Assembly: GCF_018917965.1 (NCBI RefSeq) | Contig: NZ_JAHLPP010000001.1 | Coordinates: forward strand, 558,001 to 622,000 | Length of the DNA stretch: 64,000 nucleotides | Reading direction: 5' to 3' | Source: Pseudoflavonifractor sp. MSJ-37 | GTDB taxonomy: Bacteria; Bacillota; Clostridia; Oscillospirales; Oscillospiraceae | Shown here: in pieces, positions 1 to 64,000 of the stretch | How the letters are laid out: each line of letters begins with the position of its first letter | How positions within the stretch are numbered: position 1 is the first letter of the stretch | The notes under the pieces: model-generated | Told to the model about the DNA's origin: nothing | Seen by the model: only the letters and a program-made list of their open reading frames with translations | Databases searched by the model: none | Made by a program: the position numbers and the translations under genes

Positions 1-42
1 TCCCGATTATCATAGCACGTTTTTCGGGGAGCGTAAACAGTT

Positions 43-71
43 TTGCGCTTTCTTCACACTTATGTTATACT
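43..71 (+). promoter_or_regulatory. SigA-type promoter of tsaE-tsaB
   Basis: The -35 is TTGCGC and the -10 is TATACT, 17 bp apart. The ATG at 62 lies inside the -10 region, so it cannot be the translation start; this supports the start at 107. Confidence 0.7.
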
Positions 72-106
72 ATCTCAATAATGCGTTTTTGAAGCGAGGC
101 GAGGAT

Positions 107-568
107 ATGGAACATATCTCCAACAGCCCGGCGGACACAGAGGCTCTGGGCGAGGCTCTGGGGCGGGTGGTGCCGGCGGGCTCCGTGGTGGCCTTCACCG
201 GAGACCTGGGGGCGGGAAAGACCGCCTTCACCCGGGGACTGGCCCGGGGACTGGGCGTCCGGGAGCGGGTGACCAGCCCCACCTTCACCATCGTCAACGA
301 GTATGAGGGCGGACGGCTGCCCCTGTTCCATTTCGATATGTACCGGCTGGGCTCCTCAGACGAGCTGTTCGACATCGGATGGGAGGACTATCTGGCCCGG
401 AACGGCGTGTGCGCCGTGGAGTGGAGCGAGAACGTGGCCGACGCCCTGGAGGAACAGCCCTGCATCCGGGTGGACATCCGCCGGGGCGCGGGAGAGGACC
501 AGCGTCTGGTGGACATCACCGGGGCGGACCTGCCCCCGCTGGAGCGGAACGAGGAGGAGACGAGATGA
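107..568 (+). CDS. tsaE: tRNA threonylcarbamoyladenosine biosynthesis ATPase TsaE
   Basis: A 153-aa cytoplasmic P-loop ATPase that works with TsaB and TsaD to make t6A37 on ANN-decoding tRNAs. Seen: Walker A GDLGAGKT at residues 32-39, TSPTF at 56-60, HFDMYRL at 75-81 and VEWSE at 104-108, all typical of TsaE; the length is also normal. The start at 107 was chosen because it follows a purine-rich ribosome binding site (gaggcgagga) and because the upstream in-frame ATG falls in the promoter -10. The stop overlaps the tsaB start as ATGA, so the two genes are translationally coupled. Confidence 0.95.
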   Translation: MEHISNSPADTEALGEALGRVVPAGSVVAFTGDLGAGKTAFTRGLARGLGVRERVTSPTFTIVNEYEGGRLPLFHFDMYRLGSSDELFDIGWEDYLARNGVCAVEWSENVADALEEQPCIRVDIRRGAGEDQRLVDITGADLPPLERNEEETR

Positions 569-1278
569 AGATCCTGGCATTGGAGTCCTCGGCGGCGGCC
601 TGCTCCGCCGCCCTGTGTGAGGACGAGGAGCTGATCGCCCAGTCCTATCAGAACAGCGGCCTGACCCACAGCCGCACCCTCATGCCTATGGTGGAGCGCC
701 TGCTGGAGAACTGCGGCGCGTCTCTGGCGGAGGTGGACGTGGTGGCGGTGGCGGCGGGCCCCGGCTCCTTCACTGGGGTGCGGATCGGCGTGTCCACCGC
801 GAAGGGCCTGGCCTGGCCCGCGGGGAAGCCCTGCGCCGGGACCTCCACGCTGGAGAGCATGGCCTGGCCCCTGGCCCACATGGGCATGGAGATCTGCGCC
901 GTGATGGACGCCAGGAGGCACCAGGTATACAACGCCCGCTTCCGGGGGACCGGGGACGGATTGGAGCGGCTGGCCCCCGACCGGGCCATCGGTCTGGACG
1001 AGCTGGCAGAGGAAGTAAAAAAGAGTGGAAAGCCGCAAATTCTAGTTGGAGACGGCGCGCTTTTATGTTATACTACCTTCAAGGAACAGGGGCTGGACGT
1101 CCGTCTGGCTCCGCCGCATCTCCGCCTCCAGAGCGCTTGGGGCGTGGCCAGGGCCGCCCTGGAACAGGCCAGAGCCGGCGCCCTCACGGATGCGCAGGGC
1201 CTGACTCCCGCCTACCACCGTCTGTCTCAGGCGGAGCGGGAACGGCTGGCAAGGCTCCGGGCGGAAGAGAAAAACTGA
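565..1278 (+). CDS. tsaB: t6A synthesis complex subunit TsaB
   Basis: A 237-aa ASKHA-fold protein, the inactive partner and platform for TsaD in the t6A complex. Seen: LALESSAAACS near the N-terminus and GPGSFTGVRIG at 65-75, the family signature. The ATG at 565 overlaps the tsaE stop by 4 nt and has GAGGAGGA just upstream. rimI and tsaD, which often follow, are absent; upp follows instead. Functionally it pairs with tsaE here and with tcdA at 14 kb, which converts t6A to its cyclic form. Confidence 0.95.
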   Translation: MKILALESSAAACSAALCEDEELIAQSYQNSGLTHSRTLMPMVERLLENCGASLAEVDVVAVAAGPGSFTGVRIGVSTAKGLAWPAGKPCAGTSTLESMAWPLAHMGMEICAVMDARRHQVYNARFRGTGDGLERLAPDRAIGLDELAEEVKKSGKPQILVGDGALLCYTTFKEQGLDVRLAPPHLRLQSAWGVARAALEQARAGALTDAQGLTPAYHRLSQAERERLARLRAEEKN

Positions 1279-1302
1279 TTTGATAGAAGGGGAAGATACC
1301 TA

Positions 1303-1938
1303 ATGGACATGGAAAAGGTACATATTCTGGATCATCCGCTGCTGCATCACAAGCTCGCCATCCTGCGTGATGAGCGCACCGGCTCCAAGGAGTTCCGCGA
1401 GGTGGTCTCTGAGATCGCCACGCTGATGTGCTACGAGGCCACCCGCGACCTGCCCACCGAAGAGGTGGAGATCAAGACTCCCGTGGCCACCGGCAAGTTC
1501 AAGGTCCTGTCCGGCAAGAAGCTGGCGATCGTCCCCATCCTGCGGGCCGGTCTGGGCATGGTGGACGGCATCCTGGAGTTGCTCCCTGCCGCCAAGGTGG
1601 GCCATATCGGCCTGTACCGCGATCCCCAGACGCTGGAGCCCGTGGAGTACTACTGCAAGATGCCCAACGACATCTCCGAGCGGGACATCATCGTCCTGGA
1701 TCCCATGCTGGCCACCGGCGGCTCCGCCTCCGCCGCCATCCAGTTCATCAAGAACTATGATGTGAAGCACATCAAGCTGATGAACATCTTGGCCGCGCCC
1801 GAGGGCATCGAGCGGGTCCACCGCGACCATCCCGATGTGGAGATCTATGTGGCCGCCGTGGACGAGAAGCTCAACGAGCACGGCTACATCGTGCCCGGTC
1901 TGGGCGATGCCGGCGACCGTATCTTCGGCACCAAATAA
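1303..1938 (+). CDS. upp: uracil phosphoribosyltransferase
   Basis: A 211-aa enzyme converting uracil plus PRPP to UMP (pyrimidine salvage, cytoplasm). Seen: PRPP-binding loop [13 protein letters not shown] at 131-143 and a C-terminal [10 protein letters not shown] uracil-binding segment; full length. The start has AGAAGGGGAAG upstream. It begins 24 bp after tsaB and is probably co-transcribed; a strong terminator follows. Confidence 0.97.
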
Positions 1939-1952
1939 ATACCGGAACACGC

Positions 1953-1990
1953 AAGGCCCTCCTCAGGTATGTCCTGGGGAGGGCCTTTGT
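1953..1990 (+). terminator. Rho-independent terminator of tsaE-tsaB-upp
   Basis: A perfect 10-bp stem AAGGCCCTCC / GGAGGGCCTT with a 15-nt loop, followed by TTTGT. Confidence 0.85.
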
Positions 1991-2036
1991 CCTACGTTGG
2001 GTGATATAAAAATTCCAAAAAATGAACTTGATAGTA

Positions 2037-2066
2037 TTGACAAAGCGGACAAGAACGTGATACCAT
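2037..2066 (+). promoter_or_regulatory. SigA-type promoter of fhs
   Basis: A consensus -35 TTGACA followed, after 18 bp, by a weak -10 TACCAT. It lies about 90 bp upstream of the fhs start. Confidence 0.5.
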
Positions 2067-2155
2067 GACTACGGTAACTTGGATGACATCACGGACGGGA
2101 CCGCCCGGAACAGGGGCGGCCCAGCAGACAATAGATTCAAGGAGGCTGGATCCCC

Positions 2156-3820
2156 ATGAAAACGGATATCGAGATCGCACAGGAAGCGAAAATGCTGCCC
2201 ATCGCGGAGATCGCCGCGAAGCTGGGCGTGGGTGAGGACACGCTGGAGCCCTATGGCCGCACGAAGGCCAAGCTGGACCTGAACTCCCTGCGGGACAGAC
2301 CCCGCAAGGCCAAGCTGGTCCTGGTGACCGCCATCGACCCCACCCCTGCCGGCGAAGGTAAGACCACCACCAGCGTCGGTCTGGCGGACGCCCTGAGCGC
2401 TCTGGGGAAGAAAACGGTCCTCTGCCTGCGGGAGCCCTCTCTGGGCCCCGTGTTCGGCGTGAAGGGCGGCGCGGCCGGCGGCGGCTACGCTCAGGTGGTC
2501 CCCATGGAGGAGATCAACCTCCACTTCACCGGCGACTTCCACGCCATCGGCGCGGCCAACAACCTGCTGGCGGCGCTGCTGGACAACCATATCCAGCAGG
2601 GCAACGCGCTGGACATCGACTGCCGCCGCATCACCTGGAAGCGGGCCGTGGACATGAACGACCGCCAGCTCCGCAACATCGTCTGCGGTCTGGGCGGCAA
2701 GGCCAACGGCGTGCCCCGTGAGGACGGCTTCGACATCACCGTGGCCTCCGAGGTCATGGCGGTCCTGTGTCTGGCCACCAGCCTCACCGACCTGAAGGAG
2801 CGTCTGGCCCGCATGGTGGTGGCCTACTCCCGGGACGGCAAGCCCATCACCGCCCATGATTTGAAGGCCGAGGGCGCCATGGCCGCCCTGCTGAAGGACG
2901 CCATCAAGCCCAACCTGGTCCAGACGCTGGAGCACACCCCTGCTCTGATCCACGGCGGTCCCTTCGCCAACATCGCCCACGGCTGCAACTCCATCATGGC
3001 CACCGACACCGGCATGAAGCTGGGCGAGTACGTGGTCACGGAGGCCGGCTTCGGCGCCGATCTGGGCGCGGAGAAGTTCCTGGACATCAAGTGCCGCGCC
3101 GCCGGGTTCGCCCCCAGCGCCGTGGTCATCGTGGCCACCGTCCGTGCCCTGAAGCATCACGGCGGCGTGGCCAAGGCCGACCTGAACAAGGAGGACCTGA
3201 AGGCTCTGGAGGCCGGCCTGCCCAACCTGCTCCAGCACGTGGAGAACATGACCAAGGTGTTCGGCCTGCCCTGCGTGGTGGCCATCAACGCCTTCCCCAC
3301 CGATACCGCCGCCGAGCTGAAGCTGGTGGAGGACAAGTGCAGAGAGCTGGGCGTCAACGTGGCCCTGTCCGAGGTGTGGGCCAAGGGCGGCGAAGGCGGC
3401 AAGACCCTGGCCGAGGAGGTCATCCGTCTGTGCGATCAGCCCAATGACTTCCACTACTGCTATGAGGCCGACACCACCATCATGGAGAAGCTGGAGGCCA
3501 TCGCCACCAAGATCTACCGTGCCGACGGTGTGGATCTGACGGCCGGCGCCAAGAAGCAGCTCAAGCAGCTCACGGAGCTGGGCTACGGCGATCTGCCGAT
3601 CTGCATGGCCAAGACCCAGTACTCCTTCGCGGATGACCCCACCCTGCTGGGCGCGCCCCGCGGCTTCCGCATCACCGTCCGCAACCTGAAGGTGTCCGCG
3701 GGCGCCGGCTTCATCGTCGCCCTGACCGGTGACATCATGACGATGCCCGGCCTGCCCAAGGTCCCCGCGGCGGAGAAGATCGACATCGACGAAAACGGCG
3801 TCATCTCCGGCCTGTTCTAA
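2156..3820 (+). CDS. fhs: formate--tetrahydrofolate ligase
   Basis: A 554-aa ATP-dependent enzyme making 10-formyl-THF from formate, feeding one-carbon metabolism or the methyl branch of the Wood-Ljungdahl pathway. Seen: nucleotide-binding TPAGEGKTT at 63-71, and full family length with the typical [11 protein letters not shown] near the C-terminus. The start is set by GGAGG at 2141-2145. It stands alone between its own promoter and terminator; no folD or acetogenesis genes are adjacent, so its role here is general one-carbon supply by inference. Confidence 0.97.
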
Positions 3821-3861
3821 GGGTCCGCCTCCATACATGACAGAAAAACGATAGAGATCAA

Positions 3862-3896
3862 AAGGACCGGCTGCCTTAGGGCGGCCGGTCCTTCTC
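3862..3896 (+). terminator. terminator of fhs
   Basis: A 10-bp stem AAGGACCGGC / GCCGGTCCTT followed by a short T/C-rich tail. Confidence 0.8.
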
Positions 3897-3933
3897 GTCG
3901 TCGCGGCGGGGGCTCAGAGCGTGTTTTCCGTCT

Positions 3934-3965
3934 GCGGGGCGGGACGGTGTGTGTCCTCGCCTGCC
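3934..3965 (+). repeat. degenerate partial copy of the four-hairpin repeat
   Basis: The segment reads GCGGGGCGGGACGG, then TGTGTGTCCTCGCCTGCC. This matches the left end of the full repeats at 37.6, 38.0 and 62.4 kb (GGGCGGGACGGGGGATGTCC, then TCGCC). The rest of the repeat is absent. Matching is by eye only. Confidence 0.4.
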
Positions 3966-3972
3966 ATGTGTT

Positions 3973-4049
3973 TCCCCGAAACGACGACCGAGACCGGGCC
4001 CGCCATCCCTGCGGACGGCAGACCCGGTCTCTTGTCAACGTTTCGGGGA
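3973..4049 (-). terminator. nested inverted repeats downstream of gdhA
   Basis: The outer arms TCCCCGAAACG (3973-3983) and CGTTTCGGGGA (4039-4049) are perfect complements. The inner arms GAGACCGGG (3990-3998) and CCCGGTCTC (4023-4031) form a second stem. It lies 9 bp past the gdhA stop, so a termination or 3'-end stabilising structure is likely; there is no clear U-tract. Confidence 0.6.
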
Positions 4050-4057
4050 CTCTTGAT

Positions 4058-5407
4058 TTAGAACACGCCCTGGGCCATCATGGCGTCGGCGACCTTCTTG
4101 AAGCCGGCGATATTGGCGCCGGCCACCAGATCGTAGCCCAGACCGTACTCCTCGGCGGCGGCCACGGAGGAATCATGGATGTTCTTCATGATCTGATGGA
4201 GCTTGGCATCCACCTCTTCGGCGGTCCAGGAGAGGCGTTCGCTGTTCTGGCTCATCTCCAGGCCGGACACGGCCACGCCGCCGGCATTGACGGCCTTGGA
4301 GGGGGCCACGATCATGCCCTCCTGCTTCATCAGGAAGGACAGGGCCTCGTTGGTGGTGGGCATATTGGCCACCTCGATGTAGTACTTGACGCCATTGGCG
4401 GCGATCTTCTTGGCGGACTCCAGATCCACATCGTTCTGCGTGGCGCAGGGCAGGATCACGTCGCCCTTCACGCCCCAGGGCTTCTCGCCGGGGAAGAAAG
4501 GCACGCCGAACTTGTCTGCGTAGTCCTGCACCCTGTCCCGGCCGGAGGAACGCATTTCGAGCAGATAGGCGATCTTCTCGGGGGTGGTGATGCCGTCCAT
4601 ATCCAGGATGTATCCGTCAGGGCCGGAGAGGGTGATGGCCTTGCCGCCCAGCTCGGCGATCTTCTTGCAGGCGCCCCAGGCCACGTTGCCGAAGCCGGAG
4701 ACCACGAAGGTCTTGCCCACGATGGAGTCGTGCTCATGCTGGAAGACCTCGTTGGTGTAGTAGATCGCGCCGTAGCCAGTGGCCTCGGGGCGCAGGATGG
4801 AGCCGCCGTAGGACAGGCCCTTGCCGGTGAGGACGCCGTTCTGGAACGCGCCGCGCATCCGGCGGTACTGGCCGTACAGGTAGCCGATCTCCCGGGCGCC
4901 CACGCCGATGTCGCCGGCGGGCACGTCCACATCGGGGCCGATGTGGCGGTTGAGCTCCGTCATATAGGCCTGACAGAAGCGGAGGATCTCGTTGTCGCTC
5001 TTGCCGCGGGGGTCGAAGTCGGCGCCGCCCTTGGCGCCGCCCATGGGCAGAGTGGTCAGGGAGTTCTTGAAGGTCTGCTCGAAGCCCAAGAACTTGATGA
5101 TGCCGCTGTACACAGAGGGATGGAAGCGCAGGCCGCCCTTGTAGGGACCGATCGCGCCATTGAACTGACAGCGGTAGCCGCGGTTGGTGTGGGCCACGCC
5201 CTTGTCATCGGTCCAGGTGACCCGGAAGTACACCATGCGGTCAGGCTCTACCATGCGGCCCAGCAGGTCCACAGCCTCGTACTCGGGGTGCTGGTCGATC
5301 ACAGGCCCCAGAGAGGAAAAGACCTCCTCGACGGCCTGACAGAATTCCGGCTGGTTCCAATCCTTGGTCTTGACGCGCTCGATGACGCGCTCGATATAGG
5401 CATTCAT
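4058..5407 (-). CDS. gdhA: NADP-type glutamate dehydrogenase
   Basis: A 449-aa enzyme interconverting 2-oxoglutarate plus ammonia and glutamate. Seen: GPYKGGLRFH at 87-96, catalytic-lysine segment LPMGGAKGGADFDP at 120-133, and Rossmann motif GFGNVAWG at 238-245. The length is that of the hexameric, usually NADP-dependent bacterial class; cofactor preference was inferred from class only. It is monocistronic with its own promoter and a strong downstream structure. Confidence 0.95.
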   Translation of the reverse strand: MNAYIERVIERVKTKDWNQPEFCQAVEEVFSSLGPVIDQHPEYEAVDLLGRMVEPDRMVYFRVTWTDDKGVAHTNRGYRCQFNGAIGPYKGGLRFHPSVYSGIIKFLGFEQTFKNSLTTLPMGGAKGGADFDPRGKSDNEILRFCQAYMTELNRHIGPDVDVPAGDIGVGAREIGYLYGQYRRMRGAFQNGVLTGKGLSYGGSILRPEATGYGAIYYTNEVFQHEHDSIVGKTFVVSGFGNVAWGACKKIAELGGKAITLSGPDGYILDMDGITTPEKIAYLLEMRSSGRDRVQDYADKFGVPFFPGEKPWGVKGDVILPCATQNDVDLESAKKIAANGVKYYIEVANMPTTNEALSFLMKQEGMIVAPSKAVNAGGVAVSGLEMSQNSERLSWTAEEVDAKLHQIMKNIHDSSVAAAEEYGLGYDLVAGANIAGFKKVADAMMAQGVF

Positions 5408-5497
5408 GTTCCGTCACGTTCCCTTCTATCGTTATCCGGACCGCCATAGTGCTCCGGCGGTGGACGCCACCCGCCATTGGGTGTGTGTCATGTCCTT

Positions 5498-5526
5498 AAT
5501 ATAGGGAAGATGGAACAAAAAATCAA
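5498..5526 (-). promoter_or_regulatory. SigA-type promoter of gdhA
   Basis: Reading the minus strand: TTGATT, a 17-bp spacer, then TATATT. It predicts a leader of about 85 nt before the gdhA start. Confidence 0.7.
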
Positions 5527-5803
5527 CTGCGATTTTTGAATATCGGTGCATGCCGACCAAATGGATGTCAAATGCAGATAGAGCGATCCACTAAAGAGGT
5601 GAAGCGCCGCCTTATGGGACGGAAAAGGATTGTAGCACAGAGGTTAGCGGTCTTTGGAAGAGCAGAAGGGCGGGGAAGGAGGATGGTATGGTCGCGGATG
5701 ATACAGCTGATATGACTTATTTCGACACGAAATAATGGAAAAAATTTGTGCAAAATGGCAAAAGATGAAAACGGGAACACAGTGTCGAAGGGCGGGCGGA
5801 GCG
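5527..5803. other. intergenic stretch with no supported gene
   Basis: AT-richer sequence between the gdhA promoter and the amidase terminator. Short open frames here have no ribosome binding site or recognisable protein. I see nothing else in it. Confidence 0.5.
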
Positions 5804-5836
5804 AAAAAGACCGTTCCGGTGTGCGGAACGGTCTTT
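5804..5836 (-). terminator. terminator of the amidase gene
   Basis: A perfect 13-bp stem AAAGACCGTTCCG / CGGAACGGTCTTT with a 5-nt loop. On the minus strand it runs into TTTTT. Confidence 0.9.
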
Positions 5837-5853
5837 CAGGTGCGGACAGAGCA

Positions 5854-7452
5854 TCAGGCGCGGCTCTGGATGTAGGAGATGATGCCGTCGGCCACGCCCT
5901 GGGCCAGACGGGACTGGTAGGCGCTGTCCGCCAGATTCATGAGTTCGGTATGGCTGGTCATGAAGCCGGTCTCGATGAGGATCGCGGGCATGGTGGTATG
6001 CCGCAGGACGGCATAGTCCGAGTTGTTGCGGATGCCCCGGTCGATGGTGCCGGTATAGCTGGCGGCGGGGGTCTGGACGGCCTGAGCCAGCTTCTTGCCC
6101 TCCGTGCTTCCGGTGTGGTAGAAGGTGATGAGGCCGGTGTAGTTGCTGTTGTTGGCCAGAGCATTGCAGTGGATGCTGACGAAGATCGCGGCGTTCCGGT
6201 CGTTGGCCACGGCACAGCGGTCCAGGAGGGTCATATAGGAGTCGTCGTCCCGGGTCATGACCACGTTGTAGCCCTTGGCGGTGAGGATGTCCCGGAGCTT
6301 CTGGCTCATGGGGAGGGTCAGGTCCTTCTCCATGATGCCCTCATAGTAGGCGCCGGAGGCGGAGCCGCCGTGGCCGGGATCGATGACGATCAGGGCGGTG
6401 GCGGGGTCCAGCCGTCCGGAGGAGCTGCCATTGGAGGAGCTGTTGCCGGAGGGGGAGGCGGAGACCAGCACGCCGCCCACCTGCTTGGTGACGGTGATGT
6501 TCTTGGCATTGGTATAGCCGGACTTCAGGTCGAACACCACCCGGACGGTATGGGGGTAGTCATAGCCCAGGTCGTCCCCGTGCTGGCCGTAGCGGACGGT
6601 GGAGATGACCTCGTTCTCCAGCGTCAGGGAGCCGTCTCCGGGGTCGATGACAGTGCCCAGCAGATCCACGGCCACCCGGTCGCCCAGATCCACGGCGCGG
6701 TACTGGGGCACATGGTCCGTGGCGATGAACACCGACTGGGCGTTGGTGTCTTCGGTGATGCGGACGATGCGGCCCAGATCCTCATGGCTGGTGGAGGGAG
6801 AGGGGGACGGGGAAGGGGAGACAGAGGGCGTGGGGGCCGGAGTGGGCGTCGCCGTGGGAGTCGGAGTCGGGGCCACGGTCGGCGTGGGGGTCGGAGTCGG
6901 AGTGGGCATGGGCGCCGGAGCCACCGCGGAGGAGACGGCGGCCAGGAAGCGGTCGTTGTCCCAGTCCACCGGAGCGCCCAGCGTCTCAGAGACGAAGCGG
7001 AGGGGCACCATGGTGCTCTCCTTTTCGCCGTACTTCACCACGCCGGCGGGGACGCCGCCGGGGAGCGTGACCTTCTCGCCGTTGACGTAGGCGGTGGAGG
7101 AGCCCAGGATCAGGAGGATCGTGTCGTCCCCCTTGGTGATGACTACCTGGCGGCTGTCACTGACCCACTGGACCTTGGCATCCAGGGCCTCGGAGATCAG
7201 CCGGACCGGCACCAGCGTGCGGCCGGAGCCGCCGGAGGTGTACTGGATCAGGGCTGGGACGTCCTTCGGGGCCAGATCGGAGCCGTCCAGAGACAGGAGG
7301 ACCCGGTCGGTCTGAGTGGAGCCGCCGTATTTCCCGGCGGCCTCGTCATAGAAACGGACGGAGAGGCTCCCGGCGGGGCCGGCGGCCTGTGCCGCGGGCA
7401 GGGCCATCAGGAGGCAGAAGAGGAGAGAGAGACATAGCAGGACTTTTTTCAT
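5854..7452 (-). CDS. secreted N-acetylmuramoyl-L-alanine amidase (stalk + AMIN + Amidase_3)
   Basis: A 532-aa exported peptidoglycan hydrolase that cuts the MurNAc-L-Ala bond. Order seen: signal peptide (about 1-24), copper-amine-oxidase-N-type stalk repeats (about 30-175), a Pro/Thr/Ser-rich linker (about 178-222), an AMIN-like domain (about 226-330), and a zinc amidase domain (about 353-530). The amidase domain has DPGHGG (H361), E375, SIHCN (H428) and IETGFM (E494), so the zinc ligands and catalytic Glu are all present. AAAAAAGGAGCCC sets the start. Role in wall remodelling is family knowledge; its exact partner is unknown. Confidence 0.92.
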   Translation of the reverse strand: MKKVLLCLSLLFCLLMALPAAQAAGPAGSLSVRFYDEAAGKYGGSTQTDRVLLSLDGSDLAPKDVPALIQYTSGGSGRTLVPVRLISEALDAKVQWVSDSRQVVITKGDDTILLILGSSTAYVNGEKVTLPGGVPAGVVKYGEKESTMVPLRFVSETLGAPVDWDNDRFLAAVSSAVAPAPMPTPTPTPTPTVAPTPTPTATPTPAPTPSVSPSPSPSPSTSHEDLGRIVRITEDTNAQSVFIATDHVPQYRAVDLGDRVAVDLLGTVIDPGDGSLTLENEVISTVRYGQHGDDLGYDYPHTVRVVFDLKSGYTNAKNITVTKQVGGVLVSASPSGNSSSNGSSSGRLDPATALIVIDPGHGGSASGAYYEGIMEKDLTLPMSQKLRDILTAKGYNVVMTRDDDSYMTLLDRCAVANDRNAAIFVSIHCNALANNSNYTGLITFYHTGSTEGKKLAQAVQTPAASYTGTIDRGIRNNSDYAVLRHTTMPAILIETGFMTSHTELMNLADSAYQSRLAQGVADGIISYIQSRA

Positions 7453-7484
7453 GATGGGCTCCTTTTTTGATATCGAATGACATA

Positions 7485-7513
7485 ATCATACTCAAAAACA
7501 GACCCTTCGTCAA
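7485..7513 (-). promoter_or_regulatory. SigA-type promoter of the amidase gene
   Basis: Minus strand: TTGACG, 17 bp, TATGAT, about 33 bp upstream of the start codon. Confidence 0.75.
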
Positions 7514-7605
7514 CCATTCTGAGCGGAAATAGTTGACATAACGTGAAAAAACGGGAGATGGCCCAGACACTTTAGCGTTGGAAAGAGAAAAAGCGGCTGG
7601 AAGCC

Positions 7606-7634
7606 TTGCGCTCTCCTCAGACCTCTGATAAAAT
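7606..7634 (+). promoter_or_regulatory. SigA-type promoter of the hydratase gene
   Basis: TTGCGC, 17 bp, TAAAAT. The predicted transcription start near 7641 makes the upstream ATG at 7647 an unlikely translation start. Confidence 0.75.
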
Positions 7635-7700
7635 GGAGGAGAGATCATGATCCGTGGGCCCGGGCACCGGGGCCGCGCTCGTTTTGGAGGTAAAGACACT

Positions 7701-9944
7701 ATGATAGAGATCACCCCTTCCGGCGTCTATTACCGCGCCGGTCAGTTCCTGCCCGGGCAGGAGGGCCCCGCCGCCGGTCTGCCCAGCCCTGACGAGGCCA
7801 GGAAAGGCACCATGGCCTATGGCATCCTCGCCGCCCACAACACGCTGGAGCGCATGGACCGTCTGGCCATCCGCTTCGACGCCATGGCGTCCCATGACAT
7901 CACCTATGTGGGCATCATCCAGACCGCCCGGGCCTCCGGGCTGAAGGAGTTCCCCCTGCCCTACGTGCTCACCAACTGCCATAACTCCCTCTGCGCCGTG
8001 GGCGGCACCATCAACGAGGACGACCATGTGTTCGGCCTCTCGGCCGCCAAGAAGTACGGCGGCGAGTTCGTGCCCGCCCATCAGGCCGTGATCCACTCCT
8101 ATATGCGGGAGCGCTACGCCGCCCCCGGCCGGATGATCCTGGGCTCCGACTCCCACACCCGCTACGGCGCCTACGGCACCATGGCCATCGGCGAGGGCGG
8201 TCCCGAGCTGGCCCGCCAGCTCCTGTGCAAGACCTATGACATCGCCTATCCCAAGGTCATCGCCATCTACCTGACCGGCGCGCCCAAGCCCGGCGTGGGT
8301 CCTCAGGACGTGGCCCTGGCCCTGATCGGCGCCACCTTCAAGGAGGGCGTGGTGAAGAATGCCGTCATGGAGTTCTTCGGCCCCGGCGTGGCCAGCCTGT
8401 CCATGGACTACCGGGCGGGCATCGACGTGATGACCACCGAGACCGCCTGCCTGTCCTCCGTCTGGTCCACCGACGAGCGGACCCGGGAGCATCTGACCGC
8501 TCTGGGCCGGGGGGACCAGTACAAGGCCCAGGCCCCCGCCGAGGGCGCCTATTACGACGGCGTCATCGCTCTGGACCTGTCCACGGTGGAGCCCATGATC
8601 GCTCTGCCCTTCCACCCCTCCAACGCCTATACGATCCGGGAGTTCAAGGCCAACATGGCCGATCTGCTCCATCAGGTGGACGTGGCCGCCGCCGAGCAGC
8701 TGGGCGTGAAGAACGCCGCCCCGCTGGAGGAGAAGATCGTGGACGGCAAGTTCCATGTGGATCAGGGCGTGATCGCCGGATGCTCCGGCGGCACTTACCA
8801 GAACCTGGTCCGGGCCGCCGAGATCCTGAAGGGGAGCGCCATCGGCGCGGATGAGTTCTGGCTGTCCTGCTATCCCGGCTCCATGCCCATCAACCTGGAG
8901 CTGACCCGGAAGGGCTATATCGCCGACCTGATGGCCGCCGGCGCCACCATCCGTTCCTGCTTCTGCGGTCCCTGCTTCGGCGCGGGCGACGTGCCCGCCA
9001 ACGGGGCCTTCTCCATCCGCCACTCCACCCGAAACTTCCCCAACCGGGAGGGCTCCAAGCCCGGCGAGGGCCAGATCTCCTATGTGGCTTTGATGGACGC
9101 CCGGTCCATCGCCGCCACGGCCCGGAACAACGGCGTCCTCACCGGCGCGGACGAGCTGGCGGACATCCCCGCCGACCGGGCCGACGAGGACTGGAGCTAT
9201 GACGACAGCGCCTACAAGTCCCGGGTGTACTACGGCGTGGGCAGGGCCAAGCCCGACACCGAGCTGGTCTACGGCCCCAACATCGCCGACTGGCCCGAGC
9301 AGATCGCCCTGCCTCAGGATCTGCTCCTCACTGCCGCCGCCGCGATCTACGATCCGGTGACCACCACTGATGAGCTGATCCCCTCCGGCGAGACCTCCTC
9401 TTACCGGTCCAACCCTCTGCGGCTCAGCGAGTTCGCCCTGAGCCGCAAGGACCCTCAGTATGTGCCCCGGGCCAAGGCGGTGCTGGCGGTGGAACAGCTC
9501 CGGCGGAAGGACCCCTCCGCTCCGGAGGTGGTGGAGGCGCTGGGCGGCCGGGACGGCCGGACCACCGGCCTGGGCTCCTTCGTCATGGCCCTGAAGCCCG
9601 GCGACGGCTCCGCCCGGGAGCAGGCCGCCTCCTGCCAGCGGGTGCTGGGCGGCTGCGCGGACCTGTGCGCGGAGTTCGCCACCAAGCGCTACCGCTCCAA
9701 CGTGGTGAACTGGGGCATGCTGCCCTTCATCGCTGAGGACGTGAAGGACTGGAACGTCCAGCCCGGCAATCAGCTCTGGCTCCCCGGCATCCGGGCCGCG
9801 CTGGAAAAGGGGGAGGAGACGATCTCCGCCGTCCTGATCCAGAATGGACAGGAGAAGCCCGTCACGGTGAAGCTCCCCGGCATCACCCAGGAGGAGCGGG
9901 ACATCATCCTGGCCGGCTGTCTCATCAACTACTACGCCAAGTAA
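7701..9944 (+). CDS. aconitase-family hydratase (YbhJ-like)
   Basis: A 747-aa protein of the aconitase superfamily, close in length to E. coli YbhJ rather than to AcnA/AcnB or the 420-aa LeuC type. Seen: GSDSHTRYGAYG at 148-159 and [4Fe-4S] cysteines at C361 (GCSGGT), C422 and C425 (CGPC), with a C-terminal swivel-like part. The start at 7701 has GGAGG 10 nt upstream. It is monocistronic. The substrate cannot be told from sequence: citrate/isocitrate is possible, but the GCSGGT in place of the usual GCTNSS argues for a divergent substrate or role. Confidence 0.85.
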   Translation: MIEITPSGVYYRAGQFLPGQEGPAAGLPSPDEARKGTMAYGILAAHNTLERMDRLAIRFDAMASHDITYVGIIQTARASGLKEFPLPYVLTNCHNSLCAVGGTINEDDHVFGLSAAKKYGGEFVPAHQAVIHSYMRERYAAPGRMILGSDSHTRYGAYGTMAIGEGGPELARQLLCKTYDIAYPKVIAIYLTGAPKPGVGPQDVALALIGATFKEGVVKNAVMEFFGPGVASLSMDYRAGIDVMTTETACLSSVWSTDERTREHLTALGRGDQYKAQAPAEGAYYDGVIALDLSTVEPMIALPFHPSNAYTIREFKANMADLLHQVDVAAAEQLGVKNAAPLEEKIVDGKFHVDQGVIAGCSGGTYQNLVRAAEILKGSAIGADEFWLSCYPGSMPINLELTRKGYIADLMAAGATIRSCFCGPCFGAGDVPANGAFSIRHSTRNFPNREGSKPGEGQISYVALMDARSIAATARNNGVLTGADELADIPADRADEDWSYDDSAYKSRVYYGVGRAKPDTELVYGPNIADWPEQIALPQDLLLTAAAAIYDPVTTTDELIPSGETSSYRSNPLRLSEFALSRKDPQYVPRAKAVLAVEQLRRKDPSAPEVVEALGGRDGRTTGLGSFVMALKPGDGSAREQAASCQRVLGGCADLCAEFATKRYRSNVVNWGMLPFIAEDVKDWNVQPGNQLWLPGIRAALEKGEETISAVLIQNGQEKPVTVKLPGITQEERDIILAGCLINYYAK

Positions 9945-9960
9945 GATCCATAGACCCATC

Positions 9961-9988
9961 CGCCCTCTGGAGCCCGCTCCAGAGGGCG
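9961..9988 (+). terminator. hairpin ending the hydratase unit
   Basis: A perfect 12-bp stem CGCCCTCTGGAG / CTCCAGAGGGCG with a 4-nt loop. No U-tract follows, so termination strength is uncertain. Confidence 0.65.
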
Positions 9989-10100
9989 ATATGGCATCGG
10001 GGGCCGCTCCATCTCCGCCGATCTGACCCGTACCGGAACTTTTTGCCTGATCTATCCGTCTGAATGGATAGACCCAACACAACAAAAGGAGGATACGAAC

Positions 10101-10967
10101 ATGAAACGGACGCTGTCTCTTGCCCTTGCTCTGCTCTCCTGCCTGATCCTGCTGGTGGTCCCGGCCTCCGCCGATATGGGGCCAAAGCCCGACCTGACGA
10201 TCACCGTGGTCAACGCCCCGGAGGGGACGTTCTATCTGGACCTGATGGTCCCGGAGGAGGAGCACGGGAGCTACGACAACCTGAGAGATGAGGACTACGA
10301 CCCGGATCTGCTGACGGGGCTCCGCCAGTGGGAGGGGGAGGGCTGGTATCCGGCCTTCTCCGGCGGCACCGACGTGCCTCTCTTCGGGGACATCACGCCC
10401 CGGGAGGACGGGACCTTCTACTTCACCTACTTCGGCCTTCCGGACACCTTCCGGATCGGCGTGTCTGCGGCGGAGGGAGCCAAGCTGTCCGACCAGACCA
10501 TCCGCCGGACCACCTTTTACAGCCATGTGACCTATGACTGGGCGACCAATGAGGCGGTGCTCACCAGCTCCGTGTGGAAGGCCGGTCTGGCGGAGCTGGC
10601 CGCCACCCTGATCCCCACCCTGCTGGCGGAGGGGATCCTGTTGGCCCTCTTCGGCTTTGCCGGGGAGCGCCGGAACTGGATCGTGTTCCTGCTGACCAAT
10701 CTGGCCACCCAGATCGGCCTCCACGCCGTGTTCGCATGGATGGGCGGCAACTGGGTGACCTTCTCCAGCTCCTTCGTCTTCTATTTGGCGGTGATGGCCC
10801 TGCCGGAGCTGGTCATCCTGGTGGTGGAGACCATGGTGTACGCCGGACTGCTGGAGGGACGGAGCAGAGCCCGCCGGACTGCCTATGCCGTGACGGCCAA
10901 CCTGGCCAGCTTCGCCCTGAGCTTCCTGCCGCTGGGACTCCTGCAGCAGGTCCTGAGAACATTGTGA
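10101..10967 (+). CDS. membrane protein of unknown function with signal peptide
   Basis: A 288-aa protein. Seen: a signal peptide (about 1-24), an exported domain of about 130 residues rich in acidic residues and aromatic pairs (YYFTYFGLPDTF-like), then about four hydrophobic helices in the C-terminal half (roughly 160-285). AAAAGGAGG precedes the ATG. It lies 12 bp upstream of the alaX-like gene and is probably co-transcribed. I do not recognise the family; the layout (extracytoplasmic sensor-like domain plus helical bundle) is common in small Clostridia membrane proteins. Confidence 0.75.
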   Translation: MKRTLSLALALLSCLILLVVPASADMGPKPDLTITVVNAPEGTFYLDLMVPEEEHGSYDNLRDEDYDPDLLTGLRQWEGEGWYPAFSGGTDVPLFGDITPREDGTFYFTYFGLPDTFRIGVSAAEGAKLSDQTIRRTTFYSHVTYDWATNEAVLTSSVWKAGLAELAATLIPTLLAEGILLALFGFAGERRNWIVFLLTNLATQIGLHAVFAWMGGNWVTFSSSFVFYLAVMALPELVILVVETMVYAGLLEGRSRARRTAYAVTANLASFALSFLPLGLLQQVLRTL

Positions 10968-10979
10968 GGAGAGAGATCT

Positions 10980-12152
10980 ATGCCCACGGAACGCATCTAC
11001 TATGAGGACAGCCACATCAAGACCTTCCGGGCGGTGGTCACCGCCTGCGAGGCCCGGAAGGAGGGCTTCCGGATCGCGCTGGACCGGACGGCCTTCTTCC
11101 CGGAGGGCGGCGGCCAGTTCGGCGACCGGGGGACCCTGACCGGGCCCGACGGCGCCGCAGTCCCCGTCACCGACACCCAGGAGGAGGGGGACACTGTGTG
11201 GCACCACACCTCCGCCCCCATCCCTGTGGGGAGCGGGGTGGAGGGCGCCCTGGACTGGCCCCTCCGCTTCGCCCGGATGCAGTGCCACACCGGCGAGCAC
11301 ATCGCCTCCGGCCTGTTCCACAGCCGGTACGGGCTGGACAACGTGGGCTTCCATCTGGGGGACCAGGAGGTCACGATCGACCTGAGCGGCCCTGTGGACT
11401 GGGAACAGGTCCAGGACGTGGAGCGCCGGGCCAACGCCGCCGTGGCGGAGGACCTGCCGGTGGAGATCTCCTGGCCCGCCCCGGAGGAGCTGCCCCATCT
11501 GGAGTACCGGAGCAAGCTGGATCTGACGGAGCACGTGCGGCTGGTGACGATCCCCGGCTATGACGTGTGCGCCTGCTGTGCGCCCCATGCGGCCCGGACC
11601 GGCGAGGTGGGACTGATCCACTTCCTGTCCATGCAGAACTGGAAGGGCGGCGTCCGCCTGCGGATGCTCTGTGGGAGCCGGGCGGTGGAGGATCTGATGG
11701 CCAAGCAGACGAGCGTCACGGCCGTGTCCAACCTGTTCTCCGTGAAGCCGGAGGACATCGCCGCCGCCGCCCGCCGGACCGCCGGGGAGCTGGAGGAGGC
11801 CAAGGCCGCCCTTGCCCGGATGGGGAAGCGCCTGGCGAAGGCCAAGGCAGAGGCCCTCCCGACGGACGCGGAGAAGCTGGTGCTCTTCGAGGAGCTGGAC
11901 AACGACGCCCTCCGGGCTTTGGTCAACGCCGCCGTGGAGCGGGGGAACGGCCTCTGCGCCGCCTTCGCCCCCGAGGGGGAGCGCTTCCGCTACATCATCG
12001 CCGCCCGGGACCGGGACCTGCGGCCCCTCGTGAAGGAGATGAACGGGGCCCTCGCCGGCCGGGGCGGCGGCTCTGCCCAGATGGTCCAGGGCAGCGTGAC
12101 CGCCGGCCGCTCCGCCATCGAGGATTGGTGGGCGACTATGGATAAACTGTAA
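10980..12152 (+). CDS. alanyl-tRNA editing protein (AlaX-L/DHHA1 type)
   Basis: A 390-aa free-standing editing factor that hydrolyses Ser-tRNA(Ala) or Gly-tRNA(Ala). Seen: GGGQFGD at 43-49, zinc-binding HTGEH (H103, H107) and CxxxH (C199, H203), and a C-terminal DHHA1 domain ending in GRGGGSAQMVQGS. This matches the AlaRS editing plus C-Ala modules without the synthetase domain, i.e. the long AlaX form. GAGGAGAGAG precedes the ATG. The neighbourhood is rich in tRNA-fidelity genes. Confidence 0.9.
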   Translation: MPTERIYYEDSHIKTFRAVVTACEARKEGFRIALDRTAFFPEGGGQFGDRGTLTGPDGAAVPVTDTQEEGDTVWHHTSAPIPVGSGVEGALDWPLRFARMQCHTGEHIASGLFHSRYGLDNVGFHLGDQEVTIDLSGPVDWEQVQDVERRANAAVAEDLPVEISWPAPEELPHLEYRSKLDLTEHVRLVTIPGYDVCACCAPHAARTGEVGLIHFLSMQNWKGGVRLRMLCGSRAVEDLMAKQTSVTAVSNLFSVKPEDIAAAARRTAGELEEAKAALARMGKRLAKAKAEALPTDAEKLVLFEELDNDALRALVNAAVERGNGLCAAFAPEGERFRYIIAARDRDLRPLVKEMNGALAGRGGGSAQMVQGSVTAGRSAIEDWWATMDKL

Positions 12153-12180
12153 ATAGTGCCGGCCGAAGCGGCCGGGCGGG

Positions 12181-12208
12181 GGAATGGGGGTTGAAAAACC
12201 CCCATTCC
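12181..12208 (+). terminator. hairpin ending the alaX-like unit, containing the next promoter's -35
   Basis: A perfect 12-bp stem GGAATGGGGGTT / AACCCCCATTCC with loop GAAA. The -35 of the following promoter (TTGAAA, 12191-12196) is formed by the top of the stem plus the loop. Confidence 0.8.
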
Positions 12209-12219
12209 TCCTGTATAAT
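12191..12219 (+). promoter_or_regulatory. SigA-type promoter of the foldase gene
   Basis: TTGAAA, a 17-bp spacer, TATAAT. The -35 lies at the apex of the upstream hairpin and the hairpin's 3' arm occupies most of the spacer. Confidence 0.8.
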
Positions 12220-12320
12220 GTCAAGTTGTTTATGCGAAGCATGGCCCGGGCCGAAGCGCGGCGGTCCAGCCACGGCGGAGGGCGGCTTCGCGGGAATCAT
12301 AACGAGAGGACTGAAACGAT

Positions 12321-13889
12321 ATGAGCGCATCCAGAGAACGGAAGCAGCGCCAGAGCATCCCTGAGCAGGGACTCACCCAGAAGCAGATCAAGGAGCGCCG
12401 GGAGGCGGCCATCAAGAAGCGCAACACCATCGCCTACACGGTGATCGGCGTGGTGGCGGCCATCCTGGTGGCGGTTCTGCTGATTTGGAACTCCGGCTTC
12501 TTCCAGAGCCGCACCACCGCCCTGACCATCAATGGCCGGAACTACACCCCCGGCGAGGTCTCCTACTACTATGGTCAGGCCAAGCAGAGCAACTACTACC
12601 TGTCCATGATGGGCTACGACTCCAAGACCCCTGACCGAGAGCAGAACTTCGGCGGGGATGAGAGCAAGACCTACTACGACTACTTCATGGACACCGCCAA
12701 GCAGAACATGATCCAGACCGCCGCTCTGGTGGACGCCGCCAAAGAGGCCGGCGAGACCCTGAACGACGAGAGCAAACAGCAGGTGGAGAACGCCCTGGCC
12801 AGCTATGACAGCGGCGCGGTCCAGAGCGGCTACCCCAACACCGCCAGCTTCCTGAAGGCCTACTTCGGCCAGTATATGACCAAGGGCGTCCTGCGCTCCT
12901 GCCTGGAGGACAGCGCCCTGGCCAACCAGTACTACAATGAGCACTCCGACAGCCTGACCTATGACGAGAGCAAGCTGGAGGAGTACTACAAGGAGAACGC
13001 CGCCGATCTGGACACCTATGTCTACAACGCGATCTTCTTCGACGGCACCGCCGAGAGCACCGAGGACGCCGACGGCAACTCCGTGGATCCCACCGACGAG
13101 GAGAAGGAGGCGGCCATGAGCGCCGCCAAGGACAAGGCCGACGCCTTCCAGGCGCAGGCGGAGTCCTCCGACTTCCAGACCGCCGCCGACGCGGCCAAGG
13201 CCGGAGACGAGAGCCTGACCTATGACGGCGAGACCACCAATGTGGGTAGCTCTGTCAGCTCCGCCTACAAGGAATGGCTCAGCGACGCCTCTCGCAAAGC
13301 GGGCGATGTGACCGTCATCGAGTCCGACGGATCCGGCTATTATGTGGTGCAGTTCCTGGAGCGCGCCCGCAGGGAGGATGACTTCGGCACCGCCGACATC
13401 CGCCACATCTTGGTGAAGGCCGAGACCTCTGACGAGGATGAGACGGACTCCTCCGGCAATAAGACGCCCTCTGACGCTGAGATGGACGCCGCCAAGGAGA
13501 AGGCCCAGAGCCTGCTGGATCAGTTCAACGCCGGTGACAAGACCGCCGAGTCCTTCGGCGAGCTGGCCAAGGAGAACTCCGACGATCCCGGCTCCAAGGA
13601 CGAGGGCGGCCTGTACGCCGACGTGACCCGGAGCAGCGGCTTCTTCCAGGACTTCGAGGACTGGATCTTCGCCGACGGCCGCAAGGCCGGCGACACCGGT
13701 CTGGTGGAGAACACCCAGTCCGGTCAGCAGGGCTGGCACGTCATGTATCTGGAGAGCACCGGCGAGGTGCTGTGGAAGTACACCGCCGCCTCTGCACTGC
13801 GCTCCGCCGATATGCAGACCTGGGTCGAGGGCCTGGAGGACGGCTATGAGGCCGTCGAGGGCTCCGGCACACAGTATCTGGGCAACTAA
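12321..13889 (+). CDS. membrane-anchored parvulin-type peptidylprolyl isomerase (PrsA/SurA-like)
   Basis: A 522-aa foldase for exported proteins. Seen: a basic cytoplasmic N-terminus, one transmembrane helix at about 36-58, a long charged SurA-N-like helical part, then a rotamase domain (ADIRHILVK onward, about 355-475) with the typical ENSDDPGSKDEGGLY segment. It lacks a lipobox cysteine, so it is anchored by the helix and not by lipid as PrsA is. It is monocistronic with its own promoter and terminator. Confidence 0.88.
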   Translation: MSASRERKQRQSIPEQGLTQKQIKERREAAIKKRNTIAYTVIGVVAAILVAVLLIWNSGFFQSRTTALTINGRNYTPGEVSYYYGQAKQSNYYLSMMGYDSKTPDREQNFGGDESKTYYDYFMDTAKQNMIQTAALVDAAKEAGETLNDESKQQVENALASYDSGAVQSGYPNTASFLKAYFGQYMTKGVLRSCLEDSALANQYYNEHSDSLTYDESKLEEYYKENAADLDTYVYNAIFFDGTAESTEDADGNSVDPTDEEKEAAMSAAKDKADAFQAQAESSDFQTAADAAKAGDESLTYDGETTNVGSSVSSAYKEWLSDASRKAGDVTVIESDGSGYYVVQFLERARREDDFGTADIRHILVKAETSDEDETDSSGNKTPSDAEMDAAKEKAQSLLDQFNAGDKTAESFGELAKENSDDPGSKDEGGLYADVTRSSGFFQDFEDWIFADGRKAGDTGLVENTQSGQQGWHVMYLESTGEVLWKYTAASALRSADMQTWVEGLEDGYEAVEGSGTQYLGN

Positions 13890-13902
13890 ACGATCGAGCC
13901 GG

Positions 13903-13948
13903 AAGGGCCCGCTGGATGAGGGAGACCTCTCACGGCGGGCCCTTTTTT
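13903..13948 (+). terminator. terminator of the foldase gene
   Basis: Stem AAGGGCCCGC / GCGGGCCCTT with a run of Ts after it. Confidence 0.9.
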
Positions 13949-13980
13949 CCGGCGGACAGGAGAAGGAAAGGAGCGAGCAT

Positions 13981-14712
13981 ATGCAGGAACGATTTTCCCG
14001 CACCGGCATGGTGCTGGGCGAGGCGGCCATGGACCGGCTCTGGCACAGCCATGTGGCGGTGTTCGGCCTGGGCGGCGTGGGGAGCTGGGCCGTGGAGGCC
14101 CTGGTCCGGTCCGGGATCGGGGAGCTGACGCTGATCGACCATGACGAGGTGGGCCTCACCAACCTGAACCGCCAGCTGGAGGCGCTGGAGTCCACCATCG
14201 GCCAGTCCAAGGCGGAGGCCCTGGCCCGGCGGGCGGCGGACATCAGCCCGGACGCGGTCATCCATACGATCGTGGCCAAGTACGACGCCGACCACCGGGA
14301 GGACTTCTTCGGGGCCCGGTACGACTATATCATCGACGCCATCGATCTGGTGTCCTGCAAGCTGGACTTGATCCAGACCGCCAGGAGCCGGGGCATCCCC
14401 ATCCTCTCCGCGCTGGGCACCGGGAACAAGCTGGACCCCAGCCAGTTCCGGATCAGCGACATCTCCAAGACAGAGGGCTGCCCTTTGGCCCGGGTGGTGC
14501 GGAAGGAACTGCGGGCCAGAGGCATCTCCCACCACAAGGTGGTCTGGTCCCCGGAGCGCCCCGCCGCCGCGGACCAGAGCGGCGAGGCCCCGCCGCCGGG
14601 CCGCCGGAGCGTCCCCTCCAGCGTGCCATGGGTCCCCTCCGTGGCGGGCCTCATGCTGGCCGGCGAGGTGGTCCTGGACCTGAGCGGCTATCGGGACCGG
14701 GACGACGCATAA
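13981..14712 (+). CDS. tcdA: tRNA threonylcarbamoyladenosine dehydratase TcdA (ThiF/HesA family)
   Basis: A 243-aa E1-like enzyme that cyclises t6A37 to ct6A. Seen: nucleotide-binding GLGGVGS at 29-35 and DHDEVGLTNLNRQ at 53-65, a CPLARVVRKELR segment, and family length. The ATG at 13981 follows GAAAGGAGCGAG; the longer open frame upstream runs back through the terminator and is not used. It complements tsaE/tsaB at the left end of the window. There is a strong terminator directly after it. Confidence 0.93.
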   Translation: MQERFSRTGMVLGEAAMDRLWHSHVAVFGLGGVGSWAVEALVRSGIGELTLIDHDEVGLTNLNRQLEALESTIGQSKAEALARRAADISPDAVIHTIVAKYDADHREDFFGARYDYIIDAIDLVSCKLDLIQTARSRGIPILSALGTGNKLDPSQFRISDISKTEGCPLARVVRKELRARGISHHKVVWSPERPAAADQSGEAPPPGRRSVPSSVPWVPSVAGLMLAGEVVLDLSGYRDRDDA

Positions 14713-14714
14713 AA

Positions 14715-14754
14715 AACGCCCCCATCGGCAAACTAGGGCTGATGGGGGTGTTTT
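14715..14754 (+). terminator. terminator of tcdA
   Basis: A 12-bp stem AACGCCCCCATC / GATGGGGGTGTT with one G-U pair, followed by TTTTC. Its 3' arm also carries the only Shine-Dalgarno-like sequence of the next gene. Confidence 0.85.
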
Positions 14755-14758
14755 CTAT

Positions 14759-15130
14759 ATGGAGCGGGACGAACAGCGGGGCGGGAAGGCCCCGGCCTTG
14801 GCGGGCCTGGCGGCAGGGCTGGTCAACGGCTTTTTCGGCGGGGGAGGGGGGACCGTGCTGGTGCCCCTCCTGCGGGGGCGGTGCGGCCTCTCCCAGCGGC
14901 AGGCCTTCGCCACCTCGGTGGCGGTGATCCTGCCGCTGTGTATGCTCTCGGCGGGGCTCTACTGGCTCCGGGGGAGCCTGGACCTGGAGCTGGCCATGCC
15001 CTATCTGGCGGGGGGCCTGATCGGGGGGCTCCTGGGCGGGAAGCTCTTCCGGGGCGTGGATCCCCTGTGGCTGAGACGGGCCTTCGGCCTCCTGCTGCTC
15101 TTCGGCGGGGGGAAGGCCCTGCTGGGATGA
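14759..15130 (+). CDS. TauE/SafE-type permease, first half-size subunit
   Basis: A 123-aa very hydrophobic protein with about four membrane helices and a glycine-rich GFFGGGGGTVLVPLL motif typical of the TauE/SafE (sulfite/organosulfur anion exporter) repeat. Full family members have about 250 residues and two such repeats; this one has one. The stop overlaps the next start as ATGA. The ATG at 14759 lies just past the tcdA terminator, and GGGGGTG in that terminator's 3' arm is the only plausible ribosome binding site. Confidence 0.8.
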   Translation: MERDEQRGGKAPALAGLAAGLVNGFFGGGGGTVLVPLLRGRCGLSQRQAFATSVAVILPLCMLSAGLYWLRGSLDLELAMPYLAGGLIGGLLGGKLFRGVDPLWLRRAFGLLLLFGGGKALLG

Positions 15131-15486
15131 CGGGCTGGCTCCCGGCCGTCCTGGCGGGGACGGCGGCGGGGGTGCTGTCCGCGTTCGGCATCGGCGGCGG
15201 GACGATCCTGCTCCTGTGGCTGACCGCCTTCGCGGGCGTGCCCCAGGATCTGGCCCAGGGGGTGAACCTGCTCTATTTCCTGCCGGCGGCGGCCATGGCC
15301 CTGCCGTCCCATCTCCGGAACGGCTATGTAGACCGGCGGACCGTCCTTCCGGCGGTGCTGACCGGCCTGATCGGCACGGCGCTGACTGCCTGGCTGGCCA
15401 CGGGGCTGGACACGGCCCTCCTGCATCGGGCCTTCGGCCTCTTCACGGTGGGCATCGGCCTCCGGGAACTGTTCGGGAAGGGGTAG
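15127..15486 (+). CDS. TauE/SafE-type permease, second half-size subunit
   Basis: A 119-aa membrane protein homologous in pattern to the preceding gene (GVLSAFGIGGGTILLLWL near the N-terminus, HRAFGLFTVGIGLRELF at the end). The 4-nt ATGA overlap and similar size imply the pair forms one heteromeric permease equivalent to a single full-length TauE. A split by mutation is less likely because each half has its own start and complete repeat. The transported anion is unknown. The stop abuts that of the convergent ABM gene. Confidence 0.8.
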   Translation: MTGWLPAVLAGTAAGVLSAFGIGGGTILLLWLTAFAGVPQDLAQGVNLLYFLPAAAMALPSHLRNGYVDRRTVLPAVLTGLIGTALTAWLATGLDTALLHRAFGLFTVGIGLRELFGKG

Positions 15487-15783
15487 TCAGTCCTCCGGGA
15501 CCTGGAAACGCCGGACATCCAGGCCCTGCACATGGGCCGTCTCGATCTGGTGGAGGGCCTGGAAGGGGGCCCCGGCCATGTGGGCCTCCAGATGGGCCGG
15601 GCTGTCCCAGTGCTCCAGCAGGACCAGCCGGTCCGGCGCCTCCACGGCGGAGAAGAGCTCGTAGCGGAGACAGCCGGGCTCGGCGCGGACCTGGGCCAGC
15701 ACGCCGGACCGGGCCAGCTCGGAGAGGAAGGCGGCCTGGGCGCCGGGCTTGAGCGTGTAGGTGACGTTGAGGGCGATGGACAT
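15487..15783 (-). CDS. ABM-domain protein (putative quinol monooxygenase, YgiN-like)
   Basis: A 98-aa dimeric ferredoxin-like-fold protein. Seen: an N-terminal beta strand (ALNVTYTLKPG), AEPGCLRYELF and LLEHWDSPAHLEAHM, the usual antibiotic-biosynthesis-monooxygenase domain pattern. Cofactor-free quinone oxidation is known for some relatives but not shown here. GAAAGGAGCGC precedes the start. It lies 36 bp downstream of ruvX on the same strand and is likely co-transcribed. Confidence 0.8.
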   Translation of the reverse strand: MSIALNVTYTLKPGAQAAFLSELARSGVLAQVRAEPGCLRYELFSAVEAPDRLVLLEHWDSPAHLEAHMAGAPFQALHQIETAHVQGLDVRRFQVPED

Positions 15784-15819
15784 GGAGAGCGCTCCTTTCT
15801 TTCTAAGCGGGGACGGCGG

Positions 15820-16239
15820 TCAGCCTCTGGTCCGGCGGAAGGTGAGATAGCCCTCCAGGATCAGAGAGGCGGCCACCGCGTCCACGTTCTTCCGGTGGTC
15901 CTTCATCTTCTTCCCGCCGGCATGGAGGATGCTGTGGGCCTCCACAGTGGTGCGGCGCTCGTCCCAGAGGACGGGGGCCATGCCGGTGACCTCCTCCACC
16001 TGACGGGCGAAGGCCCGGTAGAGCTCGGCCCGGGGGCCCTCGGTGCCGTCCATGTTCCGGGGGAAGCCCATGACCAGCTCCTCCACGCCGTGACCGGCGA
16101 TGAGGCGGCGGATCTCCTCCGCCACGGTCTCGCTCTTCCGGCTGTGGATGACGGTGGTGAAGCCGGCCAGCAGGCCGGTGGCGTCTGAGATGGCGATGCC
16201 GGTGCGGGCGTCGCCGTAATCGATGGCCATGATGCGCAT
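15820..16239 (-). CDS. ruvX: putative pre-16S rRNA nuclease / Holliday junction resolvase RuvX (YqgF)
   Basis: A 139-aa RNase H-fold nuclease. Seen: AIDYGDARTGIAISD near the N-terminus, GFPRNMDGTEG, DERRTT, and DAVAASLIL at the end, giving the conserved acidic residues. The ATG at 16239 was chosen because it gives the family length and follows GAAGGGAGAT; the open frame continues far upstream but without homologous sequence. Confidence 0.92.
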   Translation of the reverse strand: MRIMAIDYGDARTGIAISDATGLLAGFTTVIHSRKSETVAEEIRRLIAGHGVEELVMGFPRNMDGTEGPRAELYRAFARQVEEVTGMAPVLWDERRTTVEAHSILHAGGKKMKDHRKNVDAVAASLILEGYLTFRRTRG

Positions 16240-16326
16240 GATGAGAGATCTCCCTTCGTTTCGTTCTCCTCTATTATCCCGGGCGGGAGGAGAAAAGTCA
16301 ACACAGGGAAAACGGAAAAAATGTGC

Positions 16327-16356
16327 TTGACAGGACGGGGGAGAGCGTGATATGCT
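16327..16356 (+). promoter_or_regulatory. SigA promoter of the rpmG-secE-nusG-rplKA unit
   Basis: TTGACA, 18 bp, TATGCT, with an extended -10 TGa just upstream. It is followed by a structured leader of about 215 nt. Confidence 0.75.
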
Positions 16357-16362
16357 AAGAAC

Positions 16363-16577
16363 ACCTATGAAAGAGGGCTTTTCTTTCGTGCGCGTTTTTA
16401 CGGTGTGACGGGCATGGAACCCTCCCCTCCGAGCGAGGACATAGGGAGGCAGACATGCCGAGTCCGCACCGTGACGATACGGGCGTATCACGCCCACGTC
16501 GCTGGATTCGGCCAAGAGCTGTGTCCGGCGTTTTTTTATGCCCGCACGGCTCAACAATTGAAGGAGGTGCCGAACAC
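16363..16577 (+). promoter_or_regulatory. structured leader with intrinsic terminator upstream of rpmG
   Basis: Seen in order. First, a three-part stem: ACGGTG 16400-16405 with CACCGT 16467-16472; GGCATG 16411-16416 with CATGCC 16454-16459; CCTCCC 16421-16426 with GGGAGG 16444-16449. Second, a hairpin GGGCG/CGCCC (16481-16495) that competes with GATAC/GTATC (16476-16489). Third, CGCTGGA/TCCGGCG (16500-16530) followed by seven Ts, an attenuator-like terminator. No known riboswitch or T-box motif was recognised. Alternatively it is a small RNA gene ending at 16537 with leaky read-through. Confidence 0.6.
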
Positions 16578-16742
16578 ATGGCAAAGGCAGGTTCCCGGGT
16601 GAAGATCACCCTCCGCTGCTCCGAGTGCAAGCAGAGGAACTACAACACCAACAAGAACAAGAAGAACACTCCTGACCGTCTGGAGCTGAACAAGTACTGC
16701 CCCTTCTGCAGGAAGCACACGGTCCATAACGAGACCAAGTGA
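16578..16742 (+). CDS. rpmG: 50S ribosomal protein L33
   Basis: A 54-aa zinc-ribbon (C+) form of L33 with cysteine pairs C14/C17 and C41/C44. AAGGAGGTG at 16561 sets the start at 16578. It is first in the order rpmG-secE-nusG-rplK-rplA, the classic Firmicute arrangement. Confidence 0.95.
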
Positions 16743-16784
16743 TGAGAGCGACCAACAGCTCATTGAGAAAGAAGGGTGTACTGG

Positions 16785-17051
16785 ATGCCTGATAACGAGA
16801 AGAACGAGCAGGCTAAGGCCGCCAAGAAGGACTTGAAGAAGTCCAAGCCCGGATTCGGCGCCCGCGTCAGCAAGTGGTTCCGCGAGATGAAGATCGAGCT
16901 GAAGAAGGTCCAGTGGCCGTCCCGGAAGCAGACCGTCAACAACACGTTGGTCGTCATCGCCTGCTGCATCGTCGTGGGCATCTGCATCTGGGCGTTCGAC
17001 TGGCTGGCGCAGTCCATCTTCGCCGCGCTCATGAACCTGTTCAAGGGCTAA
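16785..17051 (+). CDS. secE: preprotein translocase subunit SecE
   Basis: An 88-aa single-pass SecYEG component. Seen: a lysine-rich N-terminus, the conserved WFREMKIELKKVQWPSRKQT amphipathic helix and one C-terminal membrane helix. The ATG at 16785 is preferred over an upstream GTG at 16776, because GAAAGAAGGG (16768-16776) gives correct spacing only to the ATG. Confidence 0.93.
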   Translation: MPDNEKNEQAKAAKKDLKKSKPGFGARVSKWFREMKIELKKVQWPSRKQTVNNTLVVIACCIVVGICIWAFDWLAQSIFAALMNLFKG

Positions 17052-17063
17052 GGGGCGGCGGAT

Positions 17064-17588
17064 ATGGCAGAGAATGCGAAATGGTATGTCGCGCACACCT
17101 ATTCTGGTTACGAGAACACCGTGGCCGCCTCGATCGAGAAGGCAGTCGAGAACCGCGGGATGCGCGACCTCATCTTTGAGGTGAACATCCCCATGGAGAC
17201 GGTGACTGAGATCACCGACAACGGACCCAAGACCGTGGACCGCAAGGTGTTCCCCGGCTATGTGCTGGTGAAGATGGTCATGACCGACGAGACGTGGCAC
17301 CTGGTGCGCAACGTCCGCGGCGTGACCGGCTTCGTGGGCTCCGGCAACAAGGCCATCCCCCTCACCGATGAGGAGGTCGCCGCCATGGGCGTGGAGAAGA
17401 AGGAAGTCGTGGTCGGCTACGAGGTGGGCGACCGCGTCAAGATCACCGACGGTCCCATGGCGTCCTTCCTGGGCGCTGTGGAAGAGCTCGACCTGGAGCG
17501 CGGCAAGGTCCGCGTGGTGGTCGAGATGTTCGGCCGCGAGACCCCTGTCGAGCTGGAGCTCGATCAGGTGGAGCGGCTCGACGATTGA
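17064..17588 (+). CDS. nusG: transcription termination/antitermination protein NusG
   Basis: A 174-aa RNA polymerase-associated elongation factor. Seen: NGN domain with WYVAHTYSGYE and FPGYVLVKM, then a KOW domain (GDRVKITDGPMASFLG) in the C-terminal third. It sits 12 bp after secE and upstream of rplK. Confidence 0.97.
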   Translation: MAENAKWYVAHTYSGYENTVAASIEKAVENRGMRDLIFEVNIPMETVTEITDNGPKTVDRKVFPGYVLVKMVMTDETWHLVRNVRGVTGFVGSGNKAIPLTDEEVAAMGVEKKEVVVGYEVGDRVKITDGPMASFLGAVEELDLERGKVRVVVEMFGRETPVELELDQVERLDD

Positions 17589-17670
17589 GCGGACGGCCTG
17601 ACCGCCCGCACGTGGGAGGGACCTGACCGGTCCCGTCTCAACCACATTTAAGTAGGAGGTGCTGTTTCAA

Positions 17671-18096
17671 ATGGCACAGAAAGTTACTGGTTACGTCAAA
17701 CTGCAGATCCCGGCCGGCAAGGCGACTCCCGCTCCCCCTGTGGGCCCCGCCCTCGGCCAGCACGGCGTGAACATCGCCGCTTTCACCAAGGAGTTCAATG
17801 AGCGGACCAAGAACGAGGCCGGCATGATCATCCCCGTGGTCATCACCGTCTACGCGGACCGTTCCTTCACCTTCATCACCAAGACTCCTCCCGCCGCTGT
17901 GCTCATCAAGAAGGCCTGCAGCATCGAGTCCGGCTCCGGTGTGCCCAACAAGACCAAGGTGGCCACCATCAGCAAGGAAGATGTGCGCAAGATCGCGGAG
18001 ACCAAGATGCCTGACCTGAACGCGGCCAGCATCGAGTCCGCCATGAGCATGATCGCCGGCACCGCCCGTTCCATGGGCGTCGTCGTGGGCGACTGA
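17671..18096 (+). CDS. rplK: 50S ribosomal protein L11
   Basis: A 141-aa protein of the GTPase-associated centre. Seen: [20 protein letters not shown] and a C-terminal rRNA-binding domain with the [10 protein letters not shown] ending. AGGAGGTG at 17654-17661 fixes the ATG at 17671; the open frame extends 4 codons upstream to a GTG that is part of the ribosome binding site. Confidence 0.97.
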
Positions 18097-18115
18097 GCCA
18101 GAGGAGGGATCGAGA

Positions 18116-18808
18116 ATGTTTAGAGGTAAGAAGTACGTCGAGAGCGCCAAGAAGATCGAGAAGGGCGCCCTCTATGATGCCGCCGAGGCGATGGACCTGG
18201 TCGTCAAGACCGCTACTGCCAAGTTCGACGAGACCGTCGAGCTGCACGTGAAGCTGGGCGTCGATTCCCGCCATGCGGATCAGCAGGTCCGCGGCGCCAT
18301 CGTCCTGCCCCACGGTACCGGCAAGACCCAGCGCGTGCTGGTCTTTGCCAAGGGCGACAAGGCGGAGGCCGCCAAGGCCGCCGGCGCCGATTTCGTCGGC
18401 GAGATGGACATGGTCCAGAAGATCCAGTCCGAGAACTGGTTCGACTACGATGTGGTCGTGGCCTCCCCTGATATGATGGGCGTGGTCGGCCGCCTCGGTA
18501 AGGTCCTGGGCCCCAAGGGCCTGATGCCCTCCCCCAAGGCCGGCACCGTCACCCCCGACGTGGCCAAGGCCGTCAAGGAGATCAAGGCCGGTAAGGTCGA
18601 GTATCGTCTGGACAAGACCAACATCATCCACTGCCCCATCGGCAAGGTCTCCTTCGGCGCTGAGAAGCTGACCGAGAACTTCAACGCCCTCATGGGCGCC
18701 ATCGTGAAGGCCAAGCCTTCTGCCGCCAAGGGCCAGTATATCCGCAGCTGCGTCACCGCCACCACCATGGGCCCCGGCGTGAAGATCAACAGCGCCAAGC
18801 TCGTGTAA
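18116..18808 (+). CDS. rplA: 50S ribosomal protein L1
   Basis: A 230-aa L1-stalk protein and, in many bacteria, repressor of the rplKA message. Seen: [30 protein letters not shown] and the usual C-terminus. It starts 19 bp after rplK with GAGGAGGG. It is last gene of the unit; the 13-bp inverted repeat at 18853 follows. Confidence 0.97.
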
Positions 18809-18852
18809 GCAACGGTATCACGACTGCAGCCCCGCAAAAAATGTATCATGTT

Positions 18853-18883
18853 CGGACAGGTCGTGCTTGACACGACCTGTCCG
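18853..18883 (+). repeat. perfect 13-bp inverted repeat overlapping the rplJ promoter
   Basis: Arms CGGACAGGTCGTG (18853-18865) and CACGACCTGTCCG (18871-18883), loop CTTGA. The loop plus first arm bases form the -35 TTGACA. It could be the 3' end of the rplKA message, an operator, or both. Confidence 0.8.
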
Positions 18884-18895
18884 GTGTGATATAAT
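18867..18895 (+). promoter_or_regulatory. consensus SigA promoter of rplJL
   Basis: A perfect TTGACA, 17 bp, perfect TATAAT, plus an extended -10 TG (TGaTATAAT). It is the strongest promoter in the window by sequence. Confidence 0.9.
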
Positions 18896-18901
18896 ACTCT
18901 G

Positions 18902-19030
18902 CGTGTTCAAAGACAGCAGGCATCCAAATAAGCCCTGCCGAGGATACAGCAACTGAAGAGCTTTCTTTGTGCTGTTTTCGTGCTTTGGGCATGGGAAGAG
19001 CATTTTTTATTTCATGGAGGTGAATCCCAC
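18902..19030 (+). ncRNA. ribosomal protein L10 leader with attenuator
   Basis: The leader carries AGACAGCAGGC followed by GCCCTGCCGAGG (18911-18942), the hallmark of the Firmicute L10 leader bound by L10(L12)4. A weak terminator (TGCTTT / AAGAGCA then TTTTTT, 18981-19008) lies just before the rplJ ribosome binding site, as expected for autogenous attenuation. Confidence 0.85.
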
Positions 19031-19576
19031 ATGCCTAACGCAAAAGTCCTGAGTGAGAAGCAGGCGGTCGTCGCCGAGCTGACCGAGAAGCTGAAGAGCG
19101 CCTCCAGCGGCGTTCTGGTGGATTATAAGGGCATCACCGTGGCCCAGGATACCGCTCTGCGCGCCGAGTGCCGCAAGAACGAGCTGGACTACGCCGTCGT
19201 GAAGAACACCCTGGTGCGCTTCGCGATCAACAACGTGGGTCTGGAAGAGATGGACTCCGTCCTGAACGGCGCCACCTCTCTGGCCCTGAGCCATGGCGAC
19301 CCCATCGCGCCCATGCGCGTGCTGGCCAAGTTCGCCAAGCAGTTCAACGGTGAGAAGTTCACCATCAAGGCTGGCTTCATGGACGGCAAGGTGCTGTCCC
19401 TGGACGAGATCAAGGCTCTGGCCGAGCTGCCCTCTAAGGAGGTCCTGCAGGCTCAGGTCCTGGGCACCATGCTGGCCCCCATCACCAGCCTGGCCATCGT
19501 CCTGAAGGCCATCGCCGAGGAGAAGGGCGGCTTCGTCGAGGCCGCTCCTGCCGAGGAGGCTCCCGCCGCCGAATAA
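19031..19576 (+). CDS. rplJ: 50S ribosomal protein L10
   Basis: A 181-aa stalk base protein that binds L7/L12 dimers and, in Firmicutes, its own leader. Seen: N-terminal SEKQAVVAELTEKLKSA and ALRAECRKN regions, and an acidic/alanine-rich C-terminus. GGAGGTGAA at 19017 sets the start; the longer open frame upstream belongs to the leader. Confidence 0.96.
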   Translation: MPNAKVLSEKQAVVAELTEKLKSASSGVLVDYKGITVAQDTALRAECRKNELDYAVVKNTLVRFAINNVGLEEMDSVLNGATSLALSHGDPIAPMRVLAKFAKQFNGEKFTIKAGFMDGKVLSLDEIKALAELPSKEVLQAQVLGTMLAPITSLAIVLKAIAEEKGGFVEAAPAEEAPAAE

Positions 19577-19664
19577 GGCACGCGGAAACAGACCCCAGCA
19601 TCCCCTGGAATGGGGAGAACGAAACAACACATCTATATGATCAAAATTTAGGAGGTATCTTATC

Positions 19665-20045
19665 ATGGCTAGCGAGAAGATCACTGCTCTGATCGAAGAA
19701 GTCAAGGGCCTGACCGTCCTGGAGCTGTCCGAGCTCGTCCACGCTCTGGAGGAGGAGTTCGGTGTTTCCGCCGCCGCTATGGCCGCTCCCGCCGCTGGCG
19801 GCGCTGCTGGTGGCGAGGCCGCCGCTGAGAAGACCGAGTTCGACGTCGTGCTGACCGGTTTCGACGCCGCCGGCAAGATCAAGGTCATCAAGGCTGTCCG
19901 CGAGGTCACCGGCCTGGGCCTGGCCGACGCCAAGGCTGTCGTCGAGGGCGCTCCCAAGGCTCTGAAGGAGGGCGTCTCCAAGGACGAGGCCGAGGAGCTG
20001 AAGAAGAAGCTGGAAGAGGCCGGCGCCAAGGTCGAGCTGAAGTAA
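19665..20045 (+). CDS. rplL: 50S ribosomal protein L7/L12
   Basis: A 126-aa stalk protein. Seen: N-terminal dimerisation helix ([20 protein letters not shown]), an Ala/Gly-rich hinge at about 38-53, and C-terminal factor-binding domain ([19 protein letters not shown]). TAGGAGGTAT precedes the start; 88 bp separates it from rplJ. Confidence 0.97.
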
Positions 20046-20068
20046 GTCAGCCCGTTCAAAAGGCATCG

Positions 20069-20102
20069 AAGGGTCCCGGAGCATCTGCTCCGGGACCCTT
20101 TT
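20069..20102 (+). terminator. terminator of rplJL
   Basis: A perfect 14-bp stem AAGGGTCCCGGAGC / GCTCCGGGACCCTT with a 4-nt loop, then TT. Confidence 0.9.
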
Positions 20103-20201
20103 CGCATCCGGACCGTGCCGATCGGTGGGGACGGGACCGCAGACAGGAAAAGAAATGCCCGCCGCAGGACGAATCCTGCGGCGGGCGTTCATTTTATATA
20201 G

Positions 20202-20690
20202 TCACTCGGCGTGCTGTCGGGCCAAGTTCTCCTCCACGGCCCGCTCTACGGCGTTCAGGATGTTCTCGTAGCCGGTACAGCGGCACAGATGGCCGGAGAT
20301 CAGGCGGCGGAGCTCCTCCCGGGTGTAGCGGCGGCCGGTGCCCACGATCTCCACGGCGGTGAGGATCAGGCCGGGAGTGCAGAAGCCGCACTGGATGGCG
20401 GCCTCCTCCACGAAGGCGGTCTGGATAGGGGAGAGTTCCCCGTTGGGGCCCCGGAGGCCCTCCACGGTCAGGATGCTGTGTCCGTCGGCCCAGACGCTCA
20501 GATAACAGCAGGAATTCACGGCCTTCCCATCGATCAGGACCGTGCAGGCGCCGCATTCGCCCACCTCACAGCCCTTCTTCACGCTGGTGAGGCCCAGACG
20601 CTGGCGCAGTGTGTCCGTGAGGCATTCCCGGGGATCCACCGCCAGCTCCTGGGCTTTGCCGTTGACGGTCATATGGATGATCTCAAGCAT
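20202..20690 (-). CDS. xdhC: molybdenum hydroxylase [2Fe-2S] subunit (XdhC-like)
   Basis: A 162-aa electron-transfer subunit. Seen: plant-ferredoxin-type cysteines in GCEVGECGACT plus C61 for the first cluster, and CGFCTPG plus CRCTGY for the second. The ATG at 20690 overlaps the preceding gene's stop by 8 nt and has GGGAGGTG upstream. It is the last gene of the xdhABC-like operon. Xanthine is the presumed substrate of the complex, but other purines or aromatic N-heterocycles are possible. Confidence 0.88.
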   Translation of the reverse strand: MLEIIHMTVNGKAQELAVDPRECLTDTLRQRLGLTSVKKGCEVGECGACTVLIDGKAVNSCCYLSVWADGHSILTVEGLRGPNGELSPIQTAFVEEAAIQCGFCTPGLILTAVEIVGTGRRYTREELRRLISGHLCRCTGYENILNAVERAVEENLARQHAE

Positions 20691-21570
20691 GGATCGCACC
20701 TCCCGCGTCGATGACAGCCTGCCGGAACGCCCGGCGGCACAGTTCCCTGGCGATCTGGAACCGGAAGGCTTTGGAGGCCCGCCAGCTGTCCCGGGGCTGG
20801 AGCTCGGTGAGGACGTGTTGGCCCAGCTCCTTCACCAGAGCCTCGTCCAGCGGACGGCCCACGGCCAGAGCCTCGCTCTCCGGACAACGGACCGGAGTGG
20901 GGGCCGCCACGCCGTAGGCGATGCGCAGGGCCTCCACCCTCTGTCGGTCCGGGGAGAGCTTCACACGGACGGCACAGCCCAGAGTGGAGATCTCCATGGC
21001 CTCCCGCTTACCGTATTTCAGATAGCGGCCGTACCAGCCCTCATACTGCTCCGGGGCGATGCGCAGGGCGGTGAGGATCTCCTCCCGGCGGCGGACGGTC
21101 CGGCCGGGACCGGTGTACCACTCCAGGATGGGGACCCGGCGGACGCCCTCAGGGCCGGTGAGCTCCAGCTGGGCCTCCAGAGCCAGCAGGGAGGGGGCGC
21201 TGTCGGCGCTGGTGACGCCGTTGCAGACGTTGCCGCCGATGGTGCCCATGTTGCGGATCTGGGGACTGCCCACCTGATCCACCGCGTCGCACAGCATGGG
21301 GACGCGGGGACGCAGGACGGGAGAGGCGTGGATCTGGGAGAAGGTACAGCCGGAGCCGATGACCAGTGTGCCGTCGGCCTCCCGGCGGATCTCCCGCAGT
21401 TCGGGGAGACCGTGGATGCTGACCAGATGACAGCCCGCATGGCGGCCCTCCCGGGTCTGGATCAGCACGTCGGTGCCGCCGGCGATCGGCATGGCCTCCG
21501 GATCGCGGACCAGAGCGGCCACCGCGTCGGCCACGCTGGCGGCCTGGTGATAGCTTTGGATGTCATACAC
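20683..21570 (-). CDS. xdhB: molybdenum hydroxylase FAD-binding subunit (XdhB-like)
   Basis: A 295-aa flavin subunit. Seen: AGGTDVLIQ near residue 30 and the FAD-binding NMGTIGGNVCNG segment near 110, then the CO-dehydrogenase-flavoprotein C-terminal domain. The start is GTG at 21570 with AAGGAGGTG upstream. It lies between the large and small subunit genes. Confidence 0.88.
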   Translation of the reverse strand: MYDIQSYHQAASVADAVAALVRDPEAMPIAGGTDVLIQTREGRHAGCHLVSIHGLPELREIRREADGTLVIGSGCTFSQIHASPVLRPRVPMLCDAVDQVGSPQIRNMGTIGGNVCNGVTSADSAPSLLALEAQLELTGPEGVRRVPILEWYTGPGRTVRRREEILTALRIAPEQYEGWYGRYLKYGKREAMEISTLGCAVRVKLSPDRQRVEALRIAYGVAAPTPVRCPESEALAVGRPLDEALVKELGQHVLTELQPRDSWRASKAFRFQIARELCRRAFRQAVIDAGGAIHA

Positions 21571-21585
21571 GGTGAGACACCTCCT

Positions 21586-23883
21586 TCAGTCGTCGATGAG
21601 GCCGGCCGCGGTGAAGGCGGCGACCAGTTTCTGTGGGTCCAGGGGCAGAGAGTCGATGGCCACGCCGGTGGCGTGGAGCACCGCGTTCCGGATGGCGGGC
21701 GCGCCGGGGATGGCCGGGGGCTCGCCCAGCGCCTTGTTGCCATAGGGGCCCGTGGGGTCAGGGACCTCCACGAAGGCGGCCTGGAGCTCCGGAGTGTCCA
21801 GAGCGGTGGGGAGCTTGTAGTCCAGCAGATCTCCGTTCAGGGGGCGGCCCTTGTCGTCATACCGGAGCTCCTCGCTGAGGGCATAGCCCAGTCCCATGCT
21901 CATGCCGCCGTGGACCTGGGCCTCCGCCAGCTTGGGGTTGAGCAGGGTGCCGGAGTCGTGGACGTTGACGATGTGCAGGACCTTCACCTTGCCCAGCGGG
22001 ATGTCCACCTCCACCTCGGCGAAGCAGCAGCCGCTGGCGAAGGTGTTGACCTTGCACTGGGAGGTCTCCTCGGCGGTGATGTGCTCGGAGCGGTCCAGGC
22101 TGTAGAAGGCCTCCACCGCCACATCGGCCACGGAGCGGAGGGGGGCGCCGTCGGCGGCGTCCACGATCTGATCGTCCCGCAGGTCCAGCTCCTCCACGGA
22201 GCGGCCCAGGACATAGGCGGCGTAGTCCAGGATTCGGGCCTTGAAGGCCAGAGCGGTCTTTTTCACTGCCATGCCGCTGACATAGCTCTGCCGGGAGGCG
22301 TAGGCGCCGGTGTCGAAGGGAGTGATGTCGGTGTCCTGCACGGTGGAGATATGGACCTTCTCCAGCGAGAGGCCGATGGTCTCGGCGGCCATCTGACTGA
22401 ACACGGTGTCGGCGCCCTGGCCGATCTCGGTGGCGCCCATCTGCACCTGCACGGAGCCGTCCTGATGGAGCACCATGCGGCAGGAGGCCGTCTCCAGCGA
22501 GATGGGGTACACGCCGGTCTTGTAGCAGAACATGGCCATGCCCACGCCCCGCCGGATGGGGCCGGTCTGGTCCCGGTACCGCTCCCGGAGCGCGTCCCAG
22601 TGGATCATCTCCCGCCCTTTCTGGACGGCGGCGGCGAGGCCGTAGCTGACGAACCGGATGTGAGTATGGGGGTCCTCATAGCCGGCCTGGATGCCGTTCT
22701 TCCGGCGGAACTCCAGCGGGTCCATGCCGATGGCCAGGGCCAGATCGTCGGTGAGGGCTTCCGTGGCGAAGCAGGACTGGGGGATGCCGTAGCCACGCAT
22801 GGCGCCGCCCACGCCGATGTTGGTGTAGACGGTATAGGCGCTGCACTCCAGAGCCTTCTCGTCCCGGTAGAGCTGCTTGAAGCCGTTGATGGCGTTGGCC
22901 GCGATCGCGTGGCCGTGGGAGGCGTAGCCGCCCTGGTTGGACCAGGCCTCACAGCGCCGGGCCACCAGAGTGCCGTCCCGCCGGACCGCGCCGTCCACAT
23001 GGAAGCCGATGGCGTGGCGGAGCCGGGTGCAGGTGAAGGTCTCCTCCCGGGAGAGCTCCAGCTTCACCGGGCGGCCGCCCAGCTGGAGGCTGAGCCAGGC
23101 GTTCAGGGGCTCATAGAGCACGTCCTGCTTGTTGCCGAAGCCGCCGCCGATGTAGGGCTTGATGACCCGGATGCTGCCCCAGGGGAGGCCGGTGGCCTGC
23201 CCGACGACCCGGCGGACGATGTGGGGGATCTGGGTGGAGGACACTACGGTCAGCTTGCCGTCTTCCTGCCAGGCGAAGGAGACGGGGGGCTCGAGGTGGC
23301 AGTGCTGGACGGGCTGGGTCTGATAGGTCTTATGGAGGACCACCAGGTCCGGCTCGGAGGCCTCCGCCTCCTCATAGGACATCTCCCCCAGATGGAAGCC
23401 GGAACGGGCCAGGATGTTGTCCGGCTTCTCCGCGTGGATGGGCTTGGCTCCGGGGGCCGTGGTCTGCTCCGGGGTCAGATAGGGCTGGAACGGCTCGTAG
23501 TCCACCCGGATGAGACGGGCGGCCCGGGCGGCGGCCACATCGTCCTCGGCCACCACGGCGGCGATGTCGTCGCCGTAGAAGCGGACCCGGCGCTCCAGCA
23601 GGAGGCGGTCCGCCACGTCCTGATGGGCCTCCTCCACGGACCAGGGGTGGCCCGGGGTGGGGTAGAGGGTCTGGGGCACGTCGAAGCAGGTGAAGATCTT
23701 CACCACGCCGGGGACGGCCAGGGCTTCCTCCAGATGGAAGGCCTTGACCTCGCCGAAGGCGATGGTGCTGTGGACTACTTTGGCCACCAGATAGCTCCGG
23801 GGCTCCAGATCGGAGGTGTACTTGGCCGTGCCGGCGGCCTTGTCCCGGGCATCCACCCGGGGGACGGATCGGCCGATGGTCAT
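21586..23883 (-). CDS. xdhA: molybdopterin-binding hydroxylase large subunit (XdhA-like)
   Basis: A 765-aa catalytic subunit. Seen: GGGFGNKQD and MRGYGIPQ loops, GQGADTVFSQMAAE, and a late GEPPAIPGAPA segment that carries the catalytic glutamate in xanthine dehydrogenases. The start at 23883 has GAAAGGAGCG; the open frame extends upstream but without homologous sequence. It is first in a three-gene operon. Proximity to xpt (3 kb away) supports a purine substrate, but this is inference. Confidence 0.9.
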   Translation of the reverse strand: MTIGRSVPRVDARDKAAGTAKYTSDLEPRSYLVAKVVHSTIAFGEVKAFHLEEALAVPGVVKIFTCFDVPQTLYPTPGHPWSVEEAHQDVADRLLLERRVRFYGDDIAAVVAEDDVAAARAARLIRVDYEPFQPYLTPEQTTAPGAKPIHAEKPDNILARSGFHLGEMSYEEAEASEPDLVVLHKTYQTQPVQHCHLEPPVSFAWQEDGKLTVVSSTQIPHIVRRVVGQATGLPWGSIRVIKPYIGGGFGNKQDVLYEPLNAWLSLQLGGRPVKLELSREETFTCTRLRHAIGFHVDGAVRRDGTLVARRCEAWSNQGGYASHGHAIAANAINGFKQLYRDEKALECSAYTVYTNIGVGGAMRGYGIPQSCFATEALTDDLALAIGMDPLEFRRKNGIQAGYEDPHTHIRFVSYGLAAAVQKGREMIHWDALRERYRDQTGPIRRGVGMAMFCYKTGVYPISLETASCRMVLHQDGSVQVQMGATEIGQGADTVFSQMAAETIGLSLEKVHISTVQDTDITPFDTGAYASRQSYVSGMAVKKTALAFKARILDYAAYVLGRSVEELDLRDDQIVDAADGAPLRSVADVAVEAFYSLDRSEHITAEETSQCKVNTFASGCCFAEVEVDIPLGKVKVLHIVNVHDSGTLLNPKLAEAQVHGGMSMGLGYALSEELRYDDKGRPLNGDLLDYKLPTALDTPELQAAFVEVPDPTGPYGNKALGEPPAIPGAPAIRNAVLHATGVAIDSLPLDPQKLVAAFTAAGLIDD

Positions 23884-23977
23884 ATGAGATCGCTCCTTTC
23901 GGTGCAGTGACAGGATGAGAGACAGGGACGATCCGGGCAGATATCGATAGAAGGGCGGCCCGATATCGTTCGTCTTT

Positions 23978-24006
23978 AGTATAAAGCCGGCAGGAGGACT
24001 TGTCGA
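23978..24006 (-). promoter_or_regulatory. SigA-type promoter of the xdhABC-like operon
   Basis: Minus strand: TCGACA, 17 bp, TATACT, about 95 bp upstream of the start. Confidence 0.65.
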
Positions 24007-24163
24007 TCTGCATATCAGAAAAAAGTAATATAAAGAGTCGATATTTCCTTGTTGGATCGGGATAGATATCTGAAAAATACACGAAATCGGCCGGACGAGA
24101 GGGGCGATGACGGGGCTGGGAGCCGCCTCCAAGAAAAAAGTGAGAAAAAATCGAAAAAAAGAC

Positions 24164-24192
24164 TTGCCAAACCAGACGGGATATGATAGTAT
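24164..24192 (+). promoter_or_regulatory. promoter of tRNA-Leu
   Basis: TTGCCA, 17 bp, TAGTAT, about 38 bp before the mature tRNA 5' end. Confidence 0.65.
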
Positions 24193-24230
24193 AAATCCTG
24201 CGCTGAGCGGTGCGCGGCGCAGAACGAAAT

Positions 24231-24318
24231 GCACGAGTGGTGGAATTGGCAGACTCGCTAGATTCAGGTTCTAGTGTGCATTACGCACGTGCGGGTTCAA
24301 GTCCCGCCTCGTGCACCA
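24231..24318 (+). tRNA. tRNA-Leu (anticodon CAG)
   Basis: Acceptor GCACGAG pairs with CTCGTGC, with encoded discriminator A and CCA. The anticodon stem CTAGA/TCTAG encloses loop TTCAGGT, giving CAG. A long variable arm and the T-loop GGTTCAAGTCC are present, as expected for a class II leucine tRNA. Confidence 0.95.
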
Positions 24319-24321
24319 AGG

Positions 24322-24356
24322 AAGAGACATCTCATTCGAGATGTCTCTTTTCTTTT
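24322..24356 (+). terminator. terminator of tRNA-Leu
   Basis: Perfect 12-bp stem AAGAGACATCTC / GAGATGTCTCTT, then TTCTTTT. Confidence 0.9.
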
Positions 24357-24363
24357 CCCTCCG

Positions 24364-24392
24364 TTGACAGGCCGGGGACGCCGTGCTATCAT
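24364..24392 (+). promoter_or_regulatory. SigA promoter of the GNAT gene
   Basis: TTGACA, 17 bp, TATCAT, 8 bp after the tRNA terminator. It predicts a leader of about 180 nt. Confidence 0.75.
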
Positions 24393-24455
24393 GGAGGCAG
24401 TTCCGGGATACGGAACGATCATCCTGCCCCAACGGGGCCAAAAGGAGCACGCTGT

Positions 24456-24488
24456 TTGAAGAACAACACGTTGGAGTCGGCGGCCTGA
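24456..24488 (+). CDS. possible 10-codon leader peptide upstream of the GNAT gene
   Basis: AAAAGGAG (24440-24447) is followed after 8 nt by TTG and a frame encoding MKNNTLESAA, ending with the TGA that begins the 13-bp hairpin arm. No run of a single regulatory codon is visible. Translation is plausible but unproven. Confidence 0.3.
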   Translation: MKNNTLESAA

Positions 24489-24531
24489 CCGGGAGGTCTG
24501 TGCCGTCTGTCCCACTTGGACCTCCCGGTCA
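24486..24531 (+). promoter_or_regulatory. 13-bp hairpin in the GNAT leader
   Basis: Arms TGACCGGGAGGTC (24486-24498) and GACCTCCCGGTCA (24519-24531), perfect, 20-nt loop, no U-tract. The first arm begins at the stop codon of the short upstream frame. Confidence 0.6.
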
Positions 24532-24581
24532 TCGTGTGGAAGCATGGGACACACTGTGACATCATCGAGGAGGAACTGGAA

Positions 24582-25229
24582 TTGTACCATCATCCCATCA
24601 TCATCGACACCGGCCGCATCCGCATCCGCCGGGAGGAGCCCGCCGACTATCGGGCCGCGGAGGCCCTGACCCGGGACGCGTTCTGGGACCGCTACCGTCC
24701 CGGCTGTCTGGAGCACTATGTGCTCCACTGCTTCCGGGACCGGCCGGAGTTCGTGCCGGAGCTGGATCTGGTGCTGGAGCAGGACGGGATTTTGCTGGGC
24801 CACGTCATGTACGCCCGGGCAGAGATCCGGGCCGATGACGGCCGGAGGGTCCCCATCATGACCTTCGGGCCCATCAGCATCCGCCCGGACTGCCAGCGGC
24901 AGGGCCTGGGGAAGCGTCTGCTGGACGCCTCCATGGATCTGGCCCGGACCATGGGGGCCGGAGCCCTCTGCATGGAGGGCGACATCGGCTTTTACAGCCA
25001 CTGCGGCTTCCGGGAGGCCTGGCGCTCCGGCATCGACTACTACGCCATGCCCCGGGGCGTGCAGGCGCCCTTCCTCCTGCTCCGGGAGCTGGAGCCGGGC
25101 TGGCTGGACGGGGCCTCCGGCGTGTACCAGCCGCCGGAGGGCTACTTCGTGGATGAAGCGGAGGCGGAGGCCTTCGACGCCGCCTTCCCGCCCCGGGAGG
25201 AGCACGCCCTGCCGGGCCAGCTGGGCTGA
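24582..25229 (+). CDS. GNAT-family N-acetyltransferase
   Basis: A 215-aa acetyl-CoA-dependent acetyltransferase. Seen: IRIRREEPADYRAAEAL at the start and the acetyl-CoA loop SIRPDCQRQGLGKRLL, then a GFYSHCGF segment; overall pattern of a single GNAT domain with a C-terminal tail. The TTG at 24582 is chosen because GAGGAGG lies 8 nt upstream; the frame stays open further up, through the leader hairpin. The substrate is unknown. Confidence 0.8.
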   Translation: MYHHPIIIDTGRIRIRREEPADYRAAEALTRDAFWDRYRPGCLEHYVLHCFRDRPEFVPELDLVLEQDGILLGHVMYARAEIRADDGRRVPIMTFGPISIRPDCQRQGLGKRLLDASMDLARTMGAGALCMEGDIGFYSHCGFREAWRSGIDYYAMPRGVQAPFLLLRELEPGWLDGASGVYQPPEGYFVDEAEAEAFDAAFPPREEHALPGQLG

Positions 25230-25251
25230 GGACAGCCGCTAAGGAACGAAC

Positions 25252-25290
25252 GGTCCTGTCCCCTTCGTGAGAGGGGGCGGGACCATTTCG
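25252..25290 (+). terminator. terminator of the GNAT gene
   Basis: A 12-bp stem GGTCCTGTCCCC / GGGGGCGGGACC with two G-U pairs, then ATTT. Confidence 0.7.
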
Positions 25291-25401
25291 TCTGCGTGGG
25301 AGCCCGCCAGGTCGAGGGGAGAGAGGCGCGATAACGGTCGATCTGGCAGACGAGGATGATGCCGGGATGACCGATCGGAGCGTGCGGCGCCGGACTCGCC
25401 A

Positions 25402-25430
25402 TAGACGTCCGGGCAGATCTGTGCTATACT
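25402..25430 (+). promoter_or_regulatory. SigA-type promoter of the 25487 gene
   Basis: TAGACG, 17 bp, TATACT. Confidence 0.6.
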
Positions 25431-25486
25431 GAGGACAGAAACATCCACATCCCAGTGCGGGGCGTCCGCGAAAGGAGAGGCTCGAT

Positions 25487-26026
25487 ATGGCAGACATCCA
25501 TTATCGTCAGGACACCGCGAAGCGGTCCACCCGCGCGGTGGGGAGCATCGTCGCGGGCGTGGTGGTGCTGGGGATCCTCTCGGCCGTCACGGAGGGCATC
25601 CTGGTCTGGCACTACGACTGCGCCGCCGGTACGTTCCTGTGGGACATCTCCTATCAGCTCGCGCAGGTCCTGTCCGCCTTCTCGTCGGTGGTGCGGGTGC
25701 TCTTCGTGGTCCTGGTGGCCTATCAGATCGGGAGCCTCCTGCGGACGGCCAAGGGAGGCGGGAAGGACGCCGCCCCGGTCTGGGCTGCACGGCAGAGCCG
25801 GCCTGCCGTCCGGTCCGCCGTCAAGACGGCCTCTTTCCAGAAAAAGCCCGTTGCCCACCGGGAGGTGGACCTCTTCGAAGACGTGGACCGGCCGATCCTG
25901 GCCCCCGCCGAGGAGCTGGAATCCTACATCAAGCGTCAGGCCCGCTGGGAGAGGAAGCTGGAGCGGGACATGAGCCGCAAGGATGCGGAGTGCGAGCACT
26001 TCGCCAGCGGAGATCGAACGAAATGA
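25487..26026 (+). CDS. small membrane protein of unknown function
   Basis: A 179-aa protein. Seen: two hydrophobic helices (about 18-42 and 58-85), then a basic linker and a charged C-terminal tail containing VDLFEDVDRPILAPAEELE and an Arg/Lys/Glu-rich helix. AAAGGAGAGG precedes the ATG. It has its own promoter and terminator and is not coupled to its neighbours. I do not recognise the family. Confidence 0.75.
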   Translation: MADIHYRQDTAKRSTRAVGSIVAGVVVLGILSAVTEGILVWHYDCAAGTFLWDISYQLAQVLSAFSSVVRVLFVVLVAYQIGSLLRTAKGGGKDAAPVWAARQSRPAVRSAVKTASFQKKPVAHREVDLFEDVDRPILAPAEELESYIKRQARWERKLERDMSRKDAECEHFASGDRTK

Positions 26027-26037
26027 CACTGGACATC

Positions 26038-26072
26038 GAAGCCCGCCCCGATCGTTTGGAGCGGGCTTCTTT
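26038..26072 (+). terminator. terminator of the 25487 gene
   Basis: Stem GAAGCCCGC / GCGGGCTTC followed by TTTC. Confidence 0.85.
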
Positions 26073-26117
26073 CTGCCTGTTTTCTCACTTGCGTCAGTTG
26101 CTTTATTGAAGTGATAA

Positions 26118-26375
26118 AATAACAAGGTCTGGCACGTCTATGGGAGCCAGACGGATCCCCCACTCAACGACCTCATCGATGCGTTCAACCAGACGGTGGG
26201 AAAGGAGCAGCGGATCAACGTGCAGGTCACCTCCGTGACCAACACCAACACCATCCACGAGCTGTTGCTGGCCGCCGCCAACAGAGAGTCAGGTGCCTGG
26301 GAGCTGCCCGACCTCATCGTCTCCTGTCCCAAGACGGTGATGGCCCTGCCCGATGACAGCATTCTGAAGGTATAA
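26118..26375 (+). pseudogene. remnant of an extracellular solute-binding protein gene
   Basis: Frame 26124-26375 encodes KVWHVYGSQTDPPLNDLIDA and onward through FNQTVGKEQRINVQVTSV to LPDLIVSCPKTVMALPDD, then a stop. This matches the N-terminal part of family 1 ABC sugar-binding proteins. The signal peptide and start are missing (an in-frame TAA at 26115 precedes it), and about three quarters of the C-terminal sequence is gone. No permease genes are nearby. Confidence 0.7.
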
Positions 26376-26381
26376 ACATAG

Positions 26382-26416
26382 GGACACCCTCACGGTATGG
26401 ATGAGGGTGTCCTTCC
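26382..26416 (+). terminator. hairpin after the solute-binding remnant
   Basis: A perfect 11-bp stem GGACACCCTCA / TGAGGGTGTCC followed by TTCC. It may be a leftover of the original locus. Confidence 0.65.
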
Positions 26417-26591
26417 ATTTTATCTGCCGGTTTATGTACGTTTATATTGGTCTGTATCAGGCGTCGCAGAAGCATCCGTCACCATTTCGGCACCACAGTA
26501 TGCAAATAATGAATGTGTTATACCGTCTGCTGACTGCAAAAGTATGATGTCTGTATCTTGATTTGAGGAAGGGCAACAAGCGCAGGAAGCA

Positions 26592-26629
26592 AAGAAGAAA
26601 CCCGCTGAAACATTTGATCTCAGCGGGTT
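26592..26629 (-). terminator. terminator of tRNA-Ser
   Basis: Perfect 10-bp stem AACCCGCTGA / TCAGCGGGTT. On the minus strand it is followed by TCTTCTTTG. Confidence 0.85.
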
Positions 26630-26720
26630 GGCGGAGATGGAGAGATTCGAACTCTCGCGCGCTTTTAAGGCGCCTACTGCATTTCGAGTGCAGACCCTTC
26701 AACCACTTGGGTACATCTCC
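26629..26720 (-). tRNA. tRNA-Ser (anticodon CGA)
   Basis: Minus strand: acceptor GGAGATG pairs with CATCTCC, with encoded CCA. The anticodon stem CTGCA/TGCAG encloses CTCGAAA, giving CGA. The long variable arm (GGCGCC...GCGC region) and T-arm GAGAGTTCGAATCTCTC are present: a complete class II serine tRNA. Confidence 0.95.
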
Positions 26721-26754
26721 AGATGAAAAATATTCAGTTCTTATGAATGGATCA

Positions 26755-26799
26755 CATGATTTCGAGTCAGCCTCGTTACGACCACTTCGATACATCTCC
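26755..26799 (-). pseudogene. 5' fragment of a second tRNA-Ser
   Basis: Minus strand begins GGAGATGTATCGAAGTGGTC and continues to an anticodon arm TGACTCGAAATCA (anticodon CGA), as in a normal tRNA-Ser 5' half. The variable arm, T-arm and 3' acceptor are absent; unrelated sequence follows. It lies just downstream of a strong promoter and 34 nt before the intact tRNA-Ser. Confidence 0.75.
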
Positions 26800-26817
26800 A
26801 GAAAAAAGGACTTTACT

Positions 26818-26846
26818 ACTATACCGCATTTCGCGCCGTTTGTCAA
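26818..26846 (-). promoter_or_regulatory. promoter of the tRNA-Ser fragment and tRNA-Ser
   Basis: Minus strand: perfect TTGACA, 17 bp, TATAGT. The predicted start is about 12 nt before the tRNA fragment. Confidence 0.85.
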
Positions 26847-26848
26847 TC

Positions 26849-26877
26849 TTGCGAAGGGCGGAGAAATGTGCTATCAT
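26849..26877 (+). promoter_or_regulatory. SigA-type promoter of xpt
   Basis: TTGCGA, 17 bp, TATCAT; back to back with the tRNA-Ser promoter. The leader is only about 65 nt, too short for a purine riboswitch. Confidence 0.7.
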
Positions 26878-26949
26878 CACACAGAGGACCACCGGGCGGG
26901 CCTCGTCTGCCCGTCCCCGAAAGAAGAAAGGAAGCATGGAGAGAGCCGT

Positions 26950-27519
26950 ATGAAGGAACTGAGACAGCGCATCCTGGAGGAAGCCCAGATCGGAGAGGGC
27001 GACATCATCCACGTGGATATGTTCCTGAACCACTGTATGGACATGGACCTGATCGAGCGGGTGGGGAACGAGCTGGCCCGCCGCTTCAAGGGGGCCGGCG
27101 TCACCAAGGTCCTCACGGTGGAGAGCTCCGGCATCGCCATCGCCTGCTTCGTGGGCCGGGCGTTGAAGGTGCCGGTGATCTACGCGAAGAAATTCCAGAC
27201 CGGATACATCGACCCGGATGTCTATGCCGCCGAGACCCACTCCTTCTCCATGGAGAAGTCCTATACCGTCCGGGTCTCCAAGAAGTATCTGGACGAGGAC
27301 GATGTGGTCCTGATCGTGGACGACATCCTGGCCAACGGCCAGTCCACCCTGGCCCTGCTGGAGCTGGTCTCCAAGGCGGGCGGTGAGGTGGCCGGCGTGG
27401 CCGCCGCCATCGAGAAGGCCATGCGGGACGGCGGGAAGGTCCTGCGCCGCATGGGCGTCCGGGTGGAGGCCGTGGAGACGGTGGAGCGCATCGAGAACGG
27501 CACCATCGTCCTGGCCTGA
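26950..27519 (+). CDS. xpt: xanthine phosphoribosyltransferase
   Basis: A 189-aa salvage enzyme converting xanthine plus PRPP to XMP. Seen: PRPP loop VLIVDDILANGQSTLAL and FVGRALKVPVIYAKK; family length. The ATG at 26950 overlaps the TGA of a five-codon frame (26937-26953, MERAV) that has its own AAAGGAAG, so translation may be coupled. It is monocistronic. Confidence 0.93.
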   Translation: MKELRQRILEEAQIGEGDIIHVDMFLNHCMDMDLIERVGNELARRFKGAGVTKVLTVESSGIAIACFVGRALKVPVIYAKKFQTGYIDPDVYAAETHSFSMEKSYTVRVSKKYLDEDDVVLIVDDILANGQSTLALLELVSKAGGEVAGVAAAIEKAMRDGGKVLRRMGVRVEAVETVERIENGTIVLA

Positions 27520-27552
27520 GCCTGCCCGTCCCTGCGTCTTGTTCCATACCGG

Positions 27553-27595
27553 AAGCCCCGGCGGCCGCGGATCAGCGGTCTGCCGGGGCTTTTTC
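27553..27595 (+). terminator. terminator of xpt
   Basis: A 10-bp stem AAGCCCCGGC / GCCGGGGCTT followed by TTTC. Confidence 0.88.
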
Positions 27596-27618
27596 ATCGA
27601 AGAGGCCCTCTCGTTCGG

Positions 27619-28350
27619 TCAGGCACGGACCTCGATCTGGGCGAAGAGCTGTCCGATGGGGGCGTGGACGATCAGGTCGGCCCGGTGGTCGTAGGGGGTG
27701 GGGGTCTTGTTGACCAGCACCAGACGGCTGCCGTCGTAGTAGTTGATGAGCCCCGCCGCCGGATAGACGGCCAGAGAGGTGCCGCCCACGATCAGCAGGT
27801 CCGCTCCGGCGATCGCCTCCACGGCGCCCCGGACCACCCGGTCGTCCAGCGCCTCCTCATAGAGGACCACGTCGGGCTTCACGATGCCGCCGCAGACCTT
27901 GCAGCGGGGGACGCCCTCGCTGTGGACGATGAAGTCCAGATCGTAGGGCTGATGGCACTCCATACAGTAGTTCCGGTGGACCGAGCCGTGGAGCTCCCAG
28001 ACCTTGACGCTCCCGGCGGCCTGATGGAGGCCGTCGATGTTCTGGGTGACGACGGCGTCCAGCTTCCCGGCCTGCTCCAGCTCCGCCAGCTTCCGGTGGG
28101 CGGCGTTGGGCTTGGCCTCCGGCCAGAGCATCTTCTCCCGGTAGAACCGGAAGAACTTCTCCGGCTCCCGAAGGAAATAGCTGTGGCTGATGATGGTCTC
28201 CGGCGGCTCGTCGTAGCTCTGGTTGTAGAGCCCGTCCACACTGCGGAAATCGGGGATGCCCGACTCGGTAGACACGCCCGCGCCGCCGAAGAACACGATG
28301 CGGCGGCTCTCATCGATCCAGCGCTGGAGCTGTTCCAGTTTCCCGTCCAT
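27619..28350 (-). CDS. NAD-dependent protein deacylase (sirtuin)
   Basis: A 243-aa Sir2-family enzyme. Seen: GAGVSTESGIPDFRS at 23-37, TQNID at 102-106, catalytic H121 (ELHGS), and zinc cysteines C129, C132, C150 and C153. The YREKMLWPEAKPN region is like bacterial deacetylases, without the Ala-Tyr-Arg desuccinylase signature I would look for in CobB type III. The start follows GGAGGGAGGTCC; the upstream extension of the frame lacks homology. Confidence 0.92.
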   Translation of the reverse strand: MDGKLEQLQRWIDESRRIVFFGGAGVSTESGIPDFRSVDGLYNQSYDEPPETIISHSYFLREPEKFFRFYREKMLWPEAKPNAAHRKLAELEQAGKLDAVVTQNIDGLHQAAGSVKVWELHGSVHRNYCMECHQPYDLDFIVHSEGVPRCKVCGGIVKPDVVLYEEALDDRVVRGAVEAIAGADLLIVGGTSLAVYPAAGLINYYDGSRLVLVNKTPTPYDHRADLIVHAPIGQLFAQIEVRA

Positions 28351-28398
28351 AGATGGACCTCCCTCCGGGCCCCTGCGGAGCCCTTGTTCGATACCTCC

Positions 28399-28428
28399 AT
28401 CATAGAGCCAGACCGGGTGGGATGTCAA
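28399..28428 (-). promoter_or_regulatory. SigA-type promoter of the sirtuin gene
   Basis: Minus strand: TTGACA, 18 bp, TATGAT. Confidence 0.7.
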
Positions 28429-28527
28429 GAGAAGAGCCGCTGGAGGAGCCCGAGCGCCGTCAGATGGAGGGGGTAGAAGGCATGAGCCCCCCACTTGGCC
28501 CATCCGCCGGTCCGCCCGTGGATACGA

Positions 28528-28564
28528 CCGCCCCCGGCGTCCCATCAAAGGACGCCGGGGGCGG
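28528..28564 (-). terminator. terminator of the ACT-hom-lysC operon
   Basis: A perfect 15-bp stem CCGCCCCCGGCGTCC / GGACGCCGGGGGCGG with a 7-nt loop, 7 bp past the lysC stop. Confidence 0.85.
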
Positions 28565-28571
28565 AGAAGTT

Positions 28572-29798
28572 TTAGTTATGGCTGCCGAACTGGGAGAAGA
28601 AGCGGTCGTGGATCGCCTGGACGGCGCGGTCGGCCTCGCTCTTGGCCACCAGCACGGAGATCTTGATCTCGGAGGTGGAGATCATATTGATGTTGATGCC
28701 CGCGCCGTAGAGGGCCTCGAACATCTGGGAGGCCACGCCGGAGTTGTTGACCATGCCGGCGCCCACGATGGAGATCTTGGCCACGTTGTCCACGATGTCC
28801 ACATGGTCGTAGTGCAGGGAGGCCTTGCGCTCCTCCATCAGCGCCTTGACCCGCTCCATATCGCTGTGGCCCACGGTGAAGCTGATGTCCTTGGTGTGGT
28901 TGCGGCCGATGGACTGGAGGATGATATCCACGTTGATCTTCTCCTTGCCCAGCATGGAGAATACCTTGAAGGCGATACCGGGCTCATCGGGCAGGCCGAT
29001 GACCGCCACCCGGGCGATGTCCGTATCCTTGGCGACGCCGCTGACATAAACTTTTTCCATATCTTTCGTGACCTCCTTGACTTTGGTGCCCGGCTGACCG
29101 GAGAAGCTGGAGAGGACCTCCAGATCCACGTTGTAGCGCTTGGCCATCTCGACGGAACGGTTGTGCAGGACCTGGGCGCCCAGACTGGCCAGCTCCAGCA
29201 TCTCGTCGTAGGTGATCTCATCCAGCTTGCGGGCGCCCTTCACATGGCGGGGATCGGCGGTGTACACGCCGTCCACATCGGTGTAGATCTGGCACAGGTC
29301 CGCGTGGAGGGCGGCGGCCAGAGCCACGGCGGAGGTGTCGGAGCCGCCCCGGCCCAGCGTGGTGATGTCGTCATACTTGTTGATGCCCTGGAAGCCCGTG
29401 ACGATCACGATGCTCCGGCGGTCCAGCTCGGCCAGCACCCGCTCGGTGCTGACCCGCTTGATGCGGGCGTTGCCGTAGGTGGAGTTGGTCTTCATGCCCG
29501 CCTGCCAGCCGGTCAGGGAGATGACCGGATAGCCCATGGCCTCGATGGCCATAGCGCACAGGGAGCAGGAGATCTGCTCGCCAGTGGAGAGGAGCATATC
29601 CATCTCCCGCTTGGATGCCTTCGGGTTGATCTCCGCCGCCTTGGCGATGAGGTCGTCGGTGGTGTCGCCCTGAGCGGAGAGCACCGCCACCACATTGTGG
29701 CCCCGGCGGTAGGTCTCGGTGATGATGCGGGCCACGTTGCGGATCTTATCCGCGTCGGCGACCGAGGAGCCGCCGAATTTTTGTACGATCAGTCCCAT
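28572..29798 (-). CDS. lysC: aspartate kinase
   Basis: A 408-aa enzyme that commits aspartate to Lys/Thr/Met synthesis. Seen: KFGGSSVADADKI at 7-19, GRGGSDTSAVALAAAL, and two C-terminal ACT domains (about 262-400) for feedback control. The length fits the alpha-type lysine/threonine-regulated enzyme. Third in an operon with the ACT protein and hom; dapF lies 9 kb away. Confidence 0.95.
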   Translation of the reverse strand: MGLIVQKFGGSSVADADKIRNVARIITETYRRGHNVVAVLSAQGDTTDDLIAKAAEINPKASKREMDMLLSTGEQISCSLCAMAIEAMGYPVISLTGWQAGMKTNSTYGNARIKRVSTERVLAELDRRSIVIVTGFQGINKYDDITTLGRGGSDTSAVALAAALHADLCQIYTDVDGVYTADPRHVKGARKLDEITYDEMLELASLGAQVLHNRSVEMAKRYNVDLEVLSSFSGQPGTKVKEVTKDMEKVYVSGVAKDTDIARVAVIGLPDEPGIAFKVFSMLGKEKINVDIILQSIGRNHTKDISFTVGHSDMERVKALMEERKASLHYDHVDIVDNVAKISIVGAGMVNNSGVASQMFEALYGAGININMISTSEIKISVLVAKSEADRAVQAIHDRFFSQFGSHN

Positions 29799-29904
29799 GT
29801 GTATGTCCCCCTAAGTCAGAAAATGCGGAGCGCCGGCGGCTGACCGCCGGGCCGTGGGATGCGATGTCTCTTCCTTCTATGTTATGTGTCCCGGTCCGGC
29901 CCGG

Positions 29905-31104
29905 TCAGTCCAGCACCCGCAGGACCAGCCCAGCCGCCCGGCCGCCCAGGGCCGCCTTCAGGTCCTCCGCGCTCATGGCGGGCATCAGGAAAGCGGATCC
30001 GCCCTCCGGAGCGTCCTCCACGGTGACGGCGCCCTCCGGCAGACAGGCGTCTTCATCGGCCAGACGGACGTACCAGCGGCTCTCCAGACCGTCGGCGGAG
30101 ACCACCAGGTCCTCCGCGCCCTCGCCCCACTGGACGGCGGGACGGGCCGACTTGCCCCGGCGGACGATGTCGGACACGTCGGCCACTACGGCGGAGGCGG
30201 TGGGCCGCTTGCCCGCGCCCTGACCGTAGAACATGACCTCGCCCACGGCGTTGCCCCGGACGGTGATGGCGTTGAACACATCCTCCACACCGGCCAGAGG
30301 CTCGGACGCCGGGATCAGATGGGGGGCCACATAGACGGTCAGACGGCCGTCCTCCCGCCGCAGGGCCCGGCCCAGCAGCTTGATGCGGAAGCCCGCCGCC
30401 TCGGCCCAGCGCTGGTCGAAGAGGGTGACCTCGGTGATGCCCTGAGTGGCCACCTGGCGGGGATAGACCTGCCGCCCGAAGGCCAGAGAGGCCAGGATGC
30501 AGATCTTCCGGCACACGTCGATGCCCTGGATGTCGGCGGTGGGATCGGCCTCGGCATAGCCCTTCTCCTGAGCCTCCTTCAGCGCGTCGGCGAAGGAGAG
30601 GCCGCCCTTGGACATCCGGGTCAGGATGTAGTTGGTGGTGCCGTTCAGGATGCCGGAGATGGCTTCGATCTCATTGGCCGCCAGACATTGGCTCAGGGGA
30701 CGGATGATGGGGATGCCGCCGCCCACGCTGGCCTCGAAGAGATAACTCACGCCGTTGGCGCGGGCCAGCTCCAGGAGCTCGCACCCGTGCTCAGCCACCA
30801 GCTCCTTGTTGGCGGTGACCACGCTCTTGCCGGCCCGCAGGGCCCGCTCGGTGTAGTCCTTGGCGGCGCCCACGCCGCCCATGACCTCCACCACGATGTC
30901 CACGCCGGGGTCGTTCTCGATGACGGAGAAGTCCCGGACCATCTTGTCCCGGAAGGGGCTGTCCGGGAAGTCCCGGCGGACCAGGATATAGGACAGGCCG
31001 ATCGGCCCGCCGGAGCGGCGGGCGATGCCCTCACGGTTCTCGGTCAGGACCTCGGCCACGCCGGAGCCCACCACGCCATAGCCCAGGATCGCTACGTTTG
31101 CCAT
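29905..31104 (-). CDS. hom: homoserine dehydrogenase
   Basis: A 399-aa NAD(P)-dependent enzyme reducing aspartate semialdehyde to homoserine. Seen: GYGVVGSG at 8-15, TANKELVAEHG near 98, and GILNGTTNYILTRM and EADPTADI in the catalytic domain, with a short C-terminal regulatory part that is a weaker ACT match than usual. It begins 28 bp after the ACT-protein gene; a 7-bp GC hairpin (29833-29850) lies between it and lysC. Confidence 0.94.
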   Translation of the reverse strand: MANVAILGYGVVGSGVAEVLTENREGIARRSGGPIGLSYILVRRDFPDSPFRDKMVRDFSVIENDPGVDIVVEVMGGVGAAKDYTERALRAGKSVVTANKELVAEHGCELLELARANGVSYLFEASVGGGIPIIRPLSQCLAANEIEAISGILNGTTNYILTRMSKGGLSFADALKEAQEKGYAEADPTADIQGIDVCRKICILASLAFGRQVYPRQVATQGITEVTLFDQRWAEAAGFRIKLLGRALRREDGRLTVYVAPHLIPASEPLAGVEDVFNAITVRGNAVGEVMFYGQGAGKRPTASAVVADVSDIVRRGKSARPAVQWGEGAEDLVVSADGLESRWYVRLADEDACLPEGAVTVEDAPEGGSAFLMPAMSAEDLKAALGGRAAGLVLRVLD

Positions 31105-31132
31105 ATGCTTCTACCTCTCTTCGATAGGATGC

Positions 31133-31570
31133 TCAGCCGGCCAGGATCTCACACCGGACCACGCCCTCGACGGCCAGGGCCTGGGCCAGCAGCTCCTCCA
31201 GCGGGAGCAGGAGGCCGGAGGTCTCCGCGCCGATGGTGACGGCGGCACAGCCGTTGGAGGGGATGCCCTGGTTGATGGTCAGGATGTTCCCGCCGCTCTG
31301 GGCGAACACGTTCAGGACCGCGGAGAGGACGCCCGGCTCATCCTTGAGCAGGATCTGGAACGTGACGATCCGTCCGTGGAGCATATCGTTGAAGGGGCGC
31401 ACCGCGTCCTTATACTTATAGAAGGCGCTCCGGCTGATGTCCACCTTGCGGGTGGCGGCGTTGACGGTCTTGACCTCGCCGGTCTCCAGAAGGCGCTTGG
31501 CCTCCGCCACTTTCAGGAAGATCTCCGGCAGCGCGCTGGTCTCTACGATGAAATAATTGGGTGTCTTCAA
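31133..31570 (-). CDS. ACT domain protein (PheB/UPF0735 type)
   Basis: A 145-aa protein with an N-terminal helix-turn-helix-like region (SRSAFYKYKDAVRPF) and a C-terminal ACT domain (VTFQILLKDEPGVLSAVLN onward). Members commonly sit next to hom, as here, and are thought to sense amino acids; no enzymatic role is known. The start is TTG at 31570 with GAGGGGGAGC upstream. First gene of the operon. Confidence 0.88.
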   Translation of the reverse strand: MKTPNYFIVETSALPEIFLKVAEAKRLLETGEVKTVNAATRKVDISRSAFYKYKDAVRPFNDMLHGRIVTFQILLKDEPGVLSAVLNVFAQSGGNILTINQGIPSNGCAAVTIGAETSGLLLPLEELLAQALAVEGVVRCEILAG

Positions 31571-31626
31571 GGTGCTCCCCCTCTTTGTGTCCGTGCCTGA
31601 AAAGCAACTGTTCGTGTAATGGTATC

Positions 31627-31655
31627 ATTTTAGCACATTGCAGTATGACATTCAA
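31627..31655 (-). promoter_or_regulatory. promoter of the ACT-hom-lysC operon
   Basis: Minus strand: TTGAAT, 17 bp, TAAAAT. Confidence 0.65.
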
Positions 31656-31744
31656 CCACCGGGACGAAAATAGATCGTACAGTTCTCAATACTCAGATAC
31701 GCTGTTTTTCGTCAAAATGACCTGCTGGACCGGCGGCCAAGTCA

Positions 31745-31777
31745 AAATAAAAACCCCACAGACCGAAGTCTGTGGGG
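31745..31777 (-). terminator. terminator of the 6S-like RNA
   Basis: A perfect 10-bp stem CCCCACAGAC / GTCTGTGGGG with a TTCG loop, then TTTTTATTTT on the minus strand. Confidence 0.92.
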
Positions 31778-31962
31778 CCCCCGCAAAAGCCGTGTGAGCA
31801 CATTTAAAACCTGCACGAATGGCAGGTGGGTCGTCTCCACAACGCTTATCTGCTTCCAACTTCCAGTGTCCCGATGAAGGGGCCGGGAGGCCTGCAAACC
31901 ACGCTGTGAGGGGACGTCCCGTTTGAGAAATGTGGGTTTAAATCGAACCCATCACGTACCCA
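31748..31962 (-). ncRNA. ssrS: probable 6S RNA
   Basis: The minus-strand transcript would form one long irregular stem. 5' CACATTT and AAACGGGACG segments pair with 3' GACGACCC and GTTTTAAATGTG. A small hairpin CCTGC-cattcgt-GCAGG lies on the 3' side of a central bubble. The 3' end is a strong terminator. This architecture and size (about 215 nt) fit Firmicute 6S RNA, the RNA polymerase decoy. The exact 5' end and promoter were not resolved. Confidence 0.65.
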
Positions 31963-32010
31963 GCAGGAAAATAGATCTGTTTTATCCGACCGTGGCGGGG
32001 GAGAGGAGGC

Positions 32011-32313
32011 TCACTCCTCGTCCTCATCCTCGAAGAGGTCCTGCATGACGGCCTCGTAGACGCCGTCCATCTCGCCGGAGTCCTGGATCGTGACCAGCTG
32101 GTCCTCGCCGTCCACGTTGACCACCTTCAGGATGACCAGACCGCCGTCCTCGTCCTCTTCGGGATCCTTGGTGTCCTCGTCGCCCTCTGTCACGGTCAGG
32201 AAGGCCATATAGACCGCGCCCTGGTACTCCACCGTGGTGCAGTACTCCAGCTCGAACTCGTTGCCCTCCTCGTCGGTCAGGGTGATGAACTCACCGCCGA
32301 ATTCCTCACTCAT
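32011..32313 (-). CDS. DUF1292 family protein
   Basis: A 100-aa very acidic protein with the DUF1292 core (FITLTDEEGNEFELEYCTTVEYQGAVYMAFL, described here by its ends only) and an acidic Asp/Glu tail. In many Clostridia the family sits near ruvX and alaS; here it stands alone. Function unknown. Confidence 0.85.
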   Translation of the reverse strand: MSEEFGGEFITLTDEEGNEFELEYCTTVEYQGAVYMAFLTVTEGDEDTKDPEEDEDGGLVILKVVNVDGEDQLVTIQDSGEMDGVYEAVMQDLFEDEDEE

Positions 32314-32466
32314 CGTCTCACCGCTTTCCTGTGGTCTTCCGCTCTCCCACAGACAGCGGAGCTTTTTGCATCCCTATTGTAACCCGTATCGCAGAAAAAT
32401 GCAAGCCATTGACGGACGTATTTTTTACGATTTTCTAAAATCAGGAGGAGCTGTCATGATATAGGG

Positions 32467-32495
32467 TGGACGATCCCCCCTCGGATGCTTATAAT
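32467..32495 (+). promoter_or_regulatory. promoter of the PBP gene
   Basis: TGGACG, 17 bp, TATAAT. The predicted transcription start lies downstream of the GTG at 32466, which excludes that start. Confidence 0.65.
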
Positions 32496-32582
32496 AAAGG
32501 GACCGGGGGGACAGGCCCCCGAAGTTCTGGAACAGTCATCCGTCCCGGTCTGGCGCCGGGAAACGATACCGGAGGTGTCACT

Positions 32583-35159
32583 TTGGCAGAAACGATGAAT
32601 CGAAGCGGCGGGCGGGAGCCCGTCCGACGGGGAGGCGGTGTGCTCCGGGGCATCCTGAAGGGCATCGGCACCTTCTTCCTGATCGGCGTCCTGACCTGTG
32701 CGTTCTTGGCCTGCTTCGGGGCGGTCTATCTGACGCGGGAGATCCTGCCCAACGCCCATGTGGAGGCGCAGGCCTATTCCACCGCCCTGGCCAGCACGAT
32801 TTACTACACGGACAAGGAGACCGGACAGCCGGTGGAGCTCCAGTCCCTCTACGGCTCGGAGAACCGGGTGTGGGTGCCCTATGACCAGATCCCCAAGGAC
32901 CTGATCGACGTCACCGTGGCCATCGAGGACAAGCGGTTCTACGACCACCGCGGCGTGGACTGGATCCGCACGGGCTACGCGGTCCTCAGCATGGCCAAGG
33001 GCAGCGACATCCAGGGCGGCTCCACCCTGACCCAGCAGCTCCTGAAGAACATGACCCAGTATAAGGACGTGACGGTGAAGCGCAAGATCCTGGAGATCTT
33101 CCGGGCCCTGGACTTCGAGAAGAGCCACACCAAGGAGGAGATCCTGGAGCTCTACCTGAACTACATCTATCTGGGCCAGAACTGCTACGGCGTGTCCACC
33201 GCCGCCGAGAACTACTTCGGCAAGCCGGTGGGGGAGCTCTCTCTGGCGGAATGCGCCAGTCTGATCGCCATCACCAACAACCCCTCGCTCTACAACCCCT
33301 ATCTCCACCCGGACAACAACGCCAAACGGGCCCTGCTGGCGCTGGACGCCATGCTGGACCAGGGCAAGATCGACCAGGCCCGGCACGATCAGGCCGTGGC
33401 GGAGGTCAAGGCGGGGCTCACCTTCACCAAGGGCTCCGGTGACGCCGACACGAGCACCACCAACGTGCTGAGCTGGTACGCCGAGCAGGTGGTCCGGGAC
33501 GTGATCCGGGACCTGAAGGCCCAGTATGAGTACACCGACGAGGTGGCCAGCAACATGGTGTACAGCGGCGGCCTGAAGATCTACGCCTGCATCGACCCGG
33601 ACGTGCAGAGCGTGGTGGACTCGGTCTATCTGGACCGGAGCAACCTGCCCCAGACCTCCTCCCGGGGCGAGCCGCTGGAGTCCGCCATGGTGGTGCTGGA
33701 CGCGGACGGGAAGGTGGTGGCCATGGCCGGCGCCATGGGCGAAAAGACCGCCAACCAGGTCCTCAACATGGCCACCATGAGCCGCCGTCAGCCCGGCTCC
33801 TCCATCAAGCCCCTCTCCGCCTACGCCCCGGCGCTCGACCGGGGGCTCATCACCCCAAGCTCGGTGCTGGACGATACCCCGGTGCTGGAGCTGAACGGCT
33901 CCGCCTGGCCCTCCAACTCCTACGGCTACTACTGGGGCCGTGAGCTGGTCAGCAAGGCCGTGGAGCAGTCCGCCAACACCATCCCCGCCCGGATCATCCA
34001 GGATCTGGGCATCCGCACCTCCATGGAGTACCTCCAGGACAAGTTCCACCTGAGCACCCTCGTCACCGCCGCCGACAGCGCCAAGAGCAACGACGAGGGC
34101 CTGGCCCAGCTGGCCCTGGGCGGCCTGACCAAGGGCGCCACGGTCATGGATATGGCGGCGGCCTACTCCGTGTTCCCCCGGAACGGCGTCTATCAGGCCC
34201 CCCGCACCTACACCAAGGTGACCCAGGAGAAGGACGGCCAGGAGATCGTCCTGCTGGACCACACCGAGCCGGAGCAGGAGAGCGCCGTGAAGGCCACCAC
34301 CGCCTGGTATATCAACTCCATGCTGGAGAACGTGATCAAGAGCCCCAACGGGGTAGGCACCGGCCGGGAGGCCAACTTCAGCGGCATGACCATCGCGGGC
34401 AAGACCGGCTCCACCAACGATTACAAGGACCGCTGGTTCGTGGGCTACTCCCCGTACTACACCGCCGCCGTCTGGACCGGCTATGCCGACCATCCGGAGC
34501 GCATCAACAACGGCTCCACCAACCCGGCGGCCCAGCTGTGGCGGAAGGTCATGCAGCCCATCCATGAGGGCCTGTCCGACAAGGACTTCGACGCCCCGGA
34601 CGGCCTGGTGACGGTGAACATCTGTCTGGACAGCGGGAAGAAGGCCGGGGCCAACTGCCTGCTGGATCCCCGGGGCAGCCGGGTGCAGGCCGCCTACTTC
34701 TTCAACGGCGACCAGCCCACCGACTACTGCGACGTCCACACCAGCACAGTGCAGATCTGCTCCGAGAGCGGTCAGCTGGCCGGGGACTACTGCCCGGAGG
34801 AGGACCTGCGGACCGTCTCCTATCCCAGCTTCCAGCGGGACTCCATGGGCGCCAGCGCCCGGGACAGCGCCAGCCGGCTGGAGTATGTGGAGGCGCAGGG
34901 CACCTGCACAGTCCACACCAGCGCTCCGCCCGCCTCCTACGACCCGTCCACGTTCGACCCGTCCGACGAGAGCACCTGGCCCCCGGCCAGCCTCTATCCG
35001 GGCTTCGACATCGACGACCCCAGTACCTGGCCCACGGCGGAGGCCCCCTCGCCGGAGCCCAGCGATGAGCCCGGCGGCGGGGACGAGCCCACCCCCGCTC
35101 CCTCGCAGGAGCCGGACCCCACACAGGAGCCGGAAGTGGCCCCGCCGGCGGAGGCATGA
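32583..35159 (+). CDS. class A penicillin-binding protein (PBP1A-like)
   Basis: An 858-aa bifunctional peptidoglycan synthase. Seen: one N-terminal membrane helix (about 22-50); a GT51 glycosyltransferase with AIEDKRFYDHRG and GGSTLTQQLLKN; and a transpeptidase with SSIKP (active Ser), SAN, and GKTGSTNDYKD. It ends in a Pro/Ser/Glu-rich tail after a short beta-rich region. The TTG at 32583 is chosen: GGAGGTG lies 5 nt upstream, while the next ATG (32595) is too far away. Confidence 0.93.
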   Translation: MAETMNRSGGREPVRRGGGVLRGILKGIGTFFLIGVLTCAFLACFGAVYLTREILPNAHVEAQAYSTALASTIYYTDKETGQPVELQSLYGSENRVWVPYDQIPKDLIDVTVAIEDKRFYDHRGVDWIRTGYAVLSMAKGSDIQGGSTLTQQLLKNMTQYKDVTVKRKILEIFRALDFEKSHTKEEILELYLNYIYLGQNCYGVSTAAENYFGKPVGELSLAECASLIAITNNPSLYNPYLHPDNNAKRALLALDAMLDQGKIDQARHDQAVAEVKAGLTFTKGSGDADTSTTNVLSWYAEQVVRDVIRDLKAQYEYTDEVASNMVYSGGLKIYACIDPDVQSVVDSVYLDRSNLPQTSSRGEPLESAMVVLDADGKVVAMAGAMGEKTANQVLNMATMSRRQPGSSIKPLSAYAPALDRGLITPSSVLDDTPVLELNGSAWPSNSYGYYWGRELVSKAVEQSANTIPARIIQDLGIRTSMEYLQDKFHLSTLVTAADSAKSNDEGLAQLALGGLTKGATVMDMAAAYSVFPRNGVYQAPRTYTKVTQEKDGQEIVLLDHTEPEQESAVKATTAWYINSMLENVIKSPNGVGTGREANFSGMTIAGKTGSTNDYKDRWFVGYSPYYTAAVWTGYADHPERINNGSTNPAAQLWRKVMQPIHEGLSDKDFDAPDGLVTVNICLDSGKKAGANCLLDPRGSRVQAAYFFNGDQPTDYCDVHTSTVQICSESGQLAGDYCPEEDLRTVSYPSFQRDSMGASARDSASRLEYVEAQGTCTVHTSAPPASYDPSTFDPSDESTWPPASLYPGFDIDDPSTWPTAEAPSPEPSDEPGGGDEPTPAPSQEPDPTQEPEVAPPAEA

Positions 35160-35182
35160 CAGCATACCGGACCGGACCAAAG

Positions 35183-35224
35183 AACGCCCGTCCCTTCATC
35201 AGCGAAGGGGACGGGCGTTTTTAT
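35183..35224 (+). terminator. first terminator after the PBP gene
   Basis: Stem AACGCCCGTCCC / GGGACGGGCGTT followed by TTTATAT. Confidence 0.88.
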
Positions 35225-35234
35225 ATACATGGGG

Positions 35235-35270
35235 ACGGGAGGCCGGTCGGGGATGGGCCTCCCGTTTTTT
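35235..35270 (+). terminator. second terminator, running into the spoIIGA -35
   Basis: A perfect 10-bp stem ACGGGAGGCC / GGCCTCCCGT followed by TTTTT. The last Ts belong to the TTGACA at 35269. Confidence 0.85.
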
Positions 35271-35301
35271 GACAAGTTCCCCGCCGGACGGGCCGTATAA
35301 T
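35266..35301 (+). promoter_or_regulatory. spoIIG-type promoter with Spo0A-box-like site
   Basis: TTGACA (35269-35274) and TATAAT (35296-35301) are both perfect but 21 bp apart. The -35 lies in TTTTTTGACAAG, whose complement contains TTGTCAAA, a match to the Spo0A box TTGTCRAA. The B. subtilis spoIIG promoter is known for a 22-bp spacer and Spo0A activation. Confidence 0.75.
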
Positions 35302-35330
35302 AGGCCCATCGGCGGGAAGGAGATGGTGGG

Positions 35331-36188
35331 ATGACGGTGGTGTATCTGGACGCGCTGGTCCTGCTCAACGGCGTCATGGACTATCTGCTCCTGCTGGCGG
35401 CGGGACGGGTGGCGGGGGAGCCTCTCCGGCGGCTCCGGCTGGGGGCGGGGGCCCTGCTGGGCGGGCTGTACGCCGGGGCGGTGTTCCTGCCCGGGCTGGG
35501 CTTCCTCGCGCACCCGCTCTGTCGGCTGGGGGCGGCGGTGCTGCTGCTCCTGACCGCCTACGGCGGGAGCCGGCGGCTCCTGCGGGTGAGCCTGGTGTTC
35601 TTCGCCGTGTCCGCCGCCTTCGGCGGGGGCATCTTCGCCGCGGCCCTGCTGGGCGGCCGGGGGATGGGCCTGCGGAACGGGGTCCTCTTCTGGTCCGGCA
35701 TGGACCTGCGGGTCATCCTGCTGTCGGCGGCGGGGTGCTATGCCCTGCTGGGAGTGGTGCTCCGCCGGTCCGCCGGGGACAGCCCCCGGACGCTCCGCAC
35801 CGCCGTGGTGCGGCTGGAGGGGCGGAGCGTGTCCCTCACCACGCTGGTGGACACGGGGCACACCCTCACCGACCCGGTGACGGGCCGGACCGTGCTGGTG
35901 GCGGAGGGGGAGCGGCTGAGGGCCCTCTTCCCGCCGGAGGCCGTGCCGGAGCCCGCCGACCTGCGGGACCCGGTGCGGGGCCTGGAGCGGCTGGGGAGCG
36001 GCCCGCTGGGGAAGCGGCTCCGGCTCCTGCCCTACCGGGCGGTGGGGGTGGAGCAGGGCTTGCTGCTGGCGGTGCGCACCGACGGGGTCCGGGTGGGGGA
36101 GGAGGAGATGGGAGCGCTTCTGGCGGCCCTGTCCCCCACGCCGGTGTCCGACGGCGGGTGCTGTTCCGCCCTGATCGGCGCCCAGTGA
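35331..36188 (+). CDS. spoIIGA: sigma-E processing peptidase SpoIIGA
   Basis: A 285-aa membrane aspartic protease that cleaves pro-sigma-E in the mother cell once signalled by SpoIIR. Seen: five hydrophobic helices in the first 145 residues and the catalytic DTGHTLTDP at D174, equivalent to the B. subtilis DTG site; a soluble C-terminal domain follows. GGAGATGG precedes the ATG. It lies 17 bp upstream of sigE. Confidence 0.92.
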
Positions 36189-36205
36189 GAAAGGAGAGGA
36201 ACGAC

Positions 36206-36925
36206 ATGGCTCTGGCTCTGCGCCTCCAGGAGAAGCTGCTGGAGGCTCTGGCCCGGCTGGACCTGCTCCTGCCGGGGAAGATCATGTACATCGGCGGGAG
36301 CGACGTGCTCCCAACGCCCCTGTCCCGGGCGGAGGAGGGCGAGCTGACCGCCCGTCTGGCCCAGGGGGACGAGTCCGCCAAGGCCCGCCTCATCGAGCAC
36401 AACCTGCGGCTGGTGGTCTATCTGGCCCGCCGCTTCGAGAACACCGGCGTGGGGCTGGAGGACCTGATCTCCATCGGCACGATCGGGCTCATCAAGGCGG
36501 TGTCCACCTACCAGCCCGCCAAGAACATCAAGCTGGCCACCTACGCCTCCCGGTGCATCGAGAACGAGATCCTCATGTACCTGCGCAAGACCGCCAACCG
36601 CCGGACGGAGGTGTCCCTCGACGAGCCGCTGAACACAGACCGGGACGGCAACGAGCTCCTCCTCTCCGACATCCTGGGCACCGAGAGCGACCTGGTGGTC
36701 CGGCCCATCGAGGAGGACGTGGACCGCCAGCTCCTGGCCAAAGCCCTGGAGACGCTGGAGCCCCGGGAGCGGACCATCATCGACCTGCGCTTCGGCCTGG
36801 GCGGGCGGCAGGAGCGGACCCAGAAGGAGGTGGCCGACCAGCTCGGCATCTCCCAGTCCTACATCTCCCGGCTGGAGAAGCGCATCATCGCCCGGCTCAA
36901 GCGGGAGATCCTGCGGCTCATGTGA
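36206..36925 (+). CDS. sigE: RNA polymerase sporulation sigma factor sigma-E
   Basis: A 239-aa mother-cell sigma factor. Seen: an amphipathic pro-sequence (about 1-26) followed by [13 protein letters not shown] at 28-40, the usual cleavage neighbourhood; region 2 with [20 protein letters not shown]; region 4 with [21 protein letters not shown]. The ATG at 36206 follows AAAGGAGAGGA. sigG, which follows sigE in many Firmicutes, is not next here. Confidence 0.96.
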
Positions 36926-36964
36926 GACAGAAGGACGGATCAGGACGGGTCTTGGATGGAAAAA

Positions 36965-36994
36965 TTGGACATATCCGCCAAGCTGTGCTATAAT
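36965..36994 (+). promoter_or_regulatory. promoter of the cytidylate-kinase-like gene
   Basis: TTGGAC, 18 bp, TATAAT. Confidence 0.7.
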
Positions 36995-37020
36995 GGGACC
37001 CACAAAGGAGGTGTCGTTCT

Positions 37021-37608
37021 ATGAAACAGACCATCATTTCCATCGGCCGGCAGTACGGCTCCGGCGGCCGGATCATCGCCCAGAGGCTCTCGGAGGAGCT
37101 GGGGATCCCCTACTATGACAAGGAGCTGATCGAGAAGGTGGCGGAGCAGACCGGCCTCACCGAGAACTACATCCGACAGACGGAGGCCCGTCCCACGGGC
37201 AGCTTCATGTTCGACCTCTACAACATGACCCAGACCCTGCCTCTGCCGGATCAGGTGTTCATCGCCCAGTCCAAGATCATCAAGGAGGCGGCTCAGAAGG
37301 GGCCCTGCGTGATCGTGGGCCGGTGCGCCGACTATGTGCTGGACGACTGCCCCCACTGCCTGCGGGTGTTCGTCATGGCCCCGCTGGACGAGCGGGTCCG
37401 CCGGGCGAGGGAGGAGTACCACGTGGAGGCGGTCCATCTGGAGAGCTATGTGACCCGTCAGGACCGGTACCGCGCCTCCTACTACAACCATTTCGCCGGC
37501 AAGAAGTGGGGCGAGATGGGCAACTATGACCTGTGTGTCAACAGCCGGATCGGCATCGAGGAGACCGTGGAGGTCATCAAGCAGGCCGCGCTGGCGCTGG
37601 ATGAGTGA
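37021..37608 (+). CDS. cytidylate kinase-like family protein
   Basis: A 195-aa P-loop protein of the Cmk-like (AAA_26) family widespread in Clostridia. Seen: SIGRQYGSGGRIIAQRL at the N-terminus, which replaces a canonical GxxGxGKS loop; CVIVGRCADYVL; an Arg-rich lid (LDERVRRAREEY). True Cmk is about 220 aa with a different loop, so nucleotide-kinase activity is not assured. AAAGGAGGTG precedes the start. Confidence 0.87.
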   Translation: MKQTIISIGRQYGSGGRIIAQRLSEELGIPYYDKELIEKVAEQTGLTENYIRQTEARPTGSFMFDLYNMTQTLPLPDQVFIAQSKIIKEAAQKGPCVIVGRCADYVLDDCPHCLRVFVMAPLDERVRRAREEYHVEAVHLESYVTRQDRYRASYYNHFAGKKWGEMGNYDLCVNSRIGIEETVEVIKQAALALDE

Positions 37609-37612
37609 GTGA

Positions 37613-37774
37613 TCCCGCCCACGGGGGCGGGACGGGGGATGTCCTCGCCGGACGGGCGCCCTGCGCGGGCAGCGCCCCATTTCTTTTTCTGGGCGCCAGA
37701 AAAAGAAACGGGGGAAAGAAAAAGAGTGCCAGAGGGGGCGGGCCTCCCCTCTGGACACCCCCTATGCGCTCGTT
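37613..37774 (+). repeat. four-hairpin dispersed repeat, copy 1
   Basis: Hairpins in order: TCCCGCCC/GGGCGGGA (37613-37632); GGGCGC/GCGCCC (37654-37677); TTTCTTTTTCTGG/CCAGAAAAAGAAA (37680-37708, perfect 13 bp, loop GCG); CCAGAGGGG/CCCCTCTGG (37729-37754). Conserved linkers are GGGGGATGTCCTCGCCGGAC and GGGGGAAAGAAAAAGA. It starts 4 bp after the kinase-like gene. Confidence 0.85.
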
Positions 37775-37949
37775 TCCTCCCGATTTGCTCGTCCGGCCTC
37801 TATCCTCGTCGCGGATGGCTTCCAGTCACGCTCTTCGAAGCGACCGGGCCATCTTGTCTTTTGAGCCAAAAAACGTCCGTCGGGAGCGCCGGGCAAACGT
37901 GTGTATGCTGCCATGCTCGCGCGGGACCTGCCGCCTTCGAACGCCAGCC
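37775..37949. other. spacer between inverted repeat copies
   Basis: About 175 bp between two oppositely oriented repeat copies. Open frames here are chance GC-rich frames without a ribosome binding site; I see no gene or RNA. Confidence 0.5.
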
Positions 37950-38105
37950 GGGGACGCATTGGGGGGAGTCCAGAGGGGGATCGACTGTCCCCCTCTGGCA
38001 TTCTTTTTCTTTCCCCTCTTTCTTTTTCTCATGGGAGAAAAAGAAAGGGGGCTCCCGCCGAGCAGGCGGCCCGTCCGGCGAGGACATCCCCCTGCCCCGT
38101 GGGGC
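37950..38105 (-). repeat. four-hairpin dispersed repeat, copy 2 (inverted)
   Basis: Same order on the minus strand: GCCCC/GGGGC (38094-38105); CCGCC/GGCGG-type hairpin; CTTTCTTTTTCTC/GAGAAAAAGAAAG (38018-38047, perfect 13 bp); CCAGAGGGGG/CCCCCTCTGG (37970-37998, perfect 10 bp). The tail AATGCGTCCCC corresponds to TATGCGCTCGTT of copies 1 and 3. Confidence 0.85.
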
Positions 38106-38133
38106 GGCCTATCCGACCCAAAGCAGAAAGCAG

Positions 38134-38170
38134 AGCGCCCTGACCATCCAGACCGGACGGCCAGAGCGCT
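38134..38170 (-). terminator. hairpin ending dapF
   Basis: Arms AGCGCCCTGACC (38134-38145) and GGCCAGAGCGCT (38159-38170). The two mismatches become G-U pairs only in minus-strand RNA, which assigns it to dapF. Confidence 0.65.
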
Positions 38171-38174
38171 TTCC

Positions 38175-38981
38175 TCATGTCTCTATGGGGAACTCCCCCT
38201 CGAACACGGCGGCCACGGGGCCGGTCAGGGAGAGGTGCCCGTCCCGGGCCCAGCGGAGGGCGAGGGTCCCGCCGGGGAGCTCCGCCTCCACCTCGGTGTC
38301 CCGGGCGGCCCGTCCGGCCAGGACGGCGGCGGTCAGGACGGCGCAGGCCCCTGTGCCGCAGGCCGGAGTCTCCCCGCTGCCCCGCTCCCACACCCGCAGG
38401 CGGAGCCGCCGGGGGGAGAGGACCGCCGCGAACTCCACGTTGGTCCGGCGGGGGAAGCTGGGGTGCCGCTCCACGACGGGCCCAAGACGGGCCACGTCCA
38501 CCGCCGCCGGGTCGGCGCACCAGAGGACCGCGTGGGGGTTGCCCACAGACACCGGGCGCACCGTCAGGGGACCGTCCGGCCCCCGGAGCGTCCGCTCCGG
38601 ACCCCAGCGGGGGACGCCCATGTCCGCCGTGGCGGAGACGACGGCCCCGCCGGCCCGGTGGAGGACCAGAGACCGGAGCCCGGCCAGCGTCTCCACCGTC
38701 ATCCGGTCCCGGAGGACCAGCCCCCGGGCCCGGGCGAAGGCCCCGGCACACCGGAGGCCGTTGCCGCACATCTCCCCCTCGGAGCCGTCGGCGTTGAAGA
38801 TCCGCATCCGGATATCGGCAAGGGCCGACGGCCCCACCCAGATGAGTCCGTCGGCCCCGATGCCGAAGCGGCGGTCAGAGACCCGCCGGGCCAGGCCGGG
38901 CAGATCCGCCGCCATATCCTCTTTCGTGCCATCCACATACACATAGTCGTTGCCCAGGCCCTGCATCTTGGTGAAGCGCAT
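38175..38981 (-). CDS. dapF: diaminopimelate epimerase
   Basis: A 268-aa cofactor-independent epimerase giving meso-DAP for lysine and peptidoglycan. Seen: both active cysteines, C72 in MCGNGLRC and C208 in ETPACGTGA. GGGGAGGAGG precedes the ATG. It follows the ANTAR gene by 35 bp, so it may be the third gene of the glnA unit. Confidence 0.95.
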   Translation of the reverse strand: MRFTKMQGLGNDYVYVDGTKEDMAADLPGLARRVSDRRFGIGADGLIWVGPSALADIRMRIFNADGSEGEMCGNGLRCAGAFARARGLVLRDRMTVETLAGLRSLVLHRAGGAVVSATADMGVPRWGPERTLRGPDGPLTVRPVSVGNPHAVLWCADPAAVDVARLGPVVERHPSFPRRTNVEFAAVLSPRRLRLRVWERGSGETPACGTGACAVLTAAVLAGRAARDTEVEAELPGGTLALRWARDGHLSLTGPVAAVFEGEFPIET

Positions 38982-39016
38982 ATGGGACCTCCTCCCCGGA
39001 TGGCGGGAGCGGCCGG

Positions 39017-39544
39017 TCAGTCCTCCTCCAGCAGGAGGCGGGCGGTGGCGGAGAGCTTCCGTCCGCTCTCCATGCTCTTCTTCTGGAGCAGGCGGTGGGC
39101 CTGCTCCTCGCTGATGTGGGACCGCGCCATCAGGCGCTCCTTGGCCAGACGGATCAGGACCTCCTCCTCCTCGCTCCGGGCGGGACGCAGGTCCGCCTCG
39201 GCGGCCTGGAGGGCCTGCCGCACGCCGTCGATCAGGCCGCTCCGGGTCAGGGGCGTGGAGAGGCAGACCAGCCGGGGGTCGCTCCAGCAGAGGCTCAGCA
39301 GGCTCTCCGAGGCGATGAGCAGCATGCTCCGCCCGGCGGGCAGGTCGAAGAAGAGCTCCTCCGCCGTGCCGTCCGGCAGCTTGAAGCCGCAGATGACGGT
39401 GGGGATCCTCTGCTGGGCCAGGAGGGTCTTGACCTCCGCCGCCGTGTGGCAGCAGAGGGGCCGGGCCCCGCCGGCGCTCTCCAAAAGACGGCGGATCTTC
39501 TGACTGGTCGAGTCCTGTTCAAAGGCGATGACGATACGTTCCAC
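39017..39544 (-). CDS. ANTAR-domain response regulator (RNA-binding antiterminator)
   Basis: A 175-aa protein: a degenerate receiver-like domain (about 1-115; the phospho-acceptor Asp pocket is not obvious) and a C-terminal ANTAR helix bundle (about 120-175; EEEEVLIRLAKERLMARSHI with SEEQAHRLL). ANTAR proteins bind leader RNA and block terminators. GTG start at 39544. It lies downstream of glnA, whose leader contains an intrinsic terminator, so glnA is the likely target. Confidence 0.9.
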   Translation of the reverse strand: MERIVIAFEQDSTSQKIRRLLESAGGARPLCCHTAAEVKTLLAQQRIPTVICGFKLPDGTAEELFFDLPAGRSMLLIASESLLSLCWSDPRLVCLSTPLTRSGLIDGVRQALQAAEADLRPARSEEEEVLIRLAKERLMARSHISEEQAHRLLQKKSMESGRKLSATARLLLEED

Positions 39545-39679
39545 GTGCGATCAGCTCCCGCTGGTTCAGTGTATGCTCTGCTGCCGGATGGGATGCGCGG
39601 GGACGCGGCGAGTCCCGCAGTAGAGGGAGATGGTGGAAGGGGAAGGAGAAGGGGCGCGGGGGACAGAGCCCTGCTCGGC

Positions 39680-41011
39680 TCAGTACAGCGTGATGTACTT
39701 CTCCCGCTCCCAGGAGCTGACGCGGGTCTTGTACTCGTACCACTCCTTGCGCTTGCCCTCGATGTAGTAGGAGGAGACGTGGCTGCCCAGGGCATCCATG
39801 AGGAGCTGGTCCTTCTCCAGCTCCTTGATGGCGCTGGACAGGGAGTCGGGCAGGTTCTCGATGCCGTGGGCGGCGCGGGAGGCGTCGTCCATGGCGTAGA
39901 TGTTCTCAGTGATCTCGGCGGGCGGGGTCAGGCCGCGCTCGATGCCGTCCAGACCGGCGGCCAGGCAGACCGCCAGCGCCAGATAGGGGTTGCAGGAGGG
40001 ATCGGGGGAGCGGAGCTCCACCCGGGTGGACTGGCCCCGGGCGGCGGGGATGCGGATCAGGGCGGACCGGTTGGAGGCGGACCAGGCCAGATAGCAGGGG
40101 GCCTCGTAGCCGGGCACCAGACGCTTGTAGGAGTTGACCAGCGGGTTGGTGATGGCGGAGATGCCCTTCACGTGCTCCAGCACGCCGGCGATGAAGCTGT
40201 ACGCCGTCTTGGACAGGCCCCGGCGGTCGCTGGGATCGTAGAACACGTTCTTGCCGTCCTGGAAGAGGGACATATTGATGTGCATGCCGGAGCCGCACAC
40301 GCCGAAGATGGGCTTGGGCATGAAGGTGGCGTGGAGGCCGTTCTTCTGGGCCAGGATCTTGACGGCCAGCTTGAAGGTCATGATGTTGTCGGCGGCGGTG
40401 AGGGCGTCGGCGTACTTGAAGTCGATCTCGTGCTGGCCGGCGGCGTTCTCGTGGTGGCTGGCCTCGATCTCGAAGCCCATCTCCTCCAGGTTCAGGCAGA
40501 TCTCACGGCGGGTGTTCTCGCCGTGGTCCAGGGGGCCCAGGTCGAAGTAGCCGGCCTCGTCGTTGGTCTCGGTGGTGGGATTGCCCTGCTCGTCGGTCTT
40601 GAACAGGAAGAACTCGCACTCGGGGCCCACGTTGAAGGTGTCGAAGCCCATGGCCTGCATCTTGCCGATCATCCGCTTCAGCACGTTGCGGGGGTCGCCC
40701 ATGAAGGCGGAGCCGTCGGTGTTGTGGACGTCGCAGATCAGGCGGGCGGTCTTGCCGAACTGGGGCCGCCAGGGGAAGATGGTGAAGGTGTCCAGATCGG
40801 GATAGAGGCACTGGTCGGACTCGTCGATGCGGACGAAGCCCTCCACGGAGGAGCCGTCGAACATGATCTGGTTATTGACGGCCTTCTCCACCTGCGAGGC
40901 GGTGAGGGCCACGTTCTTCAGCTGGCCGAAGATGTCGGCGAACTGCATACGGACGAATTTGATGTCCTCTTCTTTGACGATGCGGATGATGTCTTCCTTG
41001 GTCAGTGCCAT
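39680..41011 (-). CDS. glnA: glutamine synthetase, type I
   Basis: A 443-aa GS-I (short alpha type, without the adenylylation-loop insertion). Seen: [21 protein letters not shown], the [14 protein letters not shown] metal/glutamate site, and [13 protein letters not shown]. It assimilates ammonia together with gdhA in this window. GAAAGGGGAACC precedes the ATG. The leader carries a terminator, and the ANTAR gene follows. Confidence 0.96.
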
Positions 41012-41159
41012 GGATCGGTTCCCCTTTCACGGATAAAGTTGGATATCGGATGCCGGACCGGACTGGAAAAGGCGCTCCTCTCCCCTCGCAGACGGGGAGA
41101 CGGAACGCCCTTGTTCGCGTACTATGCCGGCGTTTCTCTTGCGAAGTGCCTTTGTTGAA
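41012..41159 (-). promoter_or_regulatory. glnA leader with intrinsic terminator (attenuator)
   Basis: Minus strand: GGCGTTCCGTCTCCCC pairs with GGGGAGAGGAGCGCC (41071-41109) and is followed by TTTTCC, about 60 nt before the start codon. Just upstream, ACGC/GCGT can form a small alternative hairpin that uses the terminator's 5' arm. This is the layout expected of ANTAR-controlled leaders. Confidence 0.75.
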
Positions 41160-41188
41160 ATACTATCATATCCCATCGGCCTTGGCAA
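41160..41188 (-). promoter_or_regulatory. promoter of glnA
   Basis: Minus strand: TTGCCA, 17 bp, TAGTAT. It overlaps the 3' end of the phosphatase gene. Confidence 0.65.
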
Positions 41189-41801
41189 TGGGCAATTTCA
41201 CCGAACCGTCCGGGGCGCCGCCCCAGCCCCAGCTTTGGAGCCGGTCCGTGTCCAGCTCGGCCCACTGGGCGTTGCCCAGATGGAGCCCCCTGCCCATGAC
41301 GGCGAAGTCCCAGCCGGAGAGCCAGCAGACCACGCCCTTGATCACGGCGGAGTGGCTCACCACCAGCACGGTCTCCTCCGGCCCGGCGGCGATGGCTTCC
41401 AGCGCCGGGAGCGCCCGGTCCAGCATGGCACGGAAGGACTCGCCCCCCTCCGGCGCCATGCCGAGGCGGTCGGCCTGATAGCGGGCGAACTCCTCCGGCC
41501 AGCGCAGGCGGATGTCCGGCCAGCTAGTGCCCTCCCAGTGGCCGAAGGAGATCTCCTCCAGGGCGTCCACCGGCTCCGGGACCAGCCCCAGGAGGGCCCC
41601 GGCGGTCTGGGCGGTCTGGAAGGCCCGGCGCTTGGGGCTGGCGCAGAGCCGCTCCGGCCGCTCTCCGGCGGCGATGAGGCGGCGGGCCAGGGCGGCGGCC
41701 TGTGCCTGCCCGGCGGCGTTGAGGGGGGTGTCGCTCTGTCCCTGGATGCGCCCGGCGGCGTTCCAGTCGGTCTGCCCGTGGCGGGCCAGCAGGATCCTCA
41801 T
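41166..41801 (-). CDS. histidine phosphatase family protein (phosphoglycerate-mutase-like)
   Basis: A 211-aa branch-1 histidine phosphatase. Seen: LARHGQTDWN with catalytic H8, R58, E83, and VVSHSAVIKG with H150. Relatives include alpha-ribazole phosphatase (CobC) and broad-specificity phosphatases; no cobalamin genes are nearby, so the substrate is open. It follows the AEC transporter gene by 14 bp on the same strand. GAGGAGGG precedes the ATG. Confidence 0.88.
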   Translation of the reverse strand: MRILLARHGQTDWNAAGRIQGQSDTPLNAAGQAQAAALARRLIAAGERPERLCASPKRRAFQTAQTAGALLGLVPEPVDALEEISFGHWEGTSWPDIRLRWPEEFARYQADRLGMAPEGGESFRAMLDRALPALEAIAAGPEETVLVVSHSAVIKGVVCWLSGWDFAVMGRGLHLGNAQWAELDTDRLQSWGWGGAPDGSVKLPIAKADGI

Positions 41802-41815
41802 AGCGCGCCCTCCTC

Positions 41816-42766
41816 TCAGGCCAGATATCCCGCGGAGCGCAGGAGGAAGAGCCAGAAGGTCAGGGTCAGGGCAGAGAGCAGGGTGGTCAGCACGATGACG
41901 CTGGAGGTCAGCACCCCGTCGTTGCCCATGCGCTCGGCCATGACGTAGCTGGTGGGGGTGGTGGCGCTGCCCAGCAGGATGACGAGGCAGGCCAGAGAGG
42001 CGTCCCGGAAGCCCAGGGCCACCGCCGCCGGCAGGAACACGGCGGGGAGGACCACCAGCTTGACGAGGCTGGCGGCGAAGGTGGGGCCCAGCTTGGAGAG
42101 GGCCTTGCGCCCCTCGAACCCGGCGCCGATGCAGATCAGCGCCTGAGGCGTGGCCAGAGAGGACACGGAGGCGATGGTCTTGTTGAGGATGGTGGGGAAC
42201 TGGATGCCCAGCAGGGAGACGACGGAGCCCAGAGCGATGCCGATCAGCAGGGGGTTGGTGACGATGCCCTTCACGGTGGAGGCGATGGAGGGGCCGGAGC
42301 GGTCCGTCCGCGTCCCCTCCACACTGAGGACCAGCACGGCGTAGATGTTGAAGAGGGGCACGCTGCCGACGATCATCATGGGGGCGGGGCCCGCGTCGCC
42401 GTAGAGGTTGACCATCAGGGCCACGCCCATGACCGCCACACTGCACCGGTAGCTGGCCTGGACGAAGGCGCCCACCATGCTCTTGTCCTTCAGGAAACGC
42501 CTGGCAAAGAGCCAGATGGCGAAGAAGGCGATGGTGGTGGAGAGGGCGCAGAAGCCCGCCAGCTTCCCGTCGAAGCCGGTACGCAGGTCGCTCTCCGCCA
42601 TGTCCTTGAAGAGCAGGAGGGGGAGGATCACGTTGAAGTTGAACTTGTTGGACACGGCCACGAACTCGTTGTTGAGCAGCCCGATCTGCTTCAGCACATA
42701 GCCGAGGGCGATGACCAGGAACACGGGGAGCGTGCCGTTCAAACTGAACATCAGGCTTTCCATCAT
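41816..42766 (-). CDS. AEC family transporter
   Basis: A 316-aa auxin-efflux-carrier/malonate-permease-type membrane protein with about ten helices in two halves. Seen: NKFNFNVILPLLLFKDM in the first half and SATTPTSYVMAERMGND in the second, typical of bacterial AEC members. Substrates in the family are mostly organic acids; none can be assigned. Two adjacent ATGs start the gene. First gene of a two-gene unit. Confidence 0.88.
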   Translation of the reverse strand: MMESLMFSLNGTLPVFLVIALGYVLKQIGLLNNEFVAVSNKFNFNVILPLLLFKDMAESDLRTGFDGKLAGFCALSTTIAFFAIWLFARRFLKDKSMVGAFVQASYRCSVAVMGVALMVNLYGDAGPAPMMIVGSVPLFNIYAVLVLSVEGTRTDRSGPSIASTVKGIVTNPLLIGIALGSVVSLLGIQFPTILNKTIASVSSLATPQALICIGAGFEGRKALSKLGPTFAASLVKLVVLPAVFLPAAVALGFRDASLACLVILLGSATTPTSYVMAERMGNDGVLTSSVIVLTTLLSALTLTFWLFLLRSAGYLA

Positions 42767-42801
42767 AAGGGGCTCACGCTTTCTTTCGTTGGATGTCCTC
42801 T

Positions 42802-42831
42802 ATTTTAGGGCAGAGAGGGGAGAGAAGTCAA
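42802..42831 (-). promoter_or_regulatory. promoter of the AEC transporter unit
   Basis: Minus strand: TTGACT, 18 bp, TAAAAT. Confidence 0.65.
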
Positions 42832-42879
42832 GCGGAGCGCGGACCGTGGGACGTGGGGGGGCGGCCCCCGAAGGATCTG

Positions 42880-43104
42880 AAAAATTTCTCCCTTTTTACA
42901 AAAGTGTGTCTGATGCATACTAACTCATAATTATACGAAACACCACACTTTTATTCATTTTCTATTCATTTCCGGCCAATGGGTATTCATTTTTGCTCTA
43001 AGTTATCATGCAATTTATTAGAATGGAATTTTTGAAAGAGCCAGCACCTTGAATGGGCTGACTCTTTCAATGTCACTTGTAGTTGACAAACTGGAATTTT
43101 CAAA
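42880..43104. other. AT-rich flank of an accessory patch
   Basis: Base composition drops abruptly from GC-rich to AT-rich at about 42880. Apart from the hairpin at 43034, I see no gene in this stretch. Confidence 0.6.
43034..43068 (-). terminator. possible terminator of the S51 peptidase gene
   Basis: Arms GAAAGAGCCAGC and GCTGACTCTTTC; the single mismatch becomes G-U in minus-strand RNA. No U-tract follows. Confidence 0.5.
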
Positions 43105-43707
43105 TTAGTCTTTGCAAATGACCTTTGGATCTTCACCATCAATTACAATTCCCTGACGGTTGTTGATCGGGCATAGATTCAAATCCGAAAACTCAGTCAT
43201 TATTTTCTCGGTAACTTTCTTAAATGGTGCTGTAAGATAATGCGGAAGAACATAGAAATCGATCAAATCGATCCCTGCATCATCTTCTTGTGAGTAGTCC
43301 TCCGGCTTTTCATCCATTTGCTCGATATATTGGATGTTTGGAGCGCATATAATTGCGCCTGCCGACTCGCCGATCATCAATTTTCCATTTGCCAATTCCT
43401 TTTTCAGCAGTCCATCAGTTCCCGTTTTACGGAGCTGGTCCATAAGAAAGAAAGAATTTCCGCCGGTAAAATATATTACATCTGCTTCTTCAAAAACAGA
43501 CTGTATCGTTGAATAAGCCTCCGTTGAAATATCAATTTCAGTTATGATCGCTCCCAACTTTTTGAATAATTTTCGAGCCGAGCCGACATAACCGGTGTAG
43601 CCTTCACGCAGTGAAGCTGTTGGAATGAATGCGACTTTCTTATTTTCGATTTCTTCCTTTATCAGACTTCCTACACTTGAAAAGTGCGAACATAAAAATA
43701 ATTTCAT
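43105..43707 (-). CDS. peptidase S51 (dipeptidase E-like) family protein
   Basis: A 200-aa protein. Seen: VIYFTGGNSFFLM and nucleophile elbow LMIGESAGAII, with a later DFYVLPHY, matching S51 Ser-His-Glu peptidases (aspartyl dipeptidase or cyanophycinase relatives). The codons are markedly AT-rich against a GC-rich background, so the gene was probably acquired. AAAGGAGAATATTG precedes the start, which I place only to within about one codon. Confidence 0.85.
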   Translation of the reverse strand: MKLFLCSHFSSVGSLIKEEIENKKVAFIPTASLREGYTGYVGSARKLFKKLGAIITEIDISTEAYSTIQSVFEEADVIYFTGGNSFFLMDQLRKTGTDGLLKKELANGKLMIGESAGAIICAPNIQYIEQMDEKPEDYSQEDDAGIDLIDFYVLPHYLTAPFKKVTEKIMTEFSDLNLCPINNRQGIVIDGEDPKVICKD

Positions 43708-43925
43708 CAATATTCTCCTTTATAAATTTCGATTTGTATAACAGTAGTCTAACACACGTTGTTTAAAAATACTACAGCCGATCCAATGTCTGTAATTTGC
43801 CCTAAAATTTCAAAATATTTTTGCGGAAAGATGTACGTCCGCGTCCTACAAAGGGCCTCTGGGAGACCACCGGTGAGAGGGCCGTCCCGGAGAGACGGGC
43901 CTCGATCCGATCACAGGAGGTCCTT

Positions 43926-44732
43926 ATGAGATACTACCGAAAAGACACGCCCTTACCTTCCTTCCTGCCCCTGCCCCGGTTCTTATTAGGGCTGGAGCTG
44001 TCCGTGAACGCCAAGCTGCTGTACGGACTGCTCCTGAACCGGACCACCCTCTCCCAGCGGTCGGACGAGTGGGTGGACCCGTCGGGACGGGTGTTCCTCG
44101 TCTATCCGATCCGGGACATAGCCCGGGACCTGGGCCGGAGCGAGCGGACGGTGAACAGCGCGTTATCCGAGCTGGAACGGGCGGAGCTCCTCACCCGGAC
44201 CAGAAGGGGGTGGAGCCAGCCCAGCCGGATCTATCTCCAGATGCCGGATGACACCAAGTCCTCTGCGGGACTGGATGCGCAGGATATGGTACATCCAACG
44301 CGCAAGATCTGCGCCATGGATACGCAGGAGACTGCACGTCCGGATGCGCAGTTTTTGCCTCCTAGTAATACTGAGAGAAAACAGACTGAGGAGAAGCAGA
44401 CTGAGGGAGAGAGAAGGGACGCGCCCGCCCATCGGCTGGGGGAGTATCGAAACGTCAGGCTCACGGAGGAAGAGCTGGAGCGTTTACAGACCGACTTCCC
44501 GGACCGGTATCGGGGGCACATCGAACGCCTTTCTGTGTACATGGCCGTCAGCGGGAAACGCTATGCCGACCACGCCGCCGTCTTGCGCAAGTGGCTGGCG
44601 GAGGATGCCTCCGGGTCCCAAACGGATGGATGCGCAGCCGGATACCGGTGCGCGGGGACCGGGAGAGGCCGCTTCCGCACGAGCCGTGACTACGACTACG
44701 ACGAGGTCTACGAGGAGGGGGAATGCCTGTGA
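43926..44732 (+). CDS. replication initiator protein A (RepA_N/DnaD-like)
   Basis: A 268-aa protein of the type found on conjugative transposons and plasmids of Firmicutes. Seen: N-terminal RepA-like winged-helix region (YYRKDTPLPSFLPLPRFLL, then LGRSERTVNSALSELERAEL), a variable linker, and a C-terminal helical segment (HIERLSVYMAVSGKRY then AAVLRKWLAED). The ATG at 43926 follows ACAGGAGG. It overlaps the helicase-loader gene by 10 nt. Confidence 0.82.
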   Translation: MRYYRKDTPLPSFLPLPRFLLGLELSVNAKLLYGLLLNRTTLSQRSDEWVDPSGRVFLVYPIRDIARDLGRSERTVNSALSELERAELLTRTRRGWSQPSRIYLQMPDDTKSSAGLDAQDMVHPTRKICAMDTQETARPDAQFLPPSNTERKQTEEKQTEGERRDAPAHRLGEYRNVRLTEEELERLQTDFPDRYRGHIERLSVYMAVSGKRYADHAAVLRKWLAEDASGSQTDGCAAGYRCAGTGRGRFRTSRDYDYDEVYEEGECL

Positions 44733-45577
44733 GCGTGGAGCGTTGTCGGTCCGGGGCCGACGCCGGACCGGTGCGGGACCGGGGGGACTACATCGACCCG
44801 GCGGACGGGCTCCGGCACTGCGGCAAGTGCGGGGGCGCCAAGGAGGCCTGGTTCCCGGCGGAGGTGCGGGCCTTCACCGGCATGGACCGCCGCCCCGCCG
44901 AGTGCCCCTGCGCCGCCCAGGAGCGGGAACAGCGGGAGGTGGAGGACCGGGAACGCCTCCGCCGGAACAGGATCCAGCGCCTGCGGGCGGAGGCCTTCCG
45001 GGATCTGCCGGGGGAGGGGTGGCGCTTCGAGACCGCGCCGGTGCGGACGCCTGCGCTGGAGAAGGCGCGGCAGTACGCCTGCCGCTGGGACGACTTCTCC
45101 CGGGAGCAGATCGGCCTGCTGCTCTTCGGGGACGTGGGCACGGGCAAGACCTTTGCCGCCGGGTGCATCGCCAACGCCCTGATCGACCGGGAGGTGTCCG
45201 TCCGTTGCGTGTCCTGCTCCCAGATGGTGGACCGGATGCAGAACGCCCGGGGCGAGGAACGGGAGCGGTACCTCCGGGGCCTGACGGAGTGCGGCCTGCT
45301 CCTGCTGGACGACCTGGGGGCGGAGCGTTCCACCAGCTATGGCCGGGAGCGGGTACTGGACCTGGTGGACCGGCGGCTCCTGTCCGGGCGGCCCATGCTG
45401 GTGACCACCAACCTGCCCCTGTCCGCGCTGCGGGAGGCCTCCGGGCTGGAGGAGCGGCGGATCTATGACCGGGTGCTGGAGATGTGCGCCCCCCTTCGGT
45501 TCTCCGGGGAGAGCTTCCGCCGGGGGAAGGGGAGGGCTCGGACCGCCCGGGCCGCCGCGCTGTTCAACGAGCGTTGA
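44723..45577 (+). CDS. DnaC/IstB-like ATP-binding helicase loader
   Basis: A 284-aa AAA+ protein. Seen: an N-terminal cysteine cluster (C33, C36, C61, C63; likely zinc), Walker A GDVGTGKT at 136-143, and Walker B LLLLDDLGAE near 192-201, then a sensor-like LVTTNLP. The pair RepA-like plus DnaC-like is a standard replication module of ICEs and plasmids. No integrase, relaxase or T4SS gene lies near it here. Confidence 0.87.
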   Translation: MPVSVERCRSGADAGPVRDRGDYIDPADGLRHCGKCGGAKEAWFPAEVRAFTGMDRRPAECPCAAQEREQREVEDRERLRRNRIQRLRAEAFRDLPGEGWRFETAPVRTPALEKARQYACRWDDFSREQIGLLLFGDVGTGKTFAAGCIANALIDREVSVRCVSCSQMVDRMQNARGEERERYLRGLTECGLLLLDDLGAERSTSYGRERVLDLVDRRLLSGRPMLVTTNLPLSALREASGLEERRIYDRVLEMCAPLRFSGESFRRGKGRARTARAAALFNER

Positions 45578-45595
45578 GAGCGGGGCGTGTGGGGC

Positions 45596-45625
45596 TTGCC
45601 AAACCGGGGGCGGGCAGTATATAAT
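45596..45625 (+). promoter_or_regulatory. promoter of glnS
   Basis: TTGCCA, 18 bp, TATAAT. The -35 begins 18 bp after the helicase-loader stop. Confidence 0.7.
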
Positions 45626-45690
45626 AAAAAAACCGTCTGTCCGCCCTCGGAGGGGGGCTGGACGGCGGAACTATGAATGGAGTGAATGAC

Positions 45691-47382
<1,692 letters not shown>

Positions 47383-47437
47383 GCTCCGCCCCGAACGCCC
47401 CGACCCTCCGCCCATAGAAAGGACGAACGAGACACGA

Positions 47438-47893
47438 ATGGATACAGACCTTCTGAAACTGCGCATCCCCATGTTCATCTACCGCGTGGCCCAGGCGCTG
47501 GAGCTTCTGGTGAGCTTCTTCGTGATCGCCGCGATCGGCCTGTCCCTCTGGTCGGTGCTGACCGAGCTGGGCATCCTGGCCCAGAGCGGCGGCGGGACCG
47601 ATATGCTCCAGGAGTTCCTGGGCACCGCCTTCACCGTGGTCATCGGCATCGAGTTCCTGAAGATGCTCAGCCGCCACACCATGAGCTCCGTGGTGGAGGT
47701 GCTCCTCTTCGCCATCGCCCGCCAGATGGTGATCGAGCACACCAACGCGATCGAGAACCTCATCATGGTGGTGGCGATCGGCATCCTGTTCCTGATCCGG
47801 AAGTACCTCTTCATCCCCGGTCTGGACGATAAGAAGTACATCCCCCACCACAAGGAGAAGGCCGCCGGACCGGAGGACGCGTACTCCAAATAA
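47438..47893 (+). CDS. PsiE family phosphate-starvation-inducible-like membrane protein
   Basis: A 151-aa protein with about four hydrophobic helices and the PsiE-type segment IEFLKMLSRHTMSSVVEVLL followed by an ARQMVIEH motif. The molecular role of the family is unknown. It lies 55 bp after glnS and shares a convergent terminator with gltX. Confidence 0.8.
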   Translation: MDTDLLKLRIPMFIYRVAQALELLVSFFVIAAIGLSLWSVLTELGILAQSGGGTDMLQEFLGTAFTVVIGIEFLKMLSRHTMSSVVEVLLFAIARQMVIEHTNAIENLIMVVAIGILFLIRKYLFIPGLDDKKYIPHHKEKAAGPEDAYSK

Positions 47894-47916
47894 GCGGGAA
47901 GGCCAACGAACGAAAA

Positions 47917-47955
47917 ACACGGCTCAGGTCCCCACAAGGGGGACCTGAGCCGTGT
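47917..47955. terminator. bidirectional terminator between psiE-like gene and gltX
   Basis: A perfect 17-bp stem, arms ACACGGCTCAGGTCCCC (47917-47933) and its complement (47939-47955), loop ACAAG. A-rich sequence on the left gives a U-tract on the minus strand; GGCTTTTCC follows on the plus strand. Confidence 0.9.
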
Positions 47956-47993
47956 GGCTTTTCCTGTTTTTTGGAGCGGGCCGCGTTCCGCCG

Positions 47994-49481
47994 TTACGCC
48001 AGCTTTTCCAGCCCCAGCTTCAGGCGGCGGAGGGTCTCGTCTCTGCCCAGGATCTGGCAGAGCTCCACCGCGCCGCCGGGGGTGACGGCCTTGCCCGCCG
48101 CGGCGATGCGCACGGGCCACATGAGGGTGGCGTTCTTGACCTCCAGAGAGGCGGCCAGCGCGATGAGGCCGTCATGGATGGCCTCGCCGGTCCACTCGGG
48201 CAGGGCCTCCAGCGCGGGGATGGCGGCCTCCAGCATGGCCTTGGACACCTCGGGGGTACACTTGGACTTCTTGTTGGTGAACAGCTCCACGCCGTACTCG
48301 GGCAGGGCGTCGAAGAAGTCCAGCTTCTCGGGGATGTCGGTGAGGCGCTCGCACCGGGCCTGGAGCAGAGCGGCGATCGCCCGCGTGGAGTAGGCGGGGT
48401 CGGAGACGCCCTGACGGATGTAGGGGAGGGCCGCCTCATGGAAAGCCTCCGGGGTCATGGAGCGCAGGTAGTGGGCGTTGAAGTAGGTCAGCTTCTCGAT
48501 GTCGAAGATGGCGGGGGACTTGGAGATGCCCGCCACGTCGAAGGCCTTGGCCAGCTCCGGCAGGGTGAAGAACTCCCGCTCGCTGTCCTCGCCCTTGGGG
48601 GACCAGCCCAGCAGGGTGACGTAGTTCACCACGGCCTCGGACAGATAGCCCATGGCCAGCAGGTCCTCGTAGGAGGGGTCGCCCTTGCGCTTGGACATCT
48701 TGTTGTGCTGGTCCCGCATGACGGGGGAGCAGTGGATGTAGGCGGGGATCTCCCAGCCGAAGCCCTGATAGAGCAGGTCATACTTGGGGGCGGAGGACAG
48801 GTACTCACTGCCCCGGACCACATGGGTGATGCCCATCAGGTGGTCGTCGATCACGTTGGCGAAGTTGTAGGTGGGCAGGCCGTCGGACTTCATGAGGATC
48901 TGGTCGTCCAGAGTGGCGTTGTCCACGGTGATGTCGCCGAACACCACGTCGTGGAAGGTGGTGGAGCCCTCCCTGGGGATCTTCTGGCGGATGACGTAGG
49001 GCACGCCGGCGTCCACCTTGGCCTGAGCCTCCTCCGGGGAGAGGGCGCGGCAGGGGTCATCGCCCCGGTCGAACGCGCCGGAGTCCTCCTCCGACTCGGT
49101 CTTTTCGCAGAAGCAGTAGTAGGCATGGCCCTTCTCCACCAGCAGGCGGGCGTACCTGCCATAAAAGTCCCGGCGCTCGGTCTGGACATAGGGGCCGACC
49201 GGGCCGCCGATGTCGGGGCCCTCGTCCCAGTCCAGGCCGCACTTGCGCAGGGTCTTGTAGATCACGTCCACCGCGTCGGCCACCAGACGGCCCTGATCGG
49301 TGTCCTCGATGCGGAGCAGGAACTTGCCGCCCTCATGCCGGGCGATCAGCCAGGTGTAGAGCGCGGTGCGCAGGTTGCCCACGTGCATATAGCCGGTGGG
49401 GGAGGGGGCGAAGCGGGTGCGGACCTCGCCCTTGGGGATGCGCGCCTCCATCTGGTCGAACCAGTCGTTATCCAAAGTCAT
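47994..49481 (-). CDS. gltX: glutamyl-tRNA synthetase
   Basis: A 495-aa class I synthetase. Seen: RFAPSPTGYMHVGNLRTALY (HIGH-type signature at 32-35), RIEDTDQGR, the KMSKS-equivalent MSKRKGD, and a helical C-terminal anticodon-binding part as in bacterial GluRS. Convergent with glnS/psiE. Having both GluRS and GlnRS means direct Gln-tRNA charging is possible here. Confidence 0.95.
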   Translation of the reverse strand: MTLDNDWFDQMEARIPKGEVRTRFAPSPTGYMHVGNLRTALYTWLIARHEGGKFLLRIEDTDQGRLVADAVDVIYKTLRKCGLDWDEGPDIGGPVGPYVQTERRDFYGRYARLLVEKGHAYYCFCEKTESEEDSGAFDRGDDPCRALSPEEAQAKVDAGVPYVIRQKIPREGSTTFHDVVFGDITVDNATLDDQILMKSDGLPTYNFANVIDDHLMGITHVVRGSEYLSSAPKYDLLYQGFGWEIPAYIHCSPVMRDQHNKMSKRKGDPSYEDLLAMGYLSEAVVNYVTLLGWSPKGEDSEREFFTLPELAKAFDVAGISKSPAIFDIEKLTYFNAHYLRSMTPEAFHEAALPYIRQGVSDPAYSTRAIAALLQARCERLTDIPEKLDFFDALPEYGVELFTNKKSKCTPEVSKAMLEAAIPALEALPEWTGEAIHDGLIALAASLEVKNATLMWPVRIAAAGKAVTPGGAVELCQILGRDETLRRLKLGLEKLA

Positions 49482-49546
49482 GTGGTGATCCCTCCATCTA
49501 AAAGCTCAGAGCCCGCCGACGCGGCCTCCGGTATGTTCCTTTTCCT

Positions 49547-49575
49547 ATTATAATGCCTGATGGGGAAAGCCGCAA
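49547..49575 (-). promoter_or_regulatory. promoter of gltX
   Basis: Minus strand: TTGCGG, 17 bp, TATAAT. Confidence 0.75.
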
Positions 49576-49651
49576 GCCCGGGAAACGCGGTTTTCCATGC
49601 CGGGCAGGGAGCGGGCGTCCGCCGTCCGTCCTCCAAAACCGCCGCAAAGCA

Positions 49652-49680
49652 TTGTAAACCGCCCCGGATCATGCTATACT
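49652..49680 (+). promoter_or_regulatory. promoter of trpS
   Basis: TTGTAA, 17 bp, TATACT. Confidence 0.7.
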
Positions 49681-49720
49681 TGGACAATATGGAAACGACA
49701 CGCAGCGAGGTGTTTCAAAC

Positions 49721-50728
49721 ATGGAAAATGAGAAAAAAGTGATGCTCTCCGGCATCCAGCCCAGCGGAGACCTGACTCTGGGCTCCTATCTGGGCGCGAT
49801 CAAGCACTGGGGCGCCCGGGCCGAGGAGTTCGACTGCTACTACTTCATGGCCGATATGCACTCCATCACCGTCCGGCAGGACCCCGCCGCCCTGCGCCGC
49901 CGCACGCTGGAACAGCTGGCCCAGTACATCGCCTGCGGCCTGGACCCGGAGAAGAACACCCTCTTCATCCAGTCCCATGTGCCGGAGCAGGCCTGTCTGG
50001 GCTGGGTGCTGAACTGCTACACCATGTTCGGCGAGCTCTCCCGCATGACCCAGTTCAAGGACAAGTCCGCCAAGAACAAGGAGAACATCAACGGCGGCCT
50101 GTTCACCTATCCCGCCCTGATGGCCGCCGACATCCTGGCCTATCAGCCCGACTTCGTGCCCGTGGGCGAGGACCAGAAGCAGCACGTGGAGCTGACCCGC
50201 AACGTGGCCCAGCGCTTCAACAGCATCTACGGCGAGACCTTCAAGATCCCTGAGCCCTACATCCCCAAGGTGGGCGCCCGGATCATGTCCCTCAGCGACC
50301 CCACCAGCAAGATGTCCAAGTCCGACAAGGACCCCAACGGCTCCATCTACCTGATGGAGCGCCGGGAGGACATCCTGCGGAAGTTCAAGCGGGCCGTCAC
50401 CGACTGCGACACGGAGCGGTGCGTCCGCTGGGACCCGGCGGCCAAGCCCGGCGTGGCCAACCTGATGCAGATCTATTCCGCCTGCACCGGCAAGCCCTAT
50501 GAGGACATCGAGCGGGAGTTCGACGGCCTGGGCTACGGCGCGTTCAAGCCCGCCGTGGGCGAGGCCGTGGCCGACCTGCTCCAGCCCATCCGGGAGGAGT
50601 CCGGACGTCTGCTGGCCGACAAGGCCTATCTGGAGAGCGTCTACCGCGCCGGCGCCGAGAAGGCCAGCCATACCGCCTGGAAGACCCTGCGGAAGGTATA
50701 CAAAAAAGTGGGCTTCGTGGCCCGCTGA
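49721..50728 (+). CDS. trpS: tryptophanyl-tRNA synthetase
   Basis: A 335-aa class Ic synthetase. Seen: GIQPSGDLTLGSYLGAIKHW (HIGH equivalent), PVGEDQKQHVELTRN, and KMSKSDKDP. AGCGAGGTG precedes the start. The leader is only about 35 nt, so no T-box is possible from this promoter. The next genes start 21 bp later on the same strand. Confidence 0.96.
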   Translation: MENEKKVMLSGIQPSGDLTLGSYLGAIKHWGARAEEFDCYYFMADMHSITVRQDPAALRRRTLEQLAQYIACGLDPEKNTLFIQSHVPEQACLGWVLNCYTMFGELSRMTQFKDKSAKNKENINGGLFTYPALMAADILAYQPDFVPVGEDQKQHVELTRNVAQRFNSIYGETFKIPEPYIPKVGARIMSLSDPTSKMSKSDKDPNGSIYLMERREDILRKFKRAVTDCDTERCVRWDPAAKPGVANLMQIYSACTGKPYEDIEREFDGLGYGAFKPAVGEAVADLLQPIREESGRLLADKAYLESVYRAGAEKASHTAWKTLRKVYKKVGFVAR

Positions 50729-50749
50729 CCGGAAAAGGAGTCCTATCCT

Positions 50750-51874
50750 ATGCGAATGTCGCTGGAGACCATCGGGATCGTGCTGGGCGCCCTCGTCACG
50801 GCCTTCCTGGTGTCCCTCATCACCACCCCCATCGTCAAGAACCTGGCGCAGAAGTGGGGGGCGGTGGACGTGCCCAAGGACGGCCGCCGGATGCACGACC
50901 ACCCCATCCCCCGGATGGGCGGCCTGGCCATCTTCCTGGGCTTCCTGCTCAGCGTGATCCTGTTCTCCCCCTTCCTCCGGCCGGGCGGCCTGACCGTCCA
51001 GCTCCAGGGGATGCTGATCGGCGCGGTCATCATCGTGGTGCTGGGCATCTTCGATGATATCTACGCCTTGCCCGCCCTGCCCAAGCTGCTGGTGCAGATC
51101 GTGACGGCGGTGATCGCCGTGGCCAGCGGGAACCTGATCGATACCGTGTCCAACCCCAACATCTTCTCGGCGGCCCCCTACTGGCACCTGGGCTGGCTGG
51201 CCTATCCCGTCACGGTGCTGTGGATCGTGGCCGTGACCAACGCCGTCAACCTGATCGACGGTCTGGACGGCCTGGCCTGCGGCGTGTCCGCCATCAGCTC
51301 TATGACGGTGCTGGTGATCGCCCTCACCGTGGCGGAGCCCTCGGTGGCGGTGCTCATGGCCTGTCTGGCGGGGGGATGCCTGGGCTTCCTGCCCTACAAC
51401 ATGAACCCGGCCAAGATCTTCATGGGCGACACGGGCTCCACCTTCCTGGGCTATGTGCTGGCGGTGGTGTCCATCCAGGGCCTGTTCAAGTACTACACCC
51501 TGATCTCCTTCGTGGTGCCCTTCCTGATGCTGGGCCTGCCCATCTTCGACACCTGCTTCGCCTTCATCCGCCGCATCGCCCACGGCCAGAGCCCCATGCA
51601 CGCCGACCGGAGCCACATCCATCACCGGCTGATCGACATGGGCCTGAGCCAGAAGCAGGCGGTGGGCGTGCTCTACGTGATCTCGGCGATCCTGGGCCTG
51701 TCCGCCGTGGTGCTGACCACGGTGGGCTCCCTGCGGGCCATGCTGCTCCTCTTCGCCCTGTTCATCGCGGGGGCCATGTCCATCCTGCTCTTCCTCCACG
51801 GGGAGGAGAAGAAGCACGACGTGGACAGCGGGCCCGCCGTCCACGACCATAAGGATAAGGAGGAAGAACGATGA
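50750..51874 (+). CDS. tagO: undecaprenyl-phosphate GlcNAc-1-phosphate transferase (TagO/WecA type)
   Basis: A 374-aa MraY/WecA-family integral membrane enzyme that starts teichoic acid or other wall-polymer synthesis on undecaprenyl phosphate. Seen: about ten helices, GIFDDI, the NLIDGLDGLACG motif, MGDTGS, and an ADRSHIHHRL loop typical of GlcNAc-specific members. It ends in a charged cytoplasmic tail. The stop overlaps the mnaA start as ATGA. Confidence 0.92.
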   Translation: MRMSLETIGIVLGALVTAFLVSLITTPIVKNLAQKWGAVDVPKDGRRMHDHPIPRMGGLAIFLGFLLSVILFSPFLRPGGLTVQLQGMLIGAVIIVVLGIFDDIYALPALPKLLVQIVTAVIAVASGNLIDTVSNPNIFSAAPYWHLGWLAYPVTVLWIVAVTNAVNLIDGLDGLACGVSAISSMTVLVIALTVAEPSVAVLMACLAGGCLGFLPYNMNPAKIFMGDTGSTFLGYVLAVVSIQGLFKYYTLISFVVPFLMLGLPIFDTCFAFIRRIAHGQSPMHADRSHIHHRLIDMGLSQKQAVGVLYVISAILGLSAVVLTTVGSLRAMLLLFALFIAGAMSILLFLHGEEKKHDVDSGPAVHDHKDKEEER

Positions 51875-53016
51875 GCGTACGCGTCATGACGATCTTCGGC
51901 ACCCGGCCGGAGGCCATCAAGATGGCCCCTCTCATGAAAGAGCTCCAGAGCCGCCCCGGCATCGAGGCCCTCTGCTGCGTCACCGCCCAGCACCGGCAGA
52001 TGCTGGATTCCGTGCTGGAGATCTTCCGGCTCACGCCCGACTACGACCTGGACATCATGGAGCCCCGGCAGACCCTGTCCACCATCACCACCAAGTGCCT
52101 GCTGGGCCTGGAGGGGGTGTTCGAGCAGGCGAAGCCCGATCTGGTGCTGGTCCACGGAGACACCTCCACCACCTTCGCCGGGGCCCTGGCCGCCTTCTAC
52201 CACCGGATCCAGGTGGGCCATGTGGAGGCCGGCCTGCGGACGTGGGACAAGTGGTCCCCCTTCCCGGAGGAGATGGACCGGAAGCTGGTGGGCGACATCG
52301 CCGACCTGCACTTCGCCCCCACCAAGGCCAACCGGGACAACCTGTTCCGGGAGGACATCAGGGACGGGGTGTTCATCACCGGCAACACGGTGATCGACGC
52401 CCTCAAGACCACGGTGCGGCCGGACTTCCGCTTCACCACCCCGCTCCTGAACGAGCTGGACTACGCCGGGAAGAAGATCGTGCTGGTGACCTGCCACCGG
52501 CGGGAGAACTACGGCCAGCCCATGGCGGACATCATGACCGCCCTGCGCCGGATCGCCGAGGACTTCCCCGATGTGGAGCTGGTCTACCCGGTGCATCTCT
52601 CCCCCGTGGTGCGGGAGGCCGCCGGGAAGTACCTCTCCGGCCATCCCCGCATCCATCTGATCGACCCGCTGGACGTGGAGGAGATGCACAACCTCATGGC
52701 CCGGGCCTATCTGGTCATGACCGACTCCGGCGGACTACAGGAGGAGGCCCCCGCGCTGGGCCGCCCCGTGCTGGTCCTGCGGAAGGAGACCGAGCGCCCC
52801 GAGGCCGTGGCGGCCGGCACCGTCAAGCTGGCCGGCGTGGAGCAGGAGACCGTCTATTCCATGGCGGCGGAGCTCCTGACCGACGAGGCGGCCTACGCGG
52901 CCATGGCCCACGCGGTGAACCCCTACGGCGACGGCCACGCCTGCCGCCGGATCGCCGACGCCATCGAGTGGAAGTTCGGTCTGCGGACCGATCGGCCGGA
53001 AGCGTTCGGTATGTGA
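51871..53016 (+). CDS. mnaA: UDP-N-acetylglucosamine 2-epimerase (non-hydrolysing)
   Basis: A 381-aa enzyme giving UDP-ManNAc for teichoic acid linkage units or capsule. Seen: IFGTRPEAIKMAPL at the N-terminus, VHGDTSTTFAGALAAFY, GHVEAGLRT, THRREN-type CHRRENYG, and TDSGGLQEEAP. ATGA overlap with tagO indicates coupling; together they supply the first lipid-linked sugar steps. Confidence 0.93.
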   Translation: MSVRVMTIFGTRPEAIKMAPLMKELQSRPGIEALCCVTAQHRQMLDSVLEIFRLTPDYDLDIMEPRQTLSTITTKCLLGLEGVFEQAKPDLVLVHGDTSTTFAGALAAFYHRIQVGHVEAGLRTWDKWSPFPEEMDRKLVGDIADLHFAPTKANRDNLFREDIRDGVFITGNTVIDALKTTVRPDFRFTTPLLNELDYAGKKIVLVTCHRRENYGQPMADIMTALRRIAEDFPDVELVYPVHLSPVVREAAGKYLSGHPRIHLIDPLDVEEMHNLMARAYLVMTDSGGLQEEAPALGRPVLVLRKETERPEAVAAGTVKLAGVEQETVYSMAAELLTDEAAYAAMAHAVNPYGDGHACRRIADAIEWKFGLRTDRPEAFGM

Positions 53017-53102
53017 TCAGAGGAACAAGGCCCGAAGGGGCGGAGACGAGGGCTTTCCGGTCCGCCGTCCCCGTCCTTTTTTCGTGGAAAGGAGCTGAAC
53101 CT

Positions 53103-53879
53103 ATGGAGAGCAGGAGCCGCAATATCCTGGTGGTGCTGATCGCGCTGGTGATCGCGGTCGGCGTGTTCTCCAGCTTCGGCATGGACTCCTTCACGCCGGA
53201 GTCGCCGCCGATCACCCTGCCTCCCGTGGAGGACGCGTCTGCCGGAGACGGGGACGGCGCGGACGGGGACGGCTCTCTGGAGCTCCTCCGGGTGGAGGTC
53301 ACGCCGGAGACTGTCCAGGACGTGATCGCCACCCTGGCCCGGCCCGCCAGCTATTCCCGTCAGGTGACGGTCAGCCTGCCGGAGACCGGCGGGAGCATCA
53401 CCTCCCGGATCTGGTCGGACGGGGGCTGGACCCGGTCGGACACCACCCTTCCCGGCGGCACGGTCCGCCACAGCATCGTGGGGGATGGGACGGTCCGGTA
53501 CTGGTACGGGAACAGCCGGAGCTATGCCGCGGCCCCGGCCGACCGGTGGTCCGCCGATCTGGAGGGCCCCCATATCCCCACCTATGAGGACCTGCTGGAG
53601 GTGGAGCGGAGCCGCATCACGAAGGCGGGCTATGAGGACAAGGACGGCGCGGCCTGCATCTATGCGGAGGTGAGCGATCCGTCCACCGGGGACCTGTCCC
53701 GCTGGTGGGTGGCCGTGGACAGCGGCCTCCTCACCGCCGCCGAGCTGGTGGAGGACGGCGTGGTGGTCCTCCGCATGACGGCCTCCGCGGCCGAGCGTCC
53801 GGTGGCCGCCGGCGCGGACTTCTCTCTCCCTGACCGGACGGTGCTCCATACGGTCCAGCCGGTGGAGAGCGGACAGTAG
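53103..53879 (+). CDS. membrane-anchored extracellular protein of unknown function
   Basis: A 258-aa protein with one N-terminal membrane helix (about 8-27), an acidic/proline linker, and an extracellular beta-rich domain resembling outer-membrane-lipoprotein-sorting (LolA/LppX-like) folds in rhythm (SYSRQVTVSLPETGGSITSR and YYWYGN-type strands). No lipobox is seen. GAAAGGAGC precedes the ATG. The resemblance is a weak impression, not a family assignment. Confidence 0.65.
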   Translation: MESRSRNILVVLIALVIAVGVFSSFGMDSFTPESPPITLPPVEDASAGDGDGADGDGSLELLRVEVTPETVQDVIATLARPASYSRQVTVSLPETGGSITSRIWSDGGWTRSDTTLPGGTVRHSIVGDGTVRYWYGNSRSYAAAPADRWSADLEGPHIPTYEDLLEVERSRITKAGYEDKDGAACIYAEVSDPSTGDLSRWWVAVDSGLLTAAELVEDGVVVLRMTASAAERPVAAGADFSLPDRTVLHTVQPVESGQ

Positions 53880-53900
53880 CCGTCCCGCGCTCCCCGCGCC

Positions 53901-54209
53901 TCACTCCTCCTCCAGCCCCAGCAGGAGCAGGAGGCCCAGGGTGAGGACCAGCTCCATGTCGTCCCCCTCCCGGAAGAGGAAGAAGAGGATCAGCAGGAGC
54001 AGGATATCCCCGGTGTCCAGCTTCTCCAACCCCACCCGCGCCAGCAGGCGGCGGAGGAGGCCGCTCTCCGTCTCCCGTTCCGGCGGGGGAGGGGGGACCG
54101 GCTCCTCCGGCATGGGAGGCGGCGGAGGCGGCTCCGGAGGACCGTCCTCCGCCGGGCGGCGGACATAGCCCCCGGCCTCCGGTATGTAGCGGTTATAGAA
54201 CTGGGCCAT
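53901..54209 (-). CDS. small proline-rich protein with hydrophobic C-terminus, unknown
   Basis: A 102-aa protein: a Pro/Glu-rich N-terminal half (runs of prolines at about 25-45), a basic amphipathic middle (GLLRRLLARVGLEKL), then two short Leu/Phe-rich segments split by REGDD. It overlaps the upstream gene by 17 nt and ends the three-gene unit. Similar short proteins occur in Clostridia, but I cannot name a function. Confidence 0.65.
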   Translation of the reverse strand: MAQFYNRYIPEAGGYVRRPAEDGPPEPPPPPPMPEEPVPPPPPERETESGLLRRLLARVGLEKLDTGDILLLLILFFLFREGDDMELVLTLGLLLLLGLEEE

Positions 54210-54678
54210 GGTCCGTATCCTCCTTCCCGAAGAGCTGGAGGGCCGCCCGAACGAGCCGGGAGAGGCGTGCGATCGCCACGGCCCGGTCGATCTTGGCCTG
54301 CCGTTCCTCCTTGAGGAAGGGCTTGAGGGCGGTCAGGAGGGCGGCCTTCCGGTCGTCCCCGGCCCGGTATCCCGAGAGGATCCGCAGGGCCCGCTCCACC
54401 AGCGCCGGGTCCAGCCCGCCCAGCAGGGACAGCGGGCCGTCCGCTCCGCCGGACAGGCCCTCCAGCAGTCCCCGCAGCTCGCTCAGCTCCGGCGGCGGGG
54501 CGGCCGGGGGAGGGGGCTCCACCGGCTCGAAGCCCTCGGGGGGCGGGGGAGGCGGCTCCGGTGTCCCGGCCGGCCCGGAGCTCCCCCCGCCGGTCAGGGA
54601 CCGGGCCATGGAGACGATTTGGCTCATGGCCTGGGGGTCGCCCAGGATGGCGTTCAGTTGTTCCTCGAATCCGGCCAT
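54193..54678 (-). CDS. conserved hypothetical protein (Pro-rich linker, helical ends)
   Basis: A 161-aa protein. Seen: an N-terminal helix with LNAILGDPQAMSQIVSMARS, a long Pro/Gly linker (about 30-65), and a C-terminal helical part with LLTALKPFLKEERQAKIDRA, a pattern I associate with uncharacterised proteins of spore formers. Middle gene of the unit. A sporulation link is speculative. Confidence 0.7.
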   Translation of the reverse strand: MAGFEEQLNAILGDPQAMSQIVSMARSLTGGGSSGPAGTPEPPPPPPEGFEPVEPPPPAAPPPELSELRGLLEGLSGGADGPLSLLGGLDPALVERALRILSGYRAGDDRKAALLTALKPFLKEERQAKIDRAVAIARLSRLVRAALQLFGKEDTDHGPVL

Positions 54679-54720
54679 ACCGCGCGTTCGCTCCTTTCCG
54701 GCCTGATGGATCGGGCGGGG

Positions 54721-55005
54721 TCAGTCCTTCGGGGCCCGCTCCCGGAGGCGTTCCGCGGCGGCGGCGCCCTCCCGGCTCTCCACCACGGAGCGCACCAGCC
54801 CCATCAGCGGGGCGGCGTCCCCTCTGGCGGCGGCGTCGGCGGCCGTCTGGAGGCCGCCTCCTGCGGACTGCTCCAGCAGGCGCAGGAGGGCCTGGGCATC
54901 CGGGGAGCGGAGCAGGGACTCCAGCGCGGCCCGGTCCTTCAGGAGCGCGGCGGCCCTTGGGTCCTTCGTCAGTGCGTCCAGCGGGGGATGAGGCTGTTCC
55001 ATCAT
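54721..55005 (-). CDS. small helical protein of unknown function
   Basis: A 94-aa Ala/Leu-rich protein with tandem helical stretches (LTKDPRAAALLKDRAALESL and LLRSPDAQALLRLLEQSAGG). The ATG at 55005 follows GGAGGAGG; an upstream in-frame ATG (55020) overlaps that site and is less likely. First gene of the three-gene minus-strand unit. Function unknown. Confidence 0.65.
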   Translation of the reverse strand: MMEQPHPPLDALTKDPRAAALLKDRAALESLLRSPDAQALLRLLEQSAGGGLQTAADAAARGDAAPLMGLVRSVVESREGAAAAERLRERAPKD

Positions 55006-55111
55006 GAGATCCTCCTCCATCGTTGCAGGATATGAGCCGCCGGCGGGCGGCGTCACTCTCAGTATATGTGGGCGGACCGGGAAGGTGCGCCGGAAAGGGA
55101 AGAGTCACGGT

Positions 55112-55582
55112 ATGAAGATCTTGGTGTTTTCCGATTCCCACGGGAACGTGGAGCATATGGCGGAGGCGGTGGAGCGGGACCGGCCGGACCGCATCTTCCA
55201 TCTGGGCGACGTGGAGCCCGACGCCCGGGCCCTGCGGCGGCGGTTCCCGGACATCCCCATGGACTGCGTGCCCGGCAACTGCGACGGCCGCCGGCCCGAC
55301 CTGGAAGAAGAAAAGCTGGTGGAGGCGGAGGGCCGCCGCATCCTCCTGATGCACGGCCACACCCGGAACGTGAAGCTGGGCATGGGCCAGGCGGTCTGGG
55401 CCGCCCGGGAGGCGGAGGCGGACGTGCTCCTCTTCGGCCACACCCACGAGGCCTTCTGCACCTATGAGCAGGGCCTGTGGATCATGAACCCCGGCACCAT
55501 CCGGGGGAGCTGGGCCGGAGCCACCTACGGCGTCATCACCATCCAGGGCGGCGATCTGGTGTGCTACGGGCTCAAGGTGTGA
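55112..55582 (+). CDS. YfcE/MJ0936-type metallophosphoesterase
   Basis: A 156-aa phosphodiesterase. Seen: the metal-binding motifs SDSHGN near the N-terminus, HLGDVE, GNCD, MHGH, and FGHTH. Family members hydrolyse small phosphodiesters in vitro; the natural substrate is unknown. The start at 55112 follows AAAGGGAAGAG. It is divergent from the three-gene unit. Confidence 0.92.
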   Translation: MKILVFSDSHGNVEHMAEAVERDRPDRIFHLGDVEPDARALRRRFPDIPMDCVPGNCDGRRPDLEEEKLVEAEGRRILLMHGHTRNVKLGMGQAVWAAREAEADVLLFGHTHEAFCTYEQGLWIMNPGTIRGSWAGATYGVITIQGGDLVCYGLKV

Positions 55583-55647
55583 CGGGCCCTTTTGGGCATG
55601 GGCCGGAGAGGATGGCCATGGATCGTGAAAAAAGTAACAAAAAGTGC

Positions 55648-55676
55648 TTGCCAAATCGAGCGATAGATGGTAGAAT
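55648..55676 (+). promoter_or_regulatory. promoter of the TetR gene
   Basis: TTGCCA, 17 bp, TAGAAT. The predicted start near 55683 excludes the upstream ATG at 55667 region as a translation start. Confidence 0.7.
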
Positions 55677-55723
55677 CGTTACTGAACTTAGAGCCTAAAA
55701 AAAAAACCAGAGGTGTGAATGCG

Positions 55724-56365
55724 TTGAGTAAGAAACAGGCATTGACCGAATTCCACAGAAGCTCGATCCTGGCGGCGGCGAAGGAGCTGTTCGCGGAGCA
55801 CGGGATCGAAAAGACGACCATGGATGACATCGCCCGGAAGTCGGAATACAGCAAGGCCACCCTGTACGTCTATTTCCAGAGCAAGGAAGAGATCGTGAAC
55901 GCGATCCTGCTGAGCAACATGAAGCTCCTGCAGAAGAAGATCCAGACCGCGATCGACACCAACGCCAACTGGTTCCACGCCTACGACGCGATCTGCGCCG
56001 CCATCTTCCACTTTTACAGCGAGAACCCCGCCGCCTACGAGGTCGTGGGGAGCGACGGCATCATCGATCTGAACGGGGCCAAGCTGGACGAGACCATCCA
56101 GGAGATCGTCAAGGAGAACGACGCCACCGACAAGCTCCTGGAGGACTTCCTCCGGAAGGGCGCGGCCGAGGGCATCGTCCGCATCGGCCTGTCTCCGGCG
56201 GAGATCGTGGTGCAGTTCTGGGCCATGCTCTCCGGTCTGGTGCAGATGGCCGACAGCAAGAGCAACTATCTGGCCCACTGCCTGAAGATCGAGCGGGAGG
56301 AGTTCCTGCATCACGGCGCCCGGATGCTCCTGGACGCCATCACCAAGGGACGTACCGTGGAGTAA
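55724..56365 (+). CDS. TetR/AcrR family transcriptional regulator
   Basis: A 213-aa repressor. Seen: an N-terminal helix-turn-helix (ILAAAKELFAEHGIEKTTMD, IARKSEYSKATLYVYFQSKE) and a helical ligand-binding domain. The TTG at 55724 has AGAGGTG 8 nt upstream and lies after the predicted transcription start. No transporter lies beside it; the divergent or downstream YitT gene is on the other strand, so its target is unknown. Confidence 0.88.
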   Translation: MSKKQALTEFHRSSILAAAKELFAEHGIEKTTMDDIARKSEYSKATLYVYFQSKEEIVNAILLSNMKLLQKKIQTAIDTNANWFHAYDAICAAIFHFYSENPAAYEVVGSDGIIDLNGAKLDETIQEIVKENDATDKLLEDFLRKGAAEGIVRIGLSPAEIVVQFWAMLSGLVQMADSKSNYLAHCLKIEREEFLHHGARMLLDAITKGRTVE

Positions 56366-56383
56366 CAGAAGATCGGAATGAAA

Positions 56384-56420
56384 AGCGAGCCTGCCGCCAT
56401 CCTTTGGCGGCAGGCTCGCT
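56384..56420. terminator. 37-bp terminator, first of two identical copies
   Basis: A perfect 16-bp stem AGCGAGCCTGCCGCCA and complement, loop TCCTT. Its U-tract (TTTTCATT) is on the minus strand, so it would stop transcripts coming from yitT. Confidence 0.8.
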
Positions 56421-56654
56421 CAGACTGTCAAAAAAGTGATTTCTCACGTTGAACGATGCAAGAGCCTCGCAGAGTTCCGTCACCCGCAGGTGACGGAATC
56501 AGATGTAAGGCGTTTTTTCTGAGGACATGTGCCTCAGAAAAAACTCTTCTCAGGCCGCAACCATGCGAGCGCAGCGAGTGCGCGCGGCGGCCTGCATCTC
56601 ATCGAAGAAATGCTTGCATTTCTGAGAAGCGTGTCGAACTTTTTCGACACGCTG
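56421..56654. repeat. array of further hairpins between tetR and yitT
   Basis: Perfect inverted repeats in order: TTCCGTCACC/GGTGACGGAA (56475-56498); GTTTTTTCTGAGG and complement (56512-56544); CAGGCCGC/GCGGCCTG (56551-56594); AGAAATG/CATTTCT (56606-56623); AGCGTGTCGAA/TTCGACACGCT (56628-56653). No coding potential was recognised. Confidence 0.8.
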
Positions 56655-56691
56655 AGCGAGCCTGCCGCCATCCTTTGGCGGCAGGCTCGCT
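56655..56691. terminator. 37-bp terminator, second identical copy
   Basis: Identical over all 37 bp to the copy at 56384. Its U-rich tail (TTCGTTCGTTC) is on the plus strand, so it would stop transcripts coming from tetR. Confidence 0.8.
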
Positions 56692-56712
56692 TTCGTTCGT
56701 TCGGTCCAAAGC

Positions 56713-57588
56713 TCACTCGATCGGCCGGATATAGAAGTTCCCGAGGACCTCGTGGGAGTCCATGACGTTGACGAAGGTGCCGGGCATATGCTGGTCGATG
56801 TAGAGGCTGATCTTGCGGATATCGCTGTCCGAGAGGACAGTGTAGACCACATAGCGGTGCTTCTTGGTGTAGGCGCCCTCGCCGGGCCAGACGGTGGCGG
56901 AGTGGTTGGCGATCCGGATCAGGGCGTCGGTGAGCTGCTCCGGGTCGTCGGTGACGATGAAGAGGGTCTTTTTCTTATAGCGCTTGTAGCCCGCGTTGAT
57001 GACCTGCGTATAGCAGAACTGGTAGATGATGGAGTAGAGGGCCTTGTCCATGCCGAACTGCCAGCCGTAGATCAGGATGATGGCGGCGCTGAAGTAGAGC
57101 ATATAGTTGAAGGAATTAGCGTTCTTGAACTTGGCGGCCATGGACATGGCGATGAAGTCGGTGCCGCCGCTGCTGGCTCCGCTGTTCAGCACCAGTACGA
57201 TGCCCACGCCGCCGAAGATCGCGCCGAACACCGCGATCAGCAAAGGGTCGTCCACGATCTCGTACTTGGGCAGGACGTCCACCAGCACCGAGGACAGGAA
57301 GATGCTGAAGAAGGACAGGACCGTGAAGCGCCGGCCCACATAGTGGAAGGCGATGAAGGCGGGGATCAGGTTGAAGCCCACGTTGAGCACCGAGAAGGGC
57401 AGCTCGATGTGGAACCAGCGCTGGAACAGGGACTGGATCAGGATCGACAGGCCGGAGAAGCCGCCGGGGACCAGATCGCCCGCAGTGATGAAGGTGTTCA
57501 TGTTCAGGGCGAAGATGACGCTGCCCGCCAGGAGCATGGCCAGCTTCCCGGCCTGACGGACCAGCTCGTGCTGTTTCAGTTTCATCAT
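56713..57588 (-). CDS. YitT family membrane protein (DUF2179)
   Basis: A 291-aa protein with five to six membrane helices (about 12-200; ALNMNTFITAGDLVPGGFSG near the N-terminus, GASSGGTDF in the middle) and a cytoplasmic C-terminal DUF2179 domain (HRYVVYTVLSDSDIRKISLY onward). Function of the family is unknown. Two adjacent ATGs; GGAGG precedes them. It follows recQ by 14 bp on the same strand. Confidence 0.92.
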   Translation of the reverse strand: MMKLKQHELVRQAGKLAMLLAGSVIFALNMNTFITAGDLVPGGFSGLSILIQSLFQRWFHIELPFSVLNVGFNLIPAFIAFHYVGRRFTVLSFFSIFLSSVLVDVLPKYEIVDDPLLIAVFGAIFGGVGIVLVLNSGASSGGTDFIAMSMAAKFKNANSFNYMLYFSAAIILIYGWQFGMDKALYSIIYQFCYTQVINAGYKRYKKKTLFIVTDDPEQLTDALIRIANHSATVWPGEGAYTKKHRYVVYTVLSDSDIRKISLYIDQHMPGTFVNVMDSHEVLGNFYIRPIE

Positions 57589-57602
57589 AAAGACCTCCGT
57601 CG

Positions 57603-59423
57603 TTATTCTTGGATCGCAGCCAGGAACTGCTTGCCGTACTGGGCCAGCTTGTGGCTGCCCACGCCGGGGACCCGCTCCATCTCCGACAGGGTGGCGGGGC
57701 GGCGGGCGGCCATCTCCCGCAGGGTCTTGTCGGTGAAGATGACGTAGGCGGGCAGGCTCTTCTTGCGGGCCAGCTCCGCTCGGAGGGCCCGCAGGCGCTG
57801 GAACAGGGCCTCGTCCGCCGGGTCGCCCAGATGGACCGGGGCGGGCGGGGCCTTGGGGGCGCTCCTGGGCCGCTGGGGCCTCATGCGCATGGTGAAGCCG
57901 GACGGGGCGGCCCGGAGCTCCTGGGCCCGGGGGCCCTCCACGATGAGGGGGTAGTCCCCCTCGGTGACGGCCAGACAGCCCTCCTCCACCAGATGGCGGA
58001 TCATGTCCTTCACCTGCGGCGGCCGGCGGTGGGCCAGGGCCCCGAAGGACCGGCACCGGTCCAGGTCCCAGCGGAGGGTCCGCTCGTTCTCCTTCCCGCA
58101 GAGCAGATCGGCGAGGGTGGCCGCGCCGAAGCGGCCCCGGCACTCCTCCACGGCCCCCAGGATGGCCTGGGCCTCTTTGGTGATGTCCACGTCCTGCCAC
58201 CCGGCGTCGCAGTTGGAGCAGTGGCCGCAGGGGCCGGGGGGCGGCGTCTCCCCGAAGTAGCGGAGGATGAAGTGCCGCAGACAGTCCGTGGTAGTGGAGT
58301 AGTAGGTCATGGTGCGCAGACGGTCCAGCTGCCGCTGGCGGAGGGCGGAGACGGTCTCATCGTCCACGTCGGCGGGGGCCTGGGACTGCTCGATCAGGAA
58401 GCGGCCCGTCACCACGTCCCGGCCGCTGTACAGCAGGACGCAGTCGGCGGGACTGCCGTCCCGGCCCGCCCGGCCCGCCTCCTGATAGTAGCCCTCCAGG
58501 TCCAGCGGCATATTGTAGTGGACCACATAGCGCACGTTGGACTTGTCGATGCCCATGCCGAAGGCGTTGGTGGCCACCATGACGGTGGACTCGTCGGCGG
58601 CGAAGGCGTCCTGGGCGGCCAGACGCTCCTCCGGCGTCAGGCCCGCGTGGTAGCGGGCGGCGGCGATGCCGTGTTCCTGCAAAAAGGCGCAGACCTCCTC
58701 CACGTTCTTCCGGGTGGAGCAGTAGACCACGCCGCTCTCATCCCGCCGCCGCAGGAGGATGGAGAGGAGCTCGTCCTTCTTGTTCTGGGGGCGGCGCACC
58801 TCGAAGTACAGGTTCTTCCGGTCGAAGCCGGTGGTGGTGAGCACCGGGTCCCGGAGCTGGAGCTTTTGGAGGATGTCCTCCCGGACCTCCGGCGTGGCGG
58901 TGGCGGTGAAGGCCCCCAGCGGCGGCCGGGTGGGGAGGGAGTCCAAAAACGCCGGGATCTTCAGGTAGCTGGGCCGGAAATCCGTGCCCCACTGGGAGAC
59001 GCAGTGGGCCTCGTCCACCGCCACCAGCGAGATCTGAGCTTTTTGGGCGAAACGGAGGAAGCCGGGGCTCTCCAGCCGCTCCGGGGCCACATAGATGATC
59101 TTATATCGGCCCTGCCAGGCCCGCTCCAGAGCCAGAGCGTACTGCCGTTCCGTCAGGGAGCGGTTCAGATAGGCCGCCGGGATGCCCGCCTGCACCAGGC
59201 TCCCCACCTGGTCCTTCATCAGGGAGATCAGAGGCGAGATCACCAGCGCCACCCCGGGCAGCATGATGGACGGGAGCTGGAAGCACAGGGACTTGCCCGC
59301 GCCGGTGGGCATGATGGACAGCACGTCCTTCCCGTCCAGCAGAGCGTCCACCGCCCGCTCCTGTCCCGGCAGGAAGCCGCTGTATCCGAAATAGGACTGG
59401 AGCATCTCCGATTTATAGGACAT
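57603..59423 (-). CDS. recQ: ATP-dependent DNA helicase RecQ
   Basis: A 606-aa helicase. Seen: Walker A MPTGAGKSLCFQLP, DEAH box in VDEAHCVSQWG, helicase motif VI QEAGRAGRDG, an RQC zinc site (CGHCSNCD), and a C-terminal HRDC domain ending PGVGSHKLAQYG. The ATG at 59423 follows GGAGGTCC; an ATG at 59441 lies upstream of that site. Likely co-transcribed with the YitT gene. Confidence 0.95.
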   Translation of the reverse strand: MSYKSEMLQSYFGYSGFLPGQERAVDALLDGKDVLSIMPTGAGKSLCFQLPSIMLPGVALVISPLISLMKDQVGSLVQAGIPAAYLNRSLTERQYALALERAWQGRYKIIYVAPERLESPGFLRFAQKAQISLVAVDEAHCVSQWGTDFRPSYLKIPAFLDSLPTRPPLGAFTATATPEVREDILQKLQLRDPVLTTTGFDRKNLYFEVRRPQNKKDELLSILLRRRDESGVVYCSTRKNVEEVCAFLQEHGIAAARYHAGLTPEERLAAQDAFAADESTVMVATNAFGMGIDKSNVRYVVHYNMPLDLEGYYQEAGRAGRDGSPADCVLLYSGRDVVTGRFLIEQSQAPADVDDETVSALRQRQLDRLRTMTYYSTTTDCLRHFILRYFGETPPPGPCGHCSNCDAGWQDVDITKEAQAILGAVEECRGRFGAATLADLLCGKENERTLRWDLDRCRSFGALAHRRPPQVKDMIRHLVEEGCLAVTEGDYPLIVEGPRAQELRAAPSGFTMRMRPQRPRSAPKAPPAPVHLGDPADEALFQRLRALRAELARKKSLPAYVIFTDKTLREMAARRPATLSEMERVPGVGSHKLAQYGKQFLAAIQE

Positions 59424-59524
59424 AGCAGGACCTCCTGTCATCGAGATCGGTCGAGAGTGGGATGGATCGTATCGTTAGGGGACGGCATCAGGACCGGATC
59501 GGAGCGCAGAGACAGACGTCCCGC

Positions 59525-60208
59525 TCAACGATCCCTCGGGTCCGGATCTCCGTCCAGGGCGGTGAAGAGGTCGTAGAAGGGCCGCAGGAAGGAATAGCCC
59601 TCCACCAGCTTGTCGGCCAGGTCATGAGAATAGAGGATGGGCCCCAGCTTCTCCCGGTGCTCCAGGACGGGGCTCTTCCGGTCATACCAGGGCTGGAGGA
59701 GGGGAGAGGGCGCCGTGCCCTTGGGGCGCTTGTAGGTCTCGCCGCCCAGCGTGAACTCCTCCTGCCGCTCCAGCCGCCGGGCCAGCCGTTCGAAGTCCTT
59801 GGGCGCCCGGTCGATCCGGGCCCGGAGCCTTGCCATGGTCAGAGGCGTGGCGGACCAGTAGCCCAGCCCATAGGACCAGCCCTCCGGAGCCAGCTCGAAC
59901 CAGAACACCGGTCGGGCGGAGAAGCGGTCCTCCCCGGGCCGCTCCAGCGAGAGCCACAGATGGTCCTTGTAGGGCCCCCGCCCGTAGAGCCGACGGGCGT
60001 CCCGGTAGATCCGCGAGACCTTCCAGCACAGGCCGGGGACGGCGTGCTCCGCCTGGAAGCGGTCATAGACCTCGTTGGCCAGCTCCTTCATGGGCTGGTA
60101 GAAGTGGGTGAGATACTCAGCCTTATGGGCCTCGAACCAGGGGCGCTCGTTGTTGAAGCGGATGCCCCACATGAAGTCCACAGTGGCGTTGGAAAAGCCT
60201 TGGAACAC
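59525..60208 (-). CDS. DUF2461 family protein
   Basis: A 227-aa protein. Seen: NNERPWFEAHKAEYLTHFYQP near the N-terminus, RIYRDARR, GPYKDHLWL and a GYWSAT segment, the standard DUF2461 signature. Function unknown. The start is GTG at 60208 with GAAGGAGGAT upstream. Confidence 0.9.
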   Translation of the reverse strand: MFQGFSNATVDFMWGIRFNNERPWFEAHKAEYLTHFYQPMKELANEVYDRFQAEHAVPGLCWKVSRIYRDARRLYGRGPYKDHLWLSLERPGEDRFSARPVFWFELAPEGWSYGLGYWSATPLTMARLRARIDRAPKDFERLARRLERQEEFTLGGETYKRPKGTAPSPLLQPWYDRKSPVLEHREKLGPILYSHDLADKLVEGYSFLRPFYDLFTALDGDPDPRDR

Positions 60209-60239
60209 GGTGATATCCTCCTTCGGGGAAACGGGATCG

Positions 60240-60275
60240 GGAAAAGGGAGACGGCCCCCGGAGGGACCGTCTCGA
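60240..60275 (-). terminator. terminator of the VanW gene
   Basis: Stem GAGACGG/CCGTCTC; on the minus strand it is followed by CCTTTTCC. Confidence 0.6.
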
Positions 60276-60318
60276 AGATGCGGACGGACGATAGGGATCC
60301 AAGCCCTCCCATCAGACG

Positions 60319-62214
60319 TTATTGTGCCTCCGGGGGCAGGACCGGCGTATCCGGGGCCGTGGAGGCCGCCGGAGCGGGCGCCGGTGTGGCAGTCGGGGTA
60401 GGAGCGGGAGCGGCTGTCGGCGTTGGGGCCGGCGCGTGGGTGGGCGCGGCCGTGGGATCGGCCGTAGGATGCGTGGAGGGTGCCGGCGTGGCGGTGGGCT
60501 GAGCGGAGGCGCTGGCGGCGGGGGAAGGCGTGGCCGCCGTGGGGGTCTTGGTCATGAGACCGGTGGAGGTGTCGATGCCCAGCCGGCCGGCGTCCGCGGG
60601 ATTGTAGAAGTATACTGCGTTCCGGGCGCTGAATTTGTCGGTGTGGATCACGGTGTCACTGACGGTCTTGCCGCTGGCGTCCACCAGACGCTGATGGACC
60701 TCCACCACCTTGCCGGTGTAGGCGGTGCGGGTGGAGTCCTTCTGAGGCTTGGAGCCCTGCGGCACGGAGCTGTTGGGCTCGTAGACCGTCTTGGGGGCGG
60801 TGGTGCCCACCACGACGGAGTAGGGCTCACCATGGATGCCGGTGGTGTTGGTGCCATAGATGGTCACGTTGCACCAGCGCTTTCCGCCGCTCTGGGTGAG
60901 AGAGGCGGCGATCTTCACCGGGTAATCCGTGTCGTTCTGGAACTTGAAGTCCAGACTGTCGCCGTAGACGGTGGCATCCATGCCGGAGGGCATATAGCCC
61001 ACGTCGTACTTGTGCTTGGTGCGCTCCACGGTCTTGAGGTCCGCCTTGAGGGTGGTGTAGTAGATCGTAGAGGAGAGCTGGCATATGCCGCCGGCCCAGG
61101 TGTCCTGAGTGGTGCCGCTCACATAGGCGCCGGCCTTCCGGAAGCCGCCGGCCTGAGAGTAGGGCCCCACGGTGGCGTTGTAGGAGAAGGTCTCGCCGGG
61201 GAGGAGGATCGTGCCGTTGACCCGCTCGCAGGCCAAGCCCACGTTGTGCCAGCGGTTGGAGCCGCCGGCGGTCTTAGTGGAGGACTGGCCCAGTACGTCC
61301 TTGAAGAGGTTCGCGTTGAGCTTGGCGGTGGTGATCTCCGGCTCGGTCAGGGACAGGGACAGGGAGCAGGTCTCGCCCTCCGCGGTCTGGGCGAGAGCGG
61401 CCTTGGCGTCCGCGGGGTCGAAGCTGACGCCGGTGACGGAGGAGACCACCTGCTTGGTCTTTTTGTCCAGATAGGCGTCGGCGGGCTCGGTGTGGACCTG
61501 CTGATACATGGCGTCATAGTCCGGGTCCGGTGGGGCCTCCGTGATGACGGGCACGTCGAAGGAGGCGGCAGAGGTCTCGCCCTTGCGGAGCATCTCGTCG
61601 AACTCGCCGATCAACGTATCCTCCAGGGCGGCCACGTCGATGGCCTGACCGGTGGTGCCCTTGGTGAGCTTCAGTGTGGAGCCCTCCACGGACCAGGTGG
61701 TCTCCACCATGGGATCGGTGATGTGCGCCTCCGCCTCGGTGACGGCAGAGGGGGTCTGGGGGAAGGAGATGGCGGCATCGCCGTCCGTCCCCTGTCCGAA
61801 GAGGGCGGCCAGATAGCGGACGCCCGCCCCGATGCCCTTGGCCCCATGCCCGGCGGCATCCTTGAGCGCGGCGTCCGCGTCGGCGGAGACCTCCGCGCCA
61901 GTGACCGTGAAGGTCTGCCCGCCGCAGGTGAAGCCGGCGGAGAGCTGGGCCAGCTTGCCGGGGAGCTCCCGCTCCAGCTTCTGCGCGGCTTCGTCCTGTG
62001 TCAGTCCGCCCACATCCACGCCGCTGATGGTGGTGTTGGGGAGGAGCTTCCCGCTGGACGAGACCGCGTAGGAGAAGCCGCCGTATCCGGCGGCCGCCGC
62101 GATCAGGACCACCGCCGCGATGATGGGGGCCTTGCCGCCCTTCCGGGCATTCTTCTCCTGGCGCTTCCCGCGCTCCGAAGAGGGAGCGGTCCGTTTGCCT
62201 TGCTGTCGTTCCAT
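60319..62214 (-). CDS. VanW family protein with YoaR-like domains
   Basis: A 631-aa exported wall-associated protein. Seen: a basic N-terminus and one membrane helix (about 28-52), repeats of the YoaR/peptidoglycan-binding-4 type (ISGVDVGGLTQDEAAQKLE and later), the VanW core (NVGLACERVNGTILLPGETF, then GGICQLSSTIYYTTLKADL), a G5-like segment, and a Pro/Thr/Ala tail. VanW is named from glycopeptide-resistance clusters, but family members are general in Firmicutes. Confidence 0.9.
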   Translation of the reverse strand: MERQQGKRTAPSSERGKRQEKNARKGGKAPIIAAVVLIAAAAGYGGFSYAVSSSGKLLPNTTISGVDVGGLTQDEAAQKLERELPGKLAQLSAGFTCGGQTFTVTGAEVSADADAALKDAAGHGAKGIGAGVRYLAALFGQGTDGDAAISFPQTPSAVTEAEAHITDPMVETTWSVEGSTLKLTKGTTGQAIDVAALEDTLIGEFDEMLRKGETSAASFDVPVITEAPPDPDYDAMYQQVHTEPADAYLDKKTKQVVSSVTGVSFDPADAKAALAQTAEGETCSLSLSLTEPEITTAKLNANLFKDVLGQSSTKTAGGSNRWHNVGLACERVNGTILLPGETFSYNATVGPYSQAGGFRKAGAYVSGTTQDTWAGGICQLSSTIYYTTLKADLKTVERTKHKYDVGYMPSGMDATVYGDSLDFKFQNDTDYPVKIAASLTQSGGKRWCNVTIYGTNTTGIHGEPYSVVVGTTAPKTVYEPNSSVPQGSKPQKDSTRTAYTGKVVEVHQRLVDASGKTVSDTVIHTDKFSARNAVYFYNPADAGRLGIDTSTGLMTKTPTAATPSPAASASAQPTATPAPSTHPTADPTAAPTHAPAPTPTAAPAPTPTATPAPAPAASTAPDTPVLPPEAQ

Positions 62215-62260
62215 GTAAGATCAACTCCAAATATGAGGTAAAAACGAAACACTTCTCTAT

Positions 62261-62289
62261 ATTATAGGAGGCTGAGAAGGAAAATGCAA
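62261..62289 (-). promoter_or_regulatory. promoter of the VanW gene
   Basis: Minus strand: TTGCAT, 17 bp, TATAAT. Confidence 0.75.
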
Positions 62290-62328
62290 TTACAGAACGG
62301 TAACATCGGAGCGTCCGGATAGGATATC

Positions 62329-62358
62329 GCCCCACAGGGCGGGGTGATGTGTCCTCGC
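62329..62358 (+). repeat. partial copy of the four-hairpin repeat
   Basis: GCCCCACAGGGC followed by GGGGTGATGTGTCCTCGC, resembling the left end of the full copies; the rest is missing. A full copy begins 25 bp further on. Confidence 0.45.
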
Positions 62359-62382
62359 TTGCGCAGCCGTTGGCTACTTTTT

Positions 62383-62540
62383 CCCGCCGCGGGCGGGGAC
62401 GGGGGATGCGCTCGCCGCGCGGGCCGCCTGCTCGGCGGGAGCCCCTTTTCTTTTTCTCACGTGAGAAAAAGAAAAGGGGGAAAGAAAAAGAACGCCAGAG
62501 GGGGCGGACCTCCCCTCTGGACACCCCCTATGCGCTCGTT
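62383..62540 (+). repeat. four-hairpin dispersed repeat, copy 3
   Basis: Hairpins in order: CCCGCC/GGCGGG (62383-62397); CCGCC/GGCGG (62424-62438 region); CCCCTTTTCTTTTTCTCAC and its complement (62442-62479, a 38-bp perfect palindrome); CCAGAGGGG/CCCCTCTGG (62495-62520). The tail is TATGCGCTCGTT, as in copy 1. It lies between divergent genes, not at a gene end. Confidence 0.85.
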
Positions 62541-62554
62541 CTCTACCTAATGTA

Positions 62555-62647
62555 TAGGGGCGCCCTCTGTGGTCGTCCCTTCGTCCGGCAGTCGCGCGGA
62601 GCGCACGACAGAGAGCCTGCTGAAGGGCGTCGGGGACGCCGCCCCTA
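62555..62647. repeat. possible MITE-like element
   Basis: About 93 bp bounded by TAGGGGCG (62555-62562) and CGCCCCTA (62640-62647), with internal GTCGCGCGGA/GCGCACGAC-like pairing. No coding potential. Assignment is tentative. Confidence 0.3.
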
Positions 62648-62825
62648 CGATGGTCTGGATATACAAAGCGTCCCCGTCCGATCCAGCCTTTCGAAGTGGC
62701 GGACCGCCTCCGATGACATTAATAGAATTTTCATCCCTCCCGTCTGAAAAATATGATACAATGGTATGGACCGGGGACGGAGGCGTCTCCGGCACCGATC
62801 AATGACGAGCAGGGAGGTCCCCGAT

Positions 62826-64000
62826 ATGGCGGATCATAAGAACGATATGGACAACAACAACGAAGTGGTCTCCTGGATCATCATCGTGGCCGCGCTGGCA
62901 TTCTTTTGGCCCATCGGTCTGGTGCTCCTGTTCCGCAAGCTCTCCGGGGGCGGCGGGAAGAGCATCGTCAGCCGCTCCGTGACCACCACGCGGACCACCT
63001 CCAGCCGGATCGGCACGGCGGAGCCCGGCACCCAGGGGGTCTATGAGAGCCAGACGGTCCGGGAACGGACCGTCCGCCGCCGGACGGAGGCCGGACCGGC
63101 CCCTGCGGCCCGCACGGTCCGCCGCCGCACGCCGGCGGAACCAAAGAGCCTGAGCCTCAAGCGGGGCCGGAGCATGATGATCGCCGGCGGCGTCTTCACG
63201 GGCGTCAGCGCGGTCGCTGTGCTGGGCACGGTCTTCGAGATCATCGACAGCATCCTCTACGGCTGGTTCTCCTTCCGCGACATCGGGGAGCTCTTCGTCC
63301 CGGCGGGGATGTGCGGCGTGGGGCTGGTGCTCCTGACCGTGGGTCTGCGGGAAAACCGGCGGAGCAAACGCTTCCGCAAGTATCTGGCCCTGATCGGCCG
63401 GCAGGAGTCCGTGCCGGTGGAGCGGCTGGCGCAGGCCATGCCCGTGTCCGTCCATACGGCCTGCGCCGACCTTCAGGAGATGCTGGACGAGGGGCTCTTC
63501 CCCACGGGCTTCCTGGACATGGCCCAGGGCCGCCTGATCCTCAGCGGCGAGGGCATCCGGGTGGAGGCCCCGGTCACGAAGAAGCCCGGCCCGGTCCCCG
63601 CGCAGGACGAGGACGAGCGCACGCTGGCCCGGATCCGGGCGGTGAACGACGCCATCGAGGACCCGGTCATGAGCGCCAAGATCGACCGGATCGAGGAGAT
63701 CACCCGCAAGATCTTCGCCTACCAGAAGAAGGAGCCGGAGAAGGGGGGCCAGCTCCGCACCTTCCTGAACTACTATCTCCCCACCACCCTGAAGATCCTG
63801 GATTCCTACGCCCAGCTGGAGGAGCAGGGCGTGGAGGGCGAGAACATCACCACCGCCAAGGCCCGGATCGAGGGCATGATGGACAAGGTGGTGGAGGGCT
63901 TCGAGAAACAGCTCGACAAGCTCTTCGAGGACACCGCCATGGACATCACCACTGATGTGAAGGTGTTGGAGCAGATGCTGGAGAAGGACGGCCTCTCCGG
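62826..64000 (+). CDS. 5-bromo-4-chloroindolyl phosphate hydrolysis family protein, 3' end beyond the window
   Basis: At least 391 codons, open to the window edge. Seen: an N-terminal helix (VVSWIIIVAALAFFWPIGLV), an Arg/Thr-rich linker, a second hydrophobic pair (MMIAGGVFTGVSAVAVLGTV and PAGMCGVGLVLLTVGL), then VERLAQAMPVSVHTACADLQ and LDEGLFPTGFLDMAQGRLIL, typical of the XpaC-related family. The C-terminal coiled region (AKARIEGMMDKVVEGFEKQL) matches relatives found beside TelA-type proteins. AGGGAGGTCC precedes the ATG; an in-frame ATG at 62847 is an alternative. Confidence 0.85.
   Translation, partial: MADHKNDMDNNNEVVSWIIIVAALAFFWPIGLVLLFRKLSGGGGKSIVSRSVTTTRTTSSRIGTAEPGTQGVYESQTVRERTVRRRTEAGPAPAARTVRRRTPAEPKSLSLKRGRSMMIAGGVFTGVSAVAVLGTVFEIIDSILYGWFSFRDIGELFVPAGMCGVGLVLLTVGLRENRRSKRFRKYLALIGRQESVPVERLAQAMPVSVHTACADLQEMLDEGLFPTGFLDMAQGRLILSGEGIRVEAPVTKKPGPVPAQDEDERTLARIRAVNDAIEDPVMSAKIDRIEEITRKIFAYQKKEPEKGGQLRTFLNYYLPTTLKILDSYAQLEEQGVEGENITTAKARIEGMMDKVVEGFEKQLDKLFEDTAMDITTDVKVLEQMLEKDGLS

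Follow-up and report, generated by a model that had tools for sequence, protein, structure and literature searches.

A dispersed, usually heterodimeric inverted-repeat element with covarying hairpins and opposed terminator signals in Pseudoflavonifractor and related bacteria

In the window, a 64-kb stretch of DNA from Pseudoflavonifractor sp. MSJ-37 (genome G000), the convergent genes at 37021-37608 (+) and 38175-38981 (-), which we take to be cytidylate-kinase-like and dapF-like, respectively, are separated by a complete element at 37613-38105 that consists of a B-type half on the + strand, an interior and an A-type half on the - strand. A second, truncated element comprises a lone B-type half at 62383-62540 (+), for which no partner half was found, and an apparent remnant of the interior beside it at 62541-62700 (+), recognized by eye against other copies. 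The first-pass annotation had listed three copies of a repeat unit of ~160 bp with four successive hairpins. The copies lie at the claimed places and in the claimed order, as confirmed by matches to a covariance model (R1) at 37638-37677 (+), 38049-38088 (-) and 62405-62444 (+) with E-values of 2e-12 to 2.3e-11, the training set of R1 having been drawn from this genus only and consisting in part of these window copies. However, although the copies are real, the unit is larger, being a pair of inverted halves that had been missed: 37613-37774 (+) and 37950-38105 (-) are mirrored halves of one element of ~490 bp. Its first pair of inverted arms (37629-37690 and 38036-38097) is 84% complementary and its second pair (37698-37738 and 37989-38029) is 93% complementary, with ~190 bp of interior separating the two halves. 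Similarly, the order of the hairpins holds, but a half has five of them when the outer tip is counted, and what had been read as a linker (TGTCCTCGCC) actually comprises the loop and 5΄ arm of an additional hairpin, hp1 (TGTCC-TCGCC-GGACG), which is among the best covarying hairpins.

In the B-type half, the outer tip hairpin (TCCCGCCC-ACGG-GGGCGGGA; 37613-37632, +) begins five bases past the TGA stop codon and is followed on the same strand by hp1 (37640-37654), hp2 (GCCC-TGCGC-GGGC; 37658-37670), hp3, a long pyrimidine/purine hairpin (37675-37713), and hp4 (CCAGAGGGG...CCCCTCTGG; 37729-37754). The hp3 arm TTTCTTTTTCT doubles as an inward U-tract behind hp2, and hp4 together with the CTCTTTTT behind it is scored as an intrinsic terminator when read in the outward direction (- strand). 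The interior (37755-37961) shows 85-88% identity to other G000 copies from about 37830 on, whereas the matches listed for other species are confined to the halves. The A-type half (37962-38105, -) contains hp4΄ (37970-37998), which is terminator-like outward on the + strand, hp3΄ (38014-38051), hp2΄ (38056-38068), hp1΄ (38072-38086) and, by eye, a short tip hairpin at about 38094-38105 (-). The fold of a 504-nt element had a z value of -12.9 relative to dinucleotide shuffles (0/100 as good), much of which derives from the long inverted repeat; for a single half, z was -3.2 (1/200 shuffles as good). Elsewhere in the window, Rfam placed a 6S RNA (RF00013, 72.2 bits) at 31774-31972 (-) and two tRNA genes at 24231-24315 (+) and 26632-26720 (-).

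When one copy was compared with the 2.58-Mb G000 genome using BLAST, 28 matches were obtained, self-matches and fragments counted, and these resolve to nine paired elements, the lone half and smaller derivatives (C5:174731, C2:234335 and C2:142242). From the outside in, a half contains the tip hairpin, hp1 (consensus TGNNC-TCGCC-GNNCG), hp2 (NNCC-TRCNC-GGNN), hp3 (a TTTCTTTT/AAAAGAAA hairpin), an AAAGAAA linker, hp4 with a stem of the CCAGAGGGG, GGAGAGGGG or a similar type, and ACTCCCC or a similar sequence. The hp1 loop was TCGCC in 150 of 152 halves, and the hp2 loop matched TRCNC in 135 of 152. For the tip hairpin, 72% of 150 halves have a stem of at least 5 bp no more than 40 nt outward of hp1, compared with 19.6% in dinucleotide shuffles and 24% in windows 50-90 nt upstream, and most tip sequences occur only once.

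We examined a genus set of 10 genomes (G000-G009, G000 included), among which G008 is Flavonifractor sp. An92, G006 is Ca. F. merdigallinarum, G009 is Ca. F. intestinipullorum, G004 is Pseudoflavonifractor sp. 524-17 and G002 is Clostridiales SUG478; completeness was 99.98% for G000, 99% for G008 and 81% for G006, many contigs of which end in an element. By motif typing, an A half was combined with a B half in 32 of 41 elements of G008 (nine not typable at one or both ends), 19 of 23 of G006 (four not typable), 8 of 9 of G000 (the remaining one being B+B), 2 of 4 of G002 (two not typable) and 1 of 2 of G009 (the other not typable), and both G005 elements were untypable by motif. The sequences show an element built of two unlike inverted halves (A and B) around a short interior, whose length is 113-271 bp on average. 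The left and right ends had an hp1 state in common in 13 of 67 elements, with 18.3 expected, so that no excess was found. The 41 paired spans of G008 each measure 264-361 bp, and in a scan of 41 G008 loci, only three halves had no complete partner: two lie at contig ends (L274 and L297) and one belongs to a truncated element (L275). Lone halves in other genomes occur in G000 and at L320 (G004), L322 (G005), L324 (G007) and L128 (G009).

Several G000 elements harbor, inside the hp1 loop, a second hairpin module of ~60 bp (CTTGCGCAGCCGTTGGCGGC...), for example at about 1043-1113 of L003 and in other elements on C2 and C6, and a start of this module lies near 62357-62376 of the window. A further GC hairpin of the GGCGTCGGGGACGCC type occurs in the interior (L007, about 1390-1430) and also beside the truncated window copy (about 62620-62650). 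The possibility of a gene conserved in the interior was weakened by the range of the longest closed ORF per element, which was 5-111 aa in 41 G008 elements, 29-91 aa in 23 of G006, 79-130 aa in nine of G000 and 42-59 aa in four of G002, although the longer G000 ORFs may still represent such a gene. An internal promoter was likewise set aside, with one promoter-like site in 41 G008 interiors and none in the 23 G006, nine G000 and four G002 interiors.

To evaluate covariation, we used an alignment (A1) of 47 halves (46 distinct) from G000, G002, G005, G006, G008 and G009 and counted 18 pairs from hp1, hp2 and hp4, with shuffled and slid alignments as controls; hp3 was excluded from the pair counts because A1 is out of register there between A and B halves. 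Pairing was found in 99.5% of 825 cells, in agreement with the earlier claim that it is kept despite changed sequence, and the covariation test proposed with that claim was positive: cells changed on both sides numbered 112, compared with 35.4 ± 4.2 in shuffled and 1-15 in slid alignments. In a 40-column subset, the corresponding values were 63, 21.2 ± 3.1 and at most 8. Further pair types showed no excess over shuffles (481/500 as high), and in the subset neither further pair types nor pairs with a change on both sides (328/500 as high) exceeded shuffles. Because the halves are related by descent and probably by recombination, the cells counted here are not independent events. Overall, the sequences show base pairing that is kept while the stem sequence changes.

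Across hp1 pairs 2-5 and hp2 of the 152 halves, G-U or mismatched cells were rare (29/1216), with 10 non-Watson-Crick cells among 608 for hp1 pairs 2-5 and 19 among 608 for hp2, although pair 4-12 was CG in 73 halves, GC in 78 and mismatched in one, and the outermost hp1 pair was mostly T-G (124/152). The small number of G-U or mismatched intermediates indicates DNA-level constraint or repair as much as RNA selection. The stem states would fit whole-hairpin exchange between copies or template switching and, equally, strong two-strand selection.

We next consider the terminator-like signals, for which we required at least 5 T in 8, a threshold of our own setting, as was the hp4 stem of at least 7 bp that defined the 148 halves included. 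A T-tract was present outward of hp4 in 144/148 halves and inward of hp4 in 0/148, and was present inward of hp2 in 145/148. Halves carry the feature of intrinsic terminators, a GC stem followed by a U-tract, in both senses, inward at hp2 and outward at hp4. Both hp4 hairpins of the complete window element score as outward-pointing intrinsic terminators, and three terminator sites were predicted in 3 kb of the window, compared with 1.2 ± 1.0 in shuffles.

Gene context was determined with a home-made gene caller based on codon usage. In G008, 42 elements (one truncated) lie in 21 convergent, 20 tandem and 1 divergent gaps, with two more at contig edges, whereas the other gaps of >50 bp in the same loci comprise 5 convergent, 45 tandem and 20 divergent ones (Fisher tests, P = 3.5e-7 for convergent and 3.3e-4 for divergent gaps). 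The convergent, tandem and divergent counts were 4, 5 and 1 in G000, compared with 7, 35 and 7 in the background, the single divergent case being the lone half; 3, 1 and 0 in G006, with three elements at edges; and 1, 3 and 0 in G002. The convergent bias was significant when the four genomes were pooled (Fisher test, P = 3.1e-9). For 62 gene 3΄ ends facing G008 elements, the distance to the core was within 40 nt in 36 cases, 41-100 nt in 20 and farther in 6. From the hairpins, T-tracts and placement, we infer that the elements may act as back-to-back bidirectional, or double, terminators. However, the 3΄-end bias would also result from the purging of harmful insertions, which counts against our explanation.

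A search with the window element using BLAST gave matches in seven of nine congeners (G002 and G004-G009), mostly as inverted pairs, so that the further copies in relatives that the first-pass annotation had called for do exist; in G003, the hp4 region was matched by three short stretches of 42-53 bp. With the whole element as query, no match was obtained in 30 genomes that belong to other genera within the family and order. Counts of the exact pattern, which covers hp1 and hp2 and can score an intact element twice, were 9 in G000, 10 in G002, 9 in G004, 129 in G006, 2 in G007, 65 in G008, 5 in G009 and 0 in G001, G003 and G005, the last of which nevertheless has diverged elements; the reversed-pattern control gave 0 in all 15 genomes of this count. 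A slightly stricter pattern of hp1 and hp2 was not found in 397 other genomes of the phylum. In one exact-pattern scan of genome contigs, 92 stretches matched. Outside the genus, counts of the pattern were 54 in Clostridiaceae strain 9 (G439), 12 in Hm464_bin22, 6 in SUG277 and 3 in the Alphaproteobacteria MAG Dive100_bin1.47 (G436). Many matches in G439 (L310-L314) are repeated directly in tandem, with a period of 34, 58 or 91 bp, rather than as inverted pairs, and the 91-bp period contains the tip hairpin, hp1, hp2 and hp4 in element order.

For the order of G436, the bare pattern is near background, since 8 of 297 genomes matched, compared with 6 for the reversed control. Full pairing of hp1, in one case with a G-U pair, was found at seven sites in four genomes (three in G436, two in G451 and one each in G536 and G568), whereas hp1 was not fully paired at L349, L350 and L351; at L345, hp2 and four of the five hp1 pairs can form (R1 E = 0.0021), and a second end was not found. 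In three alphaproteobacterial elements from three genomes, R1 detected both inverted ends ~130 bp apart, with E-values of 1.7e-6 and 3.4e-4 (L352), 1.5e-6 and 0.0016 (L347) and 2.5e-4 and 0.0061 (L241); the second ends lay outside the pattern by which these loci had been picked. By eye, the two ends of these compact elements are likewise unlike, hp2 being of the CCTGCGCGG type at one end and of the GCT...AGC type at the other, and the elements contain a GC hairpin with ACCCC behind it. At the other four alphaproteobacterial sites, there is either a single half or a partner that is degraded. A Streptomyces locus (L154, E = 0.025) was taken as chance. A phage or plasmid origin was weakened by the lack of exact-pattern matches in viral contigs and of BLAST matches in phages and plasmids. 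No family of Rfam (release 15) reached its gathering score, in line with the earlier statement that no known RNA class was recognized, and ten weak matches to microRNA and snoRNA families, far below the gathering scores, were discarded. We found no description of the element in searches of an open-licence library, and absence there does not mean absence from print.

Comparison among congeners points to sites with and without the element. The element behind the kinase gene of the window was absent in 9/9 congeners, in eight of which an ordinary terminator hairpin can be seen by eye behind the kinase stop codon, but the downstream neighbor differs too; in G002, one weak profile match lies at the terminator behind this gene (L061; E = 0.0022, model 26-100) and was unconfirmed by R1. 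At the L045 site, the element is present in G008 and G006, and in G002, G005, G007 and G009 both flanking genes remain, the flank matches being 73-101 bp apart; the four empty stretches each contain, by eye, one ordinary terminator hairpin and gave no R1 match. A target-site duplication could not be read, as the flanks of empty and filled sites are too diverged. A G006 element lies beside at least one orthologous flank at five of six G008 sites checked (L045, L042, both of L278 and one of two of L279); this suggests that the sites are old and common to both species, rather than frequent new insertion. At the L042 site, the G006 element is opposite in orientation to its G008 counterpart, and a gene-like stretch lies to its left (L121 1-415; G006:C211).

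Mean identity between elements was 0.88 within G006, 0.88 within G008 and 0.84 within G000, compared with 0.80 between G006 and G008. In a midpoint-rooted tree, the nine G000 elements (support 0.996), the four G002 elements and the two G005 elements were each monophyletic, and 23 G006 elements fell in a clade of 61 together with 37 from G008 and one from G009 (support 0.254). Every small mixed G006/G008 clade includes L046, whose high cross-species identity was set aside because it is partial. Between G006 and G008, same-site elements are 80% (L045) and 77% (L042) identical, and both are closer to their nearest copies in their own genome (88-93%) than to the same-site counterpart; the fourth-nearest copy of L045 is a G006 copy at 87%. 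By these identities, copies are more alike within than between species. At both two-element loci, the element-bounded G008 segment is inverted relative to its neighbor in G006, and one G006 inversion junction is without an element; the alignments show inversions between the two species with ends at elements. The inversions were seen in L278, L279 and L355 against G006 contigs C149 and C176.

On balance, we lean toward an inverted-repeat element of the REPIN/MITE-like kind that is non-autonomous and usually heterodimeric, consists of short hairpins in a chain and would serve as a double terminator. Under this explanation, an enzyme acting in trans would copy or insert the whole A-interior-B unit, and might read hp1 and hp2 as structures with fixed loops. 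The inserted unit would constitute back-to-back bidirectional terminators, and for that reason, we propose, might be tolerated or kept at 3΄ ends. Copies may also recombine with one another, and such exchange, combined with repair templated by the hairpins, could keep stems perfectly paired and copies alike within species. The first-pass annotation had suggested function or mobility as a folded nucleic acid; covariation supports the folded nucleic acid, whereas we infer mobility indirectly, from the elements' absence at orthologous sites in some relatives and their expansion in some species.

The elements share with MITEs terminal inverted repeats, dispersal and the lack of a transposase gene, and with REPINs the inverted doublet of palindromic units. 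If they were DNA-transposon MITEs in the strict sense, that is, deletion derivatives of an insertion sequence whose DDE transposase recognizes the outer inverted ends (mostly TG...CA), then the long inverted ends, the internally deleted derivatives C5:174731 and C2:234335 and the similar ends in alphaproteobacterial copies would be accounted for. However, no longer, gene-bearing or transposase-bearing copy occurred among the elements read, no target duplication could be read, and a DDE enzyme has no need of internal covarying hairpins with fixed loops, so that we regard this origin as unlikely. The terminator anatomy, the placement behind stop codons and the sites common to G006 and G008 would also be expected of a resident regulatory module, either a bidirectional terminator or a 3΄ UTR RNA, that is inherited vertically and selected rather than mobile. 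Such a module is quite improbable in our judgment, given that exact-pattern counts vary from 0 to 129 between congeners, interiors are common to copies within a species, sites are empty in relatives with an ordinary terminator in place and another arrangement, direct tandem arrays, occurs in G439.

Membership in REPINs proper, moved by a Y1 (RAYT) transposase, is weakened by a search with PF01797 (Y1 transposases), which gave no match in G000, G006, G007, G008 and G009, including the two genomes richest in copies (G006 and G008), and yet matched pattern-free G001 and G003 and 5 of 14 control genomes, including E. coli. The element-bearing G002, G004 and G005 do have one match each, and an intergenic, structured inverted doublet with compensatory stem changes resembles REPINs as portrayed in PMC3116915, a preference for heterodimers being known for REPs (PMC3733652). 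Nevertheless, instead of units of 20-40 bp with an unpaired GTAG tag, we observed halves of ~150 nt with five hairpins in which the outer TGNNC is paired in hp1, and this membership seems very improbable to us. We give equally little credence to covariation that is mainly mutational, in which template switching in hairpins and gene conversion rewrite both arms with no selection for folding. Stems in a few perfect states with the scarce intermediates described above, and the ability of template switching to create and maintain stems (PMC8794818), are consistent with it, but mutation alone explains neither the fixed loops, such as the nearly invariant TCGCC of hp1, nor the module order that persists in distant genomes.

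Returning to the element that we favor, it is best described as a real, structured, dispersed family, a variant of REPIN/MITE-like repeats that is new, usually heterodimeric and multi-hairpin and has opposed terminator signals built in. We entertain, more tentatively and with the odds against it, a mobile hairpin-chain class absent from the literature searched, which would span Clostridia and Alphaproteobacteria, typically with unlike inverted halves, fixed loops (hp1 TCGCC; hp2 mostly TRCNC) and interchangeable stems, be moved by an enzyme that reads single-strand hairpins and is distinct from Y1/RAYT, and act as a portable bidirectional terminator. Because the stems of the family switch state with few mismatched intermediates, selection can be tested directly against hairpin-templated mutation and gene conversion as the source of compensatory changes. 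The family might also account for assembly breaks and inversions in gut bacteria of the Flavonifractor type, and for the terminators of many of their genes.

Among known systems, REP doublets, REPINs and BIMEs are the closest in form, being intergenic, high-copy and hairpin-containing, often heterodimeric, with the inverted doublet as one unit and compensatory stem changes (PMC3116915 and PMC3733652). The present elements differ from these GTAG- and RAYT-associated repeats in the length of the half and its five hairpins, in ends that are mostly TG...CA and paired rather than marked by an unpaired tag, and in that no Y1 transposase was found in the congeners richest in copies. Whereas GTAG-type REP-like repeats go together with Y1 transposases, the hairpin-chain family has a doublet form without a detectable Y1 gene in the congeners richest in copies, which points to a different route by which structured DNA repeats spread or are maintained. 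CGTC-tagged REPs also form inverted dimers; according to PMC3733652, they are mainly alphaproteobacterial, have no dedicated transposase known, and show 8-9 bp stems behind an unpaired tag, often changed to TGTC, and mostly a CCA tail. The elements described here depart from that definition, in that TGTCC is the 5΄ arm of a 5-bp stem and more hairpins follow. Bacterial MITEs, including pneumococcal BOX, RUP and SPRITE, are similar in their short inverted ends, the modularity of BOX, the terminator-like character of SPRITE and over-representation between convergent genes (PMC3049150 and PMC10969869); they differ in sequence, and the present family has a covarying hairpin chain with fixed loops, two unlike halves and no target duplication that could be read. 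Finally, intrinsic bidirectional terminators likewise have a GC stem and U-tract in both directions behind genes, whereas here the signals belong to a dispersed, repeated unit of ~350-600 bp with an interior, in which the inward and outward signals are separate.
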